61,269 nucleotides of DNA from NCBI RefSeq assembly GCF_000373925.1, contig NZ_KB892770.1, positions 1 through 61,269 of the forward strand, in the 5' to 3' direction. Each line of letters starts with the position of its first letter. Position 1 is the stretch's first letter. Of this stretch, positions 1-61,269 are shown piece after piece. Source of the stretch: Actinopolymorpha alba DSM 45243 (lineage in GTDB: Bacteria; Actinomycetota; Actinomycetes; Propionibacteriales; Actinopolymorphaceae). Below the pieces are notes generated by a model. That model made no database searches and was not told where the DNA came from. It saw only the letters and a program-made list of their open reading frames with translations. A program made the translations under genes and the position numbers.

Positions 1-275
1 CAGCCCACAGTGGAAGAACCGGTACAACATCCGCGCCGGCGTCGAGGGCACCATCCGCCAAGCCACCCACGTCACCGGCATCCGCCACGCCCGCTACCAC
101 GGCCTGAACAAGACCCGCCTAGAACACAACGCCGCCGCCACCGCCATCAACCTCATCCGCCTCGACGCCTGGTGGACTCACAACCCCCTCGACAGAACCA
201 GAACCACCCACCTCCAACGCCTCCACCTCACCGCCGCCTGAACCCGAATTAGCCAACAGGGTCTAAGAGACCGAG
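1..275 (+). mobile_element. 3' end of an IS1182-family insertion sequence
   Basis: The window begins inside an insertion sequence. Its transposase tail ends at 241 and is followed by about 30 bp (243-272, containing aattagccaacagggtcta) that probably include the right terminal inverted repeat. The left end and most of the transposase lie outside the window, so completeness and target duplication cannot be judged. Family assignment rests on the transposase C-terminus; the exact right boundary is a guess. Confidence 0.6.
2..241 (+). CDS. IS1182-family transposase, C-terminal part (5' end outside window)
   Basis: About 79 residues are readable before the TGA at 239-241. They hold YNIRAGVE, a Y-x2-R-x3-E signature whose glutamate is the last residue of the DDE catalytic triad in IS5/IS1182-like transposases. 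RYHGLNKTRLEHN and AINLIRLDAWW follow, typical of the IS1182 C-terminal tail. The protein would cut and join the element's ends. An 80-codon ATG frame at 10-252 on the same strand is only a proline/arginine-rich shadow. Whether the gene is intact upstream cannot be seen. Confidence 0.75.
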   Translation, partial: SPQWKNRYNIRAGVEGTIRQATHVTGIRHARYHGLNKTRLEHNAAATAINLIRLDAWWTHNPLDRTRTTHLQRLHLTAA

Positions 276-329
276 AAACCTATGACAGCTTGGGGCCACG
301 CGGGCCCGTCGCCCCAGGGGACTGCTCAG

Positions 330-1730
330 CTAGCGGGTGGCTGGGTCAGACGGCGGGTAGCTTGGTCGCCACCCGCGCTTGCGGCCACGGCGAAAGACCG
401 CGATGCCGCCCAGCACCAGCAGGACGAGCGCGACCGCGCCACCACCGACGCTGAGTGCGACGTTGCGGGCGGTGGTGTCCGGCGGCGTGGGCGGGATGAT
501 CGGCTTGATCGCCGGCTTCTCCTCAGCGGTCTCCTGACCCCCGGACCGCGCCGGCAGGATGGCCGTGACCGCCTCGAACGGGTTCACGACGCCCCAGCCG
601 TACTTCTGGTCAGGCAGGTCGAATCCGGGATGGTCGGCGGTGAACTCGATCCGCTGCTTCACCTGCACGGGTGTGAGTTTCTTGTCGTACGCCTCGAGAA
701 CGAGCGCGGCGACACCCGACACGAACGGCGCGGCGAAACTCGTGCCCTGGTCAGGCCCTCCGTGCCCGCTGATCGGCGCGGTGCTCACGACCGCCTCACC
801 CGGCGCGACCACTGAGATGGGAACGGAGGTCGTGGTGAAGTCCGCGACCTTGCCAGCTTCGTTCGTCGCACCGACGACGATGAGCCCTTCGAAGCCCTTC
901 TGTCCCGCGAAGCCTGCCGGCCAGGTCTCGGCATTGCCCTGCTGTCCGCCGGTGTTGCCGGACGCGACCACGACCACCACACCCTTGGCGAGTGCGTCCG
1001 CCACCGCGTCCCGCAGCGTGCCGCGCGGACTGGAGGTGACCATGGAGACGTTGATGACATCGGCTCCGTGGTCGGCCGCGTAGCGGATACCGGCGGCGAG
1101 TTCGTCGGCGGATCCAGCGTCGCGTTCCTTGGCGACCCGGACCGACAGGATCCGCGCGTGAGGTGCGACGCCGACGAAGGGCGTGGTCTGGTCCGCGACG
1201 TTCTCCCGCCCGGCGATGATGCCGGCGACGAAGGTGCCATGCCCGTTGCAGTCCCTCCACGGCGGAACCAGATCCTGGTCTGCGGGCACGAAGCTGGCTG
1301 GTGGTGCGATCGAGGCCCCGCCGAGCTGGGGATTGCCAAAATCGACACCGGTGTCGACCACGGCCACCGTCACCCCTCGCCCGGTGGCGAACTCGCGCAC
1401 GCGCTCCAGTTGCAGGCGCTTTTGTTGCCACGGCGTACGACTAAGGACGGTGCTGGCGAACTGCCGGTCGCACCTCTCGGTCAGCTGGTTCGGCGGGATC
1501 GGCTCTGGAAGCGGGCTGCTCGACGGCGATGCGGCCGGGGTGGTGGGTCCGCTCGAGTCGGCGTCGTCGGTCGGCGAAGGGGTCCCGCTGGGTGAAGGGC
1601 TCGCGGTGGGGGCGGACACCGACGACTGCCCCGGGCCGGCCAGGGCGGCCGCGGGCAGCGCGCCGACGACCGGCGCCAACGCGAGTAATATGCCGGCCGA
1701 CCGAACGCTGTGCCTTCTCGACCACCTCAC
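330..1730 (-). CDS. mycosin-like S8 subtilisin serine protease, membrane-anchored
   Basis: A 466-residue subtilase. An N-terminal signal peptide (about 1-32) is followed by a Pro/Ser/Thr-rich linker (about 35-80) and the S8 domain. The triad is D126 (AVVDTGVD), H164 (NGHGTFVAG) and S331 (GTSFAAPFVSG), with oxyanion N259 (ASGNTGG). A transmembrane helix (about 424-447) and an Arg-rich tail end the protein. This layout is that of mycosins (MycP), the outward-facing proteases of type VII (ESX) secretion. No ESX genes are visible, so a link to secretion is inferred from architecture only. The long low-complexity linker could also suit a wall-spanning housekeeping subtilase. Confidence 0.85.
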   Translation of the reverse strand: MRWSRRHSVRSAGILLALAPVVGALPAAALAGPGQSSVSAPTASPSPSGTPSPTDDADSSGPTTPAASPSSSPLPEPIPPNQLTERCDRQFASTVLSRTPWQQKRLQLERVREFATGRGVTVAVVDTGVDFGNPQLGGASIAPPASFVPADQDLVPPWRDCNGHGTFVAGIIAGRENVADQTTPFVGVAPHARILSVRVAKERDAGSADELAAGIRYAADHGADVINVSMVTSSPRGTLRDAVADALAKGVVVVVASGNTGGQQGNAETWPAGFAGQKGFEGLIVVGATNEAGKVADFTTTSVPISVVAPGEAVVSTAPISGHGGPDQGTSFAAPFVSGVAALVLEAYDKKLTPVQVKQRIEFTADHPGFDLPDQKYGWGVVNPFEAVTAILPARSGGQETAEEKPAIKPIIPPTPPDTTARNVALSVGGGAVALVLLVLGGIAVFRRGRKRGWRPSYPPSDPATR

Positions 1731-1971
1731 AGTGGGCGAGAGTACCCGTAATGATCCGATCTGCCGGGCGGGCCGGGGTCACCGATCACGGGGCCGCTTT
1801 CGGTCACGGCAGCAACGGTCTTGCGCAAAGCTCGTTCTTTTCGGGGAAGTACGACCACGCTTGGTCACTGGGTGGGGTTTCCCACCGCGCGAGCGCGGGA
1901 AGCAAAGCGTCATGCCAACGCAGAGTCTCTGCGGCACGGGGTATGGCGAGTGGAGGGTCTAAGGAGAAGGC

Positions 1972-2406
1972 GTGACTGTGGCTCCGGTCGAGAGTTCGGC
2001 GACCTCCACTGCCTTGGTGCTGCCCTTCGAGGTGGCCAGCGCTCGGAAGGCGCGGCGTCGACTTGACGCTGACCTTACCGCAGCGGGCATCTTCGCGGAC
2101 GATGTTCAGGATGCGCTCCTCGTGCTCAGCGAACTCGTCGGCAACGCCCTCCGGCATGCCCGTCCGCTGCCGGCGGGCACCTTGCGGGTGACCTGGGCAC
2201 GCCTACCCGAGCAGCTGGTGGAGCTGGCGGTGACAGACGGCGGAGGGCCGACCCACCCACGTACCCTCGAGCTCCCCGCATCGGCGCTGGGTGGCCGCGG
2301 CCTCGCGATCGTCGGCGACCTTTCCGAGACCTGGGGTGTGCGGCGCGACGCGGAGTCGACCACGGTGTACGCCGTCCTCCGGTGCCGGGCCGCCGCGCCG
2401 GCCTAA
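1972..2406 (+). CDS. ATP-binding protein, RsbW/anti-sigma-like HATPase_c_2
   Basis: A 144-residue stand-alone GHKL ATPase domain. The N box is ELVGNALRHA (N58), the G1 box is VTDGGG (about 88-92) and the G2 box is GGRGLAIV (about 107-114). Single-domain proteins of this type in actinobacteria are usually serine kinases that act as anti-sigma factors or on STAS-domain partners. No sigma factor or STAS gene is adjacent, so the partner is unknown. The GTG at 1972 is chosen because of a clear ribosome-binding site (aaggagaag, 1961-1969). The 240-bp leader contains a GGTGGG/CCCACC hairpin near 1870-1888. Confidence 0.85.
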   Translation: MTVAPVESSATSTALVLPFEVASARKARRRLDADLTAAGIFADDVQDALLVLSELVGNALRHARPLPAGTLRVTWARLPEQLVELAVTDGGGPTHPRTLELPASALGGRGLAIVGDLSETWGVRRDAESTTVYAVLRCRAAAPA

Positions 2407-2449
2407 CGAGCGCCGCGGCGTCAGGCCGGCTAACGACTACGCTCGTTCC

Positions 2450-3268
2450 GTGTCACTCAGTGCGGCGGCCGGCACGCCACGTGTCGCGACAGTGATTCCC
2501 GCGAGGAACGAAGCGGCCCGGGTGGCCGCGACCGTGCGCGCGGTCGCGAAGATTCCCGCCGTCGACCTGATCATCGTCGTGAACGACGGATCGCGGGACG
2601 CGACCGCCGACCTCGCCCGCGACGCCGGCGCCGTCGTGGTCAGCCACCAGCGTTCGCGAGGGAAGGCCGCAGCGCTGGAGACCGGGGTCGAGACAGCCGC
2701 GGCGATCGACACCCGCGAAGGACGCGCCGCGCCGAGGCACCTGCTGTTCCTGGACGCGGATCTGGAGGAGAGCGCCGCCGAGGCTGGCGACCTGATCGCG
2801 CCCGTCCTCGCCGGCAGCGCCGACATGAGCATCGGGCTCCTCCCGGCGCAGACCGGCGGCGGGGGCGGCGGCCACGGCTTTGTCGTCCGGCTGGCCCGAG
2901 ACGGCATCACCCGCGCCACCGGCTGGCTCGCCACGCAACCCCTGTCTGGGCAACGCTGCCTGACCCGGGAGGCGTACCAGCTGGCCCGCCCCCTCGCGCC
3001 CGGCTTCGGTGTCGAGGTGGGTCTCACGATCGACCTGATCCGGCGCGGCCTGCGGGTGGTGGAGGTCCCGGTCGCCTTCCAGCACAGGGTGACCGGCAGT
3101 GGCTGGCGCGGCCAGGTGCACCGGGGCCGCCAGTGGCTCCATGTCGCGGCCGCACTCGCCCGCCGCGGTGTCCTGCCCTCGGCGCGGGCGGTCCTCGGGA
3201 GGCGTACGAGCTCGGACAGCTCCGCGAGCCGGGACAGCTCCGCGAGCCGGGACCGCTCGGCCCGGTGA
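2450..3268 (+). CDS. family 2 glycosyltransferase
   Basis: A 272-residue GT-A fold glycosyltransferase. The nucleotide-sugar site starts with VATVIPARNEA (about 12-22) and VNDGSRD (about 44-50); the metal-binding DAD is at about 102-104 (LFLDADLEES). A QPLSGQR segment typical of polyprenol-phosphate and glucosyl-phosphoglycerate type GT2 enzymes follows. There is no membrane helix. The GTG at 2450 gives the usual family start. Its stop overlaps the next gene's GTG by 4 nt, implying translational coupling to the GT-C protein; a plausible role is making a polyprenol-linked sugar donor for that enzyme (inference). The last 20 codons are a Ser/Arg/Asp tandem repeat. Confidence 0.8.
   Translation: MSLSAAAGTPRVATVIPARNEAARVAATVRAVAKIPAVDLIIVVNDGSRDATADLARDAGAVVVSHQRSRGKAAALETGVETAAAIDTREGRAAPRHLLFLDADLEESAAEAGDLIAPVLAGSADMSIGLLPAQTGGGGGGHGFVVRLARDGITRATGWLATQPLSGQRCLTREAYQLARPLAPGFGVEVGLTIDLIRRGLRVVEVPVAFQHRVTGSGWRGQVHRGRQWLHVAAALARRGVLPSARAVLGRRTSSDSSASRDSSASRDRSAR
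3215..3260 (+). repeat. 18-bp tandem repeat in the 3' end of the GT2 gene
   Basis: Two perfect copies of gacagctccgcgagccgg (3215-3232, 3233-3250) and a partial third encode DSSASR repeats at the extreme C-terminus. The period is a multiple of 3, so copy-number change would keep frame and keep the overlap with the next gene. Confidence 0.9.
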
Positions 3269-5196
3269 GCAGCACCGCCGCGACGTCCGTCCACTCGCCC
3301 GTCGCGTCCCATCGGGCTGGCCGCCGGGCCCTGGTCTTCTGCGGCGCCAGCTTCGCCCTCTTCACCCTCACCGGGTTGCTCGGACCGTCGGCTGTCACGC
3401 TGACGCTCCCGCAGCGGGTGGCCTGGCGGCCGCCGTACTGGTTCGACGTCCATCCCGCCCCGTGGCTGGTGATGGGGCTCGTGTACGCCGGCCTGGTGGT
3501 CGGCGCGTACGGCCTGTTCGTCGCGTTCCGTGCGCTCGCCGCCGGCTGGCAGCCATCGCCGCGGCGGCTGGTGGCGCTCGGCGTGGCGGGGGTGACGGCA
3601 CTGACTCTGGTGCCGCCGATGGCGTCGGGGGACGTCCTGATGTACGCCGCGTACGGCCGGATCGCGGCGCTGGGTGGCGACCCGTACGTCACCTCACCCG
3701 CGGCCGCCGCGCTGCTCGGCCACGACCCGGTGATCGCCGCCACCGAACGTCCCTGGCAGAACGCCACCTCGGTCTACGGTCCGGTCGCGACCTGGATCCA
3801 GGAGGCGGCGGCCCGGATCGGCGACGGGTCCACGCACGGCACCATGCTGGGTCTGCAGGTCGTCAACGCGGTGGCGTTCGTCCTGACCGGTCTGCTCACG
3901 GTCGTCCTGGCGGGGAGTGGCGATGTGGCCCGGGCGCGGGCGGTGCTCTTCGTCCTCGCGAACCCTCTCCTGGTCTGGGCCGTCGTCGGCGGCGCTCACA
4001 ACGACGCGCAGGCGGTGGTGTTCGCGGTCGCGGCGCTGGTCGTCGTCCGCCGTTCGCCGTTCGCGTCCGGTCTCCTGCTGGGGCTTGGCGGTGCGATCAA
4101 GTTGACGGTCGGGCTCTACGGCCTGGCTCTCCTGTGGTGCTTCCGGCGTTCTCCGCGTTCGGCTCTGAGCCTGTGTGCCGGTGCACTGCTCACGCTCGGC
4201 GGGACCTACCTCACCGCCGGGCCGCAGGTGTTCGACCGGGTTCTGCTGGCGCCGAGCTTCATCTCGTCCGGAACGCCGTGGCGTCTGCTGTTCGGCCCGC
4301 TGCATCTGTACGTGCTGCCGATGTCGGCGGCCAGGGCGGTGATCGCGAGCCTTGCGACGGTCGCGATCGTGTTGCTCGCGGTGCTGTTGTTCAGGGCCCT
4401 GCCCCGCCCGGTGCTTGCGCCGGCGGGCGTCGACGACCCGCGCCCGGAGGCGGTGCGTGCGTCCGCGGCGATCTGCCTGGCCTGGGTGTTCCTCACGCAG
4501 TACAGCCTGCCGTGGTACGACCTGATGGCGTGGGTGCCGCTGGCCGGGCTGGTGGCGACCAGGCTCGACCTGATGTTGCTGGGCCGGACGGCGATGATGG
4601 CCGCGGCGTACGTTCCCGGCCGGGTCGTGGTGATTCCGCTCGGACTGGCCATCGTCAGTGACCGGATCCGCGACACGGTCACTCCGCTGGTGCAGACGGC
4701 AATCCTGGTGTGGCTCGTCTCATGGTGCCTCGCACAGGTTCGTGGGCGGGTTCGCGGGGATGATGAAGGTATGCCTCCTCCAGAACCCCCGATCGAAGGT
4801 GGCCGGCCGGTCCTTCTTTATGACGGCGACTGCGCTTTCTGTACGCGCAGCGTTCGCCTGATCGAGCGGTGGATCCGACCGTCCGCCGCGTTGGAGCCCT
4901 GGCAGTTCGCGGATCTCGACGCGCTGGGCACGACCCGCGCCAGAGCCGAGTACGAAGTGCTGTGGGTGCGACGTGACCGTCGGGTCGACGGTGGAGCCCA
5001 GGCGGTCGCGCGGTTGCTCATCCATGCCGGTGGTGGGTGGGCCCTGCTGGGATGGTCGCTGCGGGTGCCGCCCATTCGCTGGCTCGCGCACCTCGTCTAT
5101 CGCCTCGTGGCCAACAACCGTGACCGGTTGCCGGGAGGCACGCCTGCCTGCGCTCTTCCGGCCGACCAGCGCCCCGGTGCCAGCTCCGGAGCGTAA
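3265..5196 (+). CDS. MptB-like polyprenol-dependent mannosyltransferase fused to a DCC (DUF393) thiol-disulfide oxidoreductase domain
   Basis: A 643-residue protein with two parts. Residues about 20-490 form a multi-helix GT-C transferase with the short family motifs SGDVLMYAAYGR, GGDPYV, VYGPVATW and GGAHNDAQ, as in MptB-type alpha-1,6-mannosyltransferases that use polyprenyl-phospho-mannose for lipoglycan synthesis. Residues about 505-643 are a DUF393/DCC domain beginning VLLYDGDCAFC (C523, C526). The GTG at 3265 overlaps the upstream GT2 stop. An in-frame ATG at 4771 (residue 503) falls exactly at the domain border behind gggga, so a separate oxidoreductase could also be translated. The fusion is what the frame shows; whether one or two proteins are made is not decided by sequence. 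Confidence 0.8.
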   Translation: MSSTAATSVHSPVASHRAGRRALVFCGASFALFTLTGLLGPSAVTLTLPQRVAWRPPYWFDVHPAPWLVMGLVYAGLVVGAYGLFVAFRALAAGWQPSPRRLVALGVAGVTALTLVPPMASGDVLMYAAYGRIAALGGDPYVTSPAAAALLGHDPVIAATERPWQNATSVYGPVATWIQEAAARIGDGSTHGTMLGLQVVNAVAFVLTGLLTVVLAGSGDVARARAVLFVLANPLLVWAVVGGAHNDAQAVVFAVAALVVVRRSPFASGLLLGLGGAIKLTVGLYGLALLWCFRRSPRSALSLCAGALLTLGGTYLTAGPQVFDRVLLAPSFISSGTPWRLLFGPLHLYVLPMSAARAVIASLATVAIVLLAVLLFRALPRPVLAPAGVDDPRPEAVRASAAICLAWVFLTQYSLPWYDLMAWVPLAGLVATRLDLMLLGRTAMMAAAYVPGRVVVIPLGLAIVSDRIRDTVTPLVQTAILVWLVSWCLAQVRGRVRGDDEGMPPPEPPIEGGRPVLLYDGDCAFCTRSVRLIERWIRPSAALEPWQFADLDALGTTRARAEYEVLWVRRDRRVDGGAQAVARLLIHAGGGWALLGWSLRVPPIRWLAHLVYRLVANNRDRLPGGTPACALPADQRPGASSGA

Positions 5197-5408
5197 TCGT
5201 CAGCCACGTCTCCACGGTGCGGGTGGATGGGCCGCATCGTGGGAAAAGTCCGTATTTCCGCCATTCGTGGAACGCTGGGCGGGCGAATCGCGTCTACGGA
5301 ACTGCCAAGTTGGAACAGAAACCGACCTCCGGCGCAACAGCCAGTAACCAGATCCAAGGAAGTTACCCCGTCCCTGGGTCAGCCCCCGGTGGAAAGGGAG
5401 TGCTCGCG

Positions 5409-6503
5409 ATGACCACCACGGTGGACTCGACCACGCTGATGCGGTGGGAGAGTCTCGCGCTCGACTACGACGTCGCCTGGGCCGACCTGCTGCTCATCGC
5501 TCTGAACGTCCACGGCGTACGCACGTCTGTCGGCTCGCGGACCCGCCTGCATGTGCGGCTGCCAGGTGAAGACGACACCCGGCTCATCGTGGTCCCGTCC
5601 GGCCGGCCCGACTCGCCGTTCGAGCTACGCGGGGACGATCTGTGTGTGGACGCCCAGCCGGTCGCGGCGGTCGAGCGGCTCGCCGTCGACGACGCCGTAC
5701 CCGGCTACCTTCGGTGCTGGGATGGCAACCGCTGGCGAGCCGCCACCCTCAACCCCAACTCCCGGAGTCGCTGCACCGGCTGCGCGTTCTGTCCCACCAG
5801 CCTGGAGGATGCCGTCGACCCACGGCTCCGGCTCGACGACGAGATCGCGGCCCTGCTGGCCGGTCTCGCGGCCGAGCTTCCGCCAGGCGGCTCGCTCACC
5901 GATCTGGACGAGGTGACCATCTCCACCGGCTGCTTCCACACGGAGGCGGCGGCCCTGGAACACCTGCGCACCGTCCGCCGGGTGCTGACCGAGCACGGCA
6001 TGCGACCACGGATCGGGTTGCTGAGTTCGGTGTTGCGGAGCCAGCGGGCCTTCGACCAGATCGCGGACGAGGTGGGTCCGTTCCTGCTCTACCTCACCGC
6101 CGAGTGTGGTTCACGCAGAGACGTGCTGCTCAAGGCGAGCAAGGCCAGCCTGCTGCCGCGGGAGATGCCGGGCCTGCTCGCCCGTGCTCGCGCGGCGGGC
6201 CTGGAGACGTCGTTCACCTACGTCGCGGGGTTGGACGCCTACGACGAGATGCGCGACTTCCTGTCGACGCTGCTTCCGGAGGTGACGGTTTTCCCGTCCG
6301 TGCAGGTCTACCAGTCGCACACCACGCTGATGGACCTGCTCCGCGCGCCCGAGGCCGAGGACCTCAGCTACTACCTCCGGATCCGGCGGGACTTGGAGGA
6401 GCTGGCCGCACCCCGTGGACTGGTTCCGGAACGTTGGCGGTGCTACCGGCCGCTCTGGTACACCACGTTCGCGGGGGCGCCGCTCACCAGCCCGTGCCGG
6501 TGA
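5409..6503 (+). CDS. radical SAM-like protein with a CX2CX2C cluster motif
   Basis: A 364-residue protein. The central motif RCTGCAFCPTS gives C122, C125 and C128, a CX2CX2C spacing instead of the canonical CX3CX2C of radical SAM enzymes. Later segments fit a TIM-barrel radical SAM domain: VTISTGCFHTE (about 175-185), LLYLTAECGSRRDVLLKASK, and FTYVAGLDAYDEM, where a barrel strand and SAM-contact region would lie. The first 115 residues are a distinct N-terminal region I do not recognise. ATG 5409 follows ggaaagggag; a GTG at 5400 is also in frame. It is probably co-transcribed with the next gene, 14 bp downstream. Substrate unknown. Confidence 0.65.
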   Translation: MTTTVDSTTLMRWESLALDYDVAWADLLLIALNVHGVRTSVGSRTRLHVRLPGEDDTRLIVVPSGRPDSPFELRGDDLCVDAQPVAAVERLAVDDAVPGYLRCWDGNRWRAATLNPNSRSRCTGCAFCPTSLEDAVDPRLRLDDEIAALLAGLAAELPPGGSLTDLDEVTISTGCFHTEAAALEHLRTVRRVLTEHGMRPRIGLLSSVLRSQRAFDQIADEVGPFLLYLTAECGSRRDVLLKASKASLLPREMPGLLARARAAGLETSFTYVAGLDAYDEMRDFLSTLLPEVTVFPSVQVYQSHTTLMDLLRAPEAEDLSYYLRIRRDLEELAAPRGLVPERWRCYRPLWYTTFAGAPLTSPCR

Positions 6504-6517
6504 GGAGGGGCTCGGCC

Positions 6518-6976
6518 ATGTCGAGGTCTGCAACCGCGGCGCCCGAGAGCCTCGCGATCCGCGGCCACCGCGAGGACCACGACGGTATGCGGGCGTACGT
6601 CCTCGATCGGCGGCTCACCGGCTACGACAGCTACCGAACGGCCCGGCTGATCGTCGCCGACCGCCCACCGCTGCGGGTACGCGTGCTCACGCTCGACGAC
6701 CTGACGGTCCTGTGCCCGTTGCCCGAGCAGCGTGAGCTCCCCGACCGTTGGGAAGGCACGCTGGAGCTGCCGGCGACCAGCCGCGGTTCGGTCATGCCGG
6801 CAGACCTCACCCGCGCCCTTGTCGAGGCGGGGATCGAGCCGACCGCGCTCGACGATGCGCAGCGCCGGCATCTGATCGGCTTCGTGGCCGAAGCCCGGCC
6901 GGGTCCGACCCGGGACGCCCGCCTGGCCGCCGCGGTGTCGGCCGCGCGCCGCGACCAGGTGCGGGTCAGAGGCTGA
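6518..6976 (+). CDS. conserved hypothetical protein, possible partner of the radical SAM-like protein
   Basis: A 152-residue soluble protein starting at ATG 6518 behind a strong site (gaggagggg, 6502-6510). It follows the radical SAM-like gene by 14 bp, so the two look like one operon. The last 50 residues (ADLTRALVEAG, then LIGFVAEARPGPTRDARL) resemble the C-terminal helical tail of YdeI/OmpD-associated proteins; the first 100 residues are not recognised. No cysteine cluster or peptide-precursor character is present. It ends 11 bp inside the convergent PIG-L gene. Function unknown. Confidence 0.6.
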   Translation: MSRSATAAPESLAIRGHREDHDGMRAYVLDRRLTGYDSYRTARLIVADRPPLRVRVLTLDDLTVLCPLPEQRELPDRWEGTLELPATSRGSVMPADLTRALVEAGIEPTALDDAQRRHLIGFVAEARPGPTRDARLAAAVSAARRDQVRVRG

Positions 6977-7706
6977 CAAGCTCGAACGTCGTCGCCAGGC
7001 GTCCACCGAAGCGGGCGGCGGCCTCGCGGGCGAAGCCGGTGAGGAGTTCGCGGGCGTAGGCGACCGGATCGCGGTCGGAGATCTCCTCGATGTACGCCCG
7101 GTGTTCGGCGAGCGAGGCGATCGCGCGGTCGAGGGTGCTGGAGACGTCGACGGCGTGCGAGGGGTACGGCGACGCGGCGACGGCCACCCACCGCACGCCG
7201 TTCCAGGGTTCGATTCCCTCGCCCACCAACTCGGGGAAGATCCAGCGGTTGCCGGCGTCCCCCACCGCGTCGAGGGCGGCCCGCCCGACGGCTCTGTGGT
7301 CGGGGGTGTTCCAGGAGCCGGGACCCCAGGTGTCGTGGTGGTTGAGCGTCACCACGAGTTCGGGCCGGTGCCGCCGGATCGCGCGGGCGAGTTCCCGGCG
7401 CAGAGCCAGACCTTCCTCGATCACGCCGTCCTGGTGGTCGAGGAACTCCACCGACCGCACGCCGACCGCCGCCGCGCTGGCTTGTTGCTCGCGTTCCCTG
7501 ATGGCCGCGGCGTGCTCCGGCGGGATCCCGTCGATGCCGGCCTCGCCCCGGGTGACCAGGAGGTACGCGACCTCCCGCCCCGCGTCGGTCCAGGCCGCGA
7601 CCGCACCCGAAGCGCCGTACTCGAGGTCGTCCGGATGCGCGACGATCGCGAGGCAGCGTTGCCAGTCCTCGGGCATCGGCGCAAGGTCAGCTTGCTGATC
7701 GGTCAT
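6966..7706 (-). CDS. PIG-L/LmbE family deacetylase
   Basis: A 246-residue zinc-dependent N-acetyl-sugar deacetylase-like protein. The zinc site is AHPDDLE (H24, D26, D27) with NTPDHRAVG (H137) as third ligand; the LNHHDTWGP segment is also typical. Relatives include MshB (mycothiol), Mca and lincomycin/teicoplanin enzymes; nothing nearby indicates which substrate applies. The ATG at 7706 lies behind gagggggtgcg and overlaps the Nudix stop by 4 nt, so the gene is coupled to it. A longer frame upstream exists but would run into the Nudix gene. Confidence 0.85.
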   Translation of the reverse strand: MTDQQADLAPMPEDWQRCLAIVAHPDDLEYGASGAVAAWTDAGREVAYLLVTRGEAGIDGIPPEHAAAIREREQQASAAAVGVRSVEFLDHQDGVIEEGLALRRELARAIRRHRPELVVTLNHHDTWGPGSWNTPDHRAVGRAALDAVGDAGNRWIFPELVGEGIEPWNGVRWVAVAASPYPSHAVDVSSTLDRAIASLAEHRAYIEEISDRDPVAYARELLTGFAREAAARFGGRLATTFELVSL

Positions 7707-8158
7707 CGCACCCCCTCGGCCATCAGCTCGACCCGCTTCCTCTCCGCCAGTTGCAGGCTCCGCCGGGTCCATGGTGGTGTCCGCGGATCGGCCGCGATCT
7801 CGTCGTACGACATCCACCCCACCCACGCCACCTCCTCCGGTGAGCCCGGTCGCGGTGTGCCGGTCTCGTGCGCGGCGAGGAAGACGACGTCGACCACCCA
7901 CTGGTGGTCGTCGGAGTGGAAGGAGGTGCTGCGAACGTACGTCAGTGAAGGCGCGAGGGTGACTCCGACCTCCTCCTGGACCTCGCGGCGGACAGCCGCT
8001 TCGAGGACGCCGTCGTTGTCATCAGTCCGCTCGACCTTGCCACCAGGCATGGACAGCGTGCCGGCGGCGTGGCTGACCTGGGCGAAGCGTTGGATCATGA
8101 GCCACCTGCCGTCCCGGAAGATCGCGGCCTCGACGTTCACGATGAACCGCTCTGCCAT
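7703..8158 (-). CDS. Nudix hydrolase
   Basis: A 151-residue Nudix protein. The box reads MPGGKVERT, a short acidic insert, LEAAVRREVQEEVGV, so the GX5E half is slightly expanded while REVQEEVG is intact. It should hydrolyse a nucleoside-diphosphate-linked substrate using Mg2+. The GxWLMIQR strand and DHQWVVDVVF are family-typical. It overlaps the following PIG-L gene by 4 nt; co-expression with a sugar deacetylase suggests nucleotide-sugar or mycothiol-type metabolism, but that is only context. It lacks any extra domain. Confidence 0.85.
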   Translation of the reverse strand: MAERFIVNVEAAIFRDGRWLMIQRFAQVSHAAGTLSMPGGKVERTDDNDGVLEAAVRREVQEEVGVTLAPSLTYVRSTSFHSDDHQWVVDVVFLAAHETGTPRPGSPEEVAWVGWMSYDEIAADPRTPPWTRRSLQLAERKRVELMAEGVR

Positions 8159-8208
8159 GGGCTACTGCTCCTTCCCTCGCAGGGCCAGTAACCGTAGTGG
8201 CCAAGGCG

Positions 8209-8379
8209 TCAGGTTGCGACCGGCTGGTTCCGGGAGCGCCGCTCGACGCCGACGTTGACGATCGTGGTGTCGAGCATGGGGGTGAGCGCTCCGAGGACGA
8301 GGACGCCACCCAACTTGAGGAGCTGCGCGTCGATCCTCTCGGGCTCGCTAGGCCTGTCTAGCGCAGTATTTGGACTCAT
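8209..8379 (-). pseudogene. N-terminal remnant of a DHA2-family MFS drug exporter
   Basis: From ATG 8379 the frame reads 56 codons. After a polar start (MSPNTALDRPSEPERID) comes LLKLGGVLVLGALTPMLDTT and IVNVGV, the first transmembrane helix and D-x-T-I-V-N motif of EmrB/QacA-type 14-TM exporters. It then runs into unrelated ERRSRNQPVAT and stops, so about 90% of the pump is missing. A -10-like TATAGT lies 8 nt before the ATG, so the transcript would be nearly leaderless. The beginning of this gene is repeated at about 10.64 kb next to an intact TetR gene, which explains its origin. Confidence 0.75.
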
Positions 8380-8425
8380 GAGTCCAACTATATGGATCTA
8401 CGGGTCCGGTTTTGTCGGCGCGGGG
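8345..8425. promoter_or_regulatory. degenerate TetR/efflux intergenic module, copy 1, with operator-like palindromes
   Basis: This stretch is clearly homologous to 10637-10720. It contains a perfect 16-bp palindrome tggactcatgagtcca (8371-8386) over the remnant's start codon, and a second dyad GGATC-TACG-GGTCC (8394-8407) preceded by tatat. The second dyad is conserved in copy 2 and is the better candidate for the TetR operator. No TetR gene remains on this side. Confidence 0.6.
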
Positions 8426-8492
8426 AGTAGGGCGTGTCCTGTAGATCGGCAAGGTCTCACCAGGACATCCCAGGATGATGGAGACTCCGAGG

Positions 8493-8604
8493 TGCTATGA
8501 CCCCCTGGAGTTTCCACGGTCTTGCTGAAGTGCGGCGATGTGCGACCGACCGGTTTCGCCTTGCCTGGTGGGAACGTGCCCTGCCTCGCACTGCAGAAGG
8601 TTGG
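8493..8604 (+). repeat. dispersed intergenic repeat, compact copy
   Basis: Two blocks recur, inverted, at 33.47-33.77 kb. Block A (about 8493-8545) contains gtgctatgaccccc and cacggtcttgctga. Block B (about 8555-8604) contains ttgccttgcctggtgggaac and tgccctgcctcgcactgcag. Here the blocks are about 10 bp apart; in the other copy they are about 200 bp apart. No protein is encoded. The rest of the 8159-8671 gap holds only the exporter remnant and unrecognised sequence. Confidence 0.75.
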
Positions 8605-8671
8605 CCCAACACCTCGAAGCGAACGTACGCGGTCGGATGCGCGTACCCGCGAGTCGTGGTCGGGTGTTTCC

Positions 8672-9607
8672 CTACCAGGGCAGGCGATTGTCCGCGTGGG
8701 TGCTCCCGAGTGCGCGGAGAGCGGCCAGCGTGTCGTCGGGCAGAACCACGTCCGCCGCGGCGACGTTCTCACGCAACTGCGCTAGCGACTTCGTGCCCGG
8801 CGCCACCGTCGACACCTCAGGCTGGGCAAGGATGTGGCTCAGCGCGGCGGGTGCGGTGCTGACGCCTGCTGGAAGCAGCGCCTGGAACTCCTCGACCAGC
8901 CTGGCACGGCGGGCGATGTCCTCAGCCGACCACCGGCTGCGCGCCTCGTCGAAGACCGACGTCGCGGCGTACTTCCCGGACAGCCAACCGGACTCCAACG
9001 GCACCTTGATGATCAGACCGACGCCGGACTTCGCCGCTTGTTCGAAGGCGGCGGCAGGTTCCTGATAGAGGGCGTTGAATCGCATCTCGATCGCCTGACT
9101 GCCGGTGGTTTCGGCGATCATGCGGATTTCCGCCGCGGTGTCGTCGCGTCCCGACACGCCGTACGCACGGATCACGCCGGAGTCCTTCAGGCGCTGCAGA
9201 ACTCGATAGTGCGGCGCAGACGTGCCGTCCATGACATCGGACGGAGGACTGTGGACGAGCAGCACGTCCAGGTAGTCCGTACGCAGGCGCCGCAGGCTCG
9301 CCTCGACCGACTCCTCGATCCGGTCGGCCGAGAAGTCGATCGTGTCCGGCCACACGCCGAACTTCGTGCACAGCACCACCTGATCGCGACGTCCCTCGAG
9401 CGCGAGGCCGAGGATCTCCTCGCTGCGGCCACCGGCGTAGGCCGGCGCGGTGTCGATGAAGGTGGCACCCAGCCGGATCGCCTCGTCGATGATCGCGACG
9501 CACTCTTCCGTCTCGGGCCCACGCCAGTTTGCCGCACCGAACTGCATGGCACCGACGCCGATCTCACTGACCTCGATCCCGGTGTCGCCGAGCTTGCGTG
9601 TCCTCAC
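8672..9607 (-). CDS. aldo/keto reductase
   Basis: A 311-residue (alpha/beta)8 NADPH-dependent oxidoreductase. The catalytic tetrad is visible as D52 and Y57 (IDTAPAY), K82 (LCTKFG) and H119 (LLVHSPP). The C-terminal APGTKSLAQLREN segment fits the NADP-binding loop. Length is normal. The GTG start at 9607 follows aaggagc. The MerR gene lies 70 bp upstream in the same direction, and MerR proteins of that group often control an adjacent aldo/keto reductase or alcohol dehydrogenase, so an aldehyde or thiol-stress role is likely but inferred. Confidence 0.9.
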   Translation of the reverse strand: MRTRKLGDTGIEVSEIGVGAMQFGAANWRGPETEECVAIIDEAIRLGATFIDTAPAYAGGRSEEILGLALEGRRDQVVLCTKFGVWPDTIDFSADRIEESVEASLRRLRTDYLDVLLVHSPPSDVMDGTSAPHYRVLQRLKDSGVIRAYGVSGRDDTAAEIRMIAETTGSQAIEMRFNALYQEPAAAFEQAAKSGVGLIIKVPLESGWLSGKYAATSVFDEARSRWSAEDIARRARLVEEFQALLPAGVSTAPAALSHILAQPEVSTVAPGTKSLAQLRENVAAADVVLPDDTLAALRALGSTHADNRLPW

Positions 9608-9676
9608 TTACGTGCTCCTTCAGATACGTCGCTCGCCGCGTCCGAAACGGTCGAGCCCGGCCAGTGCGTGCAACGA

Positions 9677-10114
9677 CTACGCCGGAACTGCGGGGGACAG
9701 CGCTCGTCGGTATCCCGTGATCTTGCTGTTGATCACGTCCAGATCGCGGTGGAGGTCGGCGATGTGGTTCAGGACCCGATCGCGGTGCGCCTCCAGCAGC
9801 TGCATGCGCTGCAGTTCGGTGGGCGTGTCGGCTCTCAGGAGCTCGGCATAGCGCAGCATCTCGCTGACCGGCATTCCGGTCGCGCGCAGTCGCATGAGGA
9901 GCACCAGCCGCCGCAGGTCGACTTCGGTGTACCGCCGATGGCCGGACCCGTCGCGGGCGACACCCTCCAGCAGGCCCACGCGTTCGTACCAGCGCAACGT
10001 GTGGGTGGACAGGCCGGTCAGCGCGGCGACCTGCCCGACGGTGAGCGGTTCGTCGACGTCCGGAGTGAGTTCGTCGACGCGGCAGGTTGCGACGTCCGGT
10101 GGTTCATTGATCAC
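9677..10114 (-). CDS. MerR-family transcriptional regulator
   Basis: A 145-residue regulator. The N-terminal winged helix reads LTVGQVAALTGLSTHTLRWYE and continues through GHRRYTEVDL; a coiled-coil dimer helix fills the C-terminus. There are no clustered cysteines, so metal sensing is unlikely and an aldehyde/electrophile-responsive type fits better. The GTG at 10114 is preferred over a frame-compatible upstream start at 10141, because the MerR operator (10134-10143) would otherwise lie inside the gene. Likely autoregulated and probably drives the downstream aldo/keto reductase. Confidence 0.85.
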   Translation of the reverse strand: MINEPPDVATCRVDELTPDVDEPLTVGQVAALTGLSTHTLRWYERVGLLEGVARDGSGHRRYTEVDLRRLVLLMRLRATGMPVSEMLRYAELLRADTPTELQRMQLLEAHRDRVLNHIADLHRDLDVINSKITGYRRALSPAVPA

Positions 10115-10127
10115 GCATTCAGAGTGC

Positions 10128-10151
10128 CCCTTAGAGTGCACTCGAAGTCAA
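10128..10151 (-). promoter_or_regulatory. MerR-type promoter with GAGTGCACTC operator
   Basis: On the minus strand TTGACT (10151-10146) is followed by a spacer carrying the perfect dyad gagtgcactc (10134-10143). A -35 box, long spacer and central palindrome are the hallmark of promoters that MerR proteins activate by untwisting. It sits just upstream of the merR-like gene and decides its start. Confidence 0.75.
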
Positions 10152-10185
10152 GGCGCTGGGTGAGGATCAGCCGGTCCGACGCGCC

Positions 10186-10545
10186 CTAGTCGTCCTTATG
10201 GCTGTTGATGTTGATCACGTTGCCGTCTGGCGCGCGAACGAAGAACCTCCGCAGGCCCCAAGGTTCTGTGGTGAGTGGGTGGACGATCTCGAACCCGCGT
10301 CGTTTCGCTTCCTCGTACGCCTCCTCAACGCCGTCGCCGACGGCAACCGAGATCACCGAGTCGTGCGGAGCCGTGGCATCGCGGGTGACGAGTTGAACGA
10401 TCGCTCGGCCGTCAGGAGACTGGAAGCGGGAAACCCAGCCCATGTTGAGCTCTTCGACGCTCAGCCCGAGGTAGTCCACGTAGAAGTCCCGAGCTTCGCC
10501 AATATCTGGGACGGACAGGTTCGCGGTGAGGCGCGTTGGCTGCAC
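10186..10545 (-). CDS. VOC (glyoxalase/bleomycin-resistance fold) family protein
   Basis: A 119-residue vicinal-oxygen-chelate protein with the paired beta-alpha-beta modules: SVPDIGEARDFYVDYLGLSV near the start and GFEIVHPLTTEPWGLRRFFV then APDGNVIN near the end. Proteins of this small type bind or modify hydrophobic metabolites; the substrate is unknown. The GTG at 10545 is chosen for its site (agaaggag, 6 nt away); an ATG at 10584 is in frame but lacks one. It is separated from merR by that gene's promoter, so it is probably its own transcript. Confidence 0.8.
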   Translation of the reverse strand: MQPTRLTANLSVPDIGEARDFYVDYLGLSVEELNMGWVSRFQSPDGRAIVQLVTRDATAPHDSVISVAVGDGVEEAYEEAKRRGFEIVHPLTTEPWGLRRFFVRAPDGNVININSHKDD

Positions 10546-10636
10546 TGGTGGCTCCTTCTGTCGGTAGCCGGTTTCGCCCGCCATTCTTCTGCGTGGCGCC
10601 GAGTCGGTCCAGCTCAGTACGCATGGCCCCCGTAGG

Positions 10637-10720
10637 TTGGCTAGGGCTGTCTAGCGCCGTATCTGGGCTTATGAGTCCACGTATATGGATCTGCTGGTCC
10701 AGTTTTGGTGGGCGCGGGAT
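10637..10720. promoter_or_regulatory. TetR operator/promoter region, copy 2 of the efflux module
   Basis: Homologous to 8345-8425. It keeps the GGATC-TGCT-GGTCC dyad (10688-10701) preceded by tatat and followed by agttttg. On the minus strand it still encodes the first dozen codons of the lost exporter (SPDTALDSPSQP), but the start codon has decayed to ATA. The intact TetR gene follows at 10731. Confidence 0.65.
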
Positions 10721-10730
10721 ACTGGGCGCC

Positions 10731-11363
10731 GTGGCCACCGCAGCAGAAGTCCCCATCCGCGGCCGGGCTGCCAAGCGGTCCGCGATCCTGCGGGCGGCCC
10801 GGCAGGTCTTCCTCCGACACGGCTACCAACGCGCCTCCGTCGACGACATCGCGTCCGAGGCGGGCGTGTCCAAGCAGACGATCTACAACCAGTTCGGCGG
10901 CAAGGAAGCTCTCTTCCTCAGTGCGGTCGAGGAGATGTTCCTGCAGCTGAACGCCGACACCCTCGCCGCGCTGGAGTCGTTCCCCGACCGTCCGCGCGAT
11001 CTCGAAGCGGAGCTCATCGCCTTCGGCCGGCGGCTTGGTGCCTGCCTGTTCGAGGGGCAGGCGGTCGCGGTGCGCCAGCTCATCGAGGCCGAGGCATTCA
11101 GCCATCCCGACCTGGCCGAGGCATCCCGGGAACGCGGACCCGGACGGATGGCCGCGGCCCTCTCCGCCCGGCTCAGCCGGCTCGCGCACGCCAGGCTCCT
11201 CGAGGTGGACGACCCCGACGTGGCGGCCCGGCACTTCATGGCCCTGGTCACCTACGACCTGAAGTCGCTCGCGGACCGTGGTCCGGAGGGGGTCGACAGT
11301 CCGGAGTTCGACGCCGTGGTGACGACCGGGGTGCGCGCGTTCCTTCGTGCGTACACGCCGTGA
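10731..11363 (+). CDS. TetR/AcrR-family regulator
   Basis: A 210-residue repressor. The N-terminal helix-turn-helix reads AKRSAILRAARQVFLRHGYQ through VDDIASEAGVSKQTIYNQFG (about 13-60), followed by an all-helical ligand-binding domain with an AEAFSHPDLAE helix as in AcrR-type C-terminal domains. The GTG start at 10731 sits about 30 bp after the operator-like dyad. The divergent gene it would normally control, a DHA2 exporter, has been deleted to a few codons, so it is now an orphan. Its stop overlaps an ATG of the next gene (ATGA-like), suggesting read-through expression of the Pth2-like protein. Confidence 0.88.
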   Translation: MATAAEVPIRGRAAKRSAILRAARQVFLRHGYQRASVDDIASEAGVSKQTIYNQFGGKEALFLSAVEEMFLQLNADTLAALESFPDRPRDLEAELIAFGRRLGACLFEGQAVAVRQLIEAEAFSHPDLAEASRERGPGRMAAALSARLSRLAHARLLEVDDPDVAARHFMALVTYDLKSLADRGPEGVDSPEFDAVVTTGVRAFLRAYTP

Positions 11364-11377
11364 TGAGGAGTATCGAG

Positions 11378-12223
11378 ATGCCCGAAGCCAGCGGACTGTC
11401 GGCGCCCGCTGAGACCGCTGAGACCGCTGAGACAGTGGAGACGGCGGACACGCAGCGTGCTGCTGTCCGCTTCTGGCGCGAACGCTGGCGGAACCAGCCG
11501 TGGATCGACCGAGCCGCCCGCGACGATGACGAACCCTGGTCGCTGCCGCTGGTCGTACGCGTCGAGAAGGCCCGGCCGCCCGATCACGACGATGCGATGA
11601 CCGCGGCCGCGTTGGCTGTCGTACGCCTCCTCGCCCATCCCGCCAGCGCGCCGGACGGACCCTGGCACGCTGTCCTCGAACGCTGGATGGACGGGCGGAT
11701 CCGCAAGGTCGTCCGCCGGGCCCGCGGTGCCCGGTGGACCGACATCCTCGACCTCCCCGGCGGCACGGCGGAGGTGGCGGGCACCGAGGTGCGGGCGTTG
11801 CTACCGCATCCCGTCGCGGAGGTGCCGCCGCTGGTCAGCAAGCTGCAGGTGCAGGGACTCGACCTGGACTCTGACGCTGAGAGTGGGGTCGACCGGTCTT
11901 CCCCTCCTGTGGAGTCGGCGGCCGGTCCGGTGCTGTCGATCGTGTTGGCTCCCGGGGTACGGATGTCGACTGGCAAGGCTTGCGCGCAGGTGGGACACGC
12001 GGCGCAGCTCGGCATGCTCCAACTCGACGAGGACCTGGTGTTCGGGTGGCTGGGCGCGGGATTCCCGGTGCGGATCGTGGCAGGATCCACGCGGGAGTGG
12101 AACGCCGTGCTCCAGGGGGAGATCCCGGCCGCCGTCGTTCAGGATGCGGGCTACACCGAGGTCGAGCCCGGCACCCAGACCTGTGCCGCCACGTTCGCGG
12201 CGGTGACCGGCACGAGCCGTTGA
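11378..12223 (+). CDS. peptidyl-tRNA hydrolase Pth2-like protein with long N-terminal region
   Basis: A 281-residue protein. The last 85 residues match the Pth2 (PTH2) fold: VLSIVLAPGVRMSTGKACAQ, VGHAA, VRIVAGSTREWN, and VVQDAGYTEVEPGTQTCAA. The K in GKACAQ and the QDAGYTEV element are the family's active-site signatures. Typical Pth2 is about 120 residues; here about 195 extra residues precede it, of unknown fold and with an ETAETAETVET repeat near the start. ATG 11378 is chosen for gatgaggag 7 nt upstream; ATG 11363 overlapping the TetR stop is an alternative. It might rescue stalled peptidyl-tRNA or be a diverged hydrolase. Confidence 0.7.
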   Translation: MPEASGLSAPAETAETAETVETADTQRAAVRFWRERWRNQPWIDRAARDDDEPWSLPLVVRVEKARPPDHDDAMTAAALAVVRLLAHPASAPDGPWHAVLERWMDGRIRKVVRRARGARWTDILDLPGGTAEVAGTEVRALLPHPVAEVPPLVSKLQVQGLDLDSDAESGVDRSSPPVESAAGPVLSIVLAPGVRMSTGKACAQVGHAAQLGMLQLDEDLVFGWLGAGFPVRIVAGSTREWNAVLQGEIPAAVVQDAGYTEVEPGTQTCAATFAAVTGTSR

Positions 12224-12274
12224 CCAACCGCGTCGCCCGCGAACCTCGTTCGGGGACTTCTCGTTGGACAGCTC

Positions 12275-12607
12275 ATGGGGAACACCGTGGTGAGGGTCGC
12301 ACTGATCGGCGGAGTCGTCGCGCTGGGCGTGGCCGCGCTCGACCGTGCGCTGTTGTGGATGGAACGCCGCCGCTGGATCTATTACCGGCGTACCAAAGGC
12401 GCTTCGAAGACCAGCCGGGAGATCTTCCAGACGTTCGACCCGGGCGCGCAGGCGCTGAAAAAGGCGATGGAGCAGGAGAAAATCCGCAAGGTCGTCCGGC
12501 CCTCCGGCGACCCGCCGTTCGATGTCGACCTCGACAGCGGGATCGTGCGCGTACGCAAACCAGAGGACGCCGAGGGCAACCCCGACGGCCAGGGAACATC
12601 TCGATGA
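12275..12607 (+). CDS. small membrane-anchored protein of unknown function
   Basis: A 110-residue protein with one N-terminal transmembrane helix (about 5-27), a basic juxtamembrane stretch (MERRRWIYYRRTK) and a soluble, charged C-terminal half. No family I can name. Codon use and GC at third positions look like a real gene. It lies 51 bp after the Pth2-like gene and may be co-transcribed. Confidence 0.6.
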   Translation: MGNTVVRVALIGGVVALGVAALDRALLWMERRRWIYYRRTKGASKTSREIFQTFDPGAQALKKAMEQEKIRKVVRPSGDPPFDVDLDSGIVRVRKPEDAEGNPDGQGTSR

Positions 12608-12711
12608 TCTGAAACCGCGAACACGCGTGCGTGCACGACGCTAATCTCGCCTCCTGCTGTCTGACGGTGGGGCCCGTCGACAGCTCCATGGGCGGCTTTT
12701 TGGGGGACTTC

Positions 12712-14190
12712 ATGAGTGCACGCTTCTGCCCACCACCTGGTTGGCCAACGCCACCAGAAGGCTGGGTGCCCGAACCTGGTTGGCTTCCTGATCCGTCCTG
12801 GCCGCCGCCTCCCGAGGGTTGGCAGTTCTGGGTCAGTGACACCTCGGAACGTTCCGCGTCGTCGTCTTCCGCGCCATCGGCGTCAGGTGCCGCGGGCGCC
12901 GGCGTCACATTCGGCACGACGAACCCGGGACCACAGTGGTCGCCTCGACCGGCGGCCGAAGCACGAACTGCCATTGGCCGCGGTACGCAGTTGGCTCAGA
13001 TCTTCGGATGGGGAGGTCTCGGCGCGGTCGTTCTCCTTGGCGCGGCCACTGGTGGGTTCAGCGGCGCGGCGATGTTCTTTGGTTTGTACTCAGCCGTTGT
13101 CGGGATCATCGCGCTCGCCCGGGGCCGGGTCGGCTGGGCGAGACTTGGTACGCGCGCCGCGGGAGGTGCCGCCTGCGGTATCGCCTTCGTCGCAGTCATC
13201 GCCAGCGCGTTGACGGCACCGAGTACCGCGGCGACAGGTGACCCCAAGGCAGCCGGTGTCGCTCCGGCAGCCGGGCCGTCGCGGACCCCGACCCCGACGC
13301 CGACCACGTCGCGTCCGACACCGGTGGAGACGACTGTCAGTCTGGTCGAGCAGGCGATCGCCGGCGCGGGGCCCGAGACAACGCTCGCAGTTCTGGGAGT
13401 GATCCCTGTCAAGGCTCAAGCCGCTCTCGACGGGTACGACCGTTCCGCCTTCGGAGAGGCGTGGACCGACACCGACCGCAATGGATGCGACCAGCGCAAC
13501 GACATCTTGCGGCGCGACCTCGTAGACAAGACTCTCAAGGCAGGCACCAACGGCTGCGCCGTGGTGAAGGGGACGCTCCGCGACCCCTATACCGGCACGT
13601 CGATCACGTTCAACAGGACGTCCAGTACCACCTCAGCTATCCAGATCGACCACGTTGTGTCCCTGGGGAACGCCTGGGCTAGTGGCGCCAGCGAATGGAC
13701 AGCGGCGAAGAGAGCCGCATTCGCGAACGATCCGCTGAATCTCCTCGCGGTCAGCGCCACGGCCAACCAGTCGAAGCAGTCAGACGATGCGGCGGCCTGG
13801 CTTCCTCCGGACGAGCGCTACCGGTGTGCCTATGTGTCCCGCCAGCTGGCTGTCAAGAAGAAGTACGGCGCATGGATCACCGCTGGGGAACGTACCGCCA
13901 TGGCTGAGGTTCTGATGGCCTGCCCGGCCGCGCGACTACCAGTCGCCCGCGTTATTCCTCTCGGTGGCGCGCCCGTGGACTCACCACCTCCTACCCGCAC
14001 GTCGCGGCCGCGAGTGCCCAAGCCAACCACCGCGCCGAAACCGACCAGTGAGGCTCCGCGTCCACAGCGGGGGGTTCATCCCGGTGCGTTCTGCTCACCC
14101 GAGGGCGCCCTCGGCTACACATCCAAGGGCACACTCATGCGCTGCAGCACCAAGCCCGGCGACAGTCGCGCACGGTGGCGTCGGGCTTAG
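12712..14190 (+). CDS. membrane protein with extracytoplasmic HNH nuclease-like (DUF1524/GmrSD C-terminal) domain
   Basis: A 492-residue protein. It opens with two Pro/Trp repeats (PPPGWP, PPEGW) seen at the cytosolic start of many actinobacterial membrane proteins, has about three transmembrane helices (about 90-165), then a Pro/Thr linker. The DUF1524 domain (about 230-410) carries QIDHVVSLGNAWASGASEW and ANDPLNLLAVSATANQSK, where D-H...N is the HNH-type ββα-metal core. A short C-terminal YTSKGTLMRCS module follows a second Pro-rich linker. ATG 12712 is chosen because of gggggac upstream. Such proteins are thought to be secreted or surface nucleases; DNA-uptake or defence roles are unproven. 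Confidence 0.8.
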   Translation: MSARFCPPPGWPTPPEGWVPEPGWLPDPSWPPPPEGWQFWVSDTSERSASSSSAPSASGAAGAGVTFGTTNPGPQWSPRPAAEARTAIGRGTQLAQIFGWGGLGAVVLLGAATGGFSGAAMFFGLYSAVVGIIALARGRVGWARLGTRAAGGAACGIAFVAVIASALTAPSTAATGDPKAAGVAPAAGPSRTPTPTPTTSRPTPVETTVSLVEQAIAGAGPETTLAVLGVIPVKAQAALDGYDRSAFGEAWTDTDRNGCDQRNDILRRDLVDKTLKAGTNGCAVVKGTLRDPYTGTSITFNRTSSTTSAIQIDHVVSLGNAWASGASEWTAAKRAAFANDPLNLLAVSATANQSKQSDDAAAWLPPDERYRCAYVSRQLAVKKKYGAWITAGERTAMAEVLMACPAARLPVARVIPLGGAPVDSPPPTRTSRPRVPKPTTAPKPTSEAPRPQRGVHPGAFCSPEGALGYTSKGTLMRCSTKPGDSRARWRRA

Positions 14191-14363
14191 AACACCTGGA
14201 GCGCCCAGCTGTCGCCGACGATCGGTAACCGTACATATGGGGGGACGGTAAGGATGGGGTTCGGAGTAAGCGTGAAGGTTGCTCCCGGCATACGCCGTTT
14301 ACCGCCTCGACGACCTTGGGTGGTCATCGGTCTGCCTCACGAACTCAAGCGAGCGCCGGGGAG

Positions 14364-14911
14364 CTAAGAGACCGTTCGGGACAGTAGACCTAGGTGGTCC
14401 AATGCCCGGTAACCGCAATCCTGGTCCGTGAGCTGGCCGGCGCGGATGTGCTCGATGAACACAGCCTCCTCGAGCAACACAACCTCGGTGAACTCCCTCG
14501 TCGCCGGGGTCAGGCTCTGCCACTTTTCGGCAACCCTCTGCCAGGAGGAAGTGTCGCTGGATCTGGAAGTTCGCGGCGAGCCAGGTAGAGCCCAGGTACG
14601 TTGTAGAACTGGGTTCGTAGCCGGTCTCCTCCAGCAGTTCCCTTTTGCCGGCTTGCAGCACCTCTTCGCCGGGATCCACCTGTCCGCCGGGCAACTCGAC
14701 AAGCAGGCGACTTGGCCCTACGCGGAACTGCCTGGCGACGACGAAGCTTCCCTCCCTCGTGCGAGGCACGACAGGCGACCGTGTGGCCTCCCATGAGGAC
14801 GTCCCAGTCGGATCGCTTCCCGTTGGGCAGCACATACGTCCGACGCGAGATCTTCATCCAGCCGTCGTAGACCGGGCGCTCGGACTCCAGCAGCCACTCA
14901 CCCACGCGCAA
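14364..14911 (-). pseudogene. Nudix hydrolase broken by two frameshifts
   Basis: Three overlapping frames join into one Nudix protein. Frame one from 14911 gives YDGWMKISRRTYVLPNGKR. After a 1-nt slip near 14781 a second frame gives SFVVARQFRVG and a perfect Nudix box (ELPGGQVDPGEEVLQAGKRE then LLEETGY). After another slip near 14505, in a run of G, a third frame gives TREFTEVVLLEEAVFIEHIR and ends at 14364. The assembled order and length (about 180 residues) fit an ADP-ribose-type Nudix enzyme. Intact motifs suggest recent inactivation or sequencing error in G-runs. The 173 bp between it and the DUF1524 gene show nothing. Confidence 0.75.
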
Positions 14912-15007
14912 GCCATCCCTCCATCAACCAGGCCATGAAACACCGGGCACAGGATTCCAGACGGAGCGCCAGGGACGCGAGGTTGTGTGTGCGGGTTGGT
15001 TGCGCAC

Positions 15008-18000
15008 TCAGTGGAAGTCGCGGGACATGGTGCGGATGGTGAGTGGCAGCCGGGCGAGCTTCTCCGCGACGATGTTCGTGACGCCCTGGGCGCGTTCGAG
15101 GCGGCCGCGGATGAGCAGGGCGGGTGACTCGCGGGCGATCCGGCGGTGCCGGTCCCATACGGCCTGGGGGCAGATGATGTTGATCATCCCGGTCTCGTCC
15201 TCGAGATTGAGGAACGTCACCCCGCCCGCGGTCGCGGGACGCTGGCGATGGGTGACCACGCCGCCCACCAGGATGCGCCGGCCGTTGTCGACGGTGCGGA
15301 GGCGGCCAGCCGGGATCACCCCGAGTTCGCTGAGCTTGTCGCGGACGTGCCGGGTCGGATAATCGTCGGGGGAGATTCCGGTCGCCCACAGGTCGGCCAT
15401 CACCTGCTCGGCGGGGTTCATGTCCGGGAGCAGCGGGACCTGTTCGGGGATCGCCGCCTTGGTAGCGGGTGCGGGCGCGGGCGCTGCGGTCAGATGGTCG
15501 GCGCGTTCCTGGGCGGCGCTGCCCGACAACCACAACGCCTGCCGCCTGGACAGCCCGAAGCACGCGAAGGCGCCAGCGGTCGCCAAGGCCTCCATCTGCG
15601 TCGCGGTCAGCTCGACCCGGCGGACAAGATCGGCCTGGTCGGCGTACGGTCCGTTGGTTTCGCGTTCGGTGACGATCCGGCGGGCGACCTCCTCACCGAT
15701 CGAGCGGATGCCGGCCAACCCCAGGCGTACCGCGAACCGCCCGTCGCGCCGGTGCCGGGCATCGTCAACCGGTGCGTCCGGATCGAACGGCCCAGGAAGT
15801 GGATGCTGCGCCGCCACACACGCCGGGTCACCCCCCACTTCGCTCACTCGGTCGCCGAGCCGCTCGGTGTCTCTGGTCGCGTTCGGCTTCTTGTTCGCTG
15901 CGCGGACCGCTCGTTCCTCGCGGGCCACTTCGCTCACTCGGTCGCCGAGCCGCTCCAGATCCGCGTGGATGCCGGACGCGTGCAGGTCGGCGTGGCGTAC
16001 CTCGACACCGTGCCTGCGGGCATCGGTGACCAGACTCTGCGGGGAGTAGAACCCCATCGGCTGTGCCCGCAACAACGCGGCCAGGAACACCGCCGGATAG
16101 TGCAACTTGAACCACGCGCTCGCATAGACCAGTAAGGCGAAGCTGATGGAATGGCTCTCGGCGAACCCGAAGTTGGCGAACGCCTCGATCTTTTCGTAAA
16201 TCATGTCGGCGGTCTCGCCGGTGATGCCCCGCGCCGCCATTCCGGCGTACAACTTCTCCCTGAGTGAGGAGATCTTTTCCAGCCCGCGTTTGGAACCCAT
16301 CGCCCGCCGCAGCAGGTCAGCGTCGTCGCCGCTGCAGCCGCCGACCTCCATCGCGATCTGCATGAGTTGCTCTTGAAACAACGGCACGCCGAGGGTGCGT
16401 TCGAGGGCGGGTGCGAGCGTGGGATGCGGAGGCGTGGGCGGCTCCTCCCCGAGTTTGCGGCGGATGTAGGGGTGCACCGCGCCGCCCTGGATCGGACCCG
16501 GCCGGATCAGCGCGATCTCGATAACCAGGTCGTAGAACCGTCGCGGTCGCAGCCGGGGCAGGGTCGCCATCTGGGCGCGGCTCTCGACCTGGAACACCCC
16601 GACGGAATCCGCGCGGCACAACATGTCATAAACGCCCGGCTCCTCCTTGGGAATGGTCGAAAGCGCCCAGTCTTCACCGAGATGCTGGCGGATGCCGTCC
16701 ATGGTGTACTGCAGGACGGCGAGCATGCCGAGCCCGAGCAAGTCGAACTTGACAAGGCCCATCCACGCGCAGTCGTCCTTGTCCCATTGGAGTACGGTCC
16801 GGCCGGTCATGCGTCCGTGCTCGATCGGGCACACCTCGCCCACTGGCCGGTCGGTGAGCACCATGCCGCCGGAGTGGATACCGAGATGGCGCGGGAACGT
16901 CAGCAACTGCTCGGCAAGCCCGCGCACCGAGACAGGGACGTCGCTGTCGTCCCCCACGTTCACCGAACCCCACGAGTCGACCTGCTTGGACCAGGCATCC
17001 TGCTGCCCGGTGCTGTGGCCGAGCGCCTTGGCCATGTCGCGGACCGCCATCTTGGGGCGGTAGGTGATGACGTTGGCGACCTGCGCGGCGTTGTAGCGGC
17101 CGTACTTCTCATAGACGTGCTGGATAACCTCCTCGCGCCGGTCGGAGTCGAAGTCGACGTCGATATCAGGCTCTTCGTCGCGGGTCGCGGAGAGGAAACG
17201 CTCGAACGGCAGGTTGTAGAAAACGGCGTCGACCGCGGTGATGCCCAGCACGTAACACACCGCGGAATTAGCCGCCGATCCCCTGCCCTGGCAGAGAATC
17301 TCCTTGTTCCGGGCGAACTCCACGATGTCGTGGACGATGAGGAAGTAGCCGGGGAAGTCTTTTTCCTCGATGACCTTGAGTTCTTTGTTGAGGCGGGCGT
17401 ACGCCTCGTCGCGCAGCGGTCCGACGTAGGAGCCGTACGCCCGCTCCGCGCCCTGGAAGACCAGCTCACGCAGCCAGGTCATCGGGGTATGGCCTTCTGG
17501 GACCTTCTGTCGGGGCAGCCGCGGCCGCGCCTTCCGCAGCGGGAACGCCAGTGCGTTGGCGTACTCCACCGTGCGGGCCACCGCGCCCGGATAGCGGGCG
17601 AACCGCGCGGCCATCTCCGCTCCCGCCCGCAGGTGCGCGGTGCCGGCGGCGGGTAGCCAGCCGTCGATCTCGTCCAGGCTGCGCCGGGCACGGACGGCGG
17701 CGAGCGCGGTCGCCAGTGGGCGGCGGTCAGGGGTCGCGAAGTGCACGTTGTTGGTGGCGACCACCGGGAGCCGGCGGGCCTTGGCGAGCTGTGTCAAGGC
17801 GTCGTTGCGGTCGGTGTCGAGCGGGTGGCCGTGGTCGATGAGCTCGACCGCGAGGTGGTCGTGGCCGAACAACGCGACCAGCCGGTCGAGCTCGCGGCCG
17901 GCACTGTCGATGCCGTCGCGGGCCAGCGCCTGCGGCACCATGCCCTTGCGGCACCCGGTGAGGATCAGCCATTCCCCGGCGGCGCGGGCGGCGAGATCGT

Positions 18001-18583
18001 CGAGGTCGTAGACCGGTCGGCCCTTCTCGCCTCCCCGTAGCTGCGCCTCGGTGATCGCGCCGGCCAGCCGGTGGTAGCCCTCCTCACCGCGCGCGAGGAC
18101 CAGCAGGTGGCTGCCCTCGGGATCGGCGGCGCCGTTCTGGGGTTTGGTGAGACCGAGGGACAGCTCGGCGCCGAAGATCGTCGCGAGGTCGTAGCCGGAG
18201 AGTTCGGCGGATTCGGCCAACCGGACCACGCCGTAGAGGCCGTCATGGTCGGTGAGGGCGAGCGCCTGGAGCCCGAGGCGTACGGCTTCTTCGACCAGCT
18301 CCTCGGGATGGCTGGCGCCGTCGAGGAAGCTGAAGTTGGAATGGCAGTGCAGTTCGGCGTACGGCACCACCGGTCCGGGCGGTCGCTGCGGGCGCTGCTC
18401 GGGCGGCGGGTCGTACGGCGGCCGCGCGGAGGTCCAGGCGGGACTGTCGCCACCGTCGGCTTCCCCGGGTGGGCCGCCGGGCCGTCGTCCGGACAGCTTG
18501 CGTTCGAGTTCCGACCAGCTGATCGGCGGATTGCCCCAGCCCAGGCGGTGGGGGTGGGCCCGCGGTGTGGATCGGTCAGTCAT
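15008..18583 (-). CDS. dnaE2: error-prone DNA polymerase DnaE2
   Basis: A 1191-residue C-family polymerase alpha subunit of the DnaE2 type. The PHP domain begins AELHCHSNFSFLDGASHPEE (about 70-90); the polymerase catalytic aspartates lie in EPDIDVDFDSDRREEV; the C-terminal OB-fold strand reads RRILVGGVVTHRQRP. With ImuB it performs DNA-damage translesion synthesis and mutagenesis. ATG 18583 overlaps the imuB stop by 8 nt, so the pair is translationally coupled. About 70 residues near 877-945 (two LGDRVSEV repeats and following linker) are an insertion absent from usual DnaE2, between the fingers region and the (HhH)2/OB part. The reading frame remains open. Confidence 0.93.
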   Translation of the reverse strand: MTDRSTPRAHPHRLGWGNPPISWSELERKLSGRRPGGPPGEADGGDSPAWTSARPPYDPPPEQRPQRPPGPVVPYAELHCHSNFSFLDGASHPEELVEEAVRLGLQALALTDHDGLYGVVRLAESAELSGYDLATIFGAELSLGLTKPQNGAADPEGSHLLVLARGEEGYHRLAGAITEAQLRGGEKGRPVYDLDDLAARAAGEWLILTGCRKGMVPQALARDGIDSAGRELDRLVALFGHDHLAVELIDHGHPLDTDRNDALTQLAKARRLPVVATNNVHFATPDRRPLATALAAVRARRSLDEIDGWLPAAGTAHLRAGAEMAARFARYPGAVARTVEYANALAFPLRKARPRLPRQKVPEGHTPMTWLRELVFQGAERAYGSYVGPLRDEAYARLNKELKVIEEKDFPGYFLIVHDIVEFARNKEILCQGRGSAANSAVCYVLGITAVDAVFYNLPFERFLSATRDEEPDIDVDFDSDRREEVIQHVYEKYGRYNAAQVANVITYRPKMAVRDMAKALGHSTGQQDAWSKQVDSWGSVNVGDDSDVPVSVRGLAEQLLTFPRHLGIHSGGMVLTDRPVGEVCPIEHGRMTGRTVLQWDKDDCAWMGLVKFDLLGLGMLAVLQYTMDGIRQHLGEDWALSTIPKEEPGVYDMLCRADSVGVFQVESRAQMATLPRLRPRRFYDLVIEIALIRPGPIQGGAVHPYIRRKLGEEPPTPPHPTLAPALERTLGVPLFQEQLMQIAMEVGGCSGDDADLLRRAMGSKRGLEKISSLREKLYAGMAARGITGETADMIYEKIEAFANFGFAESHSISFALLVYASAWFKLHYPAVFLAALLRAQPMGFYSPQSLVTDARRHGVEVRHADLHASGIHADLERLGDRVSEVAREERAVRAANKKPNATRDTERLGDRVSEVGGDPACVAAQHPLPGPFDPDAPVDDARHRRDGRFAVRLGLAGIRSIGEEVARRIVTERETNGPYADQADLVRRVELTATQMEALATAGAFACFGLSRRQALWLSGSAAQERADHLTAAPAPAPATKAAIPEQVPLLPDMNPAEQVMADLWATGISPDDYPTRHVRDKLSELGVIPAGRLRTVDNGRRILVGGVVTHRQRPATAGGVTFLNLEDETGMINIICPQAVWDRHRRIARESPALLIRGRLERAQGVTNIVAEKLARLPLTIRTMSRDFH
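15836..15955. repeat. 30-bp direct repeat (90-bp period) inside dnaE2
   Basis: The 30-bp sequence beginning cacttcgctcactcggtcgc is present exactly twice, at 15836-15865 and 15926-15955. The 90-bp period equals 30 codons, so the coding frame survives. On the coding strand both copies give ERLGDRVSEV. It marks the insertion noted in DnaE2. Confidence 0.95.
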
Positions 18584-20210
18584 AGCTCGCCTCGATCCAC
18601 CAGCGGCCGTCCTCGTGGAGGACGACGAACGCATTGCCGTCAGCGCAGGCAACCTGGAACCGGGAGTACCGGCGAGCCGTCGCGGGATCCCACCACCGCT
18701 CGTCGACCAGCCAGGGACCCGCCCAGCCGACGATCTCGGACGGCTCGGAGTCTGGGCGGACCAGAACCCGGCATTCCTCGGAGATGTCGCCGCGCTCGTC
18801 GATCTCGACCAGCTGGCCGGTGGCGCCGCGCACCTCGATGGGCTCGGGCGTGGGGGGAACCGTGGACGGGGCAGGAGGCGGAAGATGCCCCGTCCACGGC
18901 GGCTCGATGGGGCGGGCCGGCGCCACCTCGTCTCCCCAGGGCACGAGAGTCATGCGTTCGGCTGGCGCCCGTCCTCCAGAGAGAACGACCGTGGTGACCG
19001 CTTCGTGCCCCAGCATGCTCTGAATTCGGGTGAAAGCGCGGTGAACGCGTTCGTCGGGTGCCTGGTCACCCCACAGGCCGTCCTGGTAGGCGCCGGTGCG
19101 GGCAACGTCGTCGGGGATCAGGCGGACGCGTACGACACCCGACGTCAGCTCCTCTGACGGACGGTCGTCCGCGGTGCGGGTGCCCTGCAGCTGCCAGCGG
19201 ATCCGGTCGACGACATCGGCGGCACTGAACCACCGGGGATGCCGCCACTGCCGGCTCCGCGGCTCATCGCGTTCGGTATGAACCTCGACCCGGAGGCAGG
19301 TGCAGACCAGGTCGAGTTCGGCCAGCCTGGTGATCAGCTCGTCGGCGGCGCCGCGGATGGCGAAAGCCACCTGGTCAACTCGTTCGACGGGCGGCTCGAA
19401 GGCGGTGTCGGTGGCAAGCTCCGGTGGCGGCCGCCGGGTGGCCAGGGCACGGTCGTCACGACCGGACGCGAGCCGGTGCGCCAGCAGGCCGTCATTGCCG
19501 AACCGCGCCAGGACGTGCCGGGCTGGCAGGGCGGCGAACGCTCCAAGCGTGCGGATCCCCAGCCGGCGGAGGAGGTCGATGAGTTCGGGGCGGTGGAGCG
19601 TGTCGATCAGCAGCGGGGCGAGGCAGGTGGCGGACTCTCCCGGAGGGAACGCCAGCTGCCGCTCGCCGGCCTGCTCGGCGAGCCGGGCCGCCTGCTCCGC
19701 CGCGAAGGGCCCGTCGGCGATCCCGATCACGCAGGCGAACCCAGCCTCCTCCAGGTGAGCACGCAGGGTTTGCGCGAACGCCCACTCGCCTCTGGTCGCA
19801 CCGGCCCGGCCGGATGGCTCGGCGCCGGCCAACGCTGCCTCGGTGTCAGGGGACGTGGCGCGGGAACTCGCGTAGTAACGACTTGGCCCGCGGGCGCCGA
19901 GCGCGCACATGCCGGGGCGGATGATCTCCACGCCTGGGGCGAGGGCCTCGACCGCCGTCACGACGGGCTCGAACTCGCGGGCATCGATGGCCGGGTCGTA
20001 CGGCAGGACGACAAGATCGGGGCAGCGTGACTGCGCCTCCCGGATCCGCAGCTCCCGGCGTACGCCACTGCGCCGGGCGGCCTCGGAACAGGCGAAGACC
20101 CGACCTCGGTCGAGGACGGCGATGGCGGCGTCAGCGGCGATACCGGCGTCCCGACTGGCCGCGATCACCGGCCAGTCGGGGCACCACACCACCACGGTGC
20201 GCACGCTCAT
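18576..20210 (-). CDS. imuB: Y-family polymerase-like protein ImuB
   Basis: A 544-residue protein starting VRTVVVWCPDWPVIAASRDA, the ImuB hallmark. The family resembles DinB/UmuC but lacks the catalytic acidic residues and serves as the beta-clamp-binding adapter that recruits DnaE2. The palm (1-150), thumb-like LGIRTLGAFAALPARHVLARFG (about 220) and the long C-terminal tail are all present. ATG 20210 is preferred to ATG 20219 because ccaggg is better spaced from it. It is followed by dnaE2 with overlap and preceded by a perfect LexA box. No imuA' (RecA-like third partner) lies next to it. Confidence 0.88.
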   Translation of the reverse strand: MSVRTVVVWCPDWPVIAASRDAGIAADAAIAVLDRGRVFACSEAARRSGVRRELRIREAQSRCPDLVVLPYDPAIDAREFEPVVTAVEALAPGVEIIRPGMCALGARGPSRYYASSRATSPDTEAALAGAEPSGRAGATRGEWAFAQTLRAHLEEAGFACVIGIADGPFAAEQAARLAEQAGERQLAFPPGESATCLAPLLIDTLHRPELIDLLRRLGIRTLGAFAALPARHVLARFGNDGLLAHRLASGRDDRALATRRPPPELATDTAFEPPVERVDQVAFAIRGAADELITRLAELDLVCTCLRVEVHTERDEPRSRQWRHPRWFSAADVVDRIRWQLQGTRTADDRPSEELTSGVVRVRLIPDDVARTGAYQDGLWGDQAPDERVHRAFTRIQSMLGHEAVTTVVLSGGRAPAERMTLVPWGDEVAPARPIEPPWTGHLPPPAPSTVPPTPEPIEVRGATGQLVEIDERGDISEECRVLVRPDSEPSEIVGWAGPWLVDERWWDPATARRYSRFQVACADGNAFVVLHEDGRWWIEASYD

Positions 20211-20270
20211 CGCGTCCATGCCCTGGGACGTCGATGCTGCCTGCGCGGGACTTCCACCACCCGCCCATCA

Positions 20271-20286
20271 TCGAACACATGTTCGA
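20271..20286. promoter_or_regulatory. LexA (SOS) box
   Basis: tcgaacacatgttcga contains CGAAC-N4-GTTCG exactly (20272-20285), the LexA operator of actinobacteria and Bacillus. It lies 61 bp before imuB and should make imuB-dnaE2 DNA-damage inducible. It is also about 80 bp before the sigma-factor start on the other strand, so it could influence that gene too. Confidence 0.9.
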
Positions 20287-20368
20287 CGAAGTCAAATCCC
20301 GGCGCCGCCCGGCTGCCCCTCGCGAGCCGCGCGAGCGTTCGGCCAGCCCTGGGTGGTCTGATTGGTGG

Positions 20369-21667
20369 GTGTCCGTTCCTGAGACCCATCGCGCGATCGA
20401 CGCGGTTTGGAGAATCGAGTCGCCCAGGCTCATCGCCGGGCTGGCCCGGATGGTGCGCGACGTCGGGCTCGCGGAGGAACTCGCCCAGGACGCGCTGGTC
20501 GCCGCGCTGGAGCAGTGGCCCGGATCCGGCGTACCCCGCAATCCCGGCGCCTGGCTCATGGCGATCGCCAAGCGCCGCGCGATCGACCAGATCCGCCGTC
20601 AGGAGCGGTACGAACGCAAGCTCGCGGAGATCGGTCGTGAACTCGCGATCGACGGTGAGGAATCCACGCCGGACCTCGACGCGGCGTTCGAGGACACCAT
20701 CGAGGACGACCTCCTGCGCCTGATCTTCGTCGCGTGCCACCCGGTCCTGTCGACCGAAGCGCGGATCGCGCTCACGCTGCGCCTGCTCGGTGGGCTGACG
20801 ACCGACGAGATCGCGCGGGCGTTCCTTGTCCGCGAGTCGACCATCGCCCAGCGGATCGTCCGTGCGAAACGCAGCCTCGCCAAGGCGCAGGTGCCGTTCG
20901 AGGTTCCGACCGGAGAGAATCGGGCCACCCGTCTGTCGTCCGTCCTCGAGGTCATCTACCTGATCTTCAACGAGGGCTACGCGGCGACCGCCGGGGATGA
21001 CTGGATGCGGCCGGCGCTGTGTGAGGAGGCGCTGCGGCTGGGGCGGATCCTGGCCGAGTTGGTTCCGTCCGAACCCGAGGTGCACGGCCTGGTCGCGTTG
21101 ATGGAACTCCAGGCGTCCCGGGCATGGGCCCGGACCGGCCCGCGGGGCGAACCCATCCTGCTCCTCGACCAGAACCGCAGCCGCTGGGACCGGTTGCTGA
21201 TCCGGCGCGGACTCACGGCCCTCGACCGCGCGAGCGGGTCTGACCAGCCACCTGGGCCGTACGCCCTGCAGGCCGCGATCGCCGCCTGCCACGCGCGGGC
21301 GGGTACGCCGGAGGAGACCGACTGGGCCCGGATCGCCGCTTTGTATGCCGCGCTCGCGCAACTCGTACCGTCGCCAGTTGTCGAACTCAACCGCGCCGTC
21401 GCACTCGCGATGGCCTTCGGGCCGGCGGTCGGTCTCGAACTCGTCGAAACGTTGACCTCGGAGCCGTCGTTGAAGGAATACCACCTCCTGCCGAGCGTGC
21501 GAGGTGACCTGCTCGCAAAGCTCGACCGCCTGGACGAGGCGCGGGAGGAGTTCGAGCGCGCCGCCTCCCTCACCCGGAACGAACGCGAGCGCGCGCTGCT
21601 CCTTCGCCGGGCCGCCGCGTGTGTGGAGGGGAGCGGTGGCGCACCCACACCTTCGCTGGAACCGTGA
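20369..21667 (+). CDS. ECF42-type RNA polymerase sigma factor with C-terminal extension (orphan)
   Basis: A 432-residue sigma factor. Region 2 reads LARMVRDVGLAEELAQDALV with GAWLMAIAKRRAID; region 4 reads LGGLTTDEIARAFLVRESTI then AQRIVRAKRSL. A long C-terminal domain (DUF6596 plus helical repeats, about 190-430) with FNEGYAATAG, LDQNRSRWD and YALQAAIAACHA is the mark of the ECF42 group. That group usually sits beside a DGPF/YCII protein; none is adjacent here, unlike the second copy at 24.6 kb. GTG 20369 matches the family start; an ATG at 20279 would lie within the LexA box and add 30 atypical residues. Confidence 0.85.
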   Translation: MSVPETHRAIDAVWRIESPRLIAGLARMVRDVGLAEELAQDALVAALEQWPGSGVPRNPGAWLMAIAKRRAIDQIRRQERYERKLAEIGRELAIDGEESTPDLDAAFEDTIEDDLLRLIFVACHPVLSTEARIALTLRLLGGLTTDEIARAFLVRESTIAQRIVRAKRSLAKAQVPFEVPTGENRATRLSSVLEVIYLIFNEGYAATAGDDWMRPALCEEALRLGRILAELVPSEPEVHGLVALMELQASRAWARTGPRGEPILLLDQNRSRWDRLLIRRGLTALDRASGSDQPPGPYALQAAIAACHARAGTPEETDWARIAALYAALAQLVPSPVVELNRAVALAMAFGPAVGLELVETLTSEPSLKEYHLLPSVRGDLLAKLDRLDEAREEFERAASLTRNERERALLLRRAAACVEGSGGAPTPSLEP

Positions 21668-21716
21668 CGGCTGATCGTCTGTCGGTGAACGCTCTCTCGC
21701 TACTGTCAACCGAAAC

Positions 21717-22511
21717 TTGCTTGTGTTCGTGGGCGTACGACGGCCAGCATCACGACATGGGCAGATCCGGGCGCAGCGGTGGCTTGCCGAGGTGGGGTTT
21801 CCCGTGCCGGAACTGCTGTATCTGGTGTGGGAGTGCCCGGAGTTCGACGGACGCCAGCTGTCGGTGCAACGCTTCGTTGACGCCGAGGCCGCGGGTGACC
21901 CGATCTGGACGCTGACCGACGTCCAGCGGGCGGAGTTCTTCGCTGACTTCGGTCGGGCTGTCGGCTGGTTGCACAGCTTTGATCTGCCAGAATTCTCTGG
22001 CTGGGTTGACGATCGTGGTGAAACACATGCCACCTGGGCCGATGCCGCCCGCCCTGACGCCGCGATCCGGGCGATCCGAGACCAGGGTTCGCTGGTGTCG
22101 GCCGGCGTGCTCACCGAGGCGGAGCGGCGGATTGAGTGCGGACTCGCCGCACTGCCGACAGTCCAACCCCGCTTGGTGCATCGTGACCTGCACCTCGATA
22201 ACACCCTGATCGCCAGTGGCCGGTTCGTCGGGCTGATCGACTTCGAGCTGGTCCGGGAGTGGGATTTCGTGTGGGACTTCGCCAACCGGCTCCAGGGCGT
22301 TTTTGATTGCTACGAAGGGTGCGAGGACCCCTTTCTCGCCGGCTACCGGGAGATCGCGGGCGAGCTTCCGCCGTCGTTCGCGCTACAGCACTGGCTCTAT
22401 ACCGGCATTTATGAGGTGCTGTGCATAGAGGAGTGCCTCGAGGGAAACCAGGCGTACACCAAAAGCCACGAAGATTTGCGCACCTGGCTCGACACGCCGG
22501 TCCCGCTGTAG
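21717..22511 (+). CDS. aminoglycoside-phosphotransferase-like kinase, probably lacking its N-terminus
   Basis: About 264 residues are open. The APH catalytic core is intact: LVHRDLHLDNTLI (catalytic D, metal N) and GLIDFELVREWDFVWDF. Upstream the similarity begins only at IRAQRWLAEVGFPVPEL, the end of the N-lobe; the nucleotide-binding loop and lysine strand are not found in frame, and the only starts are TTG/GTG without a ribosome-binding site. The gene therefore looks 5'-truncated, perhaps by a rearrangement after the sigma gene, which ends 50 bp upstream. Its last 129 bp overlap the convergent HNH gene. Substrate unknown. Confidence 0.6.
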   Translation: MLVFVGVRRPASRHGQIRAQRWLAEVGFPVPELLYLVWECPEFDGRQLSVQRFVDAEAAGDPIWTLTDVQRAEFFADFGRAVGWLHSFDLPEFSGWVDDRGETHATWADAARPDAAIRAIRDQGSLVSAGVLTEAERRIECGLAALPTVQPRLVHRDLHLDNTLIASGRFVGLIDFELVREWDFVWDFANRLQGVFDCYEGCEDPFLAGYREIAGELPPSFALQHWLYTGIYEVLCIEECLEGNQAYTKSHEDLRTWLDTPVPL

Positions 22512-23834
22512 GTAGTGGTGCTCTGCTACTCCTGGCCTGTCAGGTTCGGAGGCGTTGGTTGCGGATGGGGTTGCGTTGGTGTCGATCCATTCGGGTGGGA
22601 TGAATTCGGGCACGCCGTCCACCGCAACCTGGACTTGCCAGGCTCCTTGGTGGATGAGGCGGTGATGATAACCGCAAAGCAAGGTCCCGTTGGCCAGCGT
22701 GGTCGAGCCGCCGTCGAGCCATGAACGAATGTGGTGGCCGTGGCACCAGGCGGGTGGCCGGTCGCAGCCGGGGAATGCACATCCCCGATCCCGTAGCTCC
22801 AACAACTTGCGGAGGCGTCCGGTGAAGAACCGTGTCCCGTCCGACAGGGCAACCTCGCCGTCGCGGATGCCGAACCAGCTGACCTTCGCATCACACGCCC
22901 ACTCCTGAACCGTGCGTGCCGACACGTAGGTGCCGGTACGCAGCAGTCGGCCGAGTCCGGTGCCGTTGACCAGGTTCTCGTCGGTGATGGTCACAACGAT
23001 GTGGGGCTTCTCCCCACCCTGCGACGGGGACGTCCCGGAGTTGAGGTAGCGGCGGACGAGCTCGTCCAACGCCTCGCCTCGACGCTGGGCGGCGCTTCGG
23101 GGGTCCAGCCCGTCGGCGGTGGTGGGCAGGGGTTTGGACAGGGGCTCGATGGCGGTGCGGAACCGGTCGGCCGCGATCGGGTCGAGCTTGCCGCGAAGAT
23201 AGGTGCCGGATCCGTCTGGGGCGTCGTACAGGGACAACTCGCACCGCCGGGCAGCCTTGGCTTCTTCTTCGGCGAGCTTCTTCGCCAACACCTTGTCGGC
23301 CAGGTCGGGGTCGACCGCGTTCAAGACGGCTTTGCCCAGCCCGGCCAGGTCTTTCGGGTCAAACACGCGAGCATGCTCGACCAGGACCTGTTCGGCCTCG
23401 GCTCTGGTTTCCTGTCCGGCCTCTTTCGGTAGATCGCGGATCGCTTTCGCGATCACCCGAGCGTGGTCGACGCTGATTTCACCGGCGTTCAACGCAAGCT
23501 GCACAAGCGGCAACGCGGTGTCCAGATCGTTCGCCAGGCGCACCGCCGCCCGCGCGTGTTCCGGCCGCATCCGCAGCAGCGACGACAACAAGGCGGCGGT
23601 ACTGGTCGCACCAACCGTGCGGCCCAGGTCCTGCCGGTCCGCCTCGCGGATCACCTGAAGTTTGACCGCCTCGATCTGTGCCGAGAGAGCTTCCAGGTTC
23701 ATGAGCAGGTCGATGAGCTCCTCGTGAGGAGTCGACCAGAACAGCGCACCGGACTCCTCAGCGAGACGGGCACGTATCCGCTCGACCAGCACCGAGAACG
23801 GGTGCCGGCCCGTGTCCGCCGAGGTCGAATCCAT
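22383..23834 (-). CDS. DUF222 / HNH endonuclease-domain protein (13E12-repeat type)
   Basis: A 483-residue protein of the actinobacterial 13E12/REP family. Residues about 30-320 are DUF222, with RPEHARAAVRLANDLDTALP and ISVDHARVIAKAI. An HNH domain follows (about 350-400): GCAFPGCDRPPAWCHGHHIR, NGTLLCGYHHRLIHQG, with zinc cysteines and H-H...N-H residues in place. These genes occur in many copies and behave like mobile or toxin-like elements, but no activity is established for most. The C-terminal 43 codons run antisense into the kinase gene, longer than usual for the family, suggesting that the natural stop was lost. Confidence 0.85.
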   Translation of the reverse strand: MDSTSADTGRHPFSVLVERIRARLAEESGALFWSTPHEELIDLLMNLEALSAQIEAVKLQVIREADRQDLGRTVGATSTAALLSSLLRMRPEHARAAVRLANDLDTALPLVQLALNAGEISVDHARVIAKAIRDLPKEAGQETRAEAEQVLVEHARVFDPKDLAGLGKAVLNAVDPDLADKVLAKKLAEEEAKAARRCELSLYDAPDGSGTYLRGKLDPIAADRFRTAIEPLSKPLPTTADGLDPRSAAQRRGEALDELVRRYLNSGTSPSQGGEKPHIVVTITDENLVNGTGLGRLLRTGTYVSARTVQEWACDAKVSWFGIRDGEVALSDGTRFFTGRLRKLLELRDRGCAFPGCDRPPAWCHGHHIRSWLDGGSTTLANGTLLCGYHHRLIHQGAWQVQVAVDGVPEFIPPEWIDTNATPSATNASEPDRPGVAEHHYLQRDRRVEPGAQIFVAFGVRLVSLEALLYAQHLINAGIEPVL

Positions 23835-23923
23835 ACCCGAACACTAGCGGCCACCACCGACAAGACCCCGGCCCGAAAGCCCAACAAAACAAGGGCATCC
23901 GGCATCCGCCAGGGCCACCGTTC

Positions 23924-23976
23924 TGGGTCGGGGGCACCCTTGGCCAATAGAGCCGTACAAGGGTGCCCCCGACCCA
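23924..23976. repeat. 19-bp perfect inverted repeat between divergent genes
   Basis: tgggtcgggggcacccttg (23924-23942) is exactly mirrored at 23958-23976 around a 15-nt loop. It lies between the HNH gene start (23834) and the cupin start (24089), which diverge, so it is not placed like a terminator. No T-tract follows on either side. It could be an operator, an RNA hairpin in the cupin leader or a small mobile palindrome. Confidence 0.9.
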
Positions 23977-24088
23977 AAACGAAGGCGAATCCAGCAAGGC
24001 GAGAGGATCGTGGGTACGAGCGGTTCGCGCCGATACCTGACGCGTCCCCTCCACGAGGTGGTAGCTCCGCGACCGAGAGGACAGCAGC

Positions 24089-24577
24089 ATGTCGTACCCC
24101 GAACCCACCTACTTCGGTGACACCGGCGAGGTGAGCGCGGTCTACCGGCCCGCCGACCACGAACCCGAACTCGTCTATCCGTCGGCCGGCAGCGTCGACT
24201 ACCTCGCGAAGGGCGCGGACACCAAGAGCGAGTTCGGCCTCTACCGCTGGAACTTCGGCCCCGGACGCACCGGCCCCGACCCCCACTTCCACAAGACGAT
24301 CTCGGAGTCGTTCTACATTCTGTCTGGGACCGTCCGGTTGTACGACGGGAACAAGTGGATCGACGGCACGCCGGGCGACTTCCTCTTCGTACCCGAGGGT
24401 GGCATCCATGGCTTCCGTAACGAGTCTGGAGAGCCGGCGTCGATGCTGCTGCTGTTCGCGCCGGGTGCGCCGCGCGAGGAGTACTTCGAGACCCTGGCCG
24501 AGATCGCAGGGGGTCGGGTGCTCAGCGAGGAGGAGAAGCTGGAGTTCTACCTCCGGCACGACAACTACTGGATCTGA
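24089..24577 (+). CDS. cupin-domain protein
   Basis: A 162-residue single cupin. Motif 1 is PHFHKTISESFYILSG (about 69-84), giving the two metal histidines and glutamate; motif 2 is PGDFLFVPEGGIHGFRN (about 95-112). It likely binds a divalent metal and acts as a small-molecule isomerase, dioxygenase or sensor; nothing nearby narrows it. The ATG is preceded by agaggac. A single gene, divergent from the HNH gene and convergent with the sigma-factor gene. Confidence 0.85.
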   Translation: MSYPEPTYFGDTGEVSAVYRPADHEPELVYPSAGSVDYLAKGADTKSEFGLYRWNFGPGRTGPDPHFHKTISESFYILSGTVRLYDGNKWIDGTPGDFLFVPEGGIHGFRNESGEPASMLLLFAPGAPREEYFETLAEIAGGRVLSEEEKLEFYLRHDNYWI

Positions 24578-24610
24578 CTCACGGCCCCAACTCCGGCCGG
24601 CAGGAGGCAG

Positions 24611-25867
24611 CTACCCGTCGTCGTCCCGAGGAAGGCGCGCGGCCCGGGCGTCGAGGTAGCGCTGTTCGGGCAGGCTCGTCGTCCGCCGGGCGGCCTGGTG
24701 GTAGGCGGCGCGGGCGGCCGCGTGGTCGCCCGCCATCTCCAGGAGGTGCGCGCGTACGGCGTGGAGTCGGTGATGCTCCGCCAGCCGGTCGTCCTCGTCG
24801 AGCGCCTTGAGGTGGTCGAGCCCCGCCCGTGGCCCCTCGACCATCGCCACCGCGACAGCGTGGTTGAGAGCGATCATGGGGTTCGGTGAGAGGCGTTCGA
24901 GGAGTTGGTACAACGCGAGGATCTGCCGCCAGTCGGTGTCCTCCGCGCCCGGTGCCTCGTCGTGGATCGCGGCGATGGCCGCCTGGAGTTGGTACGAACC
25001 AACCGGGAATCTCGCCAGCGCATCGGTGATCAGCGCGACGCCCTCGGCAATAGCCTGGGTGTTCCACAGGTCGCGGTTCTGCTCGGCGAGCGGGATCAGG
25101 TCGCCGTTCGGGCTGGTCCGTGCAGGCCGCCGCGCGTCGGTCAACAGCATGAGGGCGAGGAGCCCCGCGACCTCGCCGTCATCCGGCAGGAGCCGGTGAA
25201 GGGTGCGGGCCAGCCGGATCGCCTCGGCGGTGAGGTCGGTCCGCTGCAGGTCAGGCCCGGACGTCGCGGTGTAGCCCTCGTTGAAGATCAGATACAGAAC
25301 GTGCAGGACGACTCGCAGCCGTTCCACGCGTTCTTGTTCGGGAGGCATCTGGAACGCCGTACCCGTGGCCTTGATGCGTTGCTTGGCCCGGCTGATGCGC
25401 TGGGCCATGGTCGCCTCGGGTACGAGGAACGCGTGGGCGATCTGCGCCGTCGTCAAACCACCGACCGCCCGCAGGGTGAGCGCGAGCTGCGACGGCTGGG
25501 ACAGAGCCGGGTGGCAGCACAGGAACAGAAGAGTCAGCGTGTCGTCTTCGCCGGAGACGCGGGTGTCGTCGGCGGCCGGCGTCACGAACTCATCCGCCGG
25601 GCCCAAGGTCGCCGCGGTCGCTTCCCGCTGCCGGCGGGCCTGGTCGCTGCGGAGCTGGTCGGTCAACCGCCGGGAGGCGACGGTGATCAGCCAGGCCTTC
25701 GGGTTGTCCGGCGTACCCTGCTCGGGCCACTGGACGGCGGCCGCCAGTAGCGCCTCCTGTACGGCGTCCTCGCAGGCGTCGAAGTGTCCATAACGGCGGA
25801 CGAGCGCGCCGAGGACCTGCGGCGCGAGTTCGCGCAGCAGGTCCTCGGGCACAGGATTGGTCGTCAC
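24611..25867 (-). CDS. ECF42-type RNA polymerase sigma factor
   Basis: A 418-residue paralogue of the sigma factor at 20.4 kb. Region 2 is GHFDACEDAVQEALLAAAVQ with NPKAWLITVASRRLTDQLR, region 4 is VGGLTTAQIAHAFLVPEATM then AQRISRAKQRIK, and the DUF6596/helical C-terminal domain is full length (LIFNEGYTATSG, LAEQNRDLWN). The C-terminal domain is needed for activity in the studied ECF42 members and replaces an anti-sigma factor. The start overlaps the YCII gene stop by 4 nt, the classic DGPF-ECF42 operon. Such sigmas usually direct transcription of their own operon. Confidence 0.9.
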   Translation of the reverse strand: MTTNPVPEDLLRELAPQVLGALVRRYGHFDACEDAVQEALLAAAVQWPEQGTPDNPKAWLITVASRRLTDQLRSDQARRQREATAATLGPADEFVTPAADDTRVSGEDDTLTLLFLCCHPALSQPSQLALTLRAVGGLTTAQIAHAFLVPEATMAQRISRAKQRIKATGTAFQMPPEQERVERLRVVLHVLYLIFNEGYTATSGPDLQRTDLTAEAIRLARTLHRLLPDDGEVAGLLALMLLTDARRPARTSPNGDLIPLAEQNRDLWNTQAIAEGVALITDALARFPVGSYQLQAAIAAIHDEAPGAEDTDWRQILALYQLLERLSPNPMIALNHAVAVAMVEGPRAGLDHLKALDEDDRLAEHHRLHAVRAHLLEMAGDHAAARAAYHQAARRTTSLPEQRYLDARAARLPRDDDG

Positions 25868-26226
25868 GCCTCGGGTTCGGGCTCACCGTGGAGCGGCCGG
25901 ACCTCCATCGCCCAGTACCTCGCGTCCGGCCAGCGGGCGGCGATCTCGATCGCGCGCTCGGGGGTGGCGCAGTCGACGATGCAGTAGCCGGCCAGCTGCT
26001 CCTTGGTCTCGCTGAACGGGCCGTCGGTGACCGCGGGTACGCCGTCCCGCACCCGGACCGTCTTGGTCTGGGAGGAGTCAGCCAACGCTTCCCCACCGAC
26101 CCATTCGCCGGACTCGGTGAGTTCCTTCCAGATCTCGCCAGCCTCGTTCATCAGGCCGTTGCGTTCCTCTTCGGAGAGGGTCGCCCAGGTGGCGGGGTTT
26201 TGGTAGATCAGCAGGATGTACTTCAC
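25864..26226 (-). CDS. YCII/DGPF-family protein
   Basis: A 120-residue YCII-fold protein, MKYILLIYQNP at the start and VTDGPFSETKEQLAGYCIVD (the DGPF motif) in the middle. It is the usual partner gene of ECF42 sigma factors; its biochemical role is unknown. It leads the two-gene operon. Upstream on the minus strand GAACT (26299-26295) and CGTC (26279-26276) are 15 bp apart and could be the ECF-type -35/-10; this is a weak, unverified reading. Confidence 0.9.
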   Translation of the reverse strand: MKYILLIYQNPATWATLSEEERNGLMNEAGEIWKELTESGEWVGGEALADSSQTKTVRVRDGVPAVTDGPFSETKEQLAGYCIVDCATPERAIEIAARWPDARYWAMEVRPLHGEPEPEA

Positions 26227-26341
26227 GGCGTCACACCTTCTGGTTGGCGCGCCCGGTTGGGCGACTCTCAGCGGTGACGTCGGAGTGGGTGGGGAGTTCT
26301 CGACGTCCCGGCGAGAATCTTTCCGCGTATTTCTTCAGAAG

Positions 26342-27331
26342 CTACCCGAGCGGCCGCGGGCCGTCGGCGGCGGCCGCATCGGCGGTCGCATCGGCGGCCG
26401 CATCGGCGGTCGAGGCGGCTTCGACGGCGCGTAACCAGACCTCGGTGAAACCCGGGCCGTCCACGTCCACGAGGACCCGTGTGCGGATTCCGTTCTCGTC
26501 CGGAACGAACCGCAGGACGCCGCCGTCGAGGTCCGGCCGGAGGTTCATCTCCTCGACCGTGGCGCCCGGCCACCCCAGCGCGACGGCGCAGGTGACCGGG
26601 TCGTAGTGGAAGTTCAGGAGATCGCCGGGAAGTCCGGTATGAGCATGGCCCAGCCGGGTCATGCCGGCGTCCTCGCCGTACGCGGCCGCCTGGGAGGCAA
26701 GGCGTACGCCGAGCGGTCCGGCGGCTCGCAGGCGCGGGAGGTCTGACGCCCGCAGATGGCTGCCCAGCGTCGCCGGCAGGGTGGTCAGCGTCAGGCATCC
26801 GACCGCGCTCATGACGATGCTGGCCGCCCGGGTGTCCCACTGCACGTTCCAGTCCTGGTCAGGGCCCCATGCCGGCAGACCGGCGGCGGGTGGGCGTACC
26901 CAACCGCCCATCATCACGACGGAGGTCTCGGCGAGACTGCCTGGCCGGCAGGTCGCAAGAATCGCCAGGTTGGTACAAGGACCGATCGCGACGACCGTCG
27001 CGCCGGCCTCGACGCTGCTGCTGAGGAGATCAAGGGCGGCGCCCGGCGGTGAGGGCGTGGGGTGGGCGCTCGCCGGCCAGTACCGCGGGTCACCGATGAC
27101 CGGGTCAGCCAGTTGTCCGGTGGTCAGCGACGCGCCCGCACCGGCCGCGACGGGAATGTCGGCTCGGCCGGCGAGTTCGAGCAGGTGGCGGACGTAGCCG
27201 GCCCGGACGCCGGCCGGGTCCAGCACTGTGGTGATGCCGAGGAGTTCGACGCCAGGCCAACCGAGCAGCATGGCCAGCGCGCAGGCATCATCGGGATCGC
27301 CGCCGAGGTCGGTGTCGAGATGGATGCGCAT
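26342..27331 (-). CDS. inosine-uridine-type nucleoside hydrolase
   Basis: A 329-residue nucleoside N-ribohydrolase. The Ca2+ site DTDLGGDPDDA (residues 6-16) begins right after the start, as in the family, and the YDPVTCAVAL segment (about 243-252) gives the C-terminal metal aspartate. It would release bases from ribonucleosides. The last 20 residues are an Ala/Asp repeat encoded by 12-bp units (gcatcggcggtc/gcatcggcggcc, about 26370-26413), outside the catalytic fold. A single gene, same strand as neighbours. Confidence 0.87.
   Translation of the reverse strand: MRIHLDTDLGGDPDDACALAMLLGWPGVELLGITTVLDPAGVRAGYVRHLLELAGRADIPVAAGAGASLTTGQLADPVIGDPRYWPASAHPTPSPPGAALDLLSSSVEAGATVVAIGPCTNLAILATCRPGSLAETSVVMMGGWVRPPAAGLPAWGPDQDWNVQWDTRAASIVMSAVGCLTLTTLPATLGSHLRASDLPRLRAAGPLGVRLASQAAAYGEDAGMTRLGHAHTGLPGDLLNFHYDPVTCAVALGWPGATVEEMNLRPDLDGGVLRFVPDENGIRTRVLVDVDGPGFTEVWLRAVEAASTADAAADATADAAAADGPRPLG
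26370..26413. repeat. 12-bp tandem repeat at the end of the nucleoside hydrolase gene
   Basis: About four alternating units of gcatcggcggtc and gcatcggcggcc encode an Ala/Thr/Asp tail (ADATADAAA). The period is a codon multiple, so slippage changes only tail length. Confidence 0.85.
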
Positions 27332-27384
27332 GTCTGCCTCCCTCGTGGTTGATCACCGAGAGGTCGCAAAGCTAGCTGTCGTCT

Positions 27385-28044
27385 TCACCGACTGGTTGTC
27401 GGGTCCACGCCGGGGATCTGTACGCAGATCTCCGTGCCCAGACGGCAGCCGCCCGACAGGGCCAGGTCGTCGCCGCTCCAGAAGCGCCCCGGGTCGTACC
27501 AACTCGGGCGCTTGCCGCCGGGCAGGAGTCCCATGGCCTGGTAGGTCACCGCGACGACCTCCGCGCAGTAGGCCGTCTCCAACTCGGTGCGGCGTTCCCC
27601 ACGCCGAAGGATCCTCGGGACCCGCCCACTCACCCAACGGGTGGCGAGCCGGGCCGTCGAGGGGAACGGCGTACCGTCCAAACGCGCGATCGTCCGGAGT
27701 ACGCCGTCTTCCATCGCCCGGGTGGCTGTCGGGTCGAGTTGACGCAGCCAGACCCGCTGGCCGTACTTACGCGCCCACACCAGAACCGACGCGCGGAGGT
27801 CGTGTAGTTGGACACCGCGCTGGTGCGTGCCAGACCAGAGGTCCGGCAGCGACTTGCCCAGCTCGGCGTGCCACATGAGCGGCGGCAGATCCTCGAGCGC
27901 GACGGTCATGCCGACGTGGTTGACCGGGCTGTTCGTGGTGATCCGGATCGCCCGGTCTGCCGCCGACCGGCCACGGAACAGCCAGAGGTCGCCGGTGCGG
28001 GTCAGGTCCAGGGCCTCGTCGAGGCTGATGCTCATGCCCGGCAT
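27385..28044 (-). CDS. permuted papain-like (YiiX/NlpC-P60 type) hydrolase
   Basis: A 219-residue protein. The order is circularly permuted: GDLWLFRGRSAADRAIR and VNHVGMTVAL (H43) come first and AYCAEVVAVTYQAMGLL (C160, E162) near the end. This is the YiiX/YaeF layout of papain-like cysteine hydrolases and acyltransferases. WHAELG between them could supply the third polar residue. There is no signal peptide, so it is probably cytoplasmic; lipid amidase or peptidase activity is possible. The start is 28044 or 28035; neither has a clear ribosome-binding site. Confidence 0.75.
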   Translation of the reverse strand: MPGMSISLDEALDLTRTGDLWLFRGRSAADRAIRITTNSPVNHVGMTVALEDLPPLMWHAELGKSLPDLWSGTHQRGVQLHDLRASVLVWARKYGQRVWLRQLDPTATRAMEDGVLRTIARLDGTPFPSTARLATRWVSGRVPRILRRGERRTELETAYCAEVVAVTYQAMGLLPGGKRPSWYDPGRFWSGDDLALSGGCRLGTEICVQIPGVDPTTSR

Positions 28045-28062
28045 GGTCGTAGCCTAGGCCGC

Positions 28063-28236
28063 ATGCGTTGGTGGAAGGTGCTGGGCGTCGCGGGCCTGCT
28101 GGGCGTGGCCGCGACCGGAGTGGTGATCGCGCGGGCCGAACGCCGGCGCCGTGCCTACACGCCGGAGCAGATCCGGTCACGGCTACACGAGAGGTACGCC
28201 GAAGCCACCGCGCGCGGCTCCGTAGCCGGCGACTGA
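28063..28236 (+). CDS. small single-pass membrane protein, 57 residues
   Basis: MRWWKVLGVAGLLGVAATGV starts one transmembrane helix, followed by a basic stop-transfer (RAERRRRAY) and a short amphipathic tail (TPEQIRSRLHERYAEA). It is divergent from the papain-like gene, with only 18 bp between the starts. The family is a widespread actinobacterial type without known function. A GC-rich hairpin directly follows its stop. Confidence 0.6.
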   Translation: MRWWKVLGVAGLLGVAATGVVIARAERRRRAYTPEQIRSRLHERYAEATARGSVAGD

Positions 28237-28237
28237 A

Positions 28238-28252
28238 CACCCGGCCCGGGTG
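28238..28252 (+). terminator. short GC hairpin after the 57-residue ORF
   Basis: cacccggcccgggtg is a 7-bp stem with a 1-nt centre immediately after the TGA. There is no U-tract; it may pause or protect the 3' end rather than terminate fully. Confidence 0.35.
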
Positions 28253-28294
28253 CTCGCGGGCCGACGGCAGGCGAAGGGCAGACTCGTCCTCGTT

Positions 28295-29686
28295 ATGAAC
28301 GAATCTGCCCGCCCCGAAGACCGTCCCGAAGGCCGCTCCCAAGGCCCGGCTCCCACGACCTCCACCTCCGACCTTCTCGAACTCGAAATCGGTCCTGTCG
28401 CGCACGGCGGTTGGTGCGTCGCCCGGCACGAGGGGAAGGTCGTGTTCGTCCGGCATGCGCTGCCCGGCGAACTCGTCCGCGCCCGGGTGGTCGAGGAGAC
28501 CGCCCGGTTGGTACGCGCCGATGCGATCGAGATCCTGCGCGGCTCTCCGGACCGGGTCGCCCCACCGTGCCCGTACGCGGGTCCCGGGCGCTGCGGCGGC
28601 TGCGACTGGCAGCACGCGACCCTTGCCGCGCAGCGGGAGCTGAAGGCCGCGGTCGTCAAGGAGCAGTTGCGTCGCATCGCCGGCCTCGAGGTCGAGGTGA
28701 CCGTCGAGGCGCTGCCGTCCCCCGTCCCGGACGAGGATCCCTCCGGCGACAGCGGGCTCGGCTGGCGTACCCGCGTGCGGTTCGCCGTCAGCGACGACGG
28801 CGTGGTCGGCTTCCGGCGGCACCGCTCCCACGAGATCGAGCCCGTCGACGCCTGCGTCATCACCCATCCCGAGATCGAACGCCTCGGCATCGAGCGCCAC
28901 CGCTGGCCGGGCGCCGACCAGATCGAGGTGGCGGCGTCGGCCGCGACGGGTGACCGGGTGGTCGCGGTCCCGGACCGGAATCGCGGCGCCGTCGAGGTCC
29001 CGCGCCTCGCGGCCCCAGTCCGGCTCGTCCGCGGTGAGCCGCAACCGGGTCCTGGCCTGCCGTACGTACGCGAACACGCGGCTGGCCGCACCTGGCAGGT
29101 GAGCGGGACCGGCTTCTGGCAGGTTCATCCGGCCGCGGCGGACACGCTCGTCGAGGCTGTCCTCGAGGCGCTGGAGCCGCGCTCCGGTGAGCGGGTTCTC
29201 GATCTGTACTGCGGTGTCGGGCTGTTCGTCGGCGCGCTGGCCGAGCGGGTCGGGCCGGCCGGCACGCTCACCGGAGTCGAGGAGGACCCGATCGCGGTCC
29301 GCGACGCGCGGCACAACCTCCGGGACCTGCCGAACGTCACCATCGAGAGGGGTCGGGTCGAGCGGGTGCTCAGTCGCGGAAGGCCGGCCCGGGGCGGCGG
29401 GCCGGGTGCCAATCGAGACCGTCCGGGCCTGGATCAGGTGGACCTGGTGGTGCTGGACCCGCCGCGCTCAGGAGCCGGGCAGACCGTCGTACGCCGCGTC
29501 GCGGCGCTCGCCCGTCGCCGGATCGCGTACGTCTCCTGTGACCCGGCGACGTTGGCCCGCGATCTCCGGTACTTCGCGGAGCACGGCTGGAGCCTTGCGG
29601 GGCTGCGTGCGTTCGACGCGTTCCCGATGACCCACCACGTGGAGTGCGTGGCGATCCTGGAGCCGGTGAAGAAGGACGGCGCCTGA
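28295..29686 (+). CDS. TrmA/RumA-family RNA (uracil-C5) methyltransferase
   Basis: A 463-residue class I SAM enzyme. An N-terminal TRAM domain (about 27-85) is followed by cluster cysteines C92, C100 and C103 (PPCPYAGPGRCGGCDWQ) with C187 as likely fourth ligand, matching the 4Fe-4S RumA group. The methylase part has VLDLYCGVGLFVGALAE (SAM), VVLDPPRSGAG and SCDPATLARD with the catalytic cysteine. It makes 5-methyluridine in rRNA or tRNA. ATG 28295 follows the natural N-terminal; a longer frame exists. The gene ends 9 bp before the convergent YcxB-like gene. Confidence 0.9.
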   Translation: MNESARPEDRPEGRSQGPAPTTSTSDLLELEIGPVAHGGWCVARHEGKVVFVRHALPGELVRARVVEETARLVRADAIEILRGSPDRVAPPCPYAGPGRCGGCDWQHATLAAQRELKAAVVKEQLRRIAGLEVEVTVEALPSPVPDEDPSGDSGLGWRTRVRFAVSDDGVVGFRRHRSHEIEPVDACVITHPEIERLGIERHRWPGADQIEVAASAATGDRVVAVPDRNRGAVEVPRLAAPVRLVRGEPQPGPGLPYVREHAAGRTWQVSGTGFWQVHPAAADTLVEAVLEALEPRSGERVLDLYCGVGLFVGALAERVGPAGTLTGVEEDPIAVRDARHNLRDLPNVTIERGRVERVLSRGRPARGGGPGANRDRPGLDQVDLVVLDPPRSGAGQTVVRRVAALARRRIAYVSCDPATLARDLRYFAEHGWSLAGLRAFDAFPMTHHVECVAILEPVKKDGA

Positions 29687-29695
29687 CGCCCGCGG

Positions 29696-30217
29696 TCATG
29701 CGGCTGCGAGATGCCTGGTGATCAGCGACCGCAGTCGTTCGGAGTCCTCCGGAGCACCCAGACCACGTTTGGGGAGGAGCAGCACTCCGGTTCCCCAGAT
29801 GTCCGGGGTGAGCAGCACGAATACCCGTCGGCCCTCGACGCCGCGCCCGTAGAACCCCCAGTCGGTCTGATTCGCATGCCGCTCGGAAACGGTACTGATC
29901 CCGTCCTCATCGACCGTCACGCGATGTTCGCCCAGATGCCGGGCGTAGGCGAGCAAGGCGAGAGCCGCCAGCCAGCGGACGGCCACCAAGAAGAGGCAGA
30001 GAATCAGAAAGAACTTCCACGCCCCCAAGCCGACGGCACCAACACCTCTGGTCAACAGGTTGGCTGCGCTCACCAAGCCGAGCAATGCGCCCAGTCCCCA
30101 CAGGGCGCGATAGCACCATCGCCCGACTGGACTGTGTCGCATCTGAATCTTCAGTCCGTCAGATATCTCCCGCCATGTCACTACGTACGTCAGCTGCACC
30201 GACACATCAACGGCCAT
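29696..30217 (-). CDS. YcxB-like membrane protein
   Basis: A 173-residue protein with two closely spaced transmembrane helices (about 33-60 and 68-92) and a C-terminal soluble beta-rich half (HRVTVDEDGISTVSERH, then FVLLTPDIWGTGVLLLPKRG). This is the YcxB-like domain layout, a family without assigned function. It is monocistronic and convergent with the methyltransferase gene. Confidence 0.65.
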   Translation of the reverse strand: MAVDVSVQLTYVVTWREISDGLKIQMRHSPVGRWCYRALWGLGALLGLVSAANLLTRGVGAVGLGAWKFFLILCLFLVAVRWLAALALLAYARHLGEHRVTVDEDGISTVSERHANQTDWGFYGRGVEGRRVFVLLTPDIWGTGVLLLPKRGLGAPEDSERLRSLITRHLAAA

Positions 30218-30440
30218 GCGTCCTCCTTGGATTCGATGGGCAGGGACTGTACCGGCGGGTCAGCCAACCGATCAGGACACAGATGCCGCCGCCCACGGGG
30301 CCCCGACCGCGGTCGCGGGGAGCGGAGCGCTGCAGGTCGCCCGGCCGTACGAGCCGGTTGGGCGGACCACCGATCGGAGCGGCGGCCTATCATCGAGGGT
30401 GGTTGTTGAATCTGAAACCAGTTGTCGGAGGCGGTGGACG

Positions 30441-31436
30441 GTGAGCAACGTCGAGGCGGAACCCGCCGAGCAGCGCTGCGGAGCGGTCGCCGACGAGCGG
30501 ACACCACGAACACCACGGGCGCCGTACGTCGAGGTGCTTTCCGCACGTGAGGTTCCTCTGGGCGGACCGCGGGCGATGTCGGTACGCCGATCGCTCCCGC
30601 AGCGGGCCCGGACGCTGATCGGGGCCTGGTGCTTCGCCGATCACTACGGCCCTGACGACGTAGCCGAGGCGGGCGGCATGAACGTCCCCCCGCATCCGCA
30701 CACCGGCCTGCAGACGGTGAGCTGGCTGTTCAGCGGGGAGATCGAGCACCGCGACAGCCTGGGCACGCACGCCCTGGTGCGCCCGGGCGAACTCAACCTC
30801 ATGACCGGCGGCTACGGCATCAGCCACTCGGAGGTCTCAACCGCGCGGACCAGGGTCCTGCACGGCGTCCAGTTGTGGGTGGCGCTGCCGGCGGCGCACC
30901 GGAACGCTGGCCGGGATCTCCAGCACTACGCCCCCACTCCCGTCCAGGTGGACGGGGCTGAGCTCAGAGTCTTCCTGGGCTCGCTTGCGGGGGACACCTC
31001 ACCGGTGCGGACGTTCACACCTTTGCTGGGTGCCGAGCTCCGCCTCGCGGCAGGGGCGACGACCACGCTCGCGGTGGACCCCGGCTTCGAGCACGGCCTG
31101 CTGGTCGACCAGGGGAACGTCCGTCTGGGTGGCGTACTCCTGCGTCCGGCGGAGTTGGGCTACGCCAGCACGGGGTTCGACACCCTCACGCTGACGAACG
31201 AGTCGGAGGACGCGGCCCGGTTGGTCCTGCTCGGTGGTACGCCGTTCGACGACCAGATCGTCATGTGGTGGAACTTCATCGGCCGCAGCCACGCCGACAT
31301 CGTCCAGGCGCGCGAAGACTGGCAGAAGGCCTCTGACCGCTTTGGCGCCGTCGAGGGGTACGCCGGCGACCGGCTTCCCGCGCCCGCCCTACCGAACGCC
31401 ACCCTCACCCCGCGCCGGAACCCACCGCGCCTCTGA
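30441..31436 (+). CDS. pirin-family bicupin
   Basis: A 331-residue protein. The N-terminal cupin holds the metal residues in PPHPHTGLQTVSWLFSGE (two His) and HSEVS (His, Glu); the C-terminal cupin is degenerate, as usual in pirins. The family binds Fe or Ni and acts as quercetinase or redox-responsive co-regulator. GTG 30441 is supported by cggagg 8 nt upstream; frames further upstream are unlike pirins. It is followed by a strong hairpin shared with the convergent phosphoesterase gene. Confidence 0.87.
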   Translation: MSNVEAEPAEQRCGAVADERTPRTPRAPYVEVLSAREVPLGGPRAMSVRRSLPQRARTLIGAWCFADHYGPDDVAEAGGMNVPPHPHTGLQTVSWLFSGEIEHRDSLGTHALVRPGELNLMTGGYGISHSEVSTARTRVLHGVQLWVALPAAHRNAGRDLQHYAPTPVQVDGAELRVFLGSLAGDTSPVRTFTPLLGAELRLAAGATTTLAVDPGFEHGLLVDQGNVRLGGVLLRPAELGYASTGFDTLTLTNESEDAARLVLLGGTPFDDQIVMWWNFIGRSHADIVQAREDWQKASDRFGAVEGYAGDRLPAPALPNATLTPRRNPPRL

Positions 31437-31446
31437 GCCTCTGGCC

Positions 31447-31483
31447 GGGCGGAGAGCGCGGTCGGCGCCGGCGCTCTCCGCCC
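31447..31483. terminator. bidirectional hairpin between convergent genes
   Basis: gggcggagagcgc (31447-31459) and its exact complement (31471-31483) form a 13-bp stem with an 11-nt loop. It lies between the stops of the pirin gene and the convergent phosphoesterase gene. No U-tract; in GC-rich actinobacteria such hairpins commonly serve as terminators. Confidence 0.75.
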
Positions 31484-31501
31484 CGAGGTGTCAGCCGAGC
31501 C

Positions 31502-32527
31502 TCAGGAACCGTTCGAGGCGTACGGCACCTTGACCCAGCTGAGGACCTGCGGGCCGCGCGCGTTGATCGTGACCTTCAGCCAGCTGTTCACGCCGGTGGA
31601 GCCGTCGACGGTGATCCGGTTGAGGTTGGGTACGGCGGACACGCCGTACACGGACAGCCACTTCGAGCCGTTCGCGAGCGGCCGGTCGGCGTTGTAGACG
31701 TGGCTGTCGCCGTTGAACAGATAGACCGGCCCGTCGAACGCCGTGGCCTGCTCGGCGATCGTCTGGATGATCGGCGTGAAGCCGGAGAGGTTCGCGGGGT
31801 TCGGGTTGGACACGGACGGGTCGAACATGTCGGCCTGGGTCAGCAGCACCACCGCGCGGTCACGGTCCCGCTTCGCCTGGGCGAAGGTCTCCCTGATGTG
31901 TTGGACCGCCGCGGCGGTCCGCCCGCGTACCTCCGCCAACTGCTCCGGCGTGGCGGAGGTGTTGCCGGTCCACGGCAGCAGGCTGTTGTTGCTGCCGACG
32001 ACGTGGACCGCGGCGAAGGTCACGTCGGCGCGGGTGTACCTGACGTTCTCGGCGTAGCCGGCGGCGGCCTGGGACTTCACGGCGACCTTGTGCTGCCCGA
32101 GCGTACGACCGGGCTCGGGAAAGAACGTGCGCCGGATCGCGGTCAGACGTTCGAGCGGGTTGTAGGAGCCGTTGTTGGCGCGGTGGCAGTCGGTCCACTC
32201 GTTGTCGCCCGGTGTGTAGACCAGCGGGTCCGCGAACCGGTCGAAGTCTGACCTGATGCGCGCGAAGTAGCTGTCGCTGCACAGCGACGAGCCATCCTTG
32301 ATGTCACCGAGGTGATCGACCAGGCGTACGTCGGGGTCGGCGTTGATCTGATCCACCACCGACGGGAACTCCGTGATCTGGGTGGGGCCGTACGGCACGT
32401 CGCCGATGACCGCGAACGTGAAGCCCTTGTCGTTTCCCGCTGTCACTGCCGCCATGCTTGGCGAAGCGCCGACCATGAGTGAGGTCGACAAAGCCGCGCC
32501 CAATGCGAGGCACTGCCACTTCTTCAC
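31502..32527 (-). CDS. secreted metallophosphoesterase
   Basis: A 341-residue protein. A Sec signal peptide (KKWQCLALGAALSTSLMVG, cleavage after SMA at about 26) precedes a calcineurin-like phosphoesterase domain: VIGDVPYG, HLGDIKDG, TPGDNEWTDCH, HVVGSNNS and FNGDSHVY give the expected metal-binding D/N/H set. The DNEW motif and long insert resemble secreted phosphatase/phosphodiesterase relatives rather than purple acid phosphatases. It probably hydrolyses organophosphates outside the cell. Confidence 0.85.
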   Translation of the reverse strand: MKKWQCLALGAALSTSLMVGASPSMAAVTAGNDKGFTFAVIGDVPYGPTQITEFPSVVDQINADPDVRLVDHLGDIKDGSSLCSDSYFARIRSDFDRFADPLVYTPGDNEWTDCHRANNGSYNPLERLTAIRRTFFPEPGRTLGQHKVAVKSQAAAGYAENVRYTRADVTFAAVHVVGSNNSLLPWTGNTSATPEQLAEVRGRTAAAVQHIRETFAQAKRDRDRAVVLLTQADMFDPSVSNPNPANLSGFTPIIQTIAEQATAFDGPVYLFNGDSHVYNADRPLANGSKWLSVYGVSAVPNLNRITVDGSTGVNSWLKVTINARGPQVLSWVKVPYASNGS

Positions 32528-32691
32528 GCCGTTCTCCCATCGTCGTTGTCGGCGGTCATGCTCGCGTGACGGCGTGAACCGGCGAAGGCTCCCGCGAGGA
32601 TCCTTCGTGAACCTTCGCGGCGCGCGTCAATGCCAGCTTGGCGCCCGTCAACCTGGGGTAGCTATCCCTGGTGCCCGAGAGGTGACAGTTT

Positions 32692-32721
32692 GGTATGACA
32701 ATCGGTATGGTCGCCGGTATG
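32692..32721 (+). promoter_or_regulatory. three GGTATG direct repeats at 12-bp spacing
   Basis: ggtatg occurs at 32692, 32704 and 32716, directly over the candidate starts of the antitoxin gene. Ribbon-helix-helix antitoxins commonly bind such spaced direct repeats for autorepression. They could equally be three alternative in-frame ATG codons. Confidence 0.45.
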
Positions 32722-32940
32722 GCAACAACGAAGAAGATCACGGTGAGCCTGTCGGGGGATGCGCACTGGCTCGCCGAACGCGCGGCCGCGGACGCGGACA
32801 TGTCCCTCTCGGCATGGCTCTCGCGGGCCGCCTGCCATTACGCGCTGTGGCAGGCGCCGGGCCAGGTCTCCGAGGAAGGTCAGCTCCGCGACGAGGAAGA
32901 TCGCTCGGCGGAGGAGACCGCCTATCGTGCGACGGGGTGA
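32719..32940 (+). CDS. ribbon-helix-helix antitoxin, MazE-like
   Basis: A 73-residue protein. TKKITVSLSG forms the ribbon, AHWLAERAAADADM and LSAWLSRAACHYAL the two helices; the acidic Glu/Asp-rich tail (EEGQLRDEEDRSAEE) would wrap the toxin. It overlaps the toxin gene by 14 nt, the standard antitoxin-first order. In-frame ATGs at 32695 and 32707 are alternatives: gagaggtg (32677-32684) is better spaced for 32695, while the protein family favours the 32719 start. Confidence 0.75.
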   Translation: MATTKKITVSLSGDAHWLAERAAADADMSLSAWLSRAACHYALWQAPGQVSEEGQLRDEEDRSAEETAYRATG

Positions 32941-33226
32941 GATCTGGCGCTACGTCTCCAAAGGCTTCGGCCGCGAGCGCCTCGTCGTCGTTGTCAGTAC
33001 GGACGCCATCAACGGGTCACCCGGACAGGGCTGGTTTCTCGCCCTCGAGGTGACACCGGAGGATCCGGGTCACCTGCTGGCGGTTGAGCTTCCGGGCACC
33101 GGATGGGTCACTCCCCAACAACTCGACGCGCTCTACCAGCGCTCGTGCGTTGAGCAGGCTGGCCTCGTCGAGCACGACGTGATGGAGCGGGTGGCTTCCA
33201 TGCTCCGGATCGCGCTGGACCTGTAG
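32927..33226 (+). CDS. MazF/PemK-family endoribonuclease toxin
   Basis: A 99-residue protein opening VRRGEIWRYV, the MazF/PemK fold signature, followed by RERLVVVVSTDAINGSPGQG and a C-terminal VERVASMLRIAL-like helix (ERVASMLRIALDL). The usual P-G-x-x-R-P start of strand 2 is changed, so activity is not certain. It should cut mRNA at short sites when freed from the antitoxin. GTG 32927 lies behind gaggag. A gene-free repeat island follows. Confidence 0.8.
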   Translation: MRRGEIWRYVSKGFGRERLVVVVSTDAINGSPGQGWFLALEVTPEDPGHLLAVELPGTGWVTPQQLDALYQRSCVEQAGLVEHDVMERVASMLRIALDL

Positions 33227-33339
33227 CGGGACGCCGCGCCCGCAGGCCTAGTCAAAACCCCGTCGCGCCAGGCAGCTGGCTGAGCCGAGGTCGACGTGGG
33301 ACCTGGCGACGATGGGGCGGCCCAGGTGCCCGTGCTTGC

Positions 33340-33396
33340 CGAACCTTGAGTAGACGCCCACTTTTTCGCGGGAACTGGGCATCTACTCAAGGTTCG
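33340..33396. repeat. 14-bp perfect inverted repeat with nested inner stem
   Basis: cgaaccttgagtag (33340-33353) pairs exactly with 33383-33396; inside, gccca (33356-33360) pairs with tgggc (33376-33380) around a loop containing ttttt. It lies 114 bp downstream of the toxin gene and could terminate its transcript, though the T-run is in the loop. Confidence 0.85.
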
Positions 33397-33424
33397 CGCC
33401 GCGACACCTTCAGGTCTGCCCACG

Positions 33425-33625
33425 ATGTGAGACAAGCCAGACGTTGTCTCACATTGTGTACACCTTCTGCAGTGCGAGGCAGGGCAAGTTCCCACCAGGC
33501 AAGGCAAATTGGCCTAGTGAGGTGGGGACTTGCCGCGTGAGGTCCATCAAACGGTGTACGCAATGTGAGACAGAACCTTGGCTTCTCACTATCCGATACG
33601 ACCGGGTGTACGCCATTCGAGACAG
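33425..33625. repeat. hairpin and repeated GTGTAC...GAGACA motifs
   Basis: atgtgagacaa (33425-33435) is mirrored at 33444-33454. The second arm continues as gtgtac in reverse sense, and the same composite recurs in direct orientation at 33554-33573 (gtgtacgcaatgtgagacag) and 33606-33625 (gtgtacgccattcgagacag). Four related half-sites in 200 bp suggest protein binding sites or ends of small repeats. Confidence 0.75.
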
Positions 33626-33772
33626 CCGCCACCTCACGCGGAATCCCCCGCGAAGCACACTCAATTCGCCTTGCTTGGCGACGACTCGGTCCAGGAGAAC
33701 CCGAACTGGCCTCACATCCGCAGCACCTCAGCAAGACCGTGAAAACTTAAGGGGGTCATAGCACCCCAAACT
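33466..33772 (-). repeat. dispersed intergenic repeat, expanded copy
   Basis: Inverted relative to the 8.5-kb copy. Block B matches at about 33466-33513 and block A at about 33718-33772 (containing gtcatagcac in the plus sense). About 200 bp of other sequence separates them. Outer to block A a GGGG/CCCC imperfect hairpin (33742-33776) is present. Confidence 0.75.
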
Positions 33773-33877
33773 TTTCACAATCCTGGTCGGCGCGAGTTAA
33801 CACCAAGTCGGCCCGGATGCTGAGACGTGCGGGTCCTCTGCTGTAGGGATCGTTGCGGACTCCCCGCACCCCCGCGC

Positions 33878-34417
33878 TCAGTCGTCCTGGTCGGTGCAGT
33901 CGACGTTCGGGGTTGCGCACGCGGTCGCAGCCGCGGTCCCAGCGTCGATGGCGGCCGCCTGGACGTCGGTGAGGAGCCGACGCGGACCGGGGCCGGTGGT
34001 GCCGAGGACGTCGTTGGGGTTCGACAGTTGGCAGATCCCGAGGCTCAGGCACCCGCACCCGATGCAGTCGGTGAGGTTGTCGCGCAGGCGCTGCAGTTGT
34101 TCGATCCGGGCGTCGAGTTCTGATTGCCAGGCGGCGGACAGGCCCATCCAGTCCCGGCGGGTCGGCGTTCGTTCGTTGGGAAGGCGGGACAGCGCCTCCC
34201 GGATGGTCTTCAGCGGAATGCCGAGGCGTTGCGAAACCCGGATGAACGCCACCCGGCGCAGGATGTCGCGGGTGTAGCGACGCTGGTTGCCGGACGTACG
34301 GCGGGAGCGGATCAGCCCCTTCGACTCATAGAAGTGCAACGTGGAGACGGCGACCCCGCTGCGTTCGGCGAGCTGGCCGACGGTGAGCTCCGCGGCGGCG
34401 GACGGAAGATGGGTCAC
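33878..34417 (-). CDS. soxR: redox-sensitive MerR-family regulator SoxR
   Basis: A 179-residue protein. The helix-turn-helix LTVGQLAERSGVAVSTLHFY runs into ESKGLIRSRRTSGNQRRYTR, the SoxR hallmark. The 2Fe-2S motif CIGCGCLSLGIC gives C118, C121, C123 and C129 (CX2CXCX5C). In actinobacteria SoxR responds to redox-active metabolites such as quinones and phenazines. GTG 34417 is chosen because it reproduces the family's N-terminus; the TTG at 34447 would place the gene start inside the operator. A 30-codon ORF is divergent from it. Confidence 0.92.
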   Translation of the reverse strand: MTHLPSAAAELTVGQLAERSGVAVSTLHFYESKGLIRSRRTSGNQRRYTRDILRRVAFIRVSQRLGIPLKTIREALSRLPNERTPTRRDWMGLSAAWQSELDARIEQLQRLRDNLTDCIGCGCLSLGICQLSNPNDVLGTTGPGPRRLLTDVQAAAIDAGTAAATACATPNVDCTDQDD

Positions 34418-34431
34418 AGGACGCACCTTAG

Positions 34432-34455
34432 CCTTGACCTCGACCAAACTTGAGG
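34432..34455 (+). promoter_or_regulatory. SoxR operator/promoter
   Basis: On the plus strand ttgacc (34433-34438) is followed by cctcgaccaaacttgagg, a close relative of the SoxR dyad CCTCAAG-N4-CTTGAGG. The -35 element with the dyad in a long spacer faces away from soxR, so the activated transcript should run rightward into the 34557 ORF, while soxR itself may be autoregulated. Confidence 0.65.
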
Positions 34456-34556
34456 TTCGCCGTTCTCGATGAGGCGGAGGTCACATCTCCACCGCCGATG
34501 TCACACCAGGCGGCCGGCGCGGCTCTCAGGATGCGAGCGCGAGAGGAGACCGCACC

Positions 34557-34649
34557 ATGAACGACCCGAGGGGCGACGCGATGAACGTCGCAGGGAACGA
34601 CGCGATGAACGTCGTGAGGGACGAGGCGACCCGGGAGTTCGTCAATTGA
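34557..34649 (+). CDS. 30-residue ORF downstream of the SoxR promoter
   Basis: ATG 34557 sits 8 nt after gagaggag. The peptide starts MNDPRGDAMNVAGND and repeats DAMNV twice, from a 24-bp DNA repeat (gacgcgatgaacgtc). It stops at 34649, 8 bp inside the convergent small gene. The good ribosome-binding site and its place after the SoxR dyad argue for expression; the repeat and short length argue for a decayed gene. No known family. Confidence 0.4.
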   Translation: MNDPRGDAMNVAGNDAMNVVRDEATREFVN

Positions 34650-34905
34650 CGACGACGAGCTGGTAGAACCCGCCGTCCTCCGGGGCCGGCGCACCGTGCT
34701 CCTCGGCGGCGACCGCGAACGCGCGGCCCAGGAAGAACAGGAACGCGCCGACACCGCCGTCTCCCCACCGCAGGGCGACCTGCTCCAGGGCTCCACCGAA
34801 CCCTTCGGGGTCATCCATCCCCACGGCCATGAGCGCCGCCTTGGCGTACTCCCTGATCTCGGCGACCTCATTCCCCGGACTGCTCAACCGGCACCGCGCC
34901 TCCAT
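34642..34905 (-). CDS. hypothetical protein, 87 residues
   Basis: A small soluble protein with helical EIREYAKAALMAVGMDDPEG, then an Ala/Gly-rich hydrophobic stretch (GAFLFFLGRAFAVAAEEHG). Not recognised. It overlaps the upstream gene by 38 bp and convergently overlaps the 30-codon ORF. Third-position GC is as high as in neighbours, supporting coding. Confidence 0.45.
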   Translation of the reverse strand: MEARCRLSSPGNEVAEIREYAKAALMAVGMDDPEGFGGALEQVALRWGDGGVGAFLFFLGRAFAVAAEEHGAPAPEDGGFYQLVVVN

Positions 34906-35134
34906 AAACGTTCTGGATCATCACGGTCGCGTGCTTGCGGACCTGCTCCGCGAGTTCGTCAGCCGAGGCGATCGGCTCGTAGTCGACCGGGGCGAGCGCC
35001 TGCAGCGCCTCCGCCAGCTCCGGCCACGTGTTCACCAACATGTCCCGCCGGGCCTCCTGGCCGATCGGGACATCAGTCTTGTCGGTCCACGCGGCGACGA
35101 CAGCCTGGACCTTCTGCTCCTGCGTCTGCTCCAT
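34868..35134 (-). CDS. hypothetical protein, 88 residues
   Basis: MEQTQEQKVQAVVAAWTDKT opens a helical, acidic small protein (later WPELAEALQAL and ADELAEQVRKHATVMIQNVY). Not recognised. ATG 35134 follows taggag with good spacing. It is probably in one operon with the 87-residue gene. Two small overlapping acidic proteins could be an interaction pair, but nothing else supports that. Confidence 0.55.
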   Translation of the reverse strand: MEQTQEQKVQAVVAAWTDKTDVPIGQEARRDMLVNTWPELAEALQALAPVDYEPIASADELAEQVRKHATVMIQNVYGGAVPVEQSGE

Positions 35135-35172
35135 GGACTGACTCCTACCCGCAGACCGATTCCTACTCGCCA

Positions 35173-35331
35173 TCAGATCGGCAACCCTTCACGTCGAAAC
35201 CGAGCCAGATAGTTCTGGACAGACGGGTTCCTTCTCCGGTCTAGATCCACCGGGAAACTGATACTCCGGTTCGACGGGGTACGGACGATGATGTGCGAGC
35301 CAACTTCTTCGTCTGCGCGGTCTACACCCAC
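35173..35331 (-). CDS. small ORF resembling the C-terminal half of a HicA-like toxin
   Basis: From GTG 35331 about 52 codons are open, with VGSHIIVRTPSNRSISFPV and a helical end NPSVQNYLARFRREGLPI. GSH, a short strand, TPS, and a terminal N-x-A-x-x-R-R-x-G-L helix resemble HicA/YcfA-type small RNA-binding proteins, but the N-terminal part is missing and the match is loose. Probably a fragment. It sits back to back with the truncated LLM gene. Confidence 0.25.
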   Translation of the reverse strand: MGVDRADEEVGSHIIVRTPSNRSISFPVDLDRRRNPSVQNYLARFRREGLPI

Positions 35332-35417
35332 GTTCGCGCCAGTGACTATTCGCCGCAGTTCCGTTTGGCGATCGGACTTCTTCTGCTGGCCGTTGTCTCG
35401 CTGATTCTTGGTTTCCG

Positions 35418-35900
35418 GTGCCGTTTGGTACGCCGAGCCAGCGGGTGGCACAGGTCGCCGACATCGTCGCGGCTGTCAGGCGGCAGTTCGCGGACGCCGG
35501 GCGACCGGCGCCCAGGATCCTGCTCGCTGGTGCCCGCCGGCAGCTCCTCGAACTCGCGGTCGCCGAGGCCGACACCCTGGCGCTGCCGTTCCTCCTCGAA
35601 GTGGGCGAGGAGCGGCTCGCGGCCAGCATCCGCGAGCTGCGGGCGATCGCCGGCACGCGGTTCGACGGGCTCGAGCTCGCGCTGAGCGTCCTGGTCGTCG
35701 GTGACGGCGAGGTGCCGGAGGCGATGCGGATGCTGGTCCGTGACGTGCCGCGTGACGCGGTGAGCCGGCTCAGTGGCACGCCGAAGGAGATAGCTGACAC
35801 CCTCCGCCGGCGCCGCGATCAGTACGGCATCTCGTACGTCACCGTCGCCCAGCCGTACATCGAGCAGTTCGCGCCCGTCATCGAACTCCTGGACGAGTGA
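35418..35900 (+). pseudogene. C-terminal half of an LLM-class F420-type oxidoreductase
   Basis: About 160 residues starting TPSQRVAQVADIVAAVRRQF and including APRILLAGARRQLLELAVAE and GTPKEIADTLRRRRDQYGIS, which correspond to the last half of luciferase-like F420 oxidoreductases (about 300 residues). The N-terminal barrel strands with the flavin/F420 site are absent; a GTG at 35418 has no ribosome-binding site. The break lies next to the HicA-like fragment, so a deletion has probably joined two unrelated pieces. Confidence 0.7.
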
Positions 35901-35967
35901 ACTCCCGGTCTGGAGGCGCTGTCTGGTAAGGGTTCTTTGATGGTGTTGACCGGACCGAGGAGCACTC

Positions 35968-36993
35968 ATGCGCGCAGCCTTGTACACCCGCAGCCGCACC
36001 CTGACCGTCGAGGACCGTCCGACGGTGCCGCCCGGACCCGGTGAGGTCCAGATCGAGGTGGCGTACGCCGGCATCTGCGGCACCGACCTGCACATCCGGC
36101 ACGGCGCGATGGACGACCGGGTCCCGCTGCCGGGGATCCTCGGGCACGAGTCGTCGGGCCGGATCGCGGCGGTCGGTGAAGGTGTCACCGGCTGGCGGCG
36201 CGGCGATCCGGTCACGGTGATGCCGCTGCGTTGGTGCGGCACCTGCGCCGCCTGCCGGGCCGGCCACACGCATGTCTGCCAGACGCTGAAGGTCATCGGC
36301 GTGGACCTGCCTGGTGCCATGCAGGGAAGCTGGACGGTTCCGGCCGAGGTTGTCGTACCCCTTCCCGCCGACCTTCCCCTCGACCAGGCCGCCCTGGTGG
36401 AGCCGACGGCGGTGGCGGTTCACGACGTGCGACGCGCGGAGCTGCGTGCCGGCGAGAAGGCCGTCGTCGTCGGTGGCGGCCCGATCGGCCTGCTGATCGC
36501 GCGGGTCGCGATCGCGGAGGGCGCCGAGGTGGTCGTTGCCGAGCCCGACCCGCATCGCCGGGCGATCGCCGAGCGGATCGGCCTCACCACGGTGGATCCG
36601 GCCCAGACCGACGTGGCCGGGTACGTCGCGGAGTGGACGGCGGGCGCGGGCGCACCCGTCGCGTTCGAGGTGTCGGGTGCGCCGGCCGGGGTTCGTTCGG
36701 CGACGGAGGTGCTGGGGGTGCGCGGCCGGTTGGTCATCGTCGCGATCCACCCCGAGCCGCGCCCGGTCGACCTCAACCGCGTCTTCCTGCGGGAGTTGAC
36801 GATCGTCGGCACCCGCGTCTACACCCGGGCCGACTTCGAGCACGCGGTCGGTCTCGTCGCCAGTGGCGTGGTTCCCGCGTCCGCACTGATCTCGAGGGTC
36901 GTCCCGCTGTCGGGTGCCACGGAGGCGTTCGACGCGCTGGAGTCCGGTGGTGGCGTGATGAAGGTCCTGATCGACTGCCAGGCGGAGTCGTGA
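35968..36993 (+). CDS. zinc-dependent alcohol dehydrogenase (sorbitol/threonine dehydrogenase group)
   Basis: A 341-residue MDR protein. The catalytic zinc set is in GICGTDLHIRHG and GHESSGRI; the structural zinc cysteines are WCGTCAACRAGHTHVC; the Rossmann motif is VVGGGPIGLL (about 167). It most likely oxidises a polyol or sugar acid with NAD(P). Its stop overlaps the GTG of the SDR gene by 4 nt, so the two dehydrogenases act together in one carbohydrate pathway. Confidence 0.88.
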   Translation: MRAALYTRSRTLTVEDRPTVPPGPGEVQIEVAYAGICGTDLHIRHGAMDDRVPLPGILGHESSGRIAAVGEGVTGWRRGDPVTVMPLRWCGTCAACRAGHTHVCQTLKVIGVDLPGAMQGSWTVPAEVVVPLPADLPLDQAALVEPTAVAVHDVRRAELRAGEKAVVVGGGPIGLLIARVAIAEGAEVVVAEPDPHRRAIAERIGLTTVDPAQTDVAGYVAEWTAGAGAPVAFEVSGAPAGVRSATEVLGVRGRLVIVAIHPEPRPVDLNRVFLRELTIVGTRVYTRADFEHAVGLVASGVVPASALISRVVPLSGATEAFDALESGGGVMKVLIDCQAES

Positions 36994-37802
36994 GCGGAGT
37001 CGTGAGCGGAGGCAGGGACGCGGGTACGCCGGTGGCCGGGCTCGGCCTCTTCGACCTGACCGGCCGGCTGGCTCTGGTCACCGGTGCGCGGCGGGGTCTC
37101 GGCCTGGCAATGGCGGACGCGCTGGCCGCCGCGGGCGCCGACATCATCGGTGTGAGCGCGCACCTCGAGCCGTCCGGAAGCGCGGTCGAGCGCGCGGTCA
37201 CGGCCCGGGGCCGGGCGTTCGAGGCGTACGCCGTGGATTTCGCCGACCGCACCGCGGTCTCCGAATTCGCGCGGGAGATCTCGGGTCGTGACCGGCCGGT
37301 CGACATTCTCGTCAACAATGCCGGCACGATCCGGCGAATGCCGGCCGCGGAGCATTCCGACGAGGCGTGGGACGAGGTGATCGCCGTCAACCTCTCCTCG
37401 CAGTTCGTGTTGACCCGCGAGGTCGGACGCCGGATGCTCGAACGCCGGGCGGGCAAGGTGATTTTCACGGCGTCGGTGTTGAGTTTCCAGGGCGGCATCA
37501 CCGTGCCCGGGTACGCGGCGGCCAAAAGCGGTCTCGTCGGCCTGATGCGTGCGCTCGCCAACGAGTGGGCGGCGTACGACGTGAACGTCAACGCGATCGC
37601 ACCCGGCTACATGGCCACCGACAACACCGTGGCGTTGCGCCAGGATCCCCTGCGCAACAAGGCGATCCTCGACCGGATCCCGGCCGGCCGGTGGGGGCGC
37701 CCGGAGGATCTGGCGGGTGCGCTCCTCTTCCTTGCCTCGCCGGCCTCGGACTATGTCTCGGGTGCGATCATCCCGGTCGACGGAGGCTGGCTGGCTCGCT
37801 AA
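36990..37802 (+). CDS. SDR-family oxidoreductase, KduD-like
   Basis: A 270-residue classical SDR. TGxxxGxG is TGARRGLGLAM (about 33-43), NNAG is ILVNNAGTIRR, the catalytic S/Y/K are in FTASVLS and VPGYAAAKSG. The NNAGTIRR and IPAGRWGRPEDLAGA segments match 2-dehydro-3-deoxy-gluconate (KduD)/gluconate 5-dehydrogenase types. GTG 36990 overlaps the preceding stop; GTG 37002 is possible because ggagtcgtgagc is duplicated here. Likely interconverts a keto-sugar acid. Confidence 0.87.
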   Translation: MSGVVSGGRDAGTPVAGLGLFDLTGRLALVTGARRGLGLAMADALAAAGADIIGVSAHLEPSGSAVERAVTARGRAFEAYAVDFADRTAVSEFAREISGRDRPVDILVNNAGTIRRMPAAEHSDEAWDEVIAVNLSSQFVLTREVGRRMLERRAGKVIFTASVLSFQGGITVPGYAAAKSGLVGLMRALANEWAAYDVNVNAIAPGYMATDNTVALRQDPLRNKAILDRIPAGRWGRPEDLAGALLFLASPASDYVSGAIIPVDGGWLAR

Positions 37803-37811
37803 CGTGATCAA

Positions 37812-38831
37812 ATGGCTCACCCCTCCCCATCGGCGGCGATGGTCGCATCGGCGTTCGACCTCGGGCATCCCATCGAGTCGCTGACCCCGCATCGCTACGG
37901 AAGTTTCGAGACCTGGATCCTCACCACGATTGCCGGGCGTTTCCTCGTCAAGCGGCTCTGGTTGGGGCCGGAGCCTGAGTGGCGGGCGGCGCTCGAGCGG
38001 TCGATGGATTTCGAACGCCGCGCCCGTCAAGGTGGTCTTGACATGCCGGTGGCGATCGTGCCGCCGCGTCCGGCGTTTGGTTGTGCGGCGCTGGTGGGGT
38101 CGTACGGCATCTTCCGGGTGTACGAATGGCTCGACCATCGCCCGGTCGACTTAGGCGACGACCTCAGTGAATGGGTGGGCGCCACGCTGGCCCGCCTGCA
38201 CCAGGTGGAGCCGCTGGCGGGGTCGCAGCCCGAGCCGGAGTGGTATGGCCTACACCCGCCGGAGCGGTGGCACGACTGGCTTGCCGCCGGCGAGGCCCAG
38301 GGCAGGGCATGGGCACCCGCCCTCCGCCAAGCCGTTCCCGTCATCCTCAAGACATCGCGGTGGATCGCGGACGCGTTCGCGAACGCCGGGGGCTACGTGC
38401 TGACCCATCGAGACGTCGAACCCTGGAACGTCCTGATCACTGACCGCGGCCCGGTCCTGGTCGACTGGGACACCTCCGGCCCCGACAGCGCCCCGTTGGA
38501 GGCCGCGCAGGCCCTGCTGACGTTCGCGACCATCGGGAAGGCCGAGCCGGATCCGGCGCGGGTACGCCGGGGGCTCGCGGCGTACGTCGACGCGGGCGGA
38601 GCCCCGCTCACCTCCGGTCGGGACCTGACCGCGCGCCGCGCCGGGCTGAAGCTCGCCCGGCTCAGCGAGCGCCTCCAGGTGACCGTCGGCCGGATCGGTG
38701 CCGGCTCCACCGAACCCCACAAAGCTGACATTCGTGCCCGGGAGCAACTCGAGGAACTCCCAGGTTTCCTCGCGGACCTGACCCGCTGGTGCGCGCTTCT
38801 CGAGCCGGGCGCTGATCCCACCTTCGCGTGA
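37812..38831 (+). CDS. APH-family phosphotransferase
   Basis: A 339-residue kinase-like protein. LVKRLWLG provides the ATP lysine strand, LTHRDVEPWNVLI the catalytic D and N, and LVDWDTSGPDSAPLEAAQAL the metal D. It is a complete homologue of aminoglycoside/choline/homoserine kinases; substrate unknown. It is 9 bp after the SDR gene and its stop overlaps the ArsR start by 4 nt, tying a sugar operon to a metal operon, probably through a deletion. Confidence 0.8.
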   Translation: MAHPSPSAAMVASAFDLGHPIESLTPHRYGSFETWILTTIAGRFLVKRLWLGPEPEWRAALERSMDFERRARQGGLDMPVAIVPPRPAFGCAALVGSYGIFRVYEWLDHRPVDLGDDLSEWVGATLARLHQVEPLAGSQPEPEWYGLHPPERWHDWLAAGEAQGRAWAPALRQAVPVILKTSRWIADAFANAGGYVLTHRDVEPWNVLITDRGPVLVDWDTSGPDSAPLEAAQALLTFATIGKAEPDPARVRRGLAAYVDAGGAPLTSGRDLTARRAGLKLARLSERLQVTVGRIGAGSTEPHKADIRAREQLEELPGFLADLTRWCALLEPGADPTFA

Positions 38832-39034
38832 GCGGCCCAACGGCAACACCGCCCGACGTCGCGAAGTTGGCCGAGTCCCTCGGCCGCACGCGTTCCAACC
38901 TGTCCAACCACCTGACCTACCTGCGCGGTTGTGGTCTGGTGGTGGCGACGCCGGAAGGCCGGCAGGTCAGGTACGAGCTGGCGAGCCCGCAGCTCGCGCA
39001 TGCCCTGGTCGAGTTCCTCAAGGTCGTCGGCTGA
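38828..39034 (+). CDS. ArsR/SmtB-family regulator, N-terminally truncated
   Basis: Only 68 residues, versus about 100-120 in the family. The recognition helix is intact (AESLGRTRSNLSNHLTYLRG then CGLVVATPEGRQVRYELA), like CmtR-type Cd/Pb sensors, but the first two helices and dimer segment are missing. Of the CmtR metal cysteines only the one in LRGCG remains; the C-terminal cysteine is also gone. GTG 38828 is coupled to the kinase gene. It can hardly dimerise normally and is probably a relic of the regulator of the downstream exporter. Confidence 0.7.
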   Translation: MSGPTATPPDVAKLAESLGRTRSNLSNHLTYLRGCGLVVATPEGRQVRYELASPQLAHALVEFLKVVG

Positions 39035-39097
39035 CCTCACCCACGCTGGCAGCTCCACGCTGGCAACACCACGTGGACAGCACCGAGGAGAGCAGGA

Positions 39098-40009
39098 ATG
39101 GGAGCGGGACACGGCCACGGCACCGCGACGGGCGCGCACCGCGGGCGGCTGCTCCTGGTGCTGGCGCTCACGGTCGTGACGCTGCTGGTGCAGGTCGTCG
39201 GCGCGGTCCTGTCGGGATCGCTGGCGCTCCTGGCAGACGCTGGCCATCTGGCGGCGGACGCCGCCGGGGTCACTATGGCGCTGATCGCCGTGACCATCGC
39301 GCAGCGCGCTCCGACGACGAGGCGGACGTTCGGCTGGCAGCGGGTCGAGATCCTCGCGGCCGTCGCCAACGCTGTCCTCCTCTTCGCGCTGGCGCTCTAC
39401 ATCCTGGTCGAGGGTTTCGAGCGGCTCTTCGCCCCGCCCGAGGTCGGCTCGACCCTGATGCTGGTGGTGGCGCTGATCGGCCTGGTCGCCAACACCGCCT
39501 CGTTGCTGCTGTTGCAGCGGGCTCAGGCGGAGTCGCTCAACCTGCGGGGTGCCTATCTCGAGGTGCTCGGCGACCTGCTGGGTTCGGTCGCGGTCGTCGT
39601 GGCCGCCGTGGTGATCGCGGTCACCGGCTGGCTGCGCGCCGACGCGGTGGCATCGATGCTCGTGGGTGTCATGATCCTGCCGCGGGCCTGGGCCCTGCTG
39701 CGGGACGCGGTGGACGTACTCCTCGAGGCCACGCCGAAGGACGTCGACCTCGAACGCGTACGCCACCACATGCTCCATCTGGACGGCGTCATCGACGTCC
39801 ACGACCTGCACGCCTGGACGATCACGTCAGGACTCCCCGTGCTGTCGGCGCACGTGGTGGTCGACGAGGGAACGATGAACGGCGGCCACACCGGTCGGGT
39901 CCTCGACGCTCTGATGGAGTGCCTGTCGGATCACTTCGACGTCGAGCATTCGACGTTCCAGATCGAGTCGGCCCAGCACCGCGACCACGAGCACGCACTC
40001 CACGACTAA
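39098..40009 (+). CDS. cation diffusion facilitator (Zn/Cd/Co) exporter
   Basis: A 303-residue CDF protein. A His-rich N-terminus (GAGHGHGTATGAHRG) precedes six transmembrane helices. The transport site is LADAGHLAADA (HxxxD) in helix 2 and EVLGDLLGS in helix 5; the C-terminal cytosolic domain has VHDLHAWTITSG and a His-rich end. It exports Zn2+ and similar ions in exchange for protons (CzcD/ZitB type). The ArsR fragment 63 bp upstream suggests that it was once metal-inducible. Confidence 0.9.
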   Translation: MGAGHGHGTATGAHRGRLLLVLALTVVTLLVQVVGAVLSGSLALLADAGHLAADAAGVTMALIAVTIAQRAPTTRRTFGWQRVEILAAVANAVLLFALALYILVEGFERLFAPPEVGSTLMLVVALIGLVANTASLLLLQRAQAESLNLRGAYLEVLGDLLGSVAVVVAAVVIAVTGWLRADAVASMLVGVMILPRAWALLRDAVDVLLEATPKDVDLERVRHHMLHLDGVIDVHDLHAWTITSGLPVLSAHVVVDEGTMNGGHTGRVLDALMECLSDHFDVEHSTFQIESAQHRDHEHALHD

Positions 40010-40091
40010 GAGGTCCCGCCGTGAGCCACACCAAGAGCCGGCGTACTGCCACCCGGTCCACGTACGGTGGTTCTTTCGGAGGAGGGCGTAC

Positions 40092-40844
40092 GTGGCAGGT
40101 CGGGGCGAGCCCACGCTGATTGGTTCGGTACAACGCGCGCTGCGCCTCCTCGACGCGGTGGGTGCCGCTGACCGGCCCGTACCCGCGAAGGTGCTGGCCC
40201 GCCAGACCGGCCAGCCATTGCCCACGACGTACCACCTGCTCCGCACGCTGGTCCACGAGGGCTACCTGTGTCGGGTCGAGGACGGCTATCTGCTCGGCGA
40301 CCGGATCGCGGCTCTCAGCCACCGCAGCCGCGGCCAGTTGATCGCTCTGCGGGTACGCCCGACCCTCCGGATGCTGCACGATGAGCTCGGCAGCGCGGCG
40401 TACCTCTCGTTCTACGAGGACGGCGAGATCAGGCTGGTCGATGTGGTCGACAGCCCCGCCGCGCCCCGCGTCGATCTCTGGGTCGGTTTCCACGACGCGG
40501 GTCACGCGACCGCGCTGGGCAAGTGTCTGCTCGCCTGCCTGCCCGAGGACGACCGCCGCGACTACCTTGCCCGTCACGATCTGAACGATCTGACCCCGCA
40601 CACGATTACTGACAGCAAGGTTCTCTTGGCGCGGTTGGAGACCGAGCGCGAGTACTCCCTTGACCGTGAGGAGTACGCCGTCGGGACGGTGTGCGTGGCG
40701 GCGCCGGTGAAGCTCGAGGACCTCACCGGCGCGGTGGCGGTGTCGCTGCCCAGCCGCCGGTTGGAGCGGGTCTTCGAGAAGCGACAGGCGATCAGCCGGG
40801 CGGCCCAGCGGATCGCGTTCGCCCTCGCCACCGAGAACACATAG
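40092..40844 (+). CDS. IclR-family transcriptional regulator
   Basis: A 250-residue IclR protein. N-terminal winged helix: SVQRALRLLDAVGAADRPVP, PTTYHLLRTLVHEGYL. Effector domain: GHATALGKCLLACLPEDD and GTVCVAAPVKLEDLTGAVAV. GTG 40092 follows ggagga with 8-nt spacing. It lies upstream of the E1-like gene and the ABC importer and may regulate them. Effector unknown. Confidence 0.88.
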   Translation: MAGRGEPTLIGSVQRALRLLDAVGAADRPVPAKVLARQTGQPLPTTYHLLRTLVHEGYLCRVEDGYLLGDRIAALSHRSRGQLIALRVRPTLRMLHDELGSAAYLSFYEDGEIRLVDVVDSPAAPRVDLWVGFHDAGHATALGKCLLACLPEDDRRDYLARHDLNDLTPHTITDSKVLLARLETEREYSLDREEYAVGTVCVAAPVKLEDLTGAVAVSLPSRRLERVFEKRQAISRAAQRIAFALATENT

Positions 40845-41005
40845 GCGAAGCCCGCCCGCGCGCCGGTCGCATTGCGTGACGCTGGTCGCTCTCTGTCCGT
40901 GTCCACATCGCGCGATGGCTATCACCATCTGAAATCGAACCGTTGGTGCAACCAGCTCGCCCACGCGATGGTTTCAAGAAGGGGGGACCTACTGAGGAGG
41001 GGGAC

Positions 41006-41998
41006 ATGGTGGGCGAGGGCCCGACCATTTCAGACGCCACCCGCGTCGAGCTCTTTCGTGTCATGGTCCTGATCAGGACCTTCGAGGACGCCATCCTCGG
41101 CGAGTACGCGAAGATTCGGAGGCCCCACCCCGCGGTCTGGCCGGCAGGGGTGGCAGCGCCGGACCCTGACCTGGCGCGGGCGGGATTCTCCGGGGGCCGT
41201 GAGCCGGTCGCCGCGGGAGTCTGCGCGCACCTCCACCCCGACGATGCGATCACCGCCACCAACCGTCCGCATCATCTCGCCGTCGCGCACGGGGTCGACC
41301 TCACGAAGCTCGCGGTCGAAGCGCTCGACCGCGGGGACGGTGGTGGTGGTGCTCGGACCGGGCCGGAGCACCGGCACCTGTTCGTCGCGGACACCGACGT
41401 CTCCGGTTCCGGGACGATCGCGGAAGGCTATCCGCGCGCCCTCGGGCGGGCGTTCGCGTTCCAGCAGCGGCGGACCCGCCAGGTGTCCGTAGCCGTGGTG
41501 GACAGGGCCGAGATTCATCAGGACGGCTTCCGAGATGCAATAAATCTTGCAAATTTGTGGAAACTGCCCCTCGTCTTCGTGATTGAGGACCACGATTGGG
41601 GAACCACTACTCTTCGGAGCGCTCCGACAGGCGCCGTCGCCCCCTTGACGACGCATGGTGTTCCGGGCGAGCGAGTGGAAGACAATGCGGTGGAGACGGT
41701 TTACACATCGGTCGGGCGCGCGGTCGAGCGCGCCAGATCGGGTGAAGGACCCGCCATCGTCGAAGTGCACACCGTTAGACTCTGGCGGTCCGATGCCGAG
41801 AGAAGGCGCATCGGCTCCCCGCCAGCCGCGTACGACGTCGTGGCCCAGGACCCGCTTCCGACGTACGAGTTCGCACTACGAGAACGCAATCTTGTGGATG
41901 ACGAACTCCTGGCCGAGATTCGTACTCTCGCAGCCACCCGCGTCGCCGAGGCGCTCAGACCACTGAGAGCCGAGGAGAAGCCGGTGAAAGCTGTGTGA
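41006..41998 (+). CDS. 2-oxoacid dehydrogenase E1-alpha-like protein with altered TPP motif
   Basis: A 330-residue homologue of thiamine-diphosphate E1-alpha subunits. FRVMVLIRTFEDAILGEYAK matches the family start, and DGFRDAINLANLWKLPLVFV with VTRLWRSDAE-like C-terminal features confirm it. But the TPP/Mg motif, normally GDG...NxGxFHE...ENN, reads VDRAEIHQDGFRD...EDHDWG: both flanking glycines of GDG and the NN pair are gone. No E1-beta gene is adjacent. It is therefore unlikely to be a normal dehydrogenase; a non-catalytic role or another cofactor is possible. The ribosome-binding site is excellent (gaggagggggac). The next ORF is 22 bp downstream. Confidence 0.75.
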   Translation: MVGEGPTISDATRVELFRVMVLIRTFEDAILGEYAKIRRPHPAVWPAGVAAPDPDLARAGFSGGREPVAAGVCAHLHPDDAITATNRPHHLAVAHGVDLTKLAVEALDRGDGGGGARTGPEHRHLFVADTDVSGSGTIAEGYPRALGRAFAFQQRRTRQVSVAVVDRAEIHQDGFRDAINLANLWKLPLVFVIEDHDWGTTTLRSAPTGAVAPLTTHGVPGERVEDNAVETVYTSVGRAVERARSGEGPAIVEVHTVRLWRSDAERRRIGSPPAAYDVVAQDPLPTYEFALRERNLVDDELLAEIRTLAATRVAEALRPLRAEEKPVKAV

Positions 41999-42020
41999 CC
42001 AGTGCACGGAAGGCGGCACC

Positions 42021-42206
42021 ATGAACGGGCCGACCGCGGGTGGTTCCCCAGAAGGCGGAGACACCCTCGTACATTCGCCGGGCGCGGCGTTTGACCTGAG
42101 CGCGTCGGGCGATTCCTATGACCCCCTGGTCTTCTGCATCAGCGATGGCGCAGGCGGATTCGGTGGTATTTACTGGCTCGACGACCGGGCTACTGCGTCC
42201 GGATAG
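42021..42206 (+). CDS. 61-residue ORF after the E1-like gene
   Basis: ATG 42021 follows ggaagg. The product is acidic and Gly/Ser/Asp-rich, with one cysteine and an aromatic end (LVFCISDGAGGFGGIYWLDD). No family recognised. It lies between the E1-like gene and a strong terminator 16 bp after its stop, so it is certainly transcribed. Caution: ctatgaccccctgg inside it (42118-42131) is identical to part of dispersed-repeat block A, so some of it may be repeat-derived. Confidence 0.45.
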   Translation: MNGPTAGGSPEGGDTLVHSPGAAFDLSASGDSYDPLVFCISDGAGGFGGIYWLDDRATASG

Positions 42207-42222
42207 AAGCAGGACAACCTTC

Positions 42223-42298
42223 CTGAGCCCGCGCTCGGAAGGTCCAGATCGCCCGCCTCCGCGATCTGGACCGCCCAGGCGTGGGCTCAGTTATTTTT
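42223..42298 (+). terminator. strong intrinsic terminator
   Basis: Outer arms ctgagccc (42223-42230) and gggctcag (42283-42290) enclose a perfect 12-bp stem ggtccagatcgc / gcgatctggacc (42241-42252, 42261-42272) with an 8-nt loop, followed by ttattttt (42291-42298). One of the few hairpin-plus-T-tract terminators in the window. It isolates the E1-like unit from the ABC importer operon. Confidence 0.9.
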
Positions 42299-42402
42299 CT
42301 CGGTCCGGGTCGACATCAGCCGTCTGGTGTGGTCCGGCGGTGCGTCGTGCGGTCGGCGTCGGTCGTAAAGGTCACGATCCGAATCATCGTTTCTATTACG
42401 CC

Positions 42403-42425
42403 TTGACGTCGATCAGGTAAACCTG
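42403..42425 (+). promoter_or_regulatory. candidate promoter/operator of the ABC importer operon
   Basis: TTGACG (42403-42408) is followed by the palindrome caggtaaacctg (42414-42425) about 70 bp before the binding-protein gene. A -35 with an operator-like dyad in the spacer is plausible for an IclR or LacI regulator; no clear -10 is visible. Confidence 0.4.
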
Positions 42426-42494
42426 CGACTGTCTGCCACGTGGAAAGCGGCTCTCCGGTTTGCAAGGCTGACGCATCATCGGAGGTAGTGGCAC

Positions 42495-43766
42495 ATGACT
42501 TCGCACCACCCGACCGCATTCATGAGTCGCCGCGGCTTCCTTCGCGGCGCGGGCGGCGTCGCCGCCCTGGGTATCCTCGCCGCGGCCTGCGGTAGCAACA
42601 CCGGGCGATCGCCAGGCGGTAATGGCAAGGTCGCGCTTGCCCAGTGGTATCACCAGTACGGCGAAGCCGGCACCAAGGAAGCCGCACTGAGATATGCCAA
42701 GGCCTATCCAGATGCCAGCGTGACGGTCCAGTGGACCCCCGGCGACTACGGCTCCAAGCTGGCTTCGGGATTGTTATCTGACAAGGGTCCAGACGTTTTC
42801 GAGAGCCAGCTCAACATCGCCATGGTGCAGAGCAAGCAGGTGGTGGCCCTCGACGACATCATGGAAGACGTCAAGGACGACTTCAACGAGAACGACATCA
42901 CGACGAACACCGTGGACGGCAAGATCTACGGCGTACGGATGATCGACGATCCGCAGCTCATCTATTACCGCAAGAGCCTGCTCGACAAGGCGGGGCTCAA
43001 GCCACCCACCACGGTCGACGACTTGATCGAGACCGCGAAGGCGCTCACCACCGACAAGATGAAGGGCATCTTCGTCGGCAACGACGGTGGGCTGGCACTT
43101 GGTGGGCCCGCACTGTGGTCCTCCGGCGGTAGCTTCCTCACGCCCGAGCGCTCGCCCAACTTCGCTGGTCCGCGCGCGGCACAGGCGTTCAGCAAACTAC
43201 GCGAGCTGCACACCAGCAAGGCGCTGTTGCTCGGCGCGCCCACCGACTGGTGGGACCCTGGTGCCCTCATCAACGAGCTCGCCGCGATGCAATGGATCGG
43301 CCTGTGGGCCATGCCCGCCATCCAGAAGAAGTTCGGGGACGACATCGGCGTGATCGCGTTCCCGAAGCTCGACGCGCAGGGCAAGGACGCGGTGTATTCC
43401 GGTGGCTGGACGCAGTTCGTCTCCGCCAAGAGCAAGAACGTCGAGGCCGCCAAGAAGTTCGTCCGGTGGCTCTGGATCGACAAGGCGGAATTCCAGGAAG
43501 ACTGGTGCCTGAGCTACGGATTCCACATCCCGCCGCGTAAGAGCCTTGCCGCCAAGGCGTCCAAGCTGCAGGCCGGCCCGGCCGCCGACGCGGTGCGGCT
43601 CGCCGCCGATTACGGCAACACTGACAACCCCGCCTGGACACCCAAGATGGGTTCGGCGTTCGGTGACATGCTCACCAACGTCATCAAGAAGGGCGCCGAC
43701 CCGGCCACCGAACTCCCGAAGGCCGAAAAGACGGTGCAGACGGAGCTCGACCGGTTGTTCGGGTGA
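42495..43766 (+). CDS. sugar ABC transporter substrate-binding lipoprotein
   Basis: A 423-residue family 1 (carbohydrate) binding protein. A twin-arginine lipoprotein signal is visible: MSRRGFLRGAGG, then AALGILAAAC with the lipobox cysteine at about 33. The mature part begins KVALAQWYHQYGEAGTKEAA and is full length. It captures a sugar or oligosaccharide outside the membrane for the two permeases that follow. Ribosome-binding site ggagg at 42480. Ligand unknown. No ATPase gene is adjacent; carbohydrate importers of this class usually share an MsmK-type ATPase encoded elsewhere. Confidence 0.9.
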   Translation: MTSHHPTAFMSRRGFLRGAGGVAALGILAAACGSNTGRSPGGNGKVALAQWYHQYGEAGTKEAALRYAKAYPDASVTVQWTPGDYGSKLASGLLSDKGPDVFESQLNIAMVQSKQVVALDDIMEDVKDDFNENDITTNTVDGKIYGVRMIDDPQLIYYRKSLLDKAGLKPPTTVDDLIETAKALTTDKMKGIFVGNDGGLALGGPALWSSGGSFLTPERSPNFAGPRAAQAFSKLRELHTSKALLLGAPTDWWDPGALINELAAMQWIGLWAMPAIQKKFGDDIGVIAFPKLDAQGKDAVYSGGWTQFVSAKSKNVEAAKKFVRWLWIDKAEFQEDWCLSYGFHIPPRKSLAAKASKLQAGPAADAVRLAADYGNTDNPAWTPKMGSAFGDMLTNVIKKGADPATELPKAEKTVQTELDRLFG

Positions 43767-43773
43767 CCGTCGG

Positions 43774-44724
43774 ATGAGCACGGTCGCCGAGTCGTCCGCC
43801 GCCGAGAGTCGAGCCTCGGCGGCGGGGCGCCCAGCCAGGAAGGGCATCCGCGGGACGAACCTCGCGTTCTGGATCTTCGTCGGGCCGTTCACCCTCGGCC
43901 TGCTGATCTTCGCCTATGTCCCGATCGTCTGGAGCCTCTTCCTCAGCTTCTTCGACGCCCGCAACACCGTGACGCCGACTGATTTCGTCGGCCTACAGAA
44001 CTACGTCGACATGCTGACGGATCCGGATTTCCTGTCCAGCATGGTGACGTTCACGGTGTTCGCGATCTTCATCGTCCCGCTGACCTTCGCGCTGTCGCTG
44101 GCGTTGGCGCTGCTGGTCAACCAGGTCAGGGTTGCTCGGGCGTTCTTTCGTTCGGTGTTCTTCCTTCCGACCGCGTGTTCGTACGTCGTCGCGTCACTGA
44201 TCTGGAAACTCTCGATCTTCAACGGCGTGCGGTTCGGGTTGGCCAACACCGTGCTCGGGTGGTTCGGGATCGAGAACATCGCCTGGCTCTCGACGGTGGA
44301 CCCGCCGTGGTACTGGATTCCGCTGGTAACGGTGCGGCTCTGGCTGCAGCTGGGTTTCTACATGATCCTCTTCATCGCGGGACTCCAGCGAATTCCGACC
44401 GAGTTGTACGAAGCGGCGTACGTCGACGGCGCTAAGCCCGGCTGGCAGATCTTCCGCTTCATCACCTTCCCGCAGCTTCGGGCGACCTCGGTCGCGGTGT
44501 TGATCCTGAACCTCATCGCGGCCTATCAGGCGTTCGATGAGTTCTACAACCTGGTCGGCAACGTCAACTACGCGCGACCTCCTCTGGTCTATCTGTACGG
44601 CGTTTCGCTCGGCTCGATCCAGGACCTCGGCCGCGGCAGTGCGGGAGCCCTCATCCTCGCGGTGATCATCATGATCGTCACGCTGGTGCAGAGCAGGATC
44701 TTCGGATTCGGTAAGGCGGAGTGA
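43774..44724 (+). CDS. sugar ABC transporter permease, MalF-like
   Basis: A 316-residue inner-membrane protein with six transmembrane helices. The cytoplasmic EAA loop reads YEAAYVDGAKPGWQIFRFIT (about 211-230) and contacts the ATPase. It begins 7 bp after the binding-protein stop and overlaps the next permease by 1-4 nt. Subfamily: carbohydrate uptake CUT1. Confidence 0.9.
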   Translation: MSTVAESSAAESRASAAGRPARKGIRGTNLAFWIFVGPFTLGLLIFAYVPIVWSLFLSFFDARNTVTPTDFVGLQNYVDMLTDPDFLSSMVTFTVFAIFIVPLTFALSLALALLVNQVRVARAFFRSVFFLPTACSYVVASLIWKLSIFNGVRFGLANTVLGWFGIENIAWLSTVDPPWYWIPLVTVRLWLQLGFYMILFIAGLQRIPTELYEAAYVDGAKPGWQIFRFITFPQLRATSVAVLILNLIAAYQAFDEFYNLVGNVNYARPPLVYLYGVSLGSIQDLGRGSAGALILAVIIMIVTLVQSRIFGFGKAE

Positions 44725-45614
44725 TGGCGACAACCACGCCCGAGCGAACGACCGGAACCCCACGGCCGATCGGCCACCAGACCAGCCCGATCGGTGTGGC
44801 CGGCGCGATTGCCCGTTGGGTAGCACTGACTATTGGGACGCTGCTCTTCCTGGTGCCGTTCTATCTCGTCGTGCGGAACGCCCTGTCAAGCGAGGCGGAC
44901 ATCACGGCTCCCGAATGGACGTTGTTTCCGAGCCGCCTGCACTGGGAGAACGTTGGTGAGTTGTTCAGCGACCAGGAGGTCCCGATGGCGCGGGCCCTGT
45001 GGAACTCCGCGGTCGTTGGCGTGCTCGGGACCACCGGGCAGCTGTTGTTGGCGTCGATGGCGGGATACGGCCTGGCACGCATCCCGCATCGGCATGCCAA
45101 CAAGGTGTTCTACCTGATCGTTGCGACGCTGATGATTCCCAGCGCGGTGACGTTCATCCCCAGCTTCGTTCTCGTCTCGTCGTTGGGCTGGGTGAGTTCG
45201 CTGCGTGGGCTCATCATTCCCGGGCTGTTCAGTGGCTTCGCGGCATTCCTTTTCCGGCAGTACTTCCTGAACTTCCCCCGGGAGTTGGAGGAGGCGGCGC
45301 GCGTTGACGGGTTGGGCTATTGGCGGACGTTCTGGCTGATCGTTGTGCCCAACTCCCTGCCGTTCTTCGCGGCACTGGCGGCGATCACCTTCATCGGCAA
45401 CTGGAATTCCTTCCTGTGGCCGTTGGTGATCGGCCAGGATTCGTCGTCGTGGACCGTCCAGGTGGCCCTGTCGACGTTCATCACCGCGCAGACCATCAAC
45501 ATCCACGAGCTTTTCATGGCCGCGGCGGTGTCCATCCTGCCGTTGGTGCTGATCTTCGTGTTCCTCCAGCGCTATCTGGTACGCGGCGTCACCGAGACCG
45601 GTATCAAGGGCTGA
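44724..45614 (+). CDS. sugar ABC transporter permease, MalG-like
   Basis: A 296-residue permease with six helices. The EAA loop is LEEAARVDGLGYWRTFWLIV, and QRYLVRGVTETGIKG at the end is the usual CUT1 C-terminus that reaches the ATPase. The start is ATG 44724 (TGATG overlap) or the GTG directly before it. It ends 11 bp inside the convergent SnoaL gene. Confidence 0.9.
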   Translation: MATTTPERTTGTPRPIGHQTSPIGVAGAIARWVALTIGTLLFLVPFYLVVRNALSSEADITAPEWTLFPSRLHWENVGELFSDQEVPMARALWNSAVVGVLGTTGQLLLASMAGYGLARIPHRHANKVFYLIVATLMIPSAVTFIPSFVLVSSLGWVSSLRGLIIPGLFSGFAAFLFRQYFLNFPRELEEAARVDGLGYWRTFWLIVVPNSLPFFAALAAITFIGNWNSFLWPLVIGQDSSSWTVQVALSTFITAQTINIHELFMAAAVSILPLVLIFVFLQRYLVRGVTETGIKG

Positions 45615-46635
45615 GGTCAGCCGTCGGCTTGCCGTTCGGCGCCTGGCCGGCAACCCGCGCGGCCAGCGCGGACGGCCCGCCGAGTGCGGCCATGACGTCA
45701 ACCAGATCGGCGTAATCGCGCAGCAGCACGATCTCGCCCTCGCGAACGTGGATTACGTAGAGGTAGGAAATCTGGTGCGGCTGGCCGGTGGCAAGAATGG
45801 AGCCGGCGATGTCGTGCTCCACGGTGATCACCTCGGGATTGGCGGTGTCGTGGATGACGACGTTGCGATACTCCTCGAACCTGAAACCAACCCCGAGGTT
45901 CGGTCGTAACCAGGCGCGGATCGCCTCGCGTCCCTCGACACGTTCCGGCATTCCAAGCGCGGTGAAGGGGAATTCCATCACGCCATCCACCGCGAAGAGG
46001 TCCGCCACCGCCATCCGGCCGGCGGAATTCTGAAGTACGGCGTTCTGGTAGCGCGCGAACACCGCACGCGGACCATGGTCGGCCGGCGGCACCTGATTGC
46101 CTGCCGGCAGCACCTGGTTGCCGGCTGGAAGAACCTGGTCGCGGGTGGGCTTTTCGTGAGGGACTGAATGTGCCGCTGTCGGCCTACCCAGACTGTCGAG
46201 CAGAGCCGGCAGGTGGCCGAGAGCCTCAGCCATCGCGAGCACGTTCTGGTATTCACGGAGGTGGGTGATCTGACCGTCGTGAACGCTGAGGATCAGGGCG
46301 AACGACGCGGCGGCGTTGTGGCCGGTCGCGGTGTTCGTGGCGGCGAGGTCGTACTCCACCACGATGCTGTCGGGCTCTGCCCCCACCTCGTGGATCACGA
46401 CGTTGCGGAACTCCTCAAAGCGCAGCGGCAGCGCTTCCTGGCCACGGCGAGCCAACGCGCGGAACGCATCTCGTCCCTGGATCCGCCGCGGCCGGCCTGG
46501 CGGGTTGAAGGGCCATTCGACGACGACGTCCGCGGCCAGACCTGGCAGGTCTTCGGTGGTTCCCTCGAGTACGGCCTCCTGGAAGCGAGCGAACGCTTCG
46601 CGCGGGGTGAGCGTGGTATCGGCTGACTGGGGCAT
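45604..46635 (-). CDS. tandem SnoaL-like domain protein
   Basis: A 343-residue protein made of two NTF2/SnoaL-like cone domains (about 8-135 and 190-325). Each has a conserved strand pair: RFEEFRNVVIHEVGAEPDSI and RFEEYRNVVIHDTANPEVIT, so it arose by internal duplication. A linker of three QVLPAGN/QVPPAD repeats joins them. Single SnoaL proteins act as ketosteroid-isomerase-like enzymes or ligand binders; a covalent dimer is unusual. It diverges from the TetR gene with paired operators between, so it is probably the TetR target. Confidence 0.8.
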   Translation of the reverse strand: MPQSADTTLTPREAFARFQEAVLEGTTEDLPGLAADVVVEWPFNPPGRPRRIQGRDAFRALARRGQEALPLRFEEFRNVVIHEVGAEPDSIVVEYDLAATNTATGHNAAASFALILSVHDGQITHLREYQNVLAMAEALGHLPALLDSLGRPTAAHSVPHEKPTRDQVLPAGNQVLPAGNQVPPADHGPRAVFARYQNAVLQNSAGRMAVADLFAVDGVMEFPFTALGMPERVEGREAIRAWLRPNLGVGFRFEEYRNVVIHDTANPEVITVEHDIAGSILATGQPHQISYLYVIHVREGEIVLLRDYADLVDVMAALGGPSALAARVAGQAPNGKPTADLSP

Positions 46636-46656
46636 GACGACACAAACCTCCGTTCA

Positions 46657-46689
46657 CTCAACGGGCGTTGAGACTCAACGAGCGTAGAG
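46657..46689. promoter_or_regulatory. two adjacent TetR operators
   Basis: ctcaacgggcgttgag (46657-46672) is a perfect 7-2-7 palindrome; ctcaacgagcgtagag (46674-46689) is a near copy 17 bp on. They lie between the divergent SnoaL and TetR genes, as expected for cooperative binding and coordinate repression. Confidence 0.8.
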
Positions 46690-46730
46690 CGAATCTGGGT
46701 CCTCGGTCAACGCCAGTAGAGTCGGGGACT

Positions 46731-47297
46731 GTGAGCGGTTCCGATCGACGCCTGTCACGTGCTGAACGCCGCCAACAGACCGAGGCGCGCATCCTGGCGG
46801 CCGCCCGCAGGCAGTTCGCTCAGGTCGGCTATGACCGGACGACGATCCGGGCGGTCGCGGCGACGGCCGGGGTCGACCCGGCGCTGGTGATGCAGTACTT
46901 CGGCTCGAAGGACGAGCTGTTCCGCCAGGCGGTCCACGTACCCCCTGACGAGGAGCTTCCGGACCAGACGGGTGAGTTCGTCGAACTCCTCCTCGCCATC
47001 CTTGGCGTCAAGCTGGGCGAGCTTCCCGAGGCGTCAATCCCGCTGATCCGGTCGGCCTTCACCCACCCCGAGGCCGCTGAGCAGGTTCGGAGGTCGTTGG
47101 GTCATCAGATCACGCAGGCGACCTCGGCGATCCACGCCGAGGACGCGGAGCTTCGGGCGGCGCTGATCGTCGCGACACTGCTCGGGGTGACGATCGGGCG
47201 CCACCTGCTCCAGATCGACCAGCTCCGTGACGCCACACCGGAACAGATCACTGAGCTGCTCCGACCGAGCTTCGAAGCGCTCGTCGAAGGCGACTGA
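46731..47297 (+). CDS. TetR-family regulator
   Basis: A 188-residue repressor. HTH: TEARILAAARRQFAQVGYDR through TIRAVAATAGVDPALVMQYF. The PALVMQYF helix and short C-terminal ligand domain (TPEQITELLRPSFEALVEG) resemble the TetR_C_17-like group. GTG 46731. It very likely represses itself and the divergent tandem-SnoaL gene through the two palindromes. Confidence 0.88.
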   Translation: MSGSDRRLSRAERRQQTEARILAAARRQFAQVGYDRTTIRAVAATAGVDPALVMQYFGSKDELFRQAVHVPPDEELPDQTGEFVELLLAILGVKLGELPEASIPLIRSAFTHPEAAEQVRRSLGHQITQATSAIHAEDAELRAALIVATLLGVTIGRHLLQIDQLRDATPEQITELLRPSFEALVEGD

Positions 47298-47353
47298 ACC
47301 TGGCTCCCGCGCCCGGCGAATCTCGTGGTCGCCGCACTGCTGTGTGAAGGGCC

Positions 47354-47379
47354 AAATGATCACGTATACGTGATCATTT
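47354..47379. promoter_or_regulatory. 26-bp perfect palindrome in a convergent gap
   Basis: The sequence from aaatgatcacgta to its exact mirror (47354-47379) has no central spacer; the core is ACGTATACGT. It resembles GntR-type operators, but it lies between two gene ends (TetR and the cyclodeaminase homologue). It could also act as a bidirectional terminator hairpin with flanking A/T ends. Confidence 0.85.
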
Positions 47380-47442
47380 AGGTTCCCGACCAAGGGGACC
47401 TGGACCCCGCATGGAGTTTTCAACAGGCTCAGGAGAGCGAGC

Positions 47443-48408
47443 TCACCAGGAGTCGAGGCGTACGCCAACTCCTTCGGCGTTCGCCCGGCCGACGACGTGA
47501 TGGGCGGCGGTGAGGTCCAGCAGCGCCATTCCCTGCGACTCGAACAACGTGATCTGCTCGTCGCTCGTACGCCCGGTCGCCTTGCCCACCAGGATGGTGC
47601 CGAGGTCAACCACTCCTGACCAGTCGTCGAGGCCTGCGATCAGGTCGCCGCTCTCCGTCCGGGCGACGTCGATGCTGTCCACCGCGACCACGTCGGCGGC
47701 CAGGACCGCGGCCGCGTCGAGTTCGCGTTTGACGGCGTAGTTGGAACCAACGGCGTTGACGTGCGTGCCGGGTCGCAGCCAGGACCCGTCGAAGACGGGA
47801 TCGCTCGCACCGGTCGCGGTGATCACCACGTCGGCCAGCCGGACCGCGGACTCGGCATCACTTGGCGCCACGTCGAGGCCGGTCTCACCGGCCAGCTCCG
47901 TACAGAAAGCCGCGAGGCGTTCGGGTGACCGGCCCACCACGCGGACGCGTTCGAGTGACGGAAGCGCGCGCACCGTGGCGAGGAGTTGGCCGCGCGCCAC
48001 CCAACCCGCCCCGAACACCGCGAGGGTACGACTGTCTGGACGGGCCAGCACCCGCGTGGCGACCGCGGTCGCGGCGGCGGTGCGGAGGTTGCCGAGTACG
48101 TTGGCCCGCAGTAGCGCGGTGAGCTGGCCGGTCGTCACATCGAAGAGCTGGAACGTGAACGCCGCGCCCTGGGTGACGTCGGTGCGGACGACGGGATAGG
48201 TCTTGACCCCCATCACGCCGAGCGTCGGCGCGATCGCCCCCATCAGGTTGAGCGTCGCGCCGGCGCGGATCACCCGCTGGCGGACGGCGTTCTCGGCGGC
48301 TCCGGTGCCGAGCAGCCGGAACGCCTCCTCGCTGGTGACCAGCGCGTCGTCGAGGCTGAACAACCGCTCGACCTCGGCCTCTGTGAGGAGCAGGACCAAC
48401 GGGGTCAC
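47443..48408 (-). CDS. ornithine cyclodeaminase/mu-crystallin family protein
   Basis: A 321-residue NAD(P)-dependent protein. GVMGVKTYPVV near the substrate site, LLRANVLGNLRTAAATAVAT and the Rossmann motif LAVFGAGWVARGQL are typical. Members include ornithine cyclodeaminase, alanine dehydrogenase and ketimine reductases. As the last gene of the amide-catabolic cluster it may reduce or deaminate an amino-acid or imine product. GTG 48408 overlaps the IclR stop by 4 nt. Confidence 0.85.
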   Translation of the reverse strand: MTPLVLLLTEAEVERLFSLDDALVTSEEAFRLLGTGAAENAVRQRVIRAGATLNLMGAIAPTLGVMGVKTYPVVRTDVTQGAAFTFQLFDVTTGQLTALLRANVLGNLRTAAATAVATRVLARPDSRTLAVFGAGWVARGQLLATVRALPSLERVRVVGRSPERLAAFCTELAGETGLDVAPSDAESAVRLADVVITATGASDPVFDGSWLRPGTHVNAVGSNYAVKRELDAAAVLAADVVAVDSIDVARTESGDLIAGLDDWSGVVDLGTILVGKATGRTSDEQITLFESQGMALLDLTAAHHVVGRANAEGVGVRLDSW

Positions 48409-49280
48409 CTCTCTGTGGTGGCGGGATCGGCGTCGGTGGCGGCCCGGCGTACCGACCGCTGCGTGATCAGCTGGCCGGAGGTGGGGCGCGGGTGGCCGGC
48501 GCCGCCGTCGGGGAACGCCGTGGCGCGTTGGCTCATCTCCAGGACCCGGCCGACCCGAGCGGCGGCGGCCATGACTGACTCGGCGAGCGCGGGAATCCGG
48601 TCCTGCGTGAGGCGGTAGGTGGGACCGCCGATCCAGATCGCGTACGGAACGCTGTTGCCGACGTGGACCGGCGCGGCGACCGCGGCGGCCCCCTCCTCCA
48701 ACTCGTTGTAGGCCACGGAGTACCCACGCTCGCGGATGGTGGCGAGTTCGGCGAGGAACGCATCGAAGTCGGCGAACTTCTCCGACGGGTTGTCCTGGAA
48801 GTCCTCGGCGAACTCCTTGCGGATGTTCTCGGTGTCCTGCCAGGCGAGCAGGGCCTTTCCGGTGGAGGTACGCCAGGCCGGCAGCATCCGTGGCACGGGA
48901 CTCAGCCCGTGGCTGATGAGGAAGGGACCCTGAACCTGCGCCACCACCATCACCGACGGCGGCACCAGCTGGTCGAGCCCGGCGGTTTCCTGAGCCTCGT
49001 CCGCGAGATCACGCAGGACACTCTGAGCGTGGCCGTACGCCGACTCCTGGTCGAGCAGCCCACCCAGCAGGAAGAGCAGGCCGAGGGAGACGCGGAACCT
49101 CCGGCTGTCGGGGTCGGCCGTCAGCCAGCCCTCCCGCTCGAGGATTCCGAGGATGCGGTGGCAGGTCGCCTTGGGGATGCCGGACGCGCGCGCCACATCG
49201 GACAGGCCGATACCTTCCGGATGTGCCGCGACCGCGCGCAGGATCCAGATGGTCTTCTGCACAAGTCCGATGTCACTCAT
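48405..49280 (-). CDS. IclR-family transcriptional regulator
   Basis: A 291-residue IclR protein: LVQKTIWILRAVAAHPEGIG and SGIPKATCHRILGILEREGW form the winged helix; RTSTGKALLAWQDTENI and GYSVAYNELEEGAAAVAAPV the effector domain. ATG 49280 lies 8 nt after agggagaaa. It is within the catabolic cluster, probably sensing its substrate or product, in addition to the divergent GntR. Confidence 0.88.
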   Translation of the reverse strand: MSDIGLVQKTIWILRAVAAHPEGIGLSDVARASGIPKATCHRILGILEREGWLTADPDSRRFRVSLGLLFLLGGLLDQESAYGHAQSVLRDLADEAQETAGLDQLVPPSVMVVAQVQGPFLISHGLSPVPRMLPAWRTSTGKALLAWQDTENIRKEFAEDFQDNPSEKFADFDAFLAELATIRERGYSVAYNELEEGAAAVAAPVHVGNSVPYAIWIGGPTYRLTQDRIPALAESVMAAAARVGRVLEMSQRATAFPDGGAGHPRPTSGQLITQRSVRRAATDADPATTER

Positions 49281-49334
49281 CGCAGTTTCTCCCTGAACAC
49301 GCCAGTCCATCCAGCGTTCGGTAGACGGGTCATG

Positions 49335-50201
49335 CTAGGACGTCGTCCCGCTTCGTGTCCGGGCGGTTTCGATCAGGTGCTGATAAATCCGCGAGATCGA
49401 CCGGCGCTGCAGGCTCTCGACGATGTCGTCGGGGTAGCCGGCGTACGCCGGGGTGGTCACGTGGATCCGGTCCTCGAACCTGATGGTGTCGGCGGCCTCC
49501 GCCTCGGAGACGCCCGCGTCCAGCGCTGCGCGAACCTGGCCGACGAGCGCGTAAGCCTTCTGGTCGAAGGCCGTCACCACGTCCTTGCCGCACACCTCGC
49601 CGTGGCCAGGAACGAGTACGTCGAAGTCCAGCTCGGCGATCCGGCGCAGGCTCGCCAGCCATTCGTCGACGAACGCCTCCTGGAACGACGGCAGGCTCGC
49701 CTCGCACACGTTGTCGCCGCTGAAGAAGATGCGTTGCTCGGGCAGCAGGATCCCGATCGTGTTGGGTGTGTGGCCGCTGAGCCGGATGAGCCGCAGGTGT
49801 ACGTCGCCGACGTAGAGGTCCAGCTCGTCCGAGAAGGTGATGTCGGGAAACCGGAGATGGTGACCCTCCATCAGCGGAAGGCCATCCGGGTCGATGAGGG
49901 CGATGAGGTCGCGGACGTACGCCGGGTCCGGGAAGTCGTGTTGCATCCCCGCGCGGGTTCGTTCGTGCGCGACGACGGTGCCCGGGAGGAAGTAGCCACC
50001 CATGGTGTGGTCGATGTGGTGGTCGGTGTGAATGAGGTACTTCGTCGGGCCGAGTTCGTCGACCGCCTTACGCCAGGCGACAGCGTCGGTCGGCTTGTGG
50101 GGTGCGTCGATGAGCACATTGCCCTCGGACGTGGTGATCACGGCATTGTTGGAGCCGAGATTTCCGAGCTCGACGTAGATGTTGTCGGCGATCTGTTGCA
50201 T
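49335..50201 (-). CDS. metallo-beta-lactamase-fold hydrolase with variant metal motif
   Basis: A 288-residue MBL-fold protein. The family motif HxHxDH appears as D60-H-H62-I-D64-H65 (YLIHTDHHIDH), so the first ligand is Asp rather than His. Other ligands are present: LSGHTPNT, FSGDN and VPGHGE. Quinoprotein- and hydrolase-like subgroups show such variants. Possible role: hydrolysing an ester, thioester or lactam intermediate of the pathway. 13 bp upstream of the next gene's stop, same operon. Confidence 0.85.
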   Translation of the reverse strand: MQQIADNIYVELGNLGSNNAVITTSEGNVLIDAPHKPTDAVAWRKAVDELGPTKYLIHTDHHIDHTMGGYFLPGTVVAHERTRAGMQHDFPDPAYVRDLIALIDPDGLPLMEGHHLRFPDITFSDELDLYVGDVHLRLIRLSGHTPNTIGILLPEQRIFFSGDNVCEASLPSFQEAFVDEWLASLRRIAELDFDVLVPGHGEVCGKDVVTAFDQKAYALVGQVRAALDAGVSEAEAADTIRFEDRIHVTTPAYAGYPDDIVESLQRRSISRIYQHLIETARTRSGTTS

Positions 50202-50213
50202 GGCGAGGACCTC

Positions 50214-51575
50214 TCAGGCACGGGTCGGCGCAGTGGAATGGGTGGGAACGGCGCCGGAGGCCGCCGTGGATGTCGAAGAGTCGTCGAGATAGGTCGGCAA
50301 CCGTTGAGCGAGGAACGAAGATCCGAAGCTCACCAGGCACAGGACCGTCATGTACACCGCGATCGGCCAGGTGCTGCCGGCCCAGGCGTACAACGCGGTT
50401 CCGATGAACGGCGCCGTCCCTCCGACGATCGCGGTCGGCAGGGCGTAGCTCACCGAGGCGCCCGTGTAACGCACCTCCGCGGGGAAGAGCGCTGCGAAGA
50501 ACGCCGGCTGTGGGGTGTAGACGGCGCCGTTGACGACCACCACCAGGATGGCGACCGCCGCCAGGATGAGGAGAGTGTTTCCGGTGTTGACGATCGTGAA
50601 GAAGGGGAACGCGAAGAGCGCACCGAAGCCGGCCACCGTCATCATGACCCGGCGCGGCCCCACCCGGTCGGCGAGCATGGCCATGAACGGAATCGCGATG
50701 ACGTAGATCGCCGCCACGATGAGGTTGACCGTCAAGATGGTGTTGCGCGACTTCCCGAGCTCACTTGTGACGTACGACAAGGTGAAGATCGAGCCCGTCC
50801 AGTACGCGATGTTGTTGCAGCAGCTGATGCCGAACACCACACCGACGGTCTTTGGGTAGCGGCGGACGACGGTCGCGAGTGGCACCTTCGGCTTGGCATC
50901 CTTGTGGTCGATCCTGGCGAACTCCGGCGACTCCGGCAGCGTCATCCGGAGCACCAGTCCGAAGATCAGCAGCAGGGCGCTGGCGAGGAACGGCACCCGC
51001 CATCCCCAGGTGGCGAAGCTGTCGCCGGTGGTCACCGCCATCGTGGTGACGAACGCCGTCGAGAGGAGTTGTCCGGCGGGCGAACCCATCTGGGTGGCGC
51101 TTCCGTACAACGCACGCCGGTGTGCGGGCGCGTGTTCGACCGACATCAACGCGGCGCCACCCCATTCGCCGCCGAGGCCGAGCCCCTGGATAAAACGCAG
51201 CACCGTCAGCAGGATCGGTGCCCACACGCCGATGGTCTGATAGCTCGGCAGGAGTCCGATGACGAACGTCGTGCCGCCCATCAGGACCAGCGTGACGACC
51301 AGCGTTTTCTGGCGCCCGAACCGATCACCGAAGTGGCCGAAGATGATGCTGCCGAGGGGACGCGCGGCAAATCCGACCGCCAGCGTGGCGAACGACGCCA
51401 GCGTGCCGGCGAGGTGGCTGAACTCCGGAAAGAACAGCTTGTCGAAGACCAGCGCGGCCACCGTGCCGTAGACCAGGAAGTCGTACCACTCCAGCGTGGT
51501 GCCGACGAGACTGGCAAGGGCCAGCCGCACCGGCGAAACCCGGGTGCCTCCGGCAGGGTTCTCGGCGTTCGTCAT
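50214..51575 (-). CDS. MFS transporter, metabolite:H+ symporter (MHS) type
   Basis: A 453-residue 12-TM transporter. LASLVGTTLEWYDFLVYGTV near the start is the MHS (shikimate/citrate/proline-betaine) hallmark, and GHFGDRFGRQKTLV is the MFS loop 2-3 motif; VLRFIQGLGLGGEWGGAALM is also MHS-like. It should import an organic acid or amide substrate of the surrounding enzymes. ATG 51575 follows ggaggaa. Confidence 0.9.
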   Translation of the reverse strand: MTNAENPAGGTRVSPVRLALASLVGTTLEWYDFLVYGTVAALVFDKLFFPEFSHLAGTLASFATLAVGFAARPLGSIIFGHFGDRFGRQKTLVVTLVLMGGTTFVIGLLPSYQTIGVWAPILLTVLRFIQGLGLGGEWGGAALMSVEHAPAHRRALYGSATQMGSPAGQLLSTAFVTTMAVTTGDSFATWGWRVPFLASALLLIFGLVLRMTLPESPEFARIDHKDAKPKVPLATVVRRYPKTVGVVFGISCCNNIAYWTGSIFTLSYVTSELGKSRNTILTVNLIVAAIYVIAIPFMAMLADRVGPRRVMMTVAGFGALFAFPFFTIVNTGNTLLILAAVAILVVVVNGAVYTPQPAFFAALFPAEVRYTGASVSYALPTAIVGGTAPFIGTALYAWAGSTWPIAVYMTVLCLVSFGSSFLAQRLPTYLDDSSTSTAASGAVPTHSTAPTRA

Positions 51576-51594
51576 GGGCCGTTCCTCCAGACGA

Positions 51595-52407
51595 TCAGCG
51601 GTAGAGCTCGGGCCGGCGGTCGCGGAGGAACGGACGTTCCATGGCGCGCTTACGGGCGAGCAGGCCGGGATCGATGTCGGCCTGGACGAGTTCGTCATCG
51701 CCGCTGTCCGTGCTCACCGCGAGCACCTCGCCGTCGGGCCCGTAGATCGCACTGCCCCCGAAGTACTCCTTGGGTCCTTCGGAGCCGATCCGGTTGGCGG
51801 ACATGACGTACATGCAGTTGAAGACCGCGTGTGCGCGCAGCTCGATCTCGAAGATGGACCTGGAGTAGGCCGTCGCCGATGCGATGGGTACGCACAACAG
51901 GCTGGCGCCCTCCAGAGCGACCCGGCGGGCCATCTCCGGGAAGTGCCGTTCGTAGCAGATGATCGTGCCGATCTTCGTCTCTCCGGTGTCGACGGCCGAG
52001 GGTGGCTCCTCGCCGGCCCGGAAGTAGAACTTCTCCGGAAAGGCGTTGGAGAACGGCAGGTGTGACTTGCGGTACGTCGACGTCAAGACGCCATTGACGA
52101 AGGTGCAGGCGGTGTTGTGGTAGACGCCCGGAGTCGCGGTGGCCTCGAAGAGGGACGACACGATGGTGATGCCGTGCTCGCGGGACTTCGCCGCGACCAG
52201 GGCGTTGCTCGGCCCGTCCAGCGGCTCGGCGTAGGAGAAGAACTCCGGATCGCCCGGCACCCCTTGAACGAAGGGCACCGCGAACAACTCGGGCAGCAGG
52301 ACCACCTTGACGCCGGCCGCGGCCGCCTCGTCGAGCTTGGCACCCACCCGCTTCAGGTTGTCCTCGCGGCTCTCGGTGGGGTGGTACTGCAGGGCGGCGA
52401 CGCGCAT
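51595..52407 (-). CDS. nitrilase-superfamily carbon-nitrogen hydrolase (beta-ureidopropionase-like)
   Basis: A 270-residue amidase. The catalytic triad is E40 (LLPELFA), K114 (YRKSHLPF) and C151 (TIICYERHFPE). Relatives hydrolyse N-carbamoyl amino acids, including beta-ureidopropionate. Next to a dihydropyrimidinase-type enzyme this is the expected second step, releasing ammonia, CO2 and an amino acid. ATG 52407 follows ggagaggagag. Confidence 0.88.
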   Translation of the reverse strand: MRVAALQYHPTESREDNLKRVGAKLDEAAAAGVKVVLLPELFAVPFVQGVPGDPEFFSYAEPLDGPSNALVAAKSREHGITIVSSLFEATATPGVYHNTACTFVNGVLTSTYRKSHLPFSNAFPEKFYFRAGEEPPSAVDTGETKIGTIICYERHFPEMARRVALEGASLLCVPIASATAYSRSIFEIELRAHAVFNCMYVMSANRIGSEGPKEYFGGSAIYGPDGEVLAVSTDSGDDELVQADIDPGLLARKRAMERPFLRDRRPELYR

Positions 52408-52447
52408 GTCTCTCCTCTCCTTGCCAGCGGTCATCAGGTCAGGCCGG

Positions 52448-53455
52448 TCAGGCCGCGAAGGTCTTGGCCAGTGCCTGGACCGTTTCGATCTTGCGGCCCA
52501 GCGGGTTGAGGACCGGCACCCGGATTCCGGCCGCGTGGAAGGCCTCGATCGTCTCGGCCGCCTGGCTGGTGGTGCCGCAGGCGCTGACCCGGCGTACGAG
52601 CTCGTCGGAGACGAGTGGCATGGCCCGCTTGACGTCATCGGGGGCAGCCGGCCAGCCGGCGATCTCCTGGATACGTTGGACGAGTTCGGGTTCGACGCCG
52701 CAGTGCTTGGCGATGTGCGGCTGCTGCATGAGATAGAGCGTCAGGAACGCCTTGCAGTGGTTGAGCGCCTCCTGCGGGTCGGAGTCGTCGACGCTGCAGG
52801 CGATGATCTGCGTGAGGTCGAAGTCGTCCTTGGGTTCGGCGCGTTTCGCCAGCCCGCGCTGGATGGCGGGGATGGCCTCGTCCAGGTAGGAGATCGGCAA
52901 CAGGAAGTCCATGTAGACGCCGTCCGCGACCTCGCCGGACAGCTCCAGCATCTTCATGCCCACCGGGCCGGTGTAAACCGGAACCGGAACCGGCTTGTTC
53001 TCGGCGTACATCCGGTCGAAGCGCACGCCGTCCATCTGGACGAACTCGCCGTCGAAGGTGACCACCTCGTTGCGGAAGAACGTCTTGAGGACGGTGATGT
53101 ACTCACGCATGTGCTTCAGCGGCTTGTGCAGCGGCAGGCCGACCTTGCTCGCCAGCGGTTCCCACCACGCGCCGATGCCGAGGATGATGCGGCCGGGTGC
53201 GAACTCGTCCAGGGTCTTGAACGTCGCCGCCATGAGCGCGGCGTTGCGGGTCTTGTTGTTGACGACCCCGGAGCCGATCCGGATCCGTTGGGTCCGGCTG
53301 GCCAGCAGGGTCATGAGAGTGATCGCGTCGCGGGTGATCCGTCCTTCGGCAACCCACAAGGAGTCCAATCCGGCTTCGTCGGCGAGGTCAGCGACCGCCC
53401 AGGTTTCGTCAAGCGTGAAGCGTTCGCCGAGATGAACGCCGAGAGGAATGCGCAT
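52448..53455 (-). CDS. LLM-class oxidoreductase, F420-type
   Basis: A 335-residue luciferase-like TIM barrel. IRIGSGVVNNKTRNAALMAA, FKTLDEFAPGRIILGIGAWW and the MREYITVLKTFF helix follow the Mer-like F420 subfamily rather than FMN-dependent luciferases. In pyrimidine degradation a flavin LLM enzyme (RutA) opens the ring; an F420 enzyme here could instead reduce or oxidise the ring. ATG 53455 follows aggagg. Cofactor is inferred from motif likeness only. Confidence 0.85.
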   Translation of the reverse strand: MRIPLGVHLGERFTLDETWAVADLADEAGLDSLWVAEGRITRDAITLMTLLASRTQRIRIGSGVVNNKTRNAALMAATFKTLDEFAPGRIILGIGAWWEPLASKVGLPLHKPLKHMREYITVLKTFFRNEVVTFDGEFVQMDGVRFDRMYAENKPVPVPVYTGPVGMKMLELSGEVADGVYMDFLLPISYLDEAIPAIQRGLAKRAEPKDDFDLTQIIACSVDDSDPQEALNHCKAFLTLYLMQQPHIAKHCGVEPELVQRIQEIAGWPAAPDDVKRAMPLVSDELVRRVSACGTTSQAAETIEAFHAAGIRVPVLNPLGRKIETVQALAKTFAA

Positions 53456-53487
53456 CGGTCCTCCTGTGGAGCAAAGTCTGTGATCGG

Positions 53488-54903
53488 TTACCGGGAGGTG
53501 TCAGAGGTGGCGCGGGCCAGATAGCGGCCGCGTCCAGCGGGGGCATGGAGTTCTCCGTCAGAGACGACGATGTCGCCACGGGAGAGGACATGCCGGGGAC
53601 GTCCGGACACCCGCATGCCTTCGTAGAGGTTGTAGTCGGCCCGGGTGTGGTGCCCCGCGGCGGTGATGGTGTGGTCGGCGGCCGGATCCCAGACGAGGAC
53701 GTCCGCGTCGGATCCGGGTGTCAAGGTTCCCTTGCGGGGATAGAGACCGAACAGCTTGGCCGGTCGGGTCGCGACCAGATCCACGAACCGGTGGACGTCG
53801 AACCGTCCGCCCACCACGCCGGCCTCCCAGATCACCATGAGGCGGTCCTCCACACCGGGAACGCCGTTGGGAATCTTGGGGAAATAGCCACGTCCCTGTG
53901 GTTTCTGCGGTGGCAGGTCGTCGGGCTGGCTCAACGTGAACGCCGCGTGGTCGGTGCCGAGCGTGGAAATGACGCCGGTCTGAAGCGCGTGCCAGAGGTC
54001 TTCCTGGTTGGCGCGTTCACGGATGGGCGGGGAGCAGACGTACGCCGCCGCCTCGAACCCCAGTCCGGCGTAGTCCTCGTAGCTGGTGAGCAGATACTGC
54101 GGGCAGGTCTCACCGAAGACCGCGAAGTCGCGGGCTTGGTGGCGGGCGATCTCCTCGGCCGCCAACCGGGACGAGACATGGACCACGAAGAGGGGGCTGC
54201 CGACCGACTCGGCGATGGTGACCGCCCGGTGGACCGCCTCGCGTTCGGCCACGTGCGAATGTGCCGCGTGGTGCTGGTGTTCGGCGGTCTGGTTGTCAGA
54301 CAGGAGCCGTTGGGTGGCGTCCGCGACCAGAGTGCCGTTCTCCGCGTGCACCATCGGAAGGACACCTTCCTCGGCGCACCGGCGAAAGCCCTGGATCAGC
54401 ACCCGATCATCGACCATCGTCCCCGGATAGGACATGAAGAACTTCCAGCTCGTGGCACCTTCGCGGGCGAGTCGAGCCAGCTCGTCGAACGTCGCGTCAC
54501 CGGCGGTCGGCGGCACGATCGGGTGGAAGCCGAAGTCAACCACGCATTGCGCCTCGGCCGACTCCAGGCGGCGTTGGAACGCGTCGTACATGCCCTGGTC
54601 GGGTCGGGCGCGGACGAAGTCCACGATGGTGGTCGTCCCGCCGAAGGCCGCGGAGACGGTGCCGGAGTGGAAGTCGTCCGCTGTCCTGGTGAGGCCGTTG
54701 GCGCTCATGTGTTCCAGGTGCGTGTGGGTGTCGACGCCGCCGGGCATCACTAAGCAGCCGGCGGCGTCGACGATTGTGTCCGCGTCCCATTGCGCTCCAT
54801 CGCCGAGGGCGGTGATGCGTTCACCCTCGATGAGAACGTCGGCGCGGAAGCGGTCGGTGGGGGTGACCACCTCACCGCCTCGGATCAGCGTTCGCTTCGG
54901 CAT
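53488..54903 (-). CDS. dihydropyrimidinase/hydantoinase-family cyclic amidohydrolase
   Basis: A 471-residue binuclear-zinc amidohydrolase. H60 and H62 (DTHTH), carboxylated-lysine K154 (TSWKFFMSYPG), H186 (VHAENG), H242 (VVHVSS) and D318 (GTDHAAF) form the complete metal site. The family opens the ring of dihydropyrimidines, hydantoins and related imides to N-carbamoyl amino acids. Position between the LLM enzyme and the aminotransferase supports a cyclic ureide substrate. ATG 54903 follows gagggaa. Confidence 0.92.
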   Translation of the reverse strand: MPKRTLIRGGEVVTPTDRFRADVLIEGERITALGDGAQWDADTIVDAAGCLVMPGGVDTHTHLEHMSANGLTRTADDFHSGTVSAAFGGTTTIVDFVRARPDQGMYDAFQRRLESAEAQCVVDFGFHPIVPPTAGDATFDELARLAREGATSWKFFMSYPGTMVDDRVLIQGFRRCAEEGVLPMVHAENGTLVADATQRLLSDNQTAEHQHHAAHSHVAEREAVHRAVTIAESVGSPLFVVHVSSRLAAEEIARHQARDFAVFGETCPQYLLTSYEDYAGLGFEAAAYVCSPPIRERANQEDLWHALQTGVISTLGTDHAAFTLSQPDDLPPQKPQGRGYFPKIPNGVPGVEDRLMVIWEAGVVGGRFDVHRFVDLVATRPAKLFGLYPRKGTLTPGSDADVLVWDPAADHTITAAGHHTRADYNLYEGMRVSGRPRHVLSRGDIVVSDGELHAPAGRGRYLARATSDTSR

Positions 54904-54915
54904 CGCGTCGTTCCC

Positions 54916-56256
54916 TCAGACCTGCTGATCCGCGAGGGTGAGTGCCTCGTCGAGCACTCCGATTCCCTCGTCGATCTCGGCCTCGGTGATGATCAGCGGC
55001 GGTGCGAGCCGGATCACGTTGTTGAAAGCGCCGAAGTGAACGCCCTTGTCCTTGGCGGCCTTGATCACCTGGCTGATCGGCGCGGCCTCCGAACCCTTGG
55101 CGTTGAACGGCGCGAGGGGCTCCTTCGTCTCCCGGTCACGGACCAGTTCGATGCCCCACATCAGGCCGAGGCCACGGATGTCGCCGATGCTCGGGTGGCG
55201 GTCGGCGAGCTCGCGCAGCCGGCGTTCGAGCAGGATCCCTTGCGTGGCGGCGTTCTCGACGATCTTCTCGTCCTTCATGATCTCGATCGACGCGACGCCG
55301 CTGGCGCAGGCGAGGGGATGCCCGCTGTAGGTCAGGCCGCCGGAGAACGTGTGTTCCCGAAGCCAGTCACGGATCGGCTCGGAGACGATCATCGCGCCCA
55401 GCGGGACATAACCAGAGTTGAGTCCCTTGGCGACGCTGATGATGTCGGGCACGACATCCCAGTGCTCGCAGCCGAACCAGCTGCCGAGCCGGCCGAATCC
55501 GACCATGACCTCGTCGAGGATGAGCAGGATTCCGTACTTGTCGCAGACCTCGCGGATCGAACGGAGATACCCGTCCGGCGGGACGATCGGTCCGTTGGTG
55601 CCGGTCACCGTTTCCAGGACGACCGCCGCCACCGTTTCCGGATTCTCGTACTGAAGGATCTCCTCCAGGTGCGGGCCTCCCGAGCAGACCGGGCACGGAT
55701 CCGGGTGGCCCGCGGGGCAGCGGTAGGTGTACGGATCCAGCATCCGCACCACGCCAGGCATGCCGGGTTCGGCCGGCCAGCGCCGGGGTTCGCCCGAGAG
55801 CGTGATCGCTCCGGCGGTGGCACCGTGGTACGACCGGTAGCGGGTGATGATCTTGTGCCGTCCGGTGTAATGGCGGGCGAGCTTGATGGCGTTCTCGTTG
55901 GCGGCGGCACCGCCGGTGGTGAAGAACGACGCGGTGAGGTTGCCGGGCGCGAGTTCGGCCAACTGCAAGGCGAGCTTGCTCCGCGCCTCGTTGGCAAGGT
56001 TGGGCCCGATGTAACAGAGTTCGTCGGCCTGCCGCTTGATCGCCTCGACCAGTCTGGGGTGCTGGTAGCCGAGATTGAGGTTCACCAGCTGGGACATGAA
56101 GTCGAGGTGCCGGCGGCCGGAGGAGTCGACGAAGTAGCAGCCTTCGCCGCCGACCACGACCAGCGGGTCGGGTCCGGACTGCTTCGACCAGGACGTGAGA
56201 ACGTGCTCGCGTTGGGCTTTCGCCACCCAGGCAAGGGATTCCGGATCCGCGGTCAT
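54916..56256 (-). CDS. class III (omega-amino acid:pyruvate) aminotransferase
   Basis: A 446-residue PLP enzyme. The PLP lysine is K277 (SVAKGLNSGY) and D248 is in ILLILDEVMVGFGR; the HTFSGGLTYSGHPLACAS loop is typical. A CPAGHPDPCPVC insert (C180, C188, C191) is present as in taurine/beta-alanine:pyruvate transaminases. It should convert the amino acid released by the amidase into a semialdehyde. It overlaps the DUF1185 gene by 4 nt (ATGA). Confidence 0.9.
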   Translation of the reverse strand: MTADPESLAWVAKAQREHVLTSWSKQSGPDPLVVVGGEGCYFVDSSGRRHLDFMSQLVNLNLGYQHPRLVEAIKRQADELCYIGPNLANEARSKLALQLAELAPGNLTASFFTTGGAAANENAIKLARHYTGRHKIITRYRSYHGATAGAITLSGEPRRWPAEPGMPGVVRMLDPYTYRCPAGHPDPCPVCSGGPHLEEILQYENPETVAAVVLETVTGTNGPIVPPDGYLRSIREVCDKYGILLILDEVMVGFGRLGSWFGCEHWDVVPDIISVAKGLNSGYVPLGAMIVSEPIRDWLREHTFSGGLTYSGHPLACASGVASIEIMKDEKIVENAATQGILLERRLRELADRHPSIGDIRGLGLMWGIELVRDRETKEPLAPFNAKGSEAAPISQVIKAAKDKGVHFGAFNNVIRLAPPLIITEAEIDEGIGVLDEALTLADQQV

Positions 56257-56822
56257 GAGGAGACCTCCGCGCCGAAGGTCGCGAGCCGGGCGAGCGGGCG
56301 CCCTCCGTTCGCGGCGGCGGCAAGGACGAGGATCTCCCGGGGAAGTGGAGCGTCCTCGATCCGGAACGTCACGGTCTGATGGTGAGACCGGGTCTTGGCG
56401 TCCAGCTTGTGTTTGAGGGGTACGTCGATCGGGGCGCCGGGCAGGCCGACCTTCTCGGCGGCGGGCAGGAGTTCGGTGCCCTGGGCCGCGTCCCGGAAGA
56501 CGTTGCCGAACCGCAGGTTGTGGATCAGGGCCGAGCCGTGTTCGAGTTCGCCGTCGATGCCGACGAGCGCGGCCTTGCCGAACGCCTCGACCGTCGTACC
56601 GTCGCCGCCCAGGAGGTCGACGCAGGCGGGTCCGACGAGGGCGCCGAGTTCAGCGCCGACCTCGTTCGCGATGGTGACGACATCGTCGACGTAGGTCGCC
56701 GGGAACGGGTTGGTGATCACGACGCCGACAATGGCGATCCGGTGCGGACCTGGGACTGGTTGACCGTTCTCCCGCCTCGTCTCCACGAGTTGGTGGACGA
56801 CCTTGCGCACATCGAGCGACAC
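56253..56822 (-). CDS. DUF1185 (amino acid synthesis family) protein
   Basis: A 189-residue protein of Pfam PF06684, whose solved members have a chorismate-mutase-like fold and no proven activity. IAIVGVVITNPFPATYVDDV and VGPACVDLLGGDGTTVEAFG are the conserved segments; the C-terminal LKHKLDAKTRSHHQTVTFRI follows. GTG 56822 is chosen for aggaagg 9 nt before it; an ATG 24 nt upstream is weaker. First gene of the nine-gene cluster, divergent from the GntR gene. Confidence 0.82.
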   Translation of the reverse strand: MSLDVRKVVHQLVETRRENGQPVPGPHRIAIVGVVITNPFPATYVDDVVTIANEVGAELGALVGPACVDLLGGDGTTVEAFGKAALVGIDGELEHGSALIHNLRFGNVFRDAAQGTELLPAAEKVGLPGAPIDVPLKHKLDAKTRSHHQTVTFRIEDAPLPREILVLAAAANGGRPLARLATFGAEVSS

Positions 56823-56953
56823 GGCTGAACCGCCTTCCTGGTTCATTCAGTAGGCCGATGGTCCAGTGACCATACCGGGGGAGTGTTGCACTGGTGTTTC
56901 GCTGAGTCGACCCCTGGCCCACTCATTGACCCAAAAAAGTCACACGCGGCCTC

Positions 56954-57007
56954 TTGCCGTCCGGCCGGGGACACTCCTACCTTGATTCGTCATACGAATC
57001 CCGTATG
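56954..57007 (+). promoter_or_regulatory. GntR promoter and operator-like dyad
   Basis: catacg-aatcc-cgtatg (56991-57007) is a perfect 6-5-6 dyad 70 bp before the GntR gene. ttgccg (56954) and tacctt 18 bp later could be its promoter. The dyad lies between divergent units and is the natural candidate for GntR control of both. Confidence 0.6.
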
Positions 57008-57077
57008 CGGACCGAGGGCCGATCCCTCGGGAGATGGGCCCGACCTCTGCCCGGAGGCCGGGAGCAACGGAGTCCGG

Positions 57078-57866
57078 ATGTCCCTGACCGAGCTCGTGGT
57101 CGCGGAACTCGAGCGGCGGATCGTCGACGGCACCTACGCCATCGACGAGAAGCTGCCGACCGAGCCCGAGCTCGCCAAGGAGTTCTCGACCAGCCGTACC
57201 ACCATCCGGTCGGCGGTCGGAAACCTCGAGGCCAGGGGCCTGGTCAGCCGCGAACAAGGACGTGGCACCTTCGTCCGCGGCACTGGCCGGGTCGACATCA
57301 ACATCCTTCTCGAAGCCAATCTCTCCGTCACGACCGTGATCCGGTCCGCGGGGATGGAGCCGGGGACAACCGACCTGTCCGTCAGCACGGTCATCGCACC
57401 CGACGCGGTGGCGTCCGCCCTGCGGCTCCCACCTCGTGCGCGCGTGATCGTCATCGACCGCACCAGAACGGCGGACGGTACGCCGGTCGCGCACAGTGCG
57501 GACTACCTCGTGAAAGCCCCGGGCCTCACCGGTGCGAGGACGCAGTACCAAACCTCGGTGTACGAACTCCTCGAACGTGTTTATCGCGAACCCGTTGCCA
57601 GCGGGTTGGCCCGGATCGAACCCGGCCAGGCGTTCGGGCAGTTGGCCACACAGCTCGAACTCGCAGAAGGCGCGTTGTTGTTGGTGCTCAGCCAGGTGCA
57701 CGAGCTGACCGACGGCACACCCGTCATGTATTCCGTCGTGTCGCTGCGCAGCGACGCACTCCATCTGTACGTCCATCGCGGGCCGGCCCTCAGCGACCTC
57801 CGCGACCTTCCCGCCACGCACCTTCCGTCCACGGGGGACAAGAACCCGCTGCGCTCGGTCACCTGA
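57078..57866 (+). CDS. GntR-family (HutC/UTRA type) regulator
   Basis: A 262-residue regulator. Winged helix: LTELVVAELERRIVDGTYAI, TEPELAKEFSTSRTTIRSAV, GLVSREQGRGTFVRG. The UTRA effector domain includes LRLPPRARVIVIDRTRTADG and DGTPVMYSVVSLRSDALHLY. HutC-type proteins sense small metabolites and repress catabolic and uptake genes. It precedes the ECF importer and diverges from the amide-catabolic cluster, so it likely links both. ATG 57078. Confidence 0.88.
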   Translation: MSLTELVVAELERRIVDGTYAIDEKLPTEPELAKEFSTSRTTIRSAVGNLEARGLVSREQGRGTFVRGTGRVDINILLEANLSVTTVIRSAGMEPGTTDLSVSTVIAPDAVASALRLPPRARVIVIDRTRTADGTPVAHSADYLVKAPGLTGARTQYQTSVYELLERVYREPVASGLARIEPGQAFGQLATQLELAEGALLLVLSQVHELTDGTPVMYSVVSLRSDALHLYVHRGPALSDLRDLPATHLPSTGDKNPLRSVT

Positions 57867-57881
57867 TCGCGACAGGTGCCT

Positions 57882-57962
57882 GAACCCACACAGCGGGGGT
57901 GGGCCCTACGGGCGAAGCCCGTGGGGGCCGGAACCACACCGTGGGGGCGGATCCCACACAGC
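57882..57962 (+). promoter_or_regulatory. structured leader before the ECF importer, with imperfect direct repeat
   Basis: The stretch from gaacccacacagcggggg (57882) recurs imperfectly at 57930 (gaaccacaccgtgggggc), and cccacacagc ends both halves. Between them acgggc-gaa-gcccgt (57908-57922), extended by gggcc pairs, forms a stable hairpin. It could terminate gntR or act as an RNA leader. It does not match the TPP or cobalamin riboswitch cores I know. Confidence 0.45.
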
Positions 57963-57996
57963 AACGACTCACTCCCTTGTCCCTGGAGGTCCCATC

Positions 57997-58692
57997 ATGG
58001 TTTCCCAACCAGTTGCCAGGTCGTCCCGCCCGGCGGGCGGAGCCGTCCTCCCGATGACGTACGTCATCACGCTCGTCCCCGTCTGTGCGGCCCTCAACAT
58101 CGTCGGGTCCTACATTCACAAGGCGCTCAACCTGCCCGTCTACCTCGACATGATCGGCACCGCGATCGCGGCGATGGTGCTGGGACCGTGGTGGGGTGCG
58201 CTTGTCGGCGTCATCACCAACACCGGCTCGGCTTTCCTTTCTGGGCCGCAACTCCTGCCGTTCGCGCTCGTCAACATCACCGGCGCGTTGCTGTGGGGTT
58301 ATGGCGTACGCGCATGGAAGCTGGGCTCGTCGTTCCCGAGGTTCTTCCTTCTCAACCTGATCGTTGCGCTCGCCTGCACCCTGGTGGCCGCGCCGATCAT
58401 CGTGCTGGTCTTCGGTGGCGCGACCGGTGTCGCCTCTGACGCGCTCACCGCGTCGTTCGTCGCCATGGGCAACCAGTTGTTCGTCGCGGTCTTCTCCAGC
58501 AACATCCTTACCTCCCTGGCTGACAAGATCATCGGCGGCTTCCTCGCCCTCGCCGTCATCGAGGCACTTCCACCCACCCTCACCTCGCGCGTCAACCTGA
58601 TGAAGGCGACGGGCATGCGGTCGGTGTTGTACGCCGCCGGTGGCGTGGTCATCGGCGTCGCGTTCGTCATCTTCTTCCTCCTCGTCAAGTAA
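57997..58692 (+). CDS. ECF transporter substrate-binding (S) component
   Basis: A 231-residue integral membrane protein with six predicted helices. The VPVCAALNIVGSYIHKALNL, LDMIGTAIAAMVLGPWWGAL and VGVITNTGSAFL segments (small-residue AxxxA-type helix 1 and GPWWGALVG) are S-component features. It binds a vitamin-like or small organic ligand with high affinity and docks on EcfT. The ligand cannot be named; it is not clearly ThiT, BioY or CbiM-like. ATG follows ggagg. Confidence 0.85.
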   Translation: MVSQPVARSSRPAGGAVLPMTYVITLVPVCAALNIVGSYIHKALNLPVYLDMIGTAIAAMVLGPWWGALVGVITNTGSAFLSGPQLLPFALVNITGALLWGYGVRAWKLGSSFPRFFLLNLIVALACTLVAAPIIVLVFGGATGVASDALTASFVAMGNQLFVAVFSSNILTSLADKIIGGFLALAVIEALPPTLTSRVNLMKATGMRSVLYAAGGVVIGVAFVIFFLLVK

Positions 58693-58704
58693 GGCTGGAC
58701 GCGC

Positions 58705-59568
58705 ATGAGTGACCCGATCATCGCCTTCGAAGACGTCTCCTTCACCTATGCGGGAAGTGAAACGCCCGCGCTGTCGAACATCGATCTCGCGATCTCCGAG
58801 GGTGAGTACGTCGCGATTCTCGGACTCAACGGCGCTGGCAAGACGACGCTTGGCCTGTGTGTCAACGGAGTCGTCCCGCACATGTTGGGAGGCGAACTCA
58901 CCGGCGAGGTTCGGGTCGCGGGGTTGAACGTCGCCGACTACGCCGTCCGGGAAATGGCGAAGGTCGTCGGAATCGTCTTCGACAATCCGGAATTCCAGAT
59001 GAGTCAGCTGACCGTGGCCGAGGAGGTCGCGCTCGGCATGGAGAACACCGGAGTGTCCTACGCCGAGATGCGGCGGGTGATTCCTGAGGTGTTGGCGCAG
59101 GTCGGCCTGGCCGGATTCGAGGAACGTACGCCGCTGGGCCTTTCTGGCGGCCAGCAGCAGCGGCTGGCGATCGCGGCGGTCCTGGCGATGAAACCACGGG
59201 TGCTCGTGCTCGACGAGCCGACCTCGAACCTCGACCCGGTGGGGAAGCAGGACGTGTTCGAGATCGCCGAACGCCTCAACCGCGAGCAGGGCATGACGGT
59301 CATCATCGCCGAACACGAGGTCGAGGTGGTGGCGCGGTACGCCGACCGGATCGTCGTTCTCGACCAGGGGAGGGTGGTCCTCAACGGGCCACCGAAGGAC
59401 GTGCTGTCGCAGGTGGAACGCCTGACGGAACTCCACCTGCGACCTCCCCAGGCGACCCGGATCGCCGAGCTTCTGCGGGACGAGCATCACCTGTGGGACG
59501 GGCCGCTTCCGGTGCTCGCCGAGGACGCCGCGACCGGAATCGAAGCCATCCTGGGGAGGAGCGCATGA
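58705..59568 (+). CDS. ECF transporter ATPase, EcfA1
   Basis: A 287-residue ABC ATPase. Walker A GLNGAGKTTL (about 40-49), Q-loop FDNPEFQMSQ, signature LSGGQQQR, Walker B VLVLDEPTSNLD, H-switch AEHEVE. It energises uptake by the S/T complex together with EcfA2. It ends in an ATGA that also starts a 27-codon mini-cistron. Confidence 0.92.
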   Translation: MSDPIIAFEDVSFTYAGSETPALSNIDLAISEGEYVAILGLNGAGKTTLGLCVNGVVPHMLGGELTGEVRVAGLNVADYAVREMAKVVGIVFDNPEFQMSQLTVAEEVALGMENTGVSYAEMRRVIPEVLAQVGLAGFEERTPLGLSGGQQQRLAIAAVLAMKPRVLVLDEPTSNLDPVGKQDVFEIAERLNREQGMTVIIAEHEVEVVARYADRIVVLDQGRVVLNGPPKDVLSQVERLTELHLRPPQATRIAELLRDEHHLWDGPLPVLAEDAATGIEAILGRSA

Positions 59569-59722
59569 GCGATCGCAGCGAGCGAATCATCCAACACAGC
59601 GTGCATGGTGCCTCATGCGCGCCCGGAGCGGAGCGAGGACGGGCATGAGCGAGCGCAGCGAGCGAATCATCCAACACAGCGTGCATGGTGCCTCATGCGC
59701 GCCCGGAGCGGAGCGAGGACGG
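59563..59722 (+). repeat. two tandem 80-bp units between ecfA1 and ecfA2
   Basis: Units 59563-59642 and 59643-59722 are identical except for gatcgc versus gagcgc near 59572; the next 7 bases begin a third copy. Each runs from gcatgagc to a purine-rich gcgaggac just before the next ATG, so each carries a start codon at one end and a ribosome-binding site at the other. Confidence 0.97.
59565..59648 (+). CDS. 27-residue mini-cistron 1
   Basis: Its ATG overlaps the ecfA1 TGA (ATGA), its TGA overlaps the next ATG in the same way. The peptide starts MSDRSERIIQHSVHGASCAP. Probably translated through coupling rather than for its product, but it has an intact start and stop. Similar MSERSER-type short frames arise from an actinobacterial dispersed repeat. 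Confidence 0.4.
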   Translation: MSDRSERIIQHSVHGASCAPGAERGRA

Positions 59723-59728
59723 GCATGA
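59645..59728 (+). CDS. 27-residue mini-cistron 2
   Basis: Second copy of the unit; differs from the first in one residue (E for D at position 3). It begins inside the stop of mini-cistron 1 and ends inside the ATG of ecfA2, completing an unbroken chain of ATGA overlaps. Confidence 0.4.
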   Translation: MSERSERIIQHSVHGASCAPGAERGRA

Positions 59729-60672
59729 GTAGTCCCGCCACGACGTCCGTGCCTGAGGCGACTGACCCGTCGCCCGATGAGGTGCCCGCGATCCTCGTCG
59801 ACGGCGCGTCGTACGTCTATCCGACTGGTGACGTGGTGGCGCTTCGCGAGGTGACCCTGCGCATCGGCCATGGGGAGATCGTCGGTCTGGTTGGGCAGAA
59901 CGGCTCGGGCAAGACCACCTTGACAAAGCTCTTCAACGGCCTGCTCAAGCCGACCGGCGGCCGCGTGGTCGTCAACGGCATCGAGACTCGCAACGAAAGC
60001 GTGCAGGAGTTGGCGCGGCACGTGGGGTATGTCTTCCAGAATCCCAATCACCAGCTCTTCGCCCGGACCGTCCAGGAGGAGTTGGAGTTCGGGCCGCGCA
60101 ACCTTGGGTTGACGGACGACGAGATCGCCGAGCGGGTGGCAGACGCGGTGGAGTTCTTCGATCTGTCAGGTGAGCTCGGCACCCACCCGTACCGGCTCAG
60201 CTTCCCGCTCCGCAAGCTGGTGGGGATCGCGTCCATCTACGCGATGCGTCCGCCCGTGCTGGTGCTGGACGAGCCGTCCACCGGTCAGGACCACCGGACG
60301 ACGGGCGTGATCAACACCCTGCTCCGTCGACTCGCCGAGCTCGGAACGACGGTGGTGTGCGTGTCCCATGACATGCCGCTGCTGGCGGACGTCGTCGAAC
60401 GCGTCGTCGTCATGCGGGACGCGCAGGTCATCGCCGACGCGAGCCCGCGGGCGGTCTTCGCCGACGAGGACCTGATGAAGCGAACCAACCTGCACGCTCC
60501 GCAGGCCACCCAGATCGGACTCAGGACGGTGGCGCGGGACGGCGGCGTGGTGCCGCTCACCCCTGACGAGGTGGCCTCGGCGGTGGCCGAACGCCGGGGT
60601 GGGGGTGGGCCCGGACGGGCGACACCCGACCGGGGCCGGAACCCCACTGCCACGCCGTCAACGTCCGGCTGA
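59725..60672 (+). CDS. ECF transporter ATPase, EcfA2, with atypical signature motif
   Basis: A 315-residue ABC ATPase. Walker A GLVGQNGSGKTTL (about 55), Q-loop FQNPNHQLF, Walker B VLVLDEPSTGQD, H-switch VSHDM. The ABC signature LSGGQ is replaced by LSFPLRK (YRLSFPLRKLVGIAS), so one of the two ATP sites of the A1/A2 dimer is probably degenerate. ATG 59725 is coupled to mini-cistron 2; an in-frame ATG at 59695 is an alternative. A Pro/Arg/Gly-rich tail follows the domain. Confidence 0.88.
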   Translation: MSSPATTSVPEATDPSPDEVPAILVDGASYVYPTGDVVALREVTLRIGHGEIVGLVGQNGSGKTTLTKLFNGLLKPTGGRVVVNGIETRNESVQELARHVGYVFQNPNHQLFARTVQEELEFGPRNLGLTDDEIAERVADAVEFFDLSGELGTHPYRLSFPLRKLVGIASIYAMRPPVLVLDEPSTGQDHRTTGVINTLLRRLAELGTTVVCVSHDMPLLADVVERVVVMRDAQVIADASPRAVFADEDLMKRTNLHAPQATQIGLRTVARDGGVVPLTPDEVASAVAERRGGGGPGRATPDRGRNPTATPSTSG

Positions 60673-60703
60673 CACGTACGACCTTTCCGCTCGAGGAGGA
60701 GCC

Positions 60704-61269
60704 ATGTCCACAACGGCGCTGCCGTTCTCGATGATCCCGGGGGACTCGTTCCTGCATCGCCTCAATCCCCTGGCCAAGATCGTCTGGATCGTCGGGTATC
60801 TAGTGATCGCGTTCTCGACTCGCAATCCGTTCCTGCTGTACGGCATGGCGGTATTCGCGTTCCTACTGGTGATCGGGTCGGGCCTGCTACGGCGGGTGGG
60901 CAAGGCGTTGTTCGTCCTGCTCCCGATCGGATCGTCGCTGATCTTCCTCCAGGCGGTCACGCCGCCCACGTCCGCGTTCGGGCTCGAGGTGATCGGATCG
61001 CTTGGTCCGTTCACGATCTACCAGGGTGGTATCTACAACGGCCTGGTGTTGCTGGGGCGGGTGGTCAGCGTCCTGATCGTCTCGCTGGCCATCGTGATGA
61101 CGACGCACCCGAGCGATCTCTTCACGTCGCTGGCGCGGCTGCGGGTGCCGTACACATTCAACTTCATGGTCGCGATGACGCTCCAGCTGATTCCGGTCCT
61201 CCAGCGGGAGTTCGGGATCATCCTCAGCGCGCAGAAGTCCCGCGCGATGCGGGCCCGCGGTTTTGGTGC
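60704..61269 (+). CDS. ECF transporter transmembrane component EcfT (3' end outside window)
   Basis: 188 codons are visible. PGDSFLHRLNPLAKIVWIVG is the EcfT N-terminal signature; four to five helices follow; the first coupling-helix motif SAQKSRAMRARGFG, with the A-R-G triad that binds the ATPases, is right at the window end. ATG 60704 lies behind gaggagga. It completes the S-A1-A2-T importer. Confidence 0.9.
   Translation, partial: MSTTALPFSMIPGDSFLHRLNPLAKIVWIVGYLVIAFSTRNPFLLYGMAVFAFLLVIGSGLLRRVGKALFVLLPIGSSLIFLQAVTPPTSAFGLEVIGSLGPFTIYQGGIYNGLVLLGRVVSVLIVSLAIVMTTHPSDLFTSLARLRVPYTFNFMVAMTLQLIPVLQREFGIILSAQKSRAMRARGFG

Follow-up and report, generated by a model that had tools for sequence, protein, structure and literature searches.

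A core of five genes in Actinopolymorpha alba DSM 45243 probably encodes the reductive breakdown of uracil and/or thymine, with an F420H2-dependent, Mer-like LLM reductase in place of PydA/PreTA. What is new is the predicted F420-driven first reduction; the remaining route is the known reductive pyrimidine pathway. The core lies in a 61,269 bp stretch of contig NZ_KB892770.1 (the window), within a nine-gene minus-strand operon from which a gntR-ecfS-A1-A2-T unit diverges, and every gene named in the first-pass annotation of this DNA is present where it had been placed (Table 1). Overlaps of 4 nt occur at two minus-strand junctions (DUF1185/aminotransferase and IclR/OCD), and the other minus-strand intergenic gaps are 12–54 nt. 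Several window genes were short in codon-model calling, and the window coordinates were therefore taken from a separate ORF analysis; the starts of the nitrilase, MHS, IclR, GntR, ecfA2 and ecfT genes are corrected from over-long mechanical ORFs.

Table 1. Features of the core operon and the divergent unit in the window.
Feature	Coordinates	Strand	Basis and remarks
Ornithine cyclodeaminase / mu-crystallin family protein (OCD)	47443-48408	-	PF02423; local addition
IclR regulator	48405-49280	-	Family scan; conserved with core
MBL-fold hydrolase	49335-50201	-	PF00753; local addition
MHS-type metabolite:H+ symporter	50214-51575	-	TIGR00883 423 bits, just below cut-off 443
Nitrilase-superfamily amidase, proposed beta-ureidopropionase (PydC function)	51595-52407	-	PF00795
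LLM oxidoreductase, proposed F420H2-dependent uracil/thymine reductase replacing PydA	52448-53455	-	PF00296
Dihydropyrimidinase (PydB-like)	53488-54903	-	TIGR02033 503 bits, cut-off 393
Class III aminotransferase, proposed beta-alanine / 3-aminoisobutyrate aminotransferase	54916-56256	-	PRK06062 570 bits, cut-off 472
DUF1185 / AA_synth	56253-56846	-	PF06684 177 bits
Candidate regulator site: overlapping pair of inverted repeats, divergent promoter region	56984-57007	.	Repeat search
GntR/UTRA regulator of divergent unit	57078-57866	+	PF07702, PF00392
ECF S component (ecfS), CD3073-like	57997-58692	+	NF045596 117.8 bits, below cut-off 180
ECF ATPase 1 (ecfA1)	58705-59568	+	Best model TIGR04520 262.5 bits, below cut-off 315
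ECF ATPase 2 (ecfA2)	about 59725-60672	+	Best model TIGR04521 225.8 bits, below cut-off 330
ECF T component (ecfT), cut by window end	60704-61269	+	TIGR02454 69.5 bits, below cut-off 111.8; partial protein

The gene content, family membership, conserved order and fold described here are computational results. There are 27 loci orthologous to the LLM gene, an orthologue within a locus being defined by at least 45% identity. At this threshold and on the LLM strand, the nitrilase and the class III aminotransferase each accompany the LLM gene in 26 of the 27 loci, DUF1185 in 24, the dihydropyrimidinase in 22 and the IclR regulator in 17. No locus has an orthologue of the MHS, MBL or OCD gene at this identity (an MHS-type relative of 34% identity is present in a single locus, L026), of the GntR regulator, or of the ECF S and T components. 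The catabolic island first proposed is thus retained as a five-gene core plus IclR, with the MHS, MBL and OCD genes as local additions, and the predicted co-occurrence in other genomes extends to DUF1185, LLM, dihydropyrimidinase and nitrilase but not to the ECF S component.

A gene for NADPH:F420 reductase (npdG) is present in 16/27 loci, in 15 of these between the LLM and nitrilase genes; cofC is present in nine, fbiC in five and cofE in two, the scanned representatives of these calls scoring above NCBIfam cut-offs. SSADH- or ALDH-type genes are near the core in 12/27. These counts, and those of NMT1 and NCS1 genes below, come from codon-model gene calling with approximate starts, and locus gene counts are lower bounds because contig ends truncate many of the loci. 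Four Nocardioides loci contain a TPP enzyme within the operon and have no dihydropyrimidinase orthologue; the substrate may therefore differ between loci. Three of the four have nearby a divergent amidohydrolase that falls in a different cluster, and the fourth has a truncated similar one.

The best NCBIfam models for the LLM protein are those of F420-dependent Mer; this is also the closest solved fold, but its scores for the Mer family, 162.9 and 152.5 bits, fall short of the respective cut-offs of 276 and 348.7 bits. At E≤1e-12 a PDB sequence search finds F420-dependent Mer proteins and nothing else, and a structure search with its AlphaFold model (pLDDT 91.8) gives F420 enzymes in all 24 best PDB rows, the closest being Mer 1z69 (TM 0.87, 28% identity). 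In sequence and modelled fold it is thus nearest to F420-dependent members of the LLM group. FbiC is found in the same genome (1501 bits, above cut-off 1018), indicating that F420 is likely available in the host; no npdG gene lies beside the window copy, and none in the genome is over cut-off (best 83 of 149.8 bits). That an F420-type LLM enzyme could perform the ring redox step of PydA, as the first-pass annotation proposed, is well supported by gene context, predicted fold and relatives.

The dihydropyrimidinase-family protein, whose TIGR02033 score supports a PydB assignment, matches 1yny (5e-118) in a PDB sequence search; its best PDB relatives are named D-hydantoinase, and the metal-ligand and pocket positions aligned in it are presumably the known sites of the family. 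The nitrilase is above cut-off in no curated model scanned. It matches N-carbamoylputrescine amidohydrolase 5h8i (6e-29) and 3ivz (4e-26; deposited as nitrilase / beta ureidopropionase) in the PDB, and a CYERHFPE motif with a conserved Arg is present in 28/28 aligned nitrilase rows. The aminotransferase matches taurine:2-oxoglutarate aminotransferase 6jix (8e-109), and its closest plasmid relative (Ruegeria, 59%) lies outside a pyrimidine locus. No MMSDH gene is present in the window operon; two are above cut-off elsewhere in the genome.

The substrate, direction, F420 use and every catalytic step of the following route are predicted. The LLM enzyme would reduce uracil with F420H2 to dihydrouracil, the dihydropyrimidinase would convert this to N-carbamoyl-beta-alanine, and the nitrilase would yield beta-alanine, NH3 and CO2. 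The aminotransferase would then form malonate semialdehyde, passing the nitrogen to a 2-oxo acid, and an aldehyde dehydrogenase, for which the two MMSDH are candidates, would oxidise the semialdehyde. F420H2 would be regenerated by NpdG, which is encoded in the operon in the 16 loci noted above.

DUF1185 may be an accessory factor, possibly acting at the semialdehyde/enol stage. It was also considered as a monomeric relative of the ring-opening amidohydrolases of the barbiturase/AtzD group; this idea was dropped, the only fold matches at E≤0.001 being chains of the two known DUF1185 structures (3byq and 2qtp). DUF1185 is associated with an LLM gene and an aldehyde dehydrogenase gene in three of four other plasmid loci examined, and other heterocycle or aromatic loci contain DUF1185 proteins such as HcdD and TgnF (PMC7913881). 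Such loci share family PF06684 and the association with LLM and aldehyde dehydrogenase genes, but their LLM proteins come with a flavin reductase and their DUF1185 proteins are ~36–53% identical to that of the window. If the proposed route is correct, DUF1185 gains a defined pathway in which to seek its function.

Among the closest described systems is the Pyd pathway with PreT-PreA/PydA, for example at L127, a plasmid locus of Deinococcus actinosclerus, and at L128 of D. aquaticus. Its dihydropyrimidinase is 37% identical to that of the window, its class III aminotransferase is homologous (49% identity between the window protein and that of a Deinococcus PreTA operon), and it too has a decarbamoylase, a role that is putative in the window; the NMT1 ABC transporter type is shared by related loci. 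The window core differs in having no PreT-PreA, whose place is taken by the LLM gene, accompanied by npdG in some loci and not in others; its putative decarbamoylase is of the nitrilase rather than the M20 type, DUF1185 is added, and the operon has no MMSDH. PreA/PydA is not found in the genome above the NF006183 cut-off (best 33.7 bits against 335), nor is RutA outside the LLM protein (best 86.8 bits against 498.3), and none of the nine operon genes is named RutB-F in family scans; the reported lack of dihydropyrimidine dehydrogenase and of a Rut set thus holds for PreA and RutA, the models searched genome-wide. RutA is also present in two of the 27 locus genomes. No PydA/PreTA reaches 335 bits in 26 locus genomes (L025 left out; best sub-threshold score 145 bits), but none of 296 genomes in a class sample has PydA over cut-off either; against this base rate the absence is uninformative, and it was dropped as evidence of replacement.

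It is very unlikely that the LLM protein is an FMN-dependent monooxygenase with RutA-like oxidative ring opening. The Rut pathway likewise begins pyrimidine breakdown with an enzyme of the LLM superfamily, and the flavin reductases paired with LLM in other DUF1185 loci would agree with such chemistry, but the RutA model gives only 29.7 bits on the window protein (cut-off 498.3), no flavin reductase is among the window operon genes, npdG and F420 biosynthesis genes are in 16/27 operons, and the fold ranking favours F420 enzymes. It is extremely improbable that the LLM enzyme belongs to the reductive urate pathway as a yanthine reductase, the role proposed for its relatives: xdh and/or ssnA homologues are present in 45/53 loci of more distant relatives (39–46% identity), but ssnA, xdh and ygeW queries are the best match nowhere in the window at E≤1e-12, and the operon LLM clade is separate from the urate clade (98 support), with fixed differences including G38, K68, D183 and F184.

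The other reading, that the LLM enzyme reduces the C=C or C=N ring of a different cyclic ureide (an unsaturated hydantoin, a methylated or hydroxylated pyrimidine, or a thiamine-pyrimidine analogue) and that hydantoinase, carbamoylase and aminotransferase finish the route, is unlikely, though less so. It draws on the broad substrates of the hydantoinase family, on the D-hydantoinase names of the PDB relatives, and on the four Nocardioides loci without the orthologue, where the one amidohydrolase scanned scores best, under cut-off, as allantoinase. An NCS1 permease is present in 3/27 loci, which favours the pyrimidine reading, and the one scanned is above cut-off; allantoin permease, its second-best score, favours the ureide reading. 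Against the latter, hydantoins yield alpha-amino acids, whereas a beta-amino acid is the product suited to an omega-aminotransferase, and most transporter relatives examined are in uracil/thymine operons. An NMT1-type binding protein is present in 17/27 loci and its ATPase in 16/27; of 32 plasmid records found, eight were examined and six have a pyrimidine-pathway context. Three of these have PreT-PreA-HydA operons (two Deinococcus and one Klebsiella plasmid), and relatives are found together with HydA in Thalassospira and Sinorhizobium. A non-pyrimidine Azospirillum locus is nonetheless equally close by identity: its NMT1 ATPase and binding protein match at 55% and 36%, those of the pyrimidine loci at 50–57% and 33–37%. 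No NMT1 transporter is present in the window operon, and the MHS-type symporter is a candidate local importer.

The divergent ECF importer had been proposed to bring in the same or a related compound, which the comparison does not bear out. With S and T in 0/27 loci and ecfS not found in 5/5 same-genus genomes at E≤1e-20, the case for a dedicated importer comes down to adjacency to the core operon, and its membership of a conserved unit was dropped; 16–17 of the 27 loci have NMT1 ABC genes, and three the NCS1 permease. A dedicated role is doubtful, if somewhat favoured by two ecfS relatives (of 15 plasmid records, two examined), one near nucleoside hydrolases and the other near a 5′-nucleotidase and a TudS-related desulfidase, contexts that hint at nucleoside or base cargo. 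Neighbourhoods of five same-order relatives (groups f4/g8), from crude ORF calling, gave no cargo clue. The S component resembles the CD3073 type, on which a literature search gave nothing, and by the NF045596 model is no member. The GntR/UTRA regulator probably lies outside the core. In a Nitrososphaerota locus (L070), ECF-like genes adjoin the LLM gene, with an S component unrelated to that of the window by BLASTP.

Known uracil and thymine ring reduction uses iron-sulphur flavoenzymes (PydA/DPD). If the preferred reading of uracil and/or thymine reduction is correct, a small, soluble, iron-sulphur-free F420 enzyme would be a clear non-homologous replacement of PydA, and F420 would gain a role in pyrimidine catabolism. 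A search of open-licence PMC literature for an F420-dependent pyrimidine reductase gave, besides two papers that seem unrelated from their titles (PMC10117117 and PMC10172124), a related proposal of 2025, that an F420-dependent LLM enzyme reduces the uracil ring of yanthine in urate clusters (PMC12507026); the assignment, in Chloroflexota, is putative. The 45 of 53 more distant LLM loci with xdh and/or ssnA homologues have this setting, which counts in favour of the preferred reading. The first-pass remark that no described pathway with this gene set was known is narrowed accordingly, since the rest of the set is the described reductive pyrimidine pathway. Both enzymes are of the PF00296 luciferase family, and for both F420 dependence and reductive loss of aromaticity in a uracil ring are proposed, but they differ in clade, partner genes and proposed substrate, the comparison being through ssnA/xdh loci rather than the accessions of the paper. 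The yanthine reductase proposal would gain substance, as both enzymes would belong to one family.

We regard it as an even call whether the Mer-like LLM superclade, with hosts among actinomycetes, Acidimicrobiia, Chloroflexota, haloarchaea and Nitrososphaerota, consists of F420-dependent reductases of uracil-type rings, acting on pyrimidines in some clades and yanthine in others. It would then be a second, non-homologous form of reductive dearomatisation parallel to PydA/YgfK/UacX, with the window operon as a bacterial pyrimidine branch. Also in favour of the pyrimidine reading of the window operon, two of four loci in a related haloarchaeal LLM clade have genes for an M20 hydrolase (carbamoylase), a dihydropyrimidinase-like protein, an aminotransferase and MMSDH. 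With 331 and 240 bits, the haloarchaeal amidohydrolases fall short of the dihydropyrimidinase cut-off of 393, and the MMSDH and M20 models are above cut-off in one locus (L118).

The nine minus-strand genes from DUF1185 to the OCD-family gene, with families assigned by Pfam and NCBIfam, follow one another with 4-nt overlaps at two junctions and gaps of 12–54 nt at the others. On the divergent side are genes for a GntR regulator and an ECF transporter, comprising its S component, two ATPases and a T component, the last truncated at the window end. The gene positions in the first-pass annotation are correct, as is its description of nine same-strand genes divergent from gntR-ecfS-A1-A2-T. The S component is CD3073-like but scores under the model cut-off (117.8 of 180 bits), as do both ATPases and the T component against their own best NCBIfam models. 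Each unit of the tandem duplication in this region holds ATGAG, such that the ecfA2 start may be duplicated.

Coordinates of features in the window and in related loci (L-numbers) of other genomes
Sequence	Coordinates	Strand	Feature
Window	47443–48408	minus	OCD-family gene
Window	52448–53455	minus	LLM gene
Window	56253–56846	minus	DUF1185 gene
Window	56984–57007		Two inverted repeats that overlap, GATTCGT/ACGAATC and CATACG/CGTATG, in the region between the divergent units; candidate GntR operator
Window	59556–59729		80-bp tandem duplication at the ecfA1/ecfA2 junction (2.2 copies, 96% match)
L034	9125–15741		Separate divergent cluster with a second LLM
L070 (Nitrososphaerota)	1852–7567		LLM flanked by ECF-like and M20-peptidase-like genes (by sequence inspection)
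L137 (genome G051)	7971–8987		Same-order relative of the S component

Relatives of the LLM protein were collected by a non-exhaustive peptide-pattern scan of GTDB species genomes; in the best 80 of 131, identity to the window LLM is 62–66% in 27 loci and then falls to 46% or less. With orthologues defined by at least 45% identity, these 27 loci contain the nitrilase (26/27), aminotransferase (26/27), DUF1185 (24/27), dihydropyrimidinase (22/27) and IclR (17/27), all on the LLM strand. The usual order is DUF1185–aminotransferase–dihydropyrimidinase–LLM–nitrilase, the exceptions being the rearranged L019 and four Nocardioides loci (L020, L029, L030 and L082). The nitrilase is missing in L038, where the contig stops after LLM, and L025, whose contig begins at LLM, has no aminotransferase, DUF1185 or dihydropyrimidinase; DUF1185 is also missing in L037 (36% match elsewhere) and L038, and dihydropyrimidinase in the four Nocardioides loci. 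No locus has an orthologue of MHS, MBL, OCD, GntR, ecfS or ecfT (MHS has one 34% match), and the ecfA1 and ecfA2 matches, at 35% or less, are apparently other ABC ATPases. The co-occurrence to be checked at the outset holds for DUF1185, LLM, dihydropyrimidinase (hydantoinase) and nitrilase and fails for ecfS; MHS, MBL and OCD are local additions. The four Nocardioides operons have an acetolactate-synthase-related TPP enzyme between aminotransferase and LLM, in the place of dihydropyrimidinase, and dipeptide-type permease-like genes upstream.

The operon occurs rarely and patchily, as an accessory unit. The LLM is found in none of five other genomes of the window's genus at E≤1e-60, and in 2 of 296 genomes of the class sample at E≤1e-90; one of these two (G138) has an LLM identical to that of L014, on a contig of equal length, and is therefore not counted as an extra locus. 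Twelve class-sample genomes have DUF1185 at E≤1e-25, with identity above 60% only in the two LLM genomes.

The earlier assignment of the LLM enzyme to the F420 type is supported by its relatives, its predicted fold and its gene neighbors. Mer is the only PDB sequence relative at E≤1e-12, and a structure model built from 36 sequences (pLDDT 91.8) has F420 enzymes as its 24 best PDB rows, with a TM of 0.87 to F420-bound Mer and the first non-F420 row at rank 25. An npdG-cluster gene lies inside the operon in 16 of the 27 loci, in 15 between LLM and nitrilase, and all three scanned representatives pass the TIGR01915 cut-off. The surrounding stretches also contain cofC (9/27), fbiC (5/27) and cofE (2/27), always in npdG loci, and 11 loci show none of these genes; the one scanned representative of each is over its own TIGR cut-off or PRK09234, and a second cofC-like gene in two Leucobacter loci is under the cut-off (84.1 of 105 bits, one scanned). 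The window genome encodes FbiC (1501 bits) and has no npdG over the cut-off (best 83 of 149.8 bits), so F420H2 there would need another enzyme.

The window dihydropyrimidinase passes its model (503 bits; cut-off 393), and when aligned with hydantoinases and dihydropyrimidinases it matches at the His, Lys, Asp, Tyr, Ser and Asn positions of the active site. Around the catalytic cysteine, all 28 rows of the nitrilase and its orthologues read CYERHFPE; the arginine of this motif is presumably comparable to the carboxylate-binding arginines of beta-ureidopropionase and D-carbamoylase, and is absent from both displayed members of a second nitrilase present in 11 loci. Identity of the window aminotransferase is 49% to that of a Deinococcus Pyd operon and 44% to the haloarchaeal counterpart. 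Among its plasmid relatives the best (Ruegeria, 59%) is outside any pyrimidine locus, and a relative in Deinococcus AJ005 (52%) lies beside MMSDH and xanthine dehydrogenase genes, with no PreA in the stretch read.

An NMT1/THI5-type substrate-binding protein is encoded in 17 of the 27 loci and its ATPase in 16. When plasmids were searched with one of these binding proteins, 32 records were found, and pyrimidine-pathway context is present in six of the eight chosen for reading. PreT-PreA and dihydropyrimidinase genes lie alongside in D. actinosclerus, D. aquaticus and K. quasipneumoniae; Thalassospira has dihydropyrimidinase with nitrilase, aminotransferase and MMSDH; Sinorhizobium has dihydropyrimidinase, a Zn hydrolase and a RutR-like regulator; and Azospirillum thermophilum, the weakest case, has MMSDH and aminotransferase. 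Rhizobium CB3171 has a pyrimidine nucleotidase and no Pyd genes, and the A. ramasamyi context read contains no relevant genes. Because identities do not favor the pyrimidine set (binding proteins, A. ramasamyi 36% versus 33–37%; ATPases, 55% versus 50–57%), this evidence is at the family level.

F420-dependent reduction of uracil and/or thymine fits these operons better than any rival we could form, although the evidence falls short of proof. The dihydropyrimidinase, aminotransferase and transporter families are the same in both operon sets, and where Pyd operons have PreTA the window-type operons have LLM with npdG instead, which argues for a swap; the same pattern recurs in two haloarchaeal loci, there with a different decarbamoylase type. 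The proposal that the LLM enzyme substitutes for PydA is the best-fitting reading of the sequences. The absence of PydA is itself no evidence, since none of the 296 class genomes has it over the model cut-off. Against a pyrimidine reductase are the four Nocardioides loci with a TPP enzyme and no dihydropyrimidinase orthologue. RutA is also present in two of the 27 locus genomes.

In a tree of 90 LLM rows, built by a quick method with SH-aLRT as the only support measure and with its deep branches unresolved (L111 is a duplicate of L014), the 29 operon rows group in one clade (support 98) and four haloarchaeal rows in another (support 100). Two of the four haloarchaeal loci contain dihydropyrimidinase-like, M20 carbamoylase, class III aminotransferase and MMSDH genes, one adding a cytosine permease; this set was not seen in L011 or L119. 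The MMSDH of haloarchaeal L118 (539 of 448 bits) and both M20 hydrolases are over their cut-offs, and the amidohydrolases are under that for dihydropyrimidinase (331 and 240 of 393 bits). Seven archaeal rows, mostly Nitrososphaerota, form one clade; the ECF S component of L070 is unrelated to that of the window. The 46 rows from xdh and/or ssnA loci fall in three places, and are comparable by genomic setting to the F420 yanthine reductase that PMC12507026 puts forward, as a hypothesis, in Chloroflexota. Such urate-cluster-type LLM loci (L010 and xdh/ssnA rows within L039–L092) also occur beyond Chloroflexota, in Acidimicrobiia and haloarchaea (L010, L081), and several Chloroflexota loci (e.g. 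L068, L075, L086) have npdG, cofE and cofC homologues near LLM. In the alignment the operon clade differs from the urate clade at K68 and the D183-F184 stretch. The second LLM of L034, 47% identical to the window's, has D183-F184, L186-P187 and V165 in common with the operon clade, of which the haloarchaeal clade has only P187; its cluster also encodes a dihydropyrimidinase over the cut-off (552 bits), a nitrilase, an NMT1-type binding protein, and carboxymuconolactone-decarboxylase-like and MlrC-like proteins.

DUF1185 is highly conserved within the operon loci, and its only fold matches are 3byq and 2qtp. A plasmid search gave 361 records; three of the four loci read (Arthrobacter, Agrobacterium and Chimaeribacter) contain DUF1185 with LLM, flavin reductase, alpha/beta hydrolase and aldehyde dehydrogenase, and the fourth (L113) has xanthine-dehydrogenase-like genes. 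Adjacent tandem DUF1185 pairs occur in L112 and L113 and in genomes G158, G315 and G338. According to a passage of PMC7913881, TgnE oxidizes its semialdehyde faster in the presence of the homologue TgnF, a stimulation that was not seen for HcdD. From the TgnF passage and the position before the aminotransferase, we would guess by analogy that DUF1185 acts at a semialdehyde/enol stage.

Adjacency is the sole tie between the core operon and the ECF importer, and the view that the importer is dedicated to the same or a related compound is not supported beyond it. Relatives of the S component gave 15 plasmid records; of two contexts read, one is near nucleoside hydrolases and the other near a 5′-nucleotidase and a TudS-related desulfidase, and a nucleoside or base is a plausible cargo. 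Of five same-order S relatives, the helix-turn-helix reading covers L137 only, where an apparent helix-turn-helix-like N-terminal part precedes the CD3073-type membrane domain and the protein is perhaps a membrane-bound regulator.
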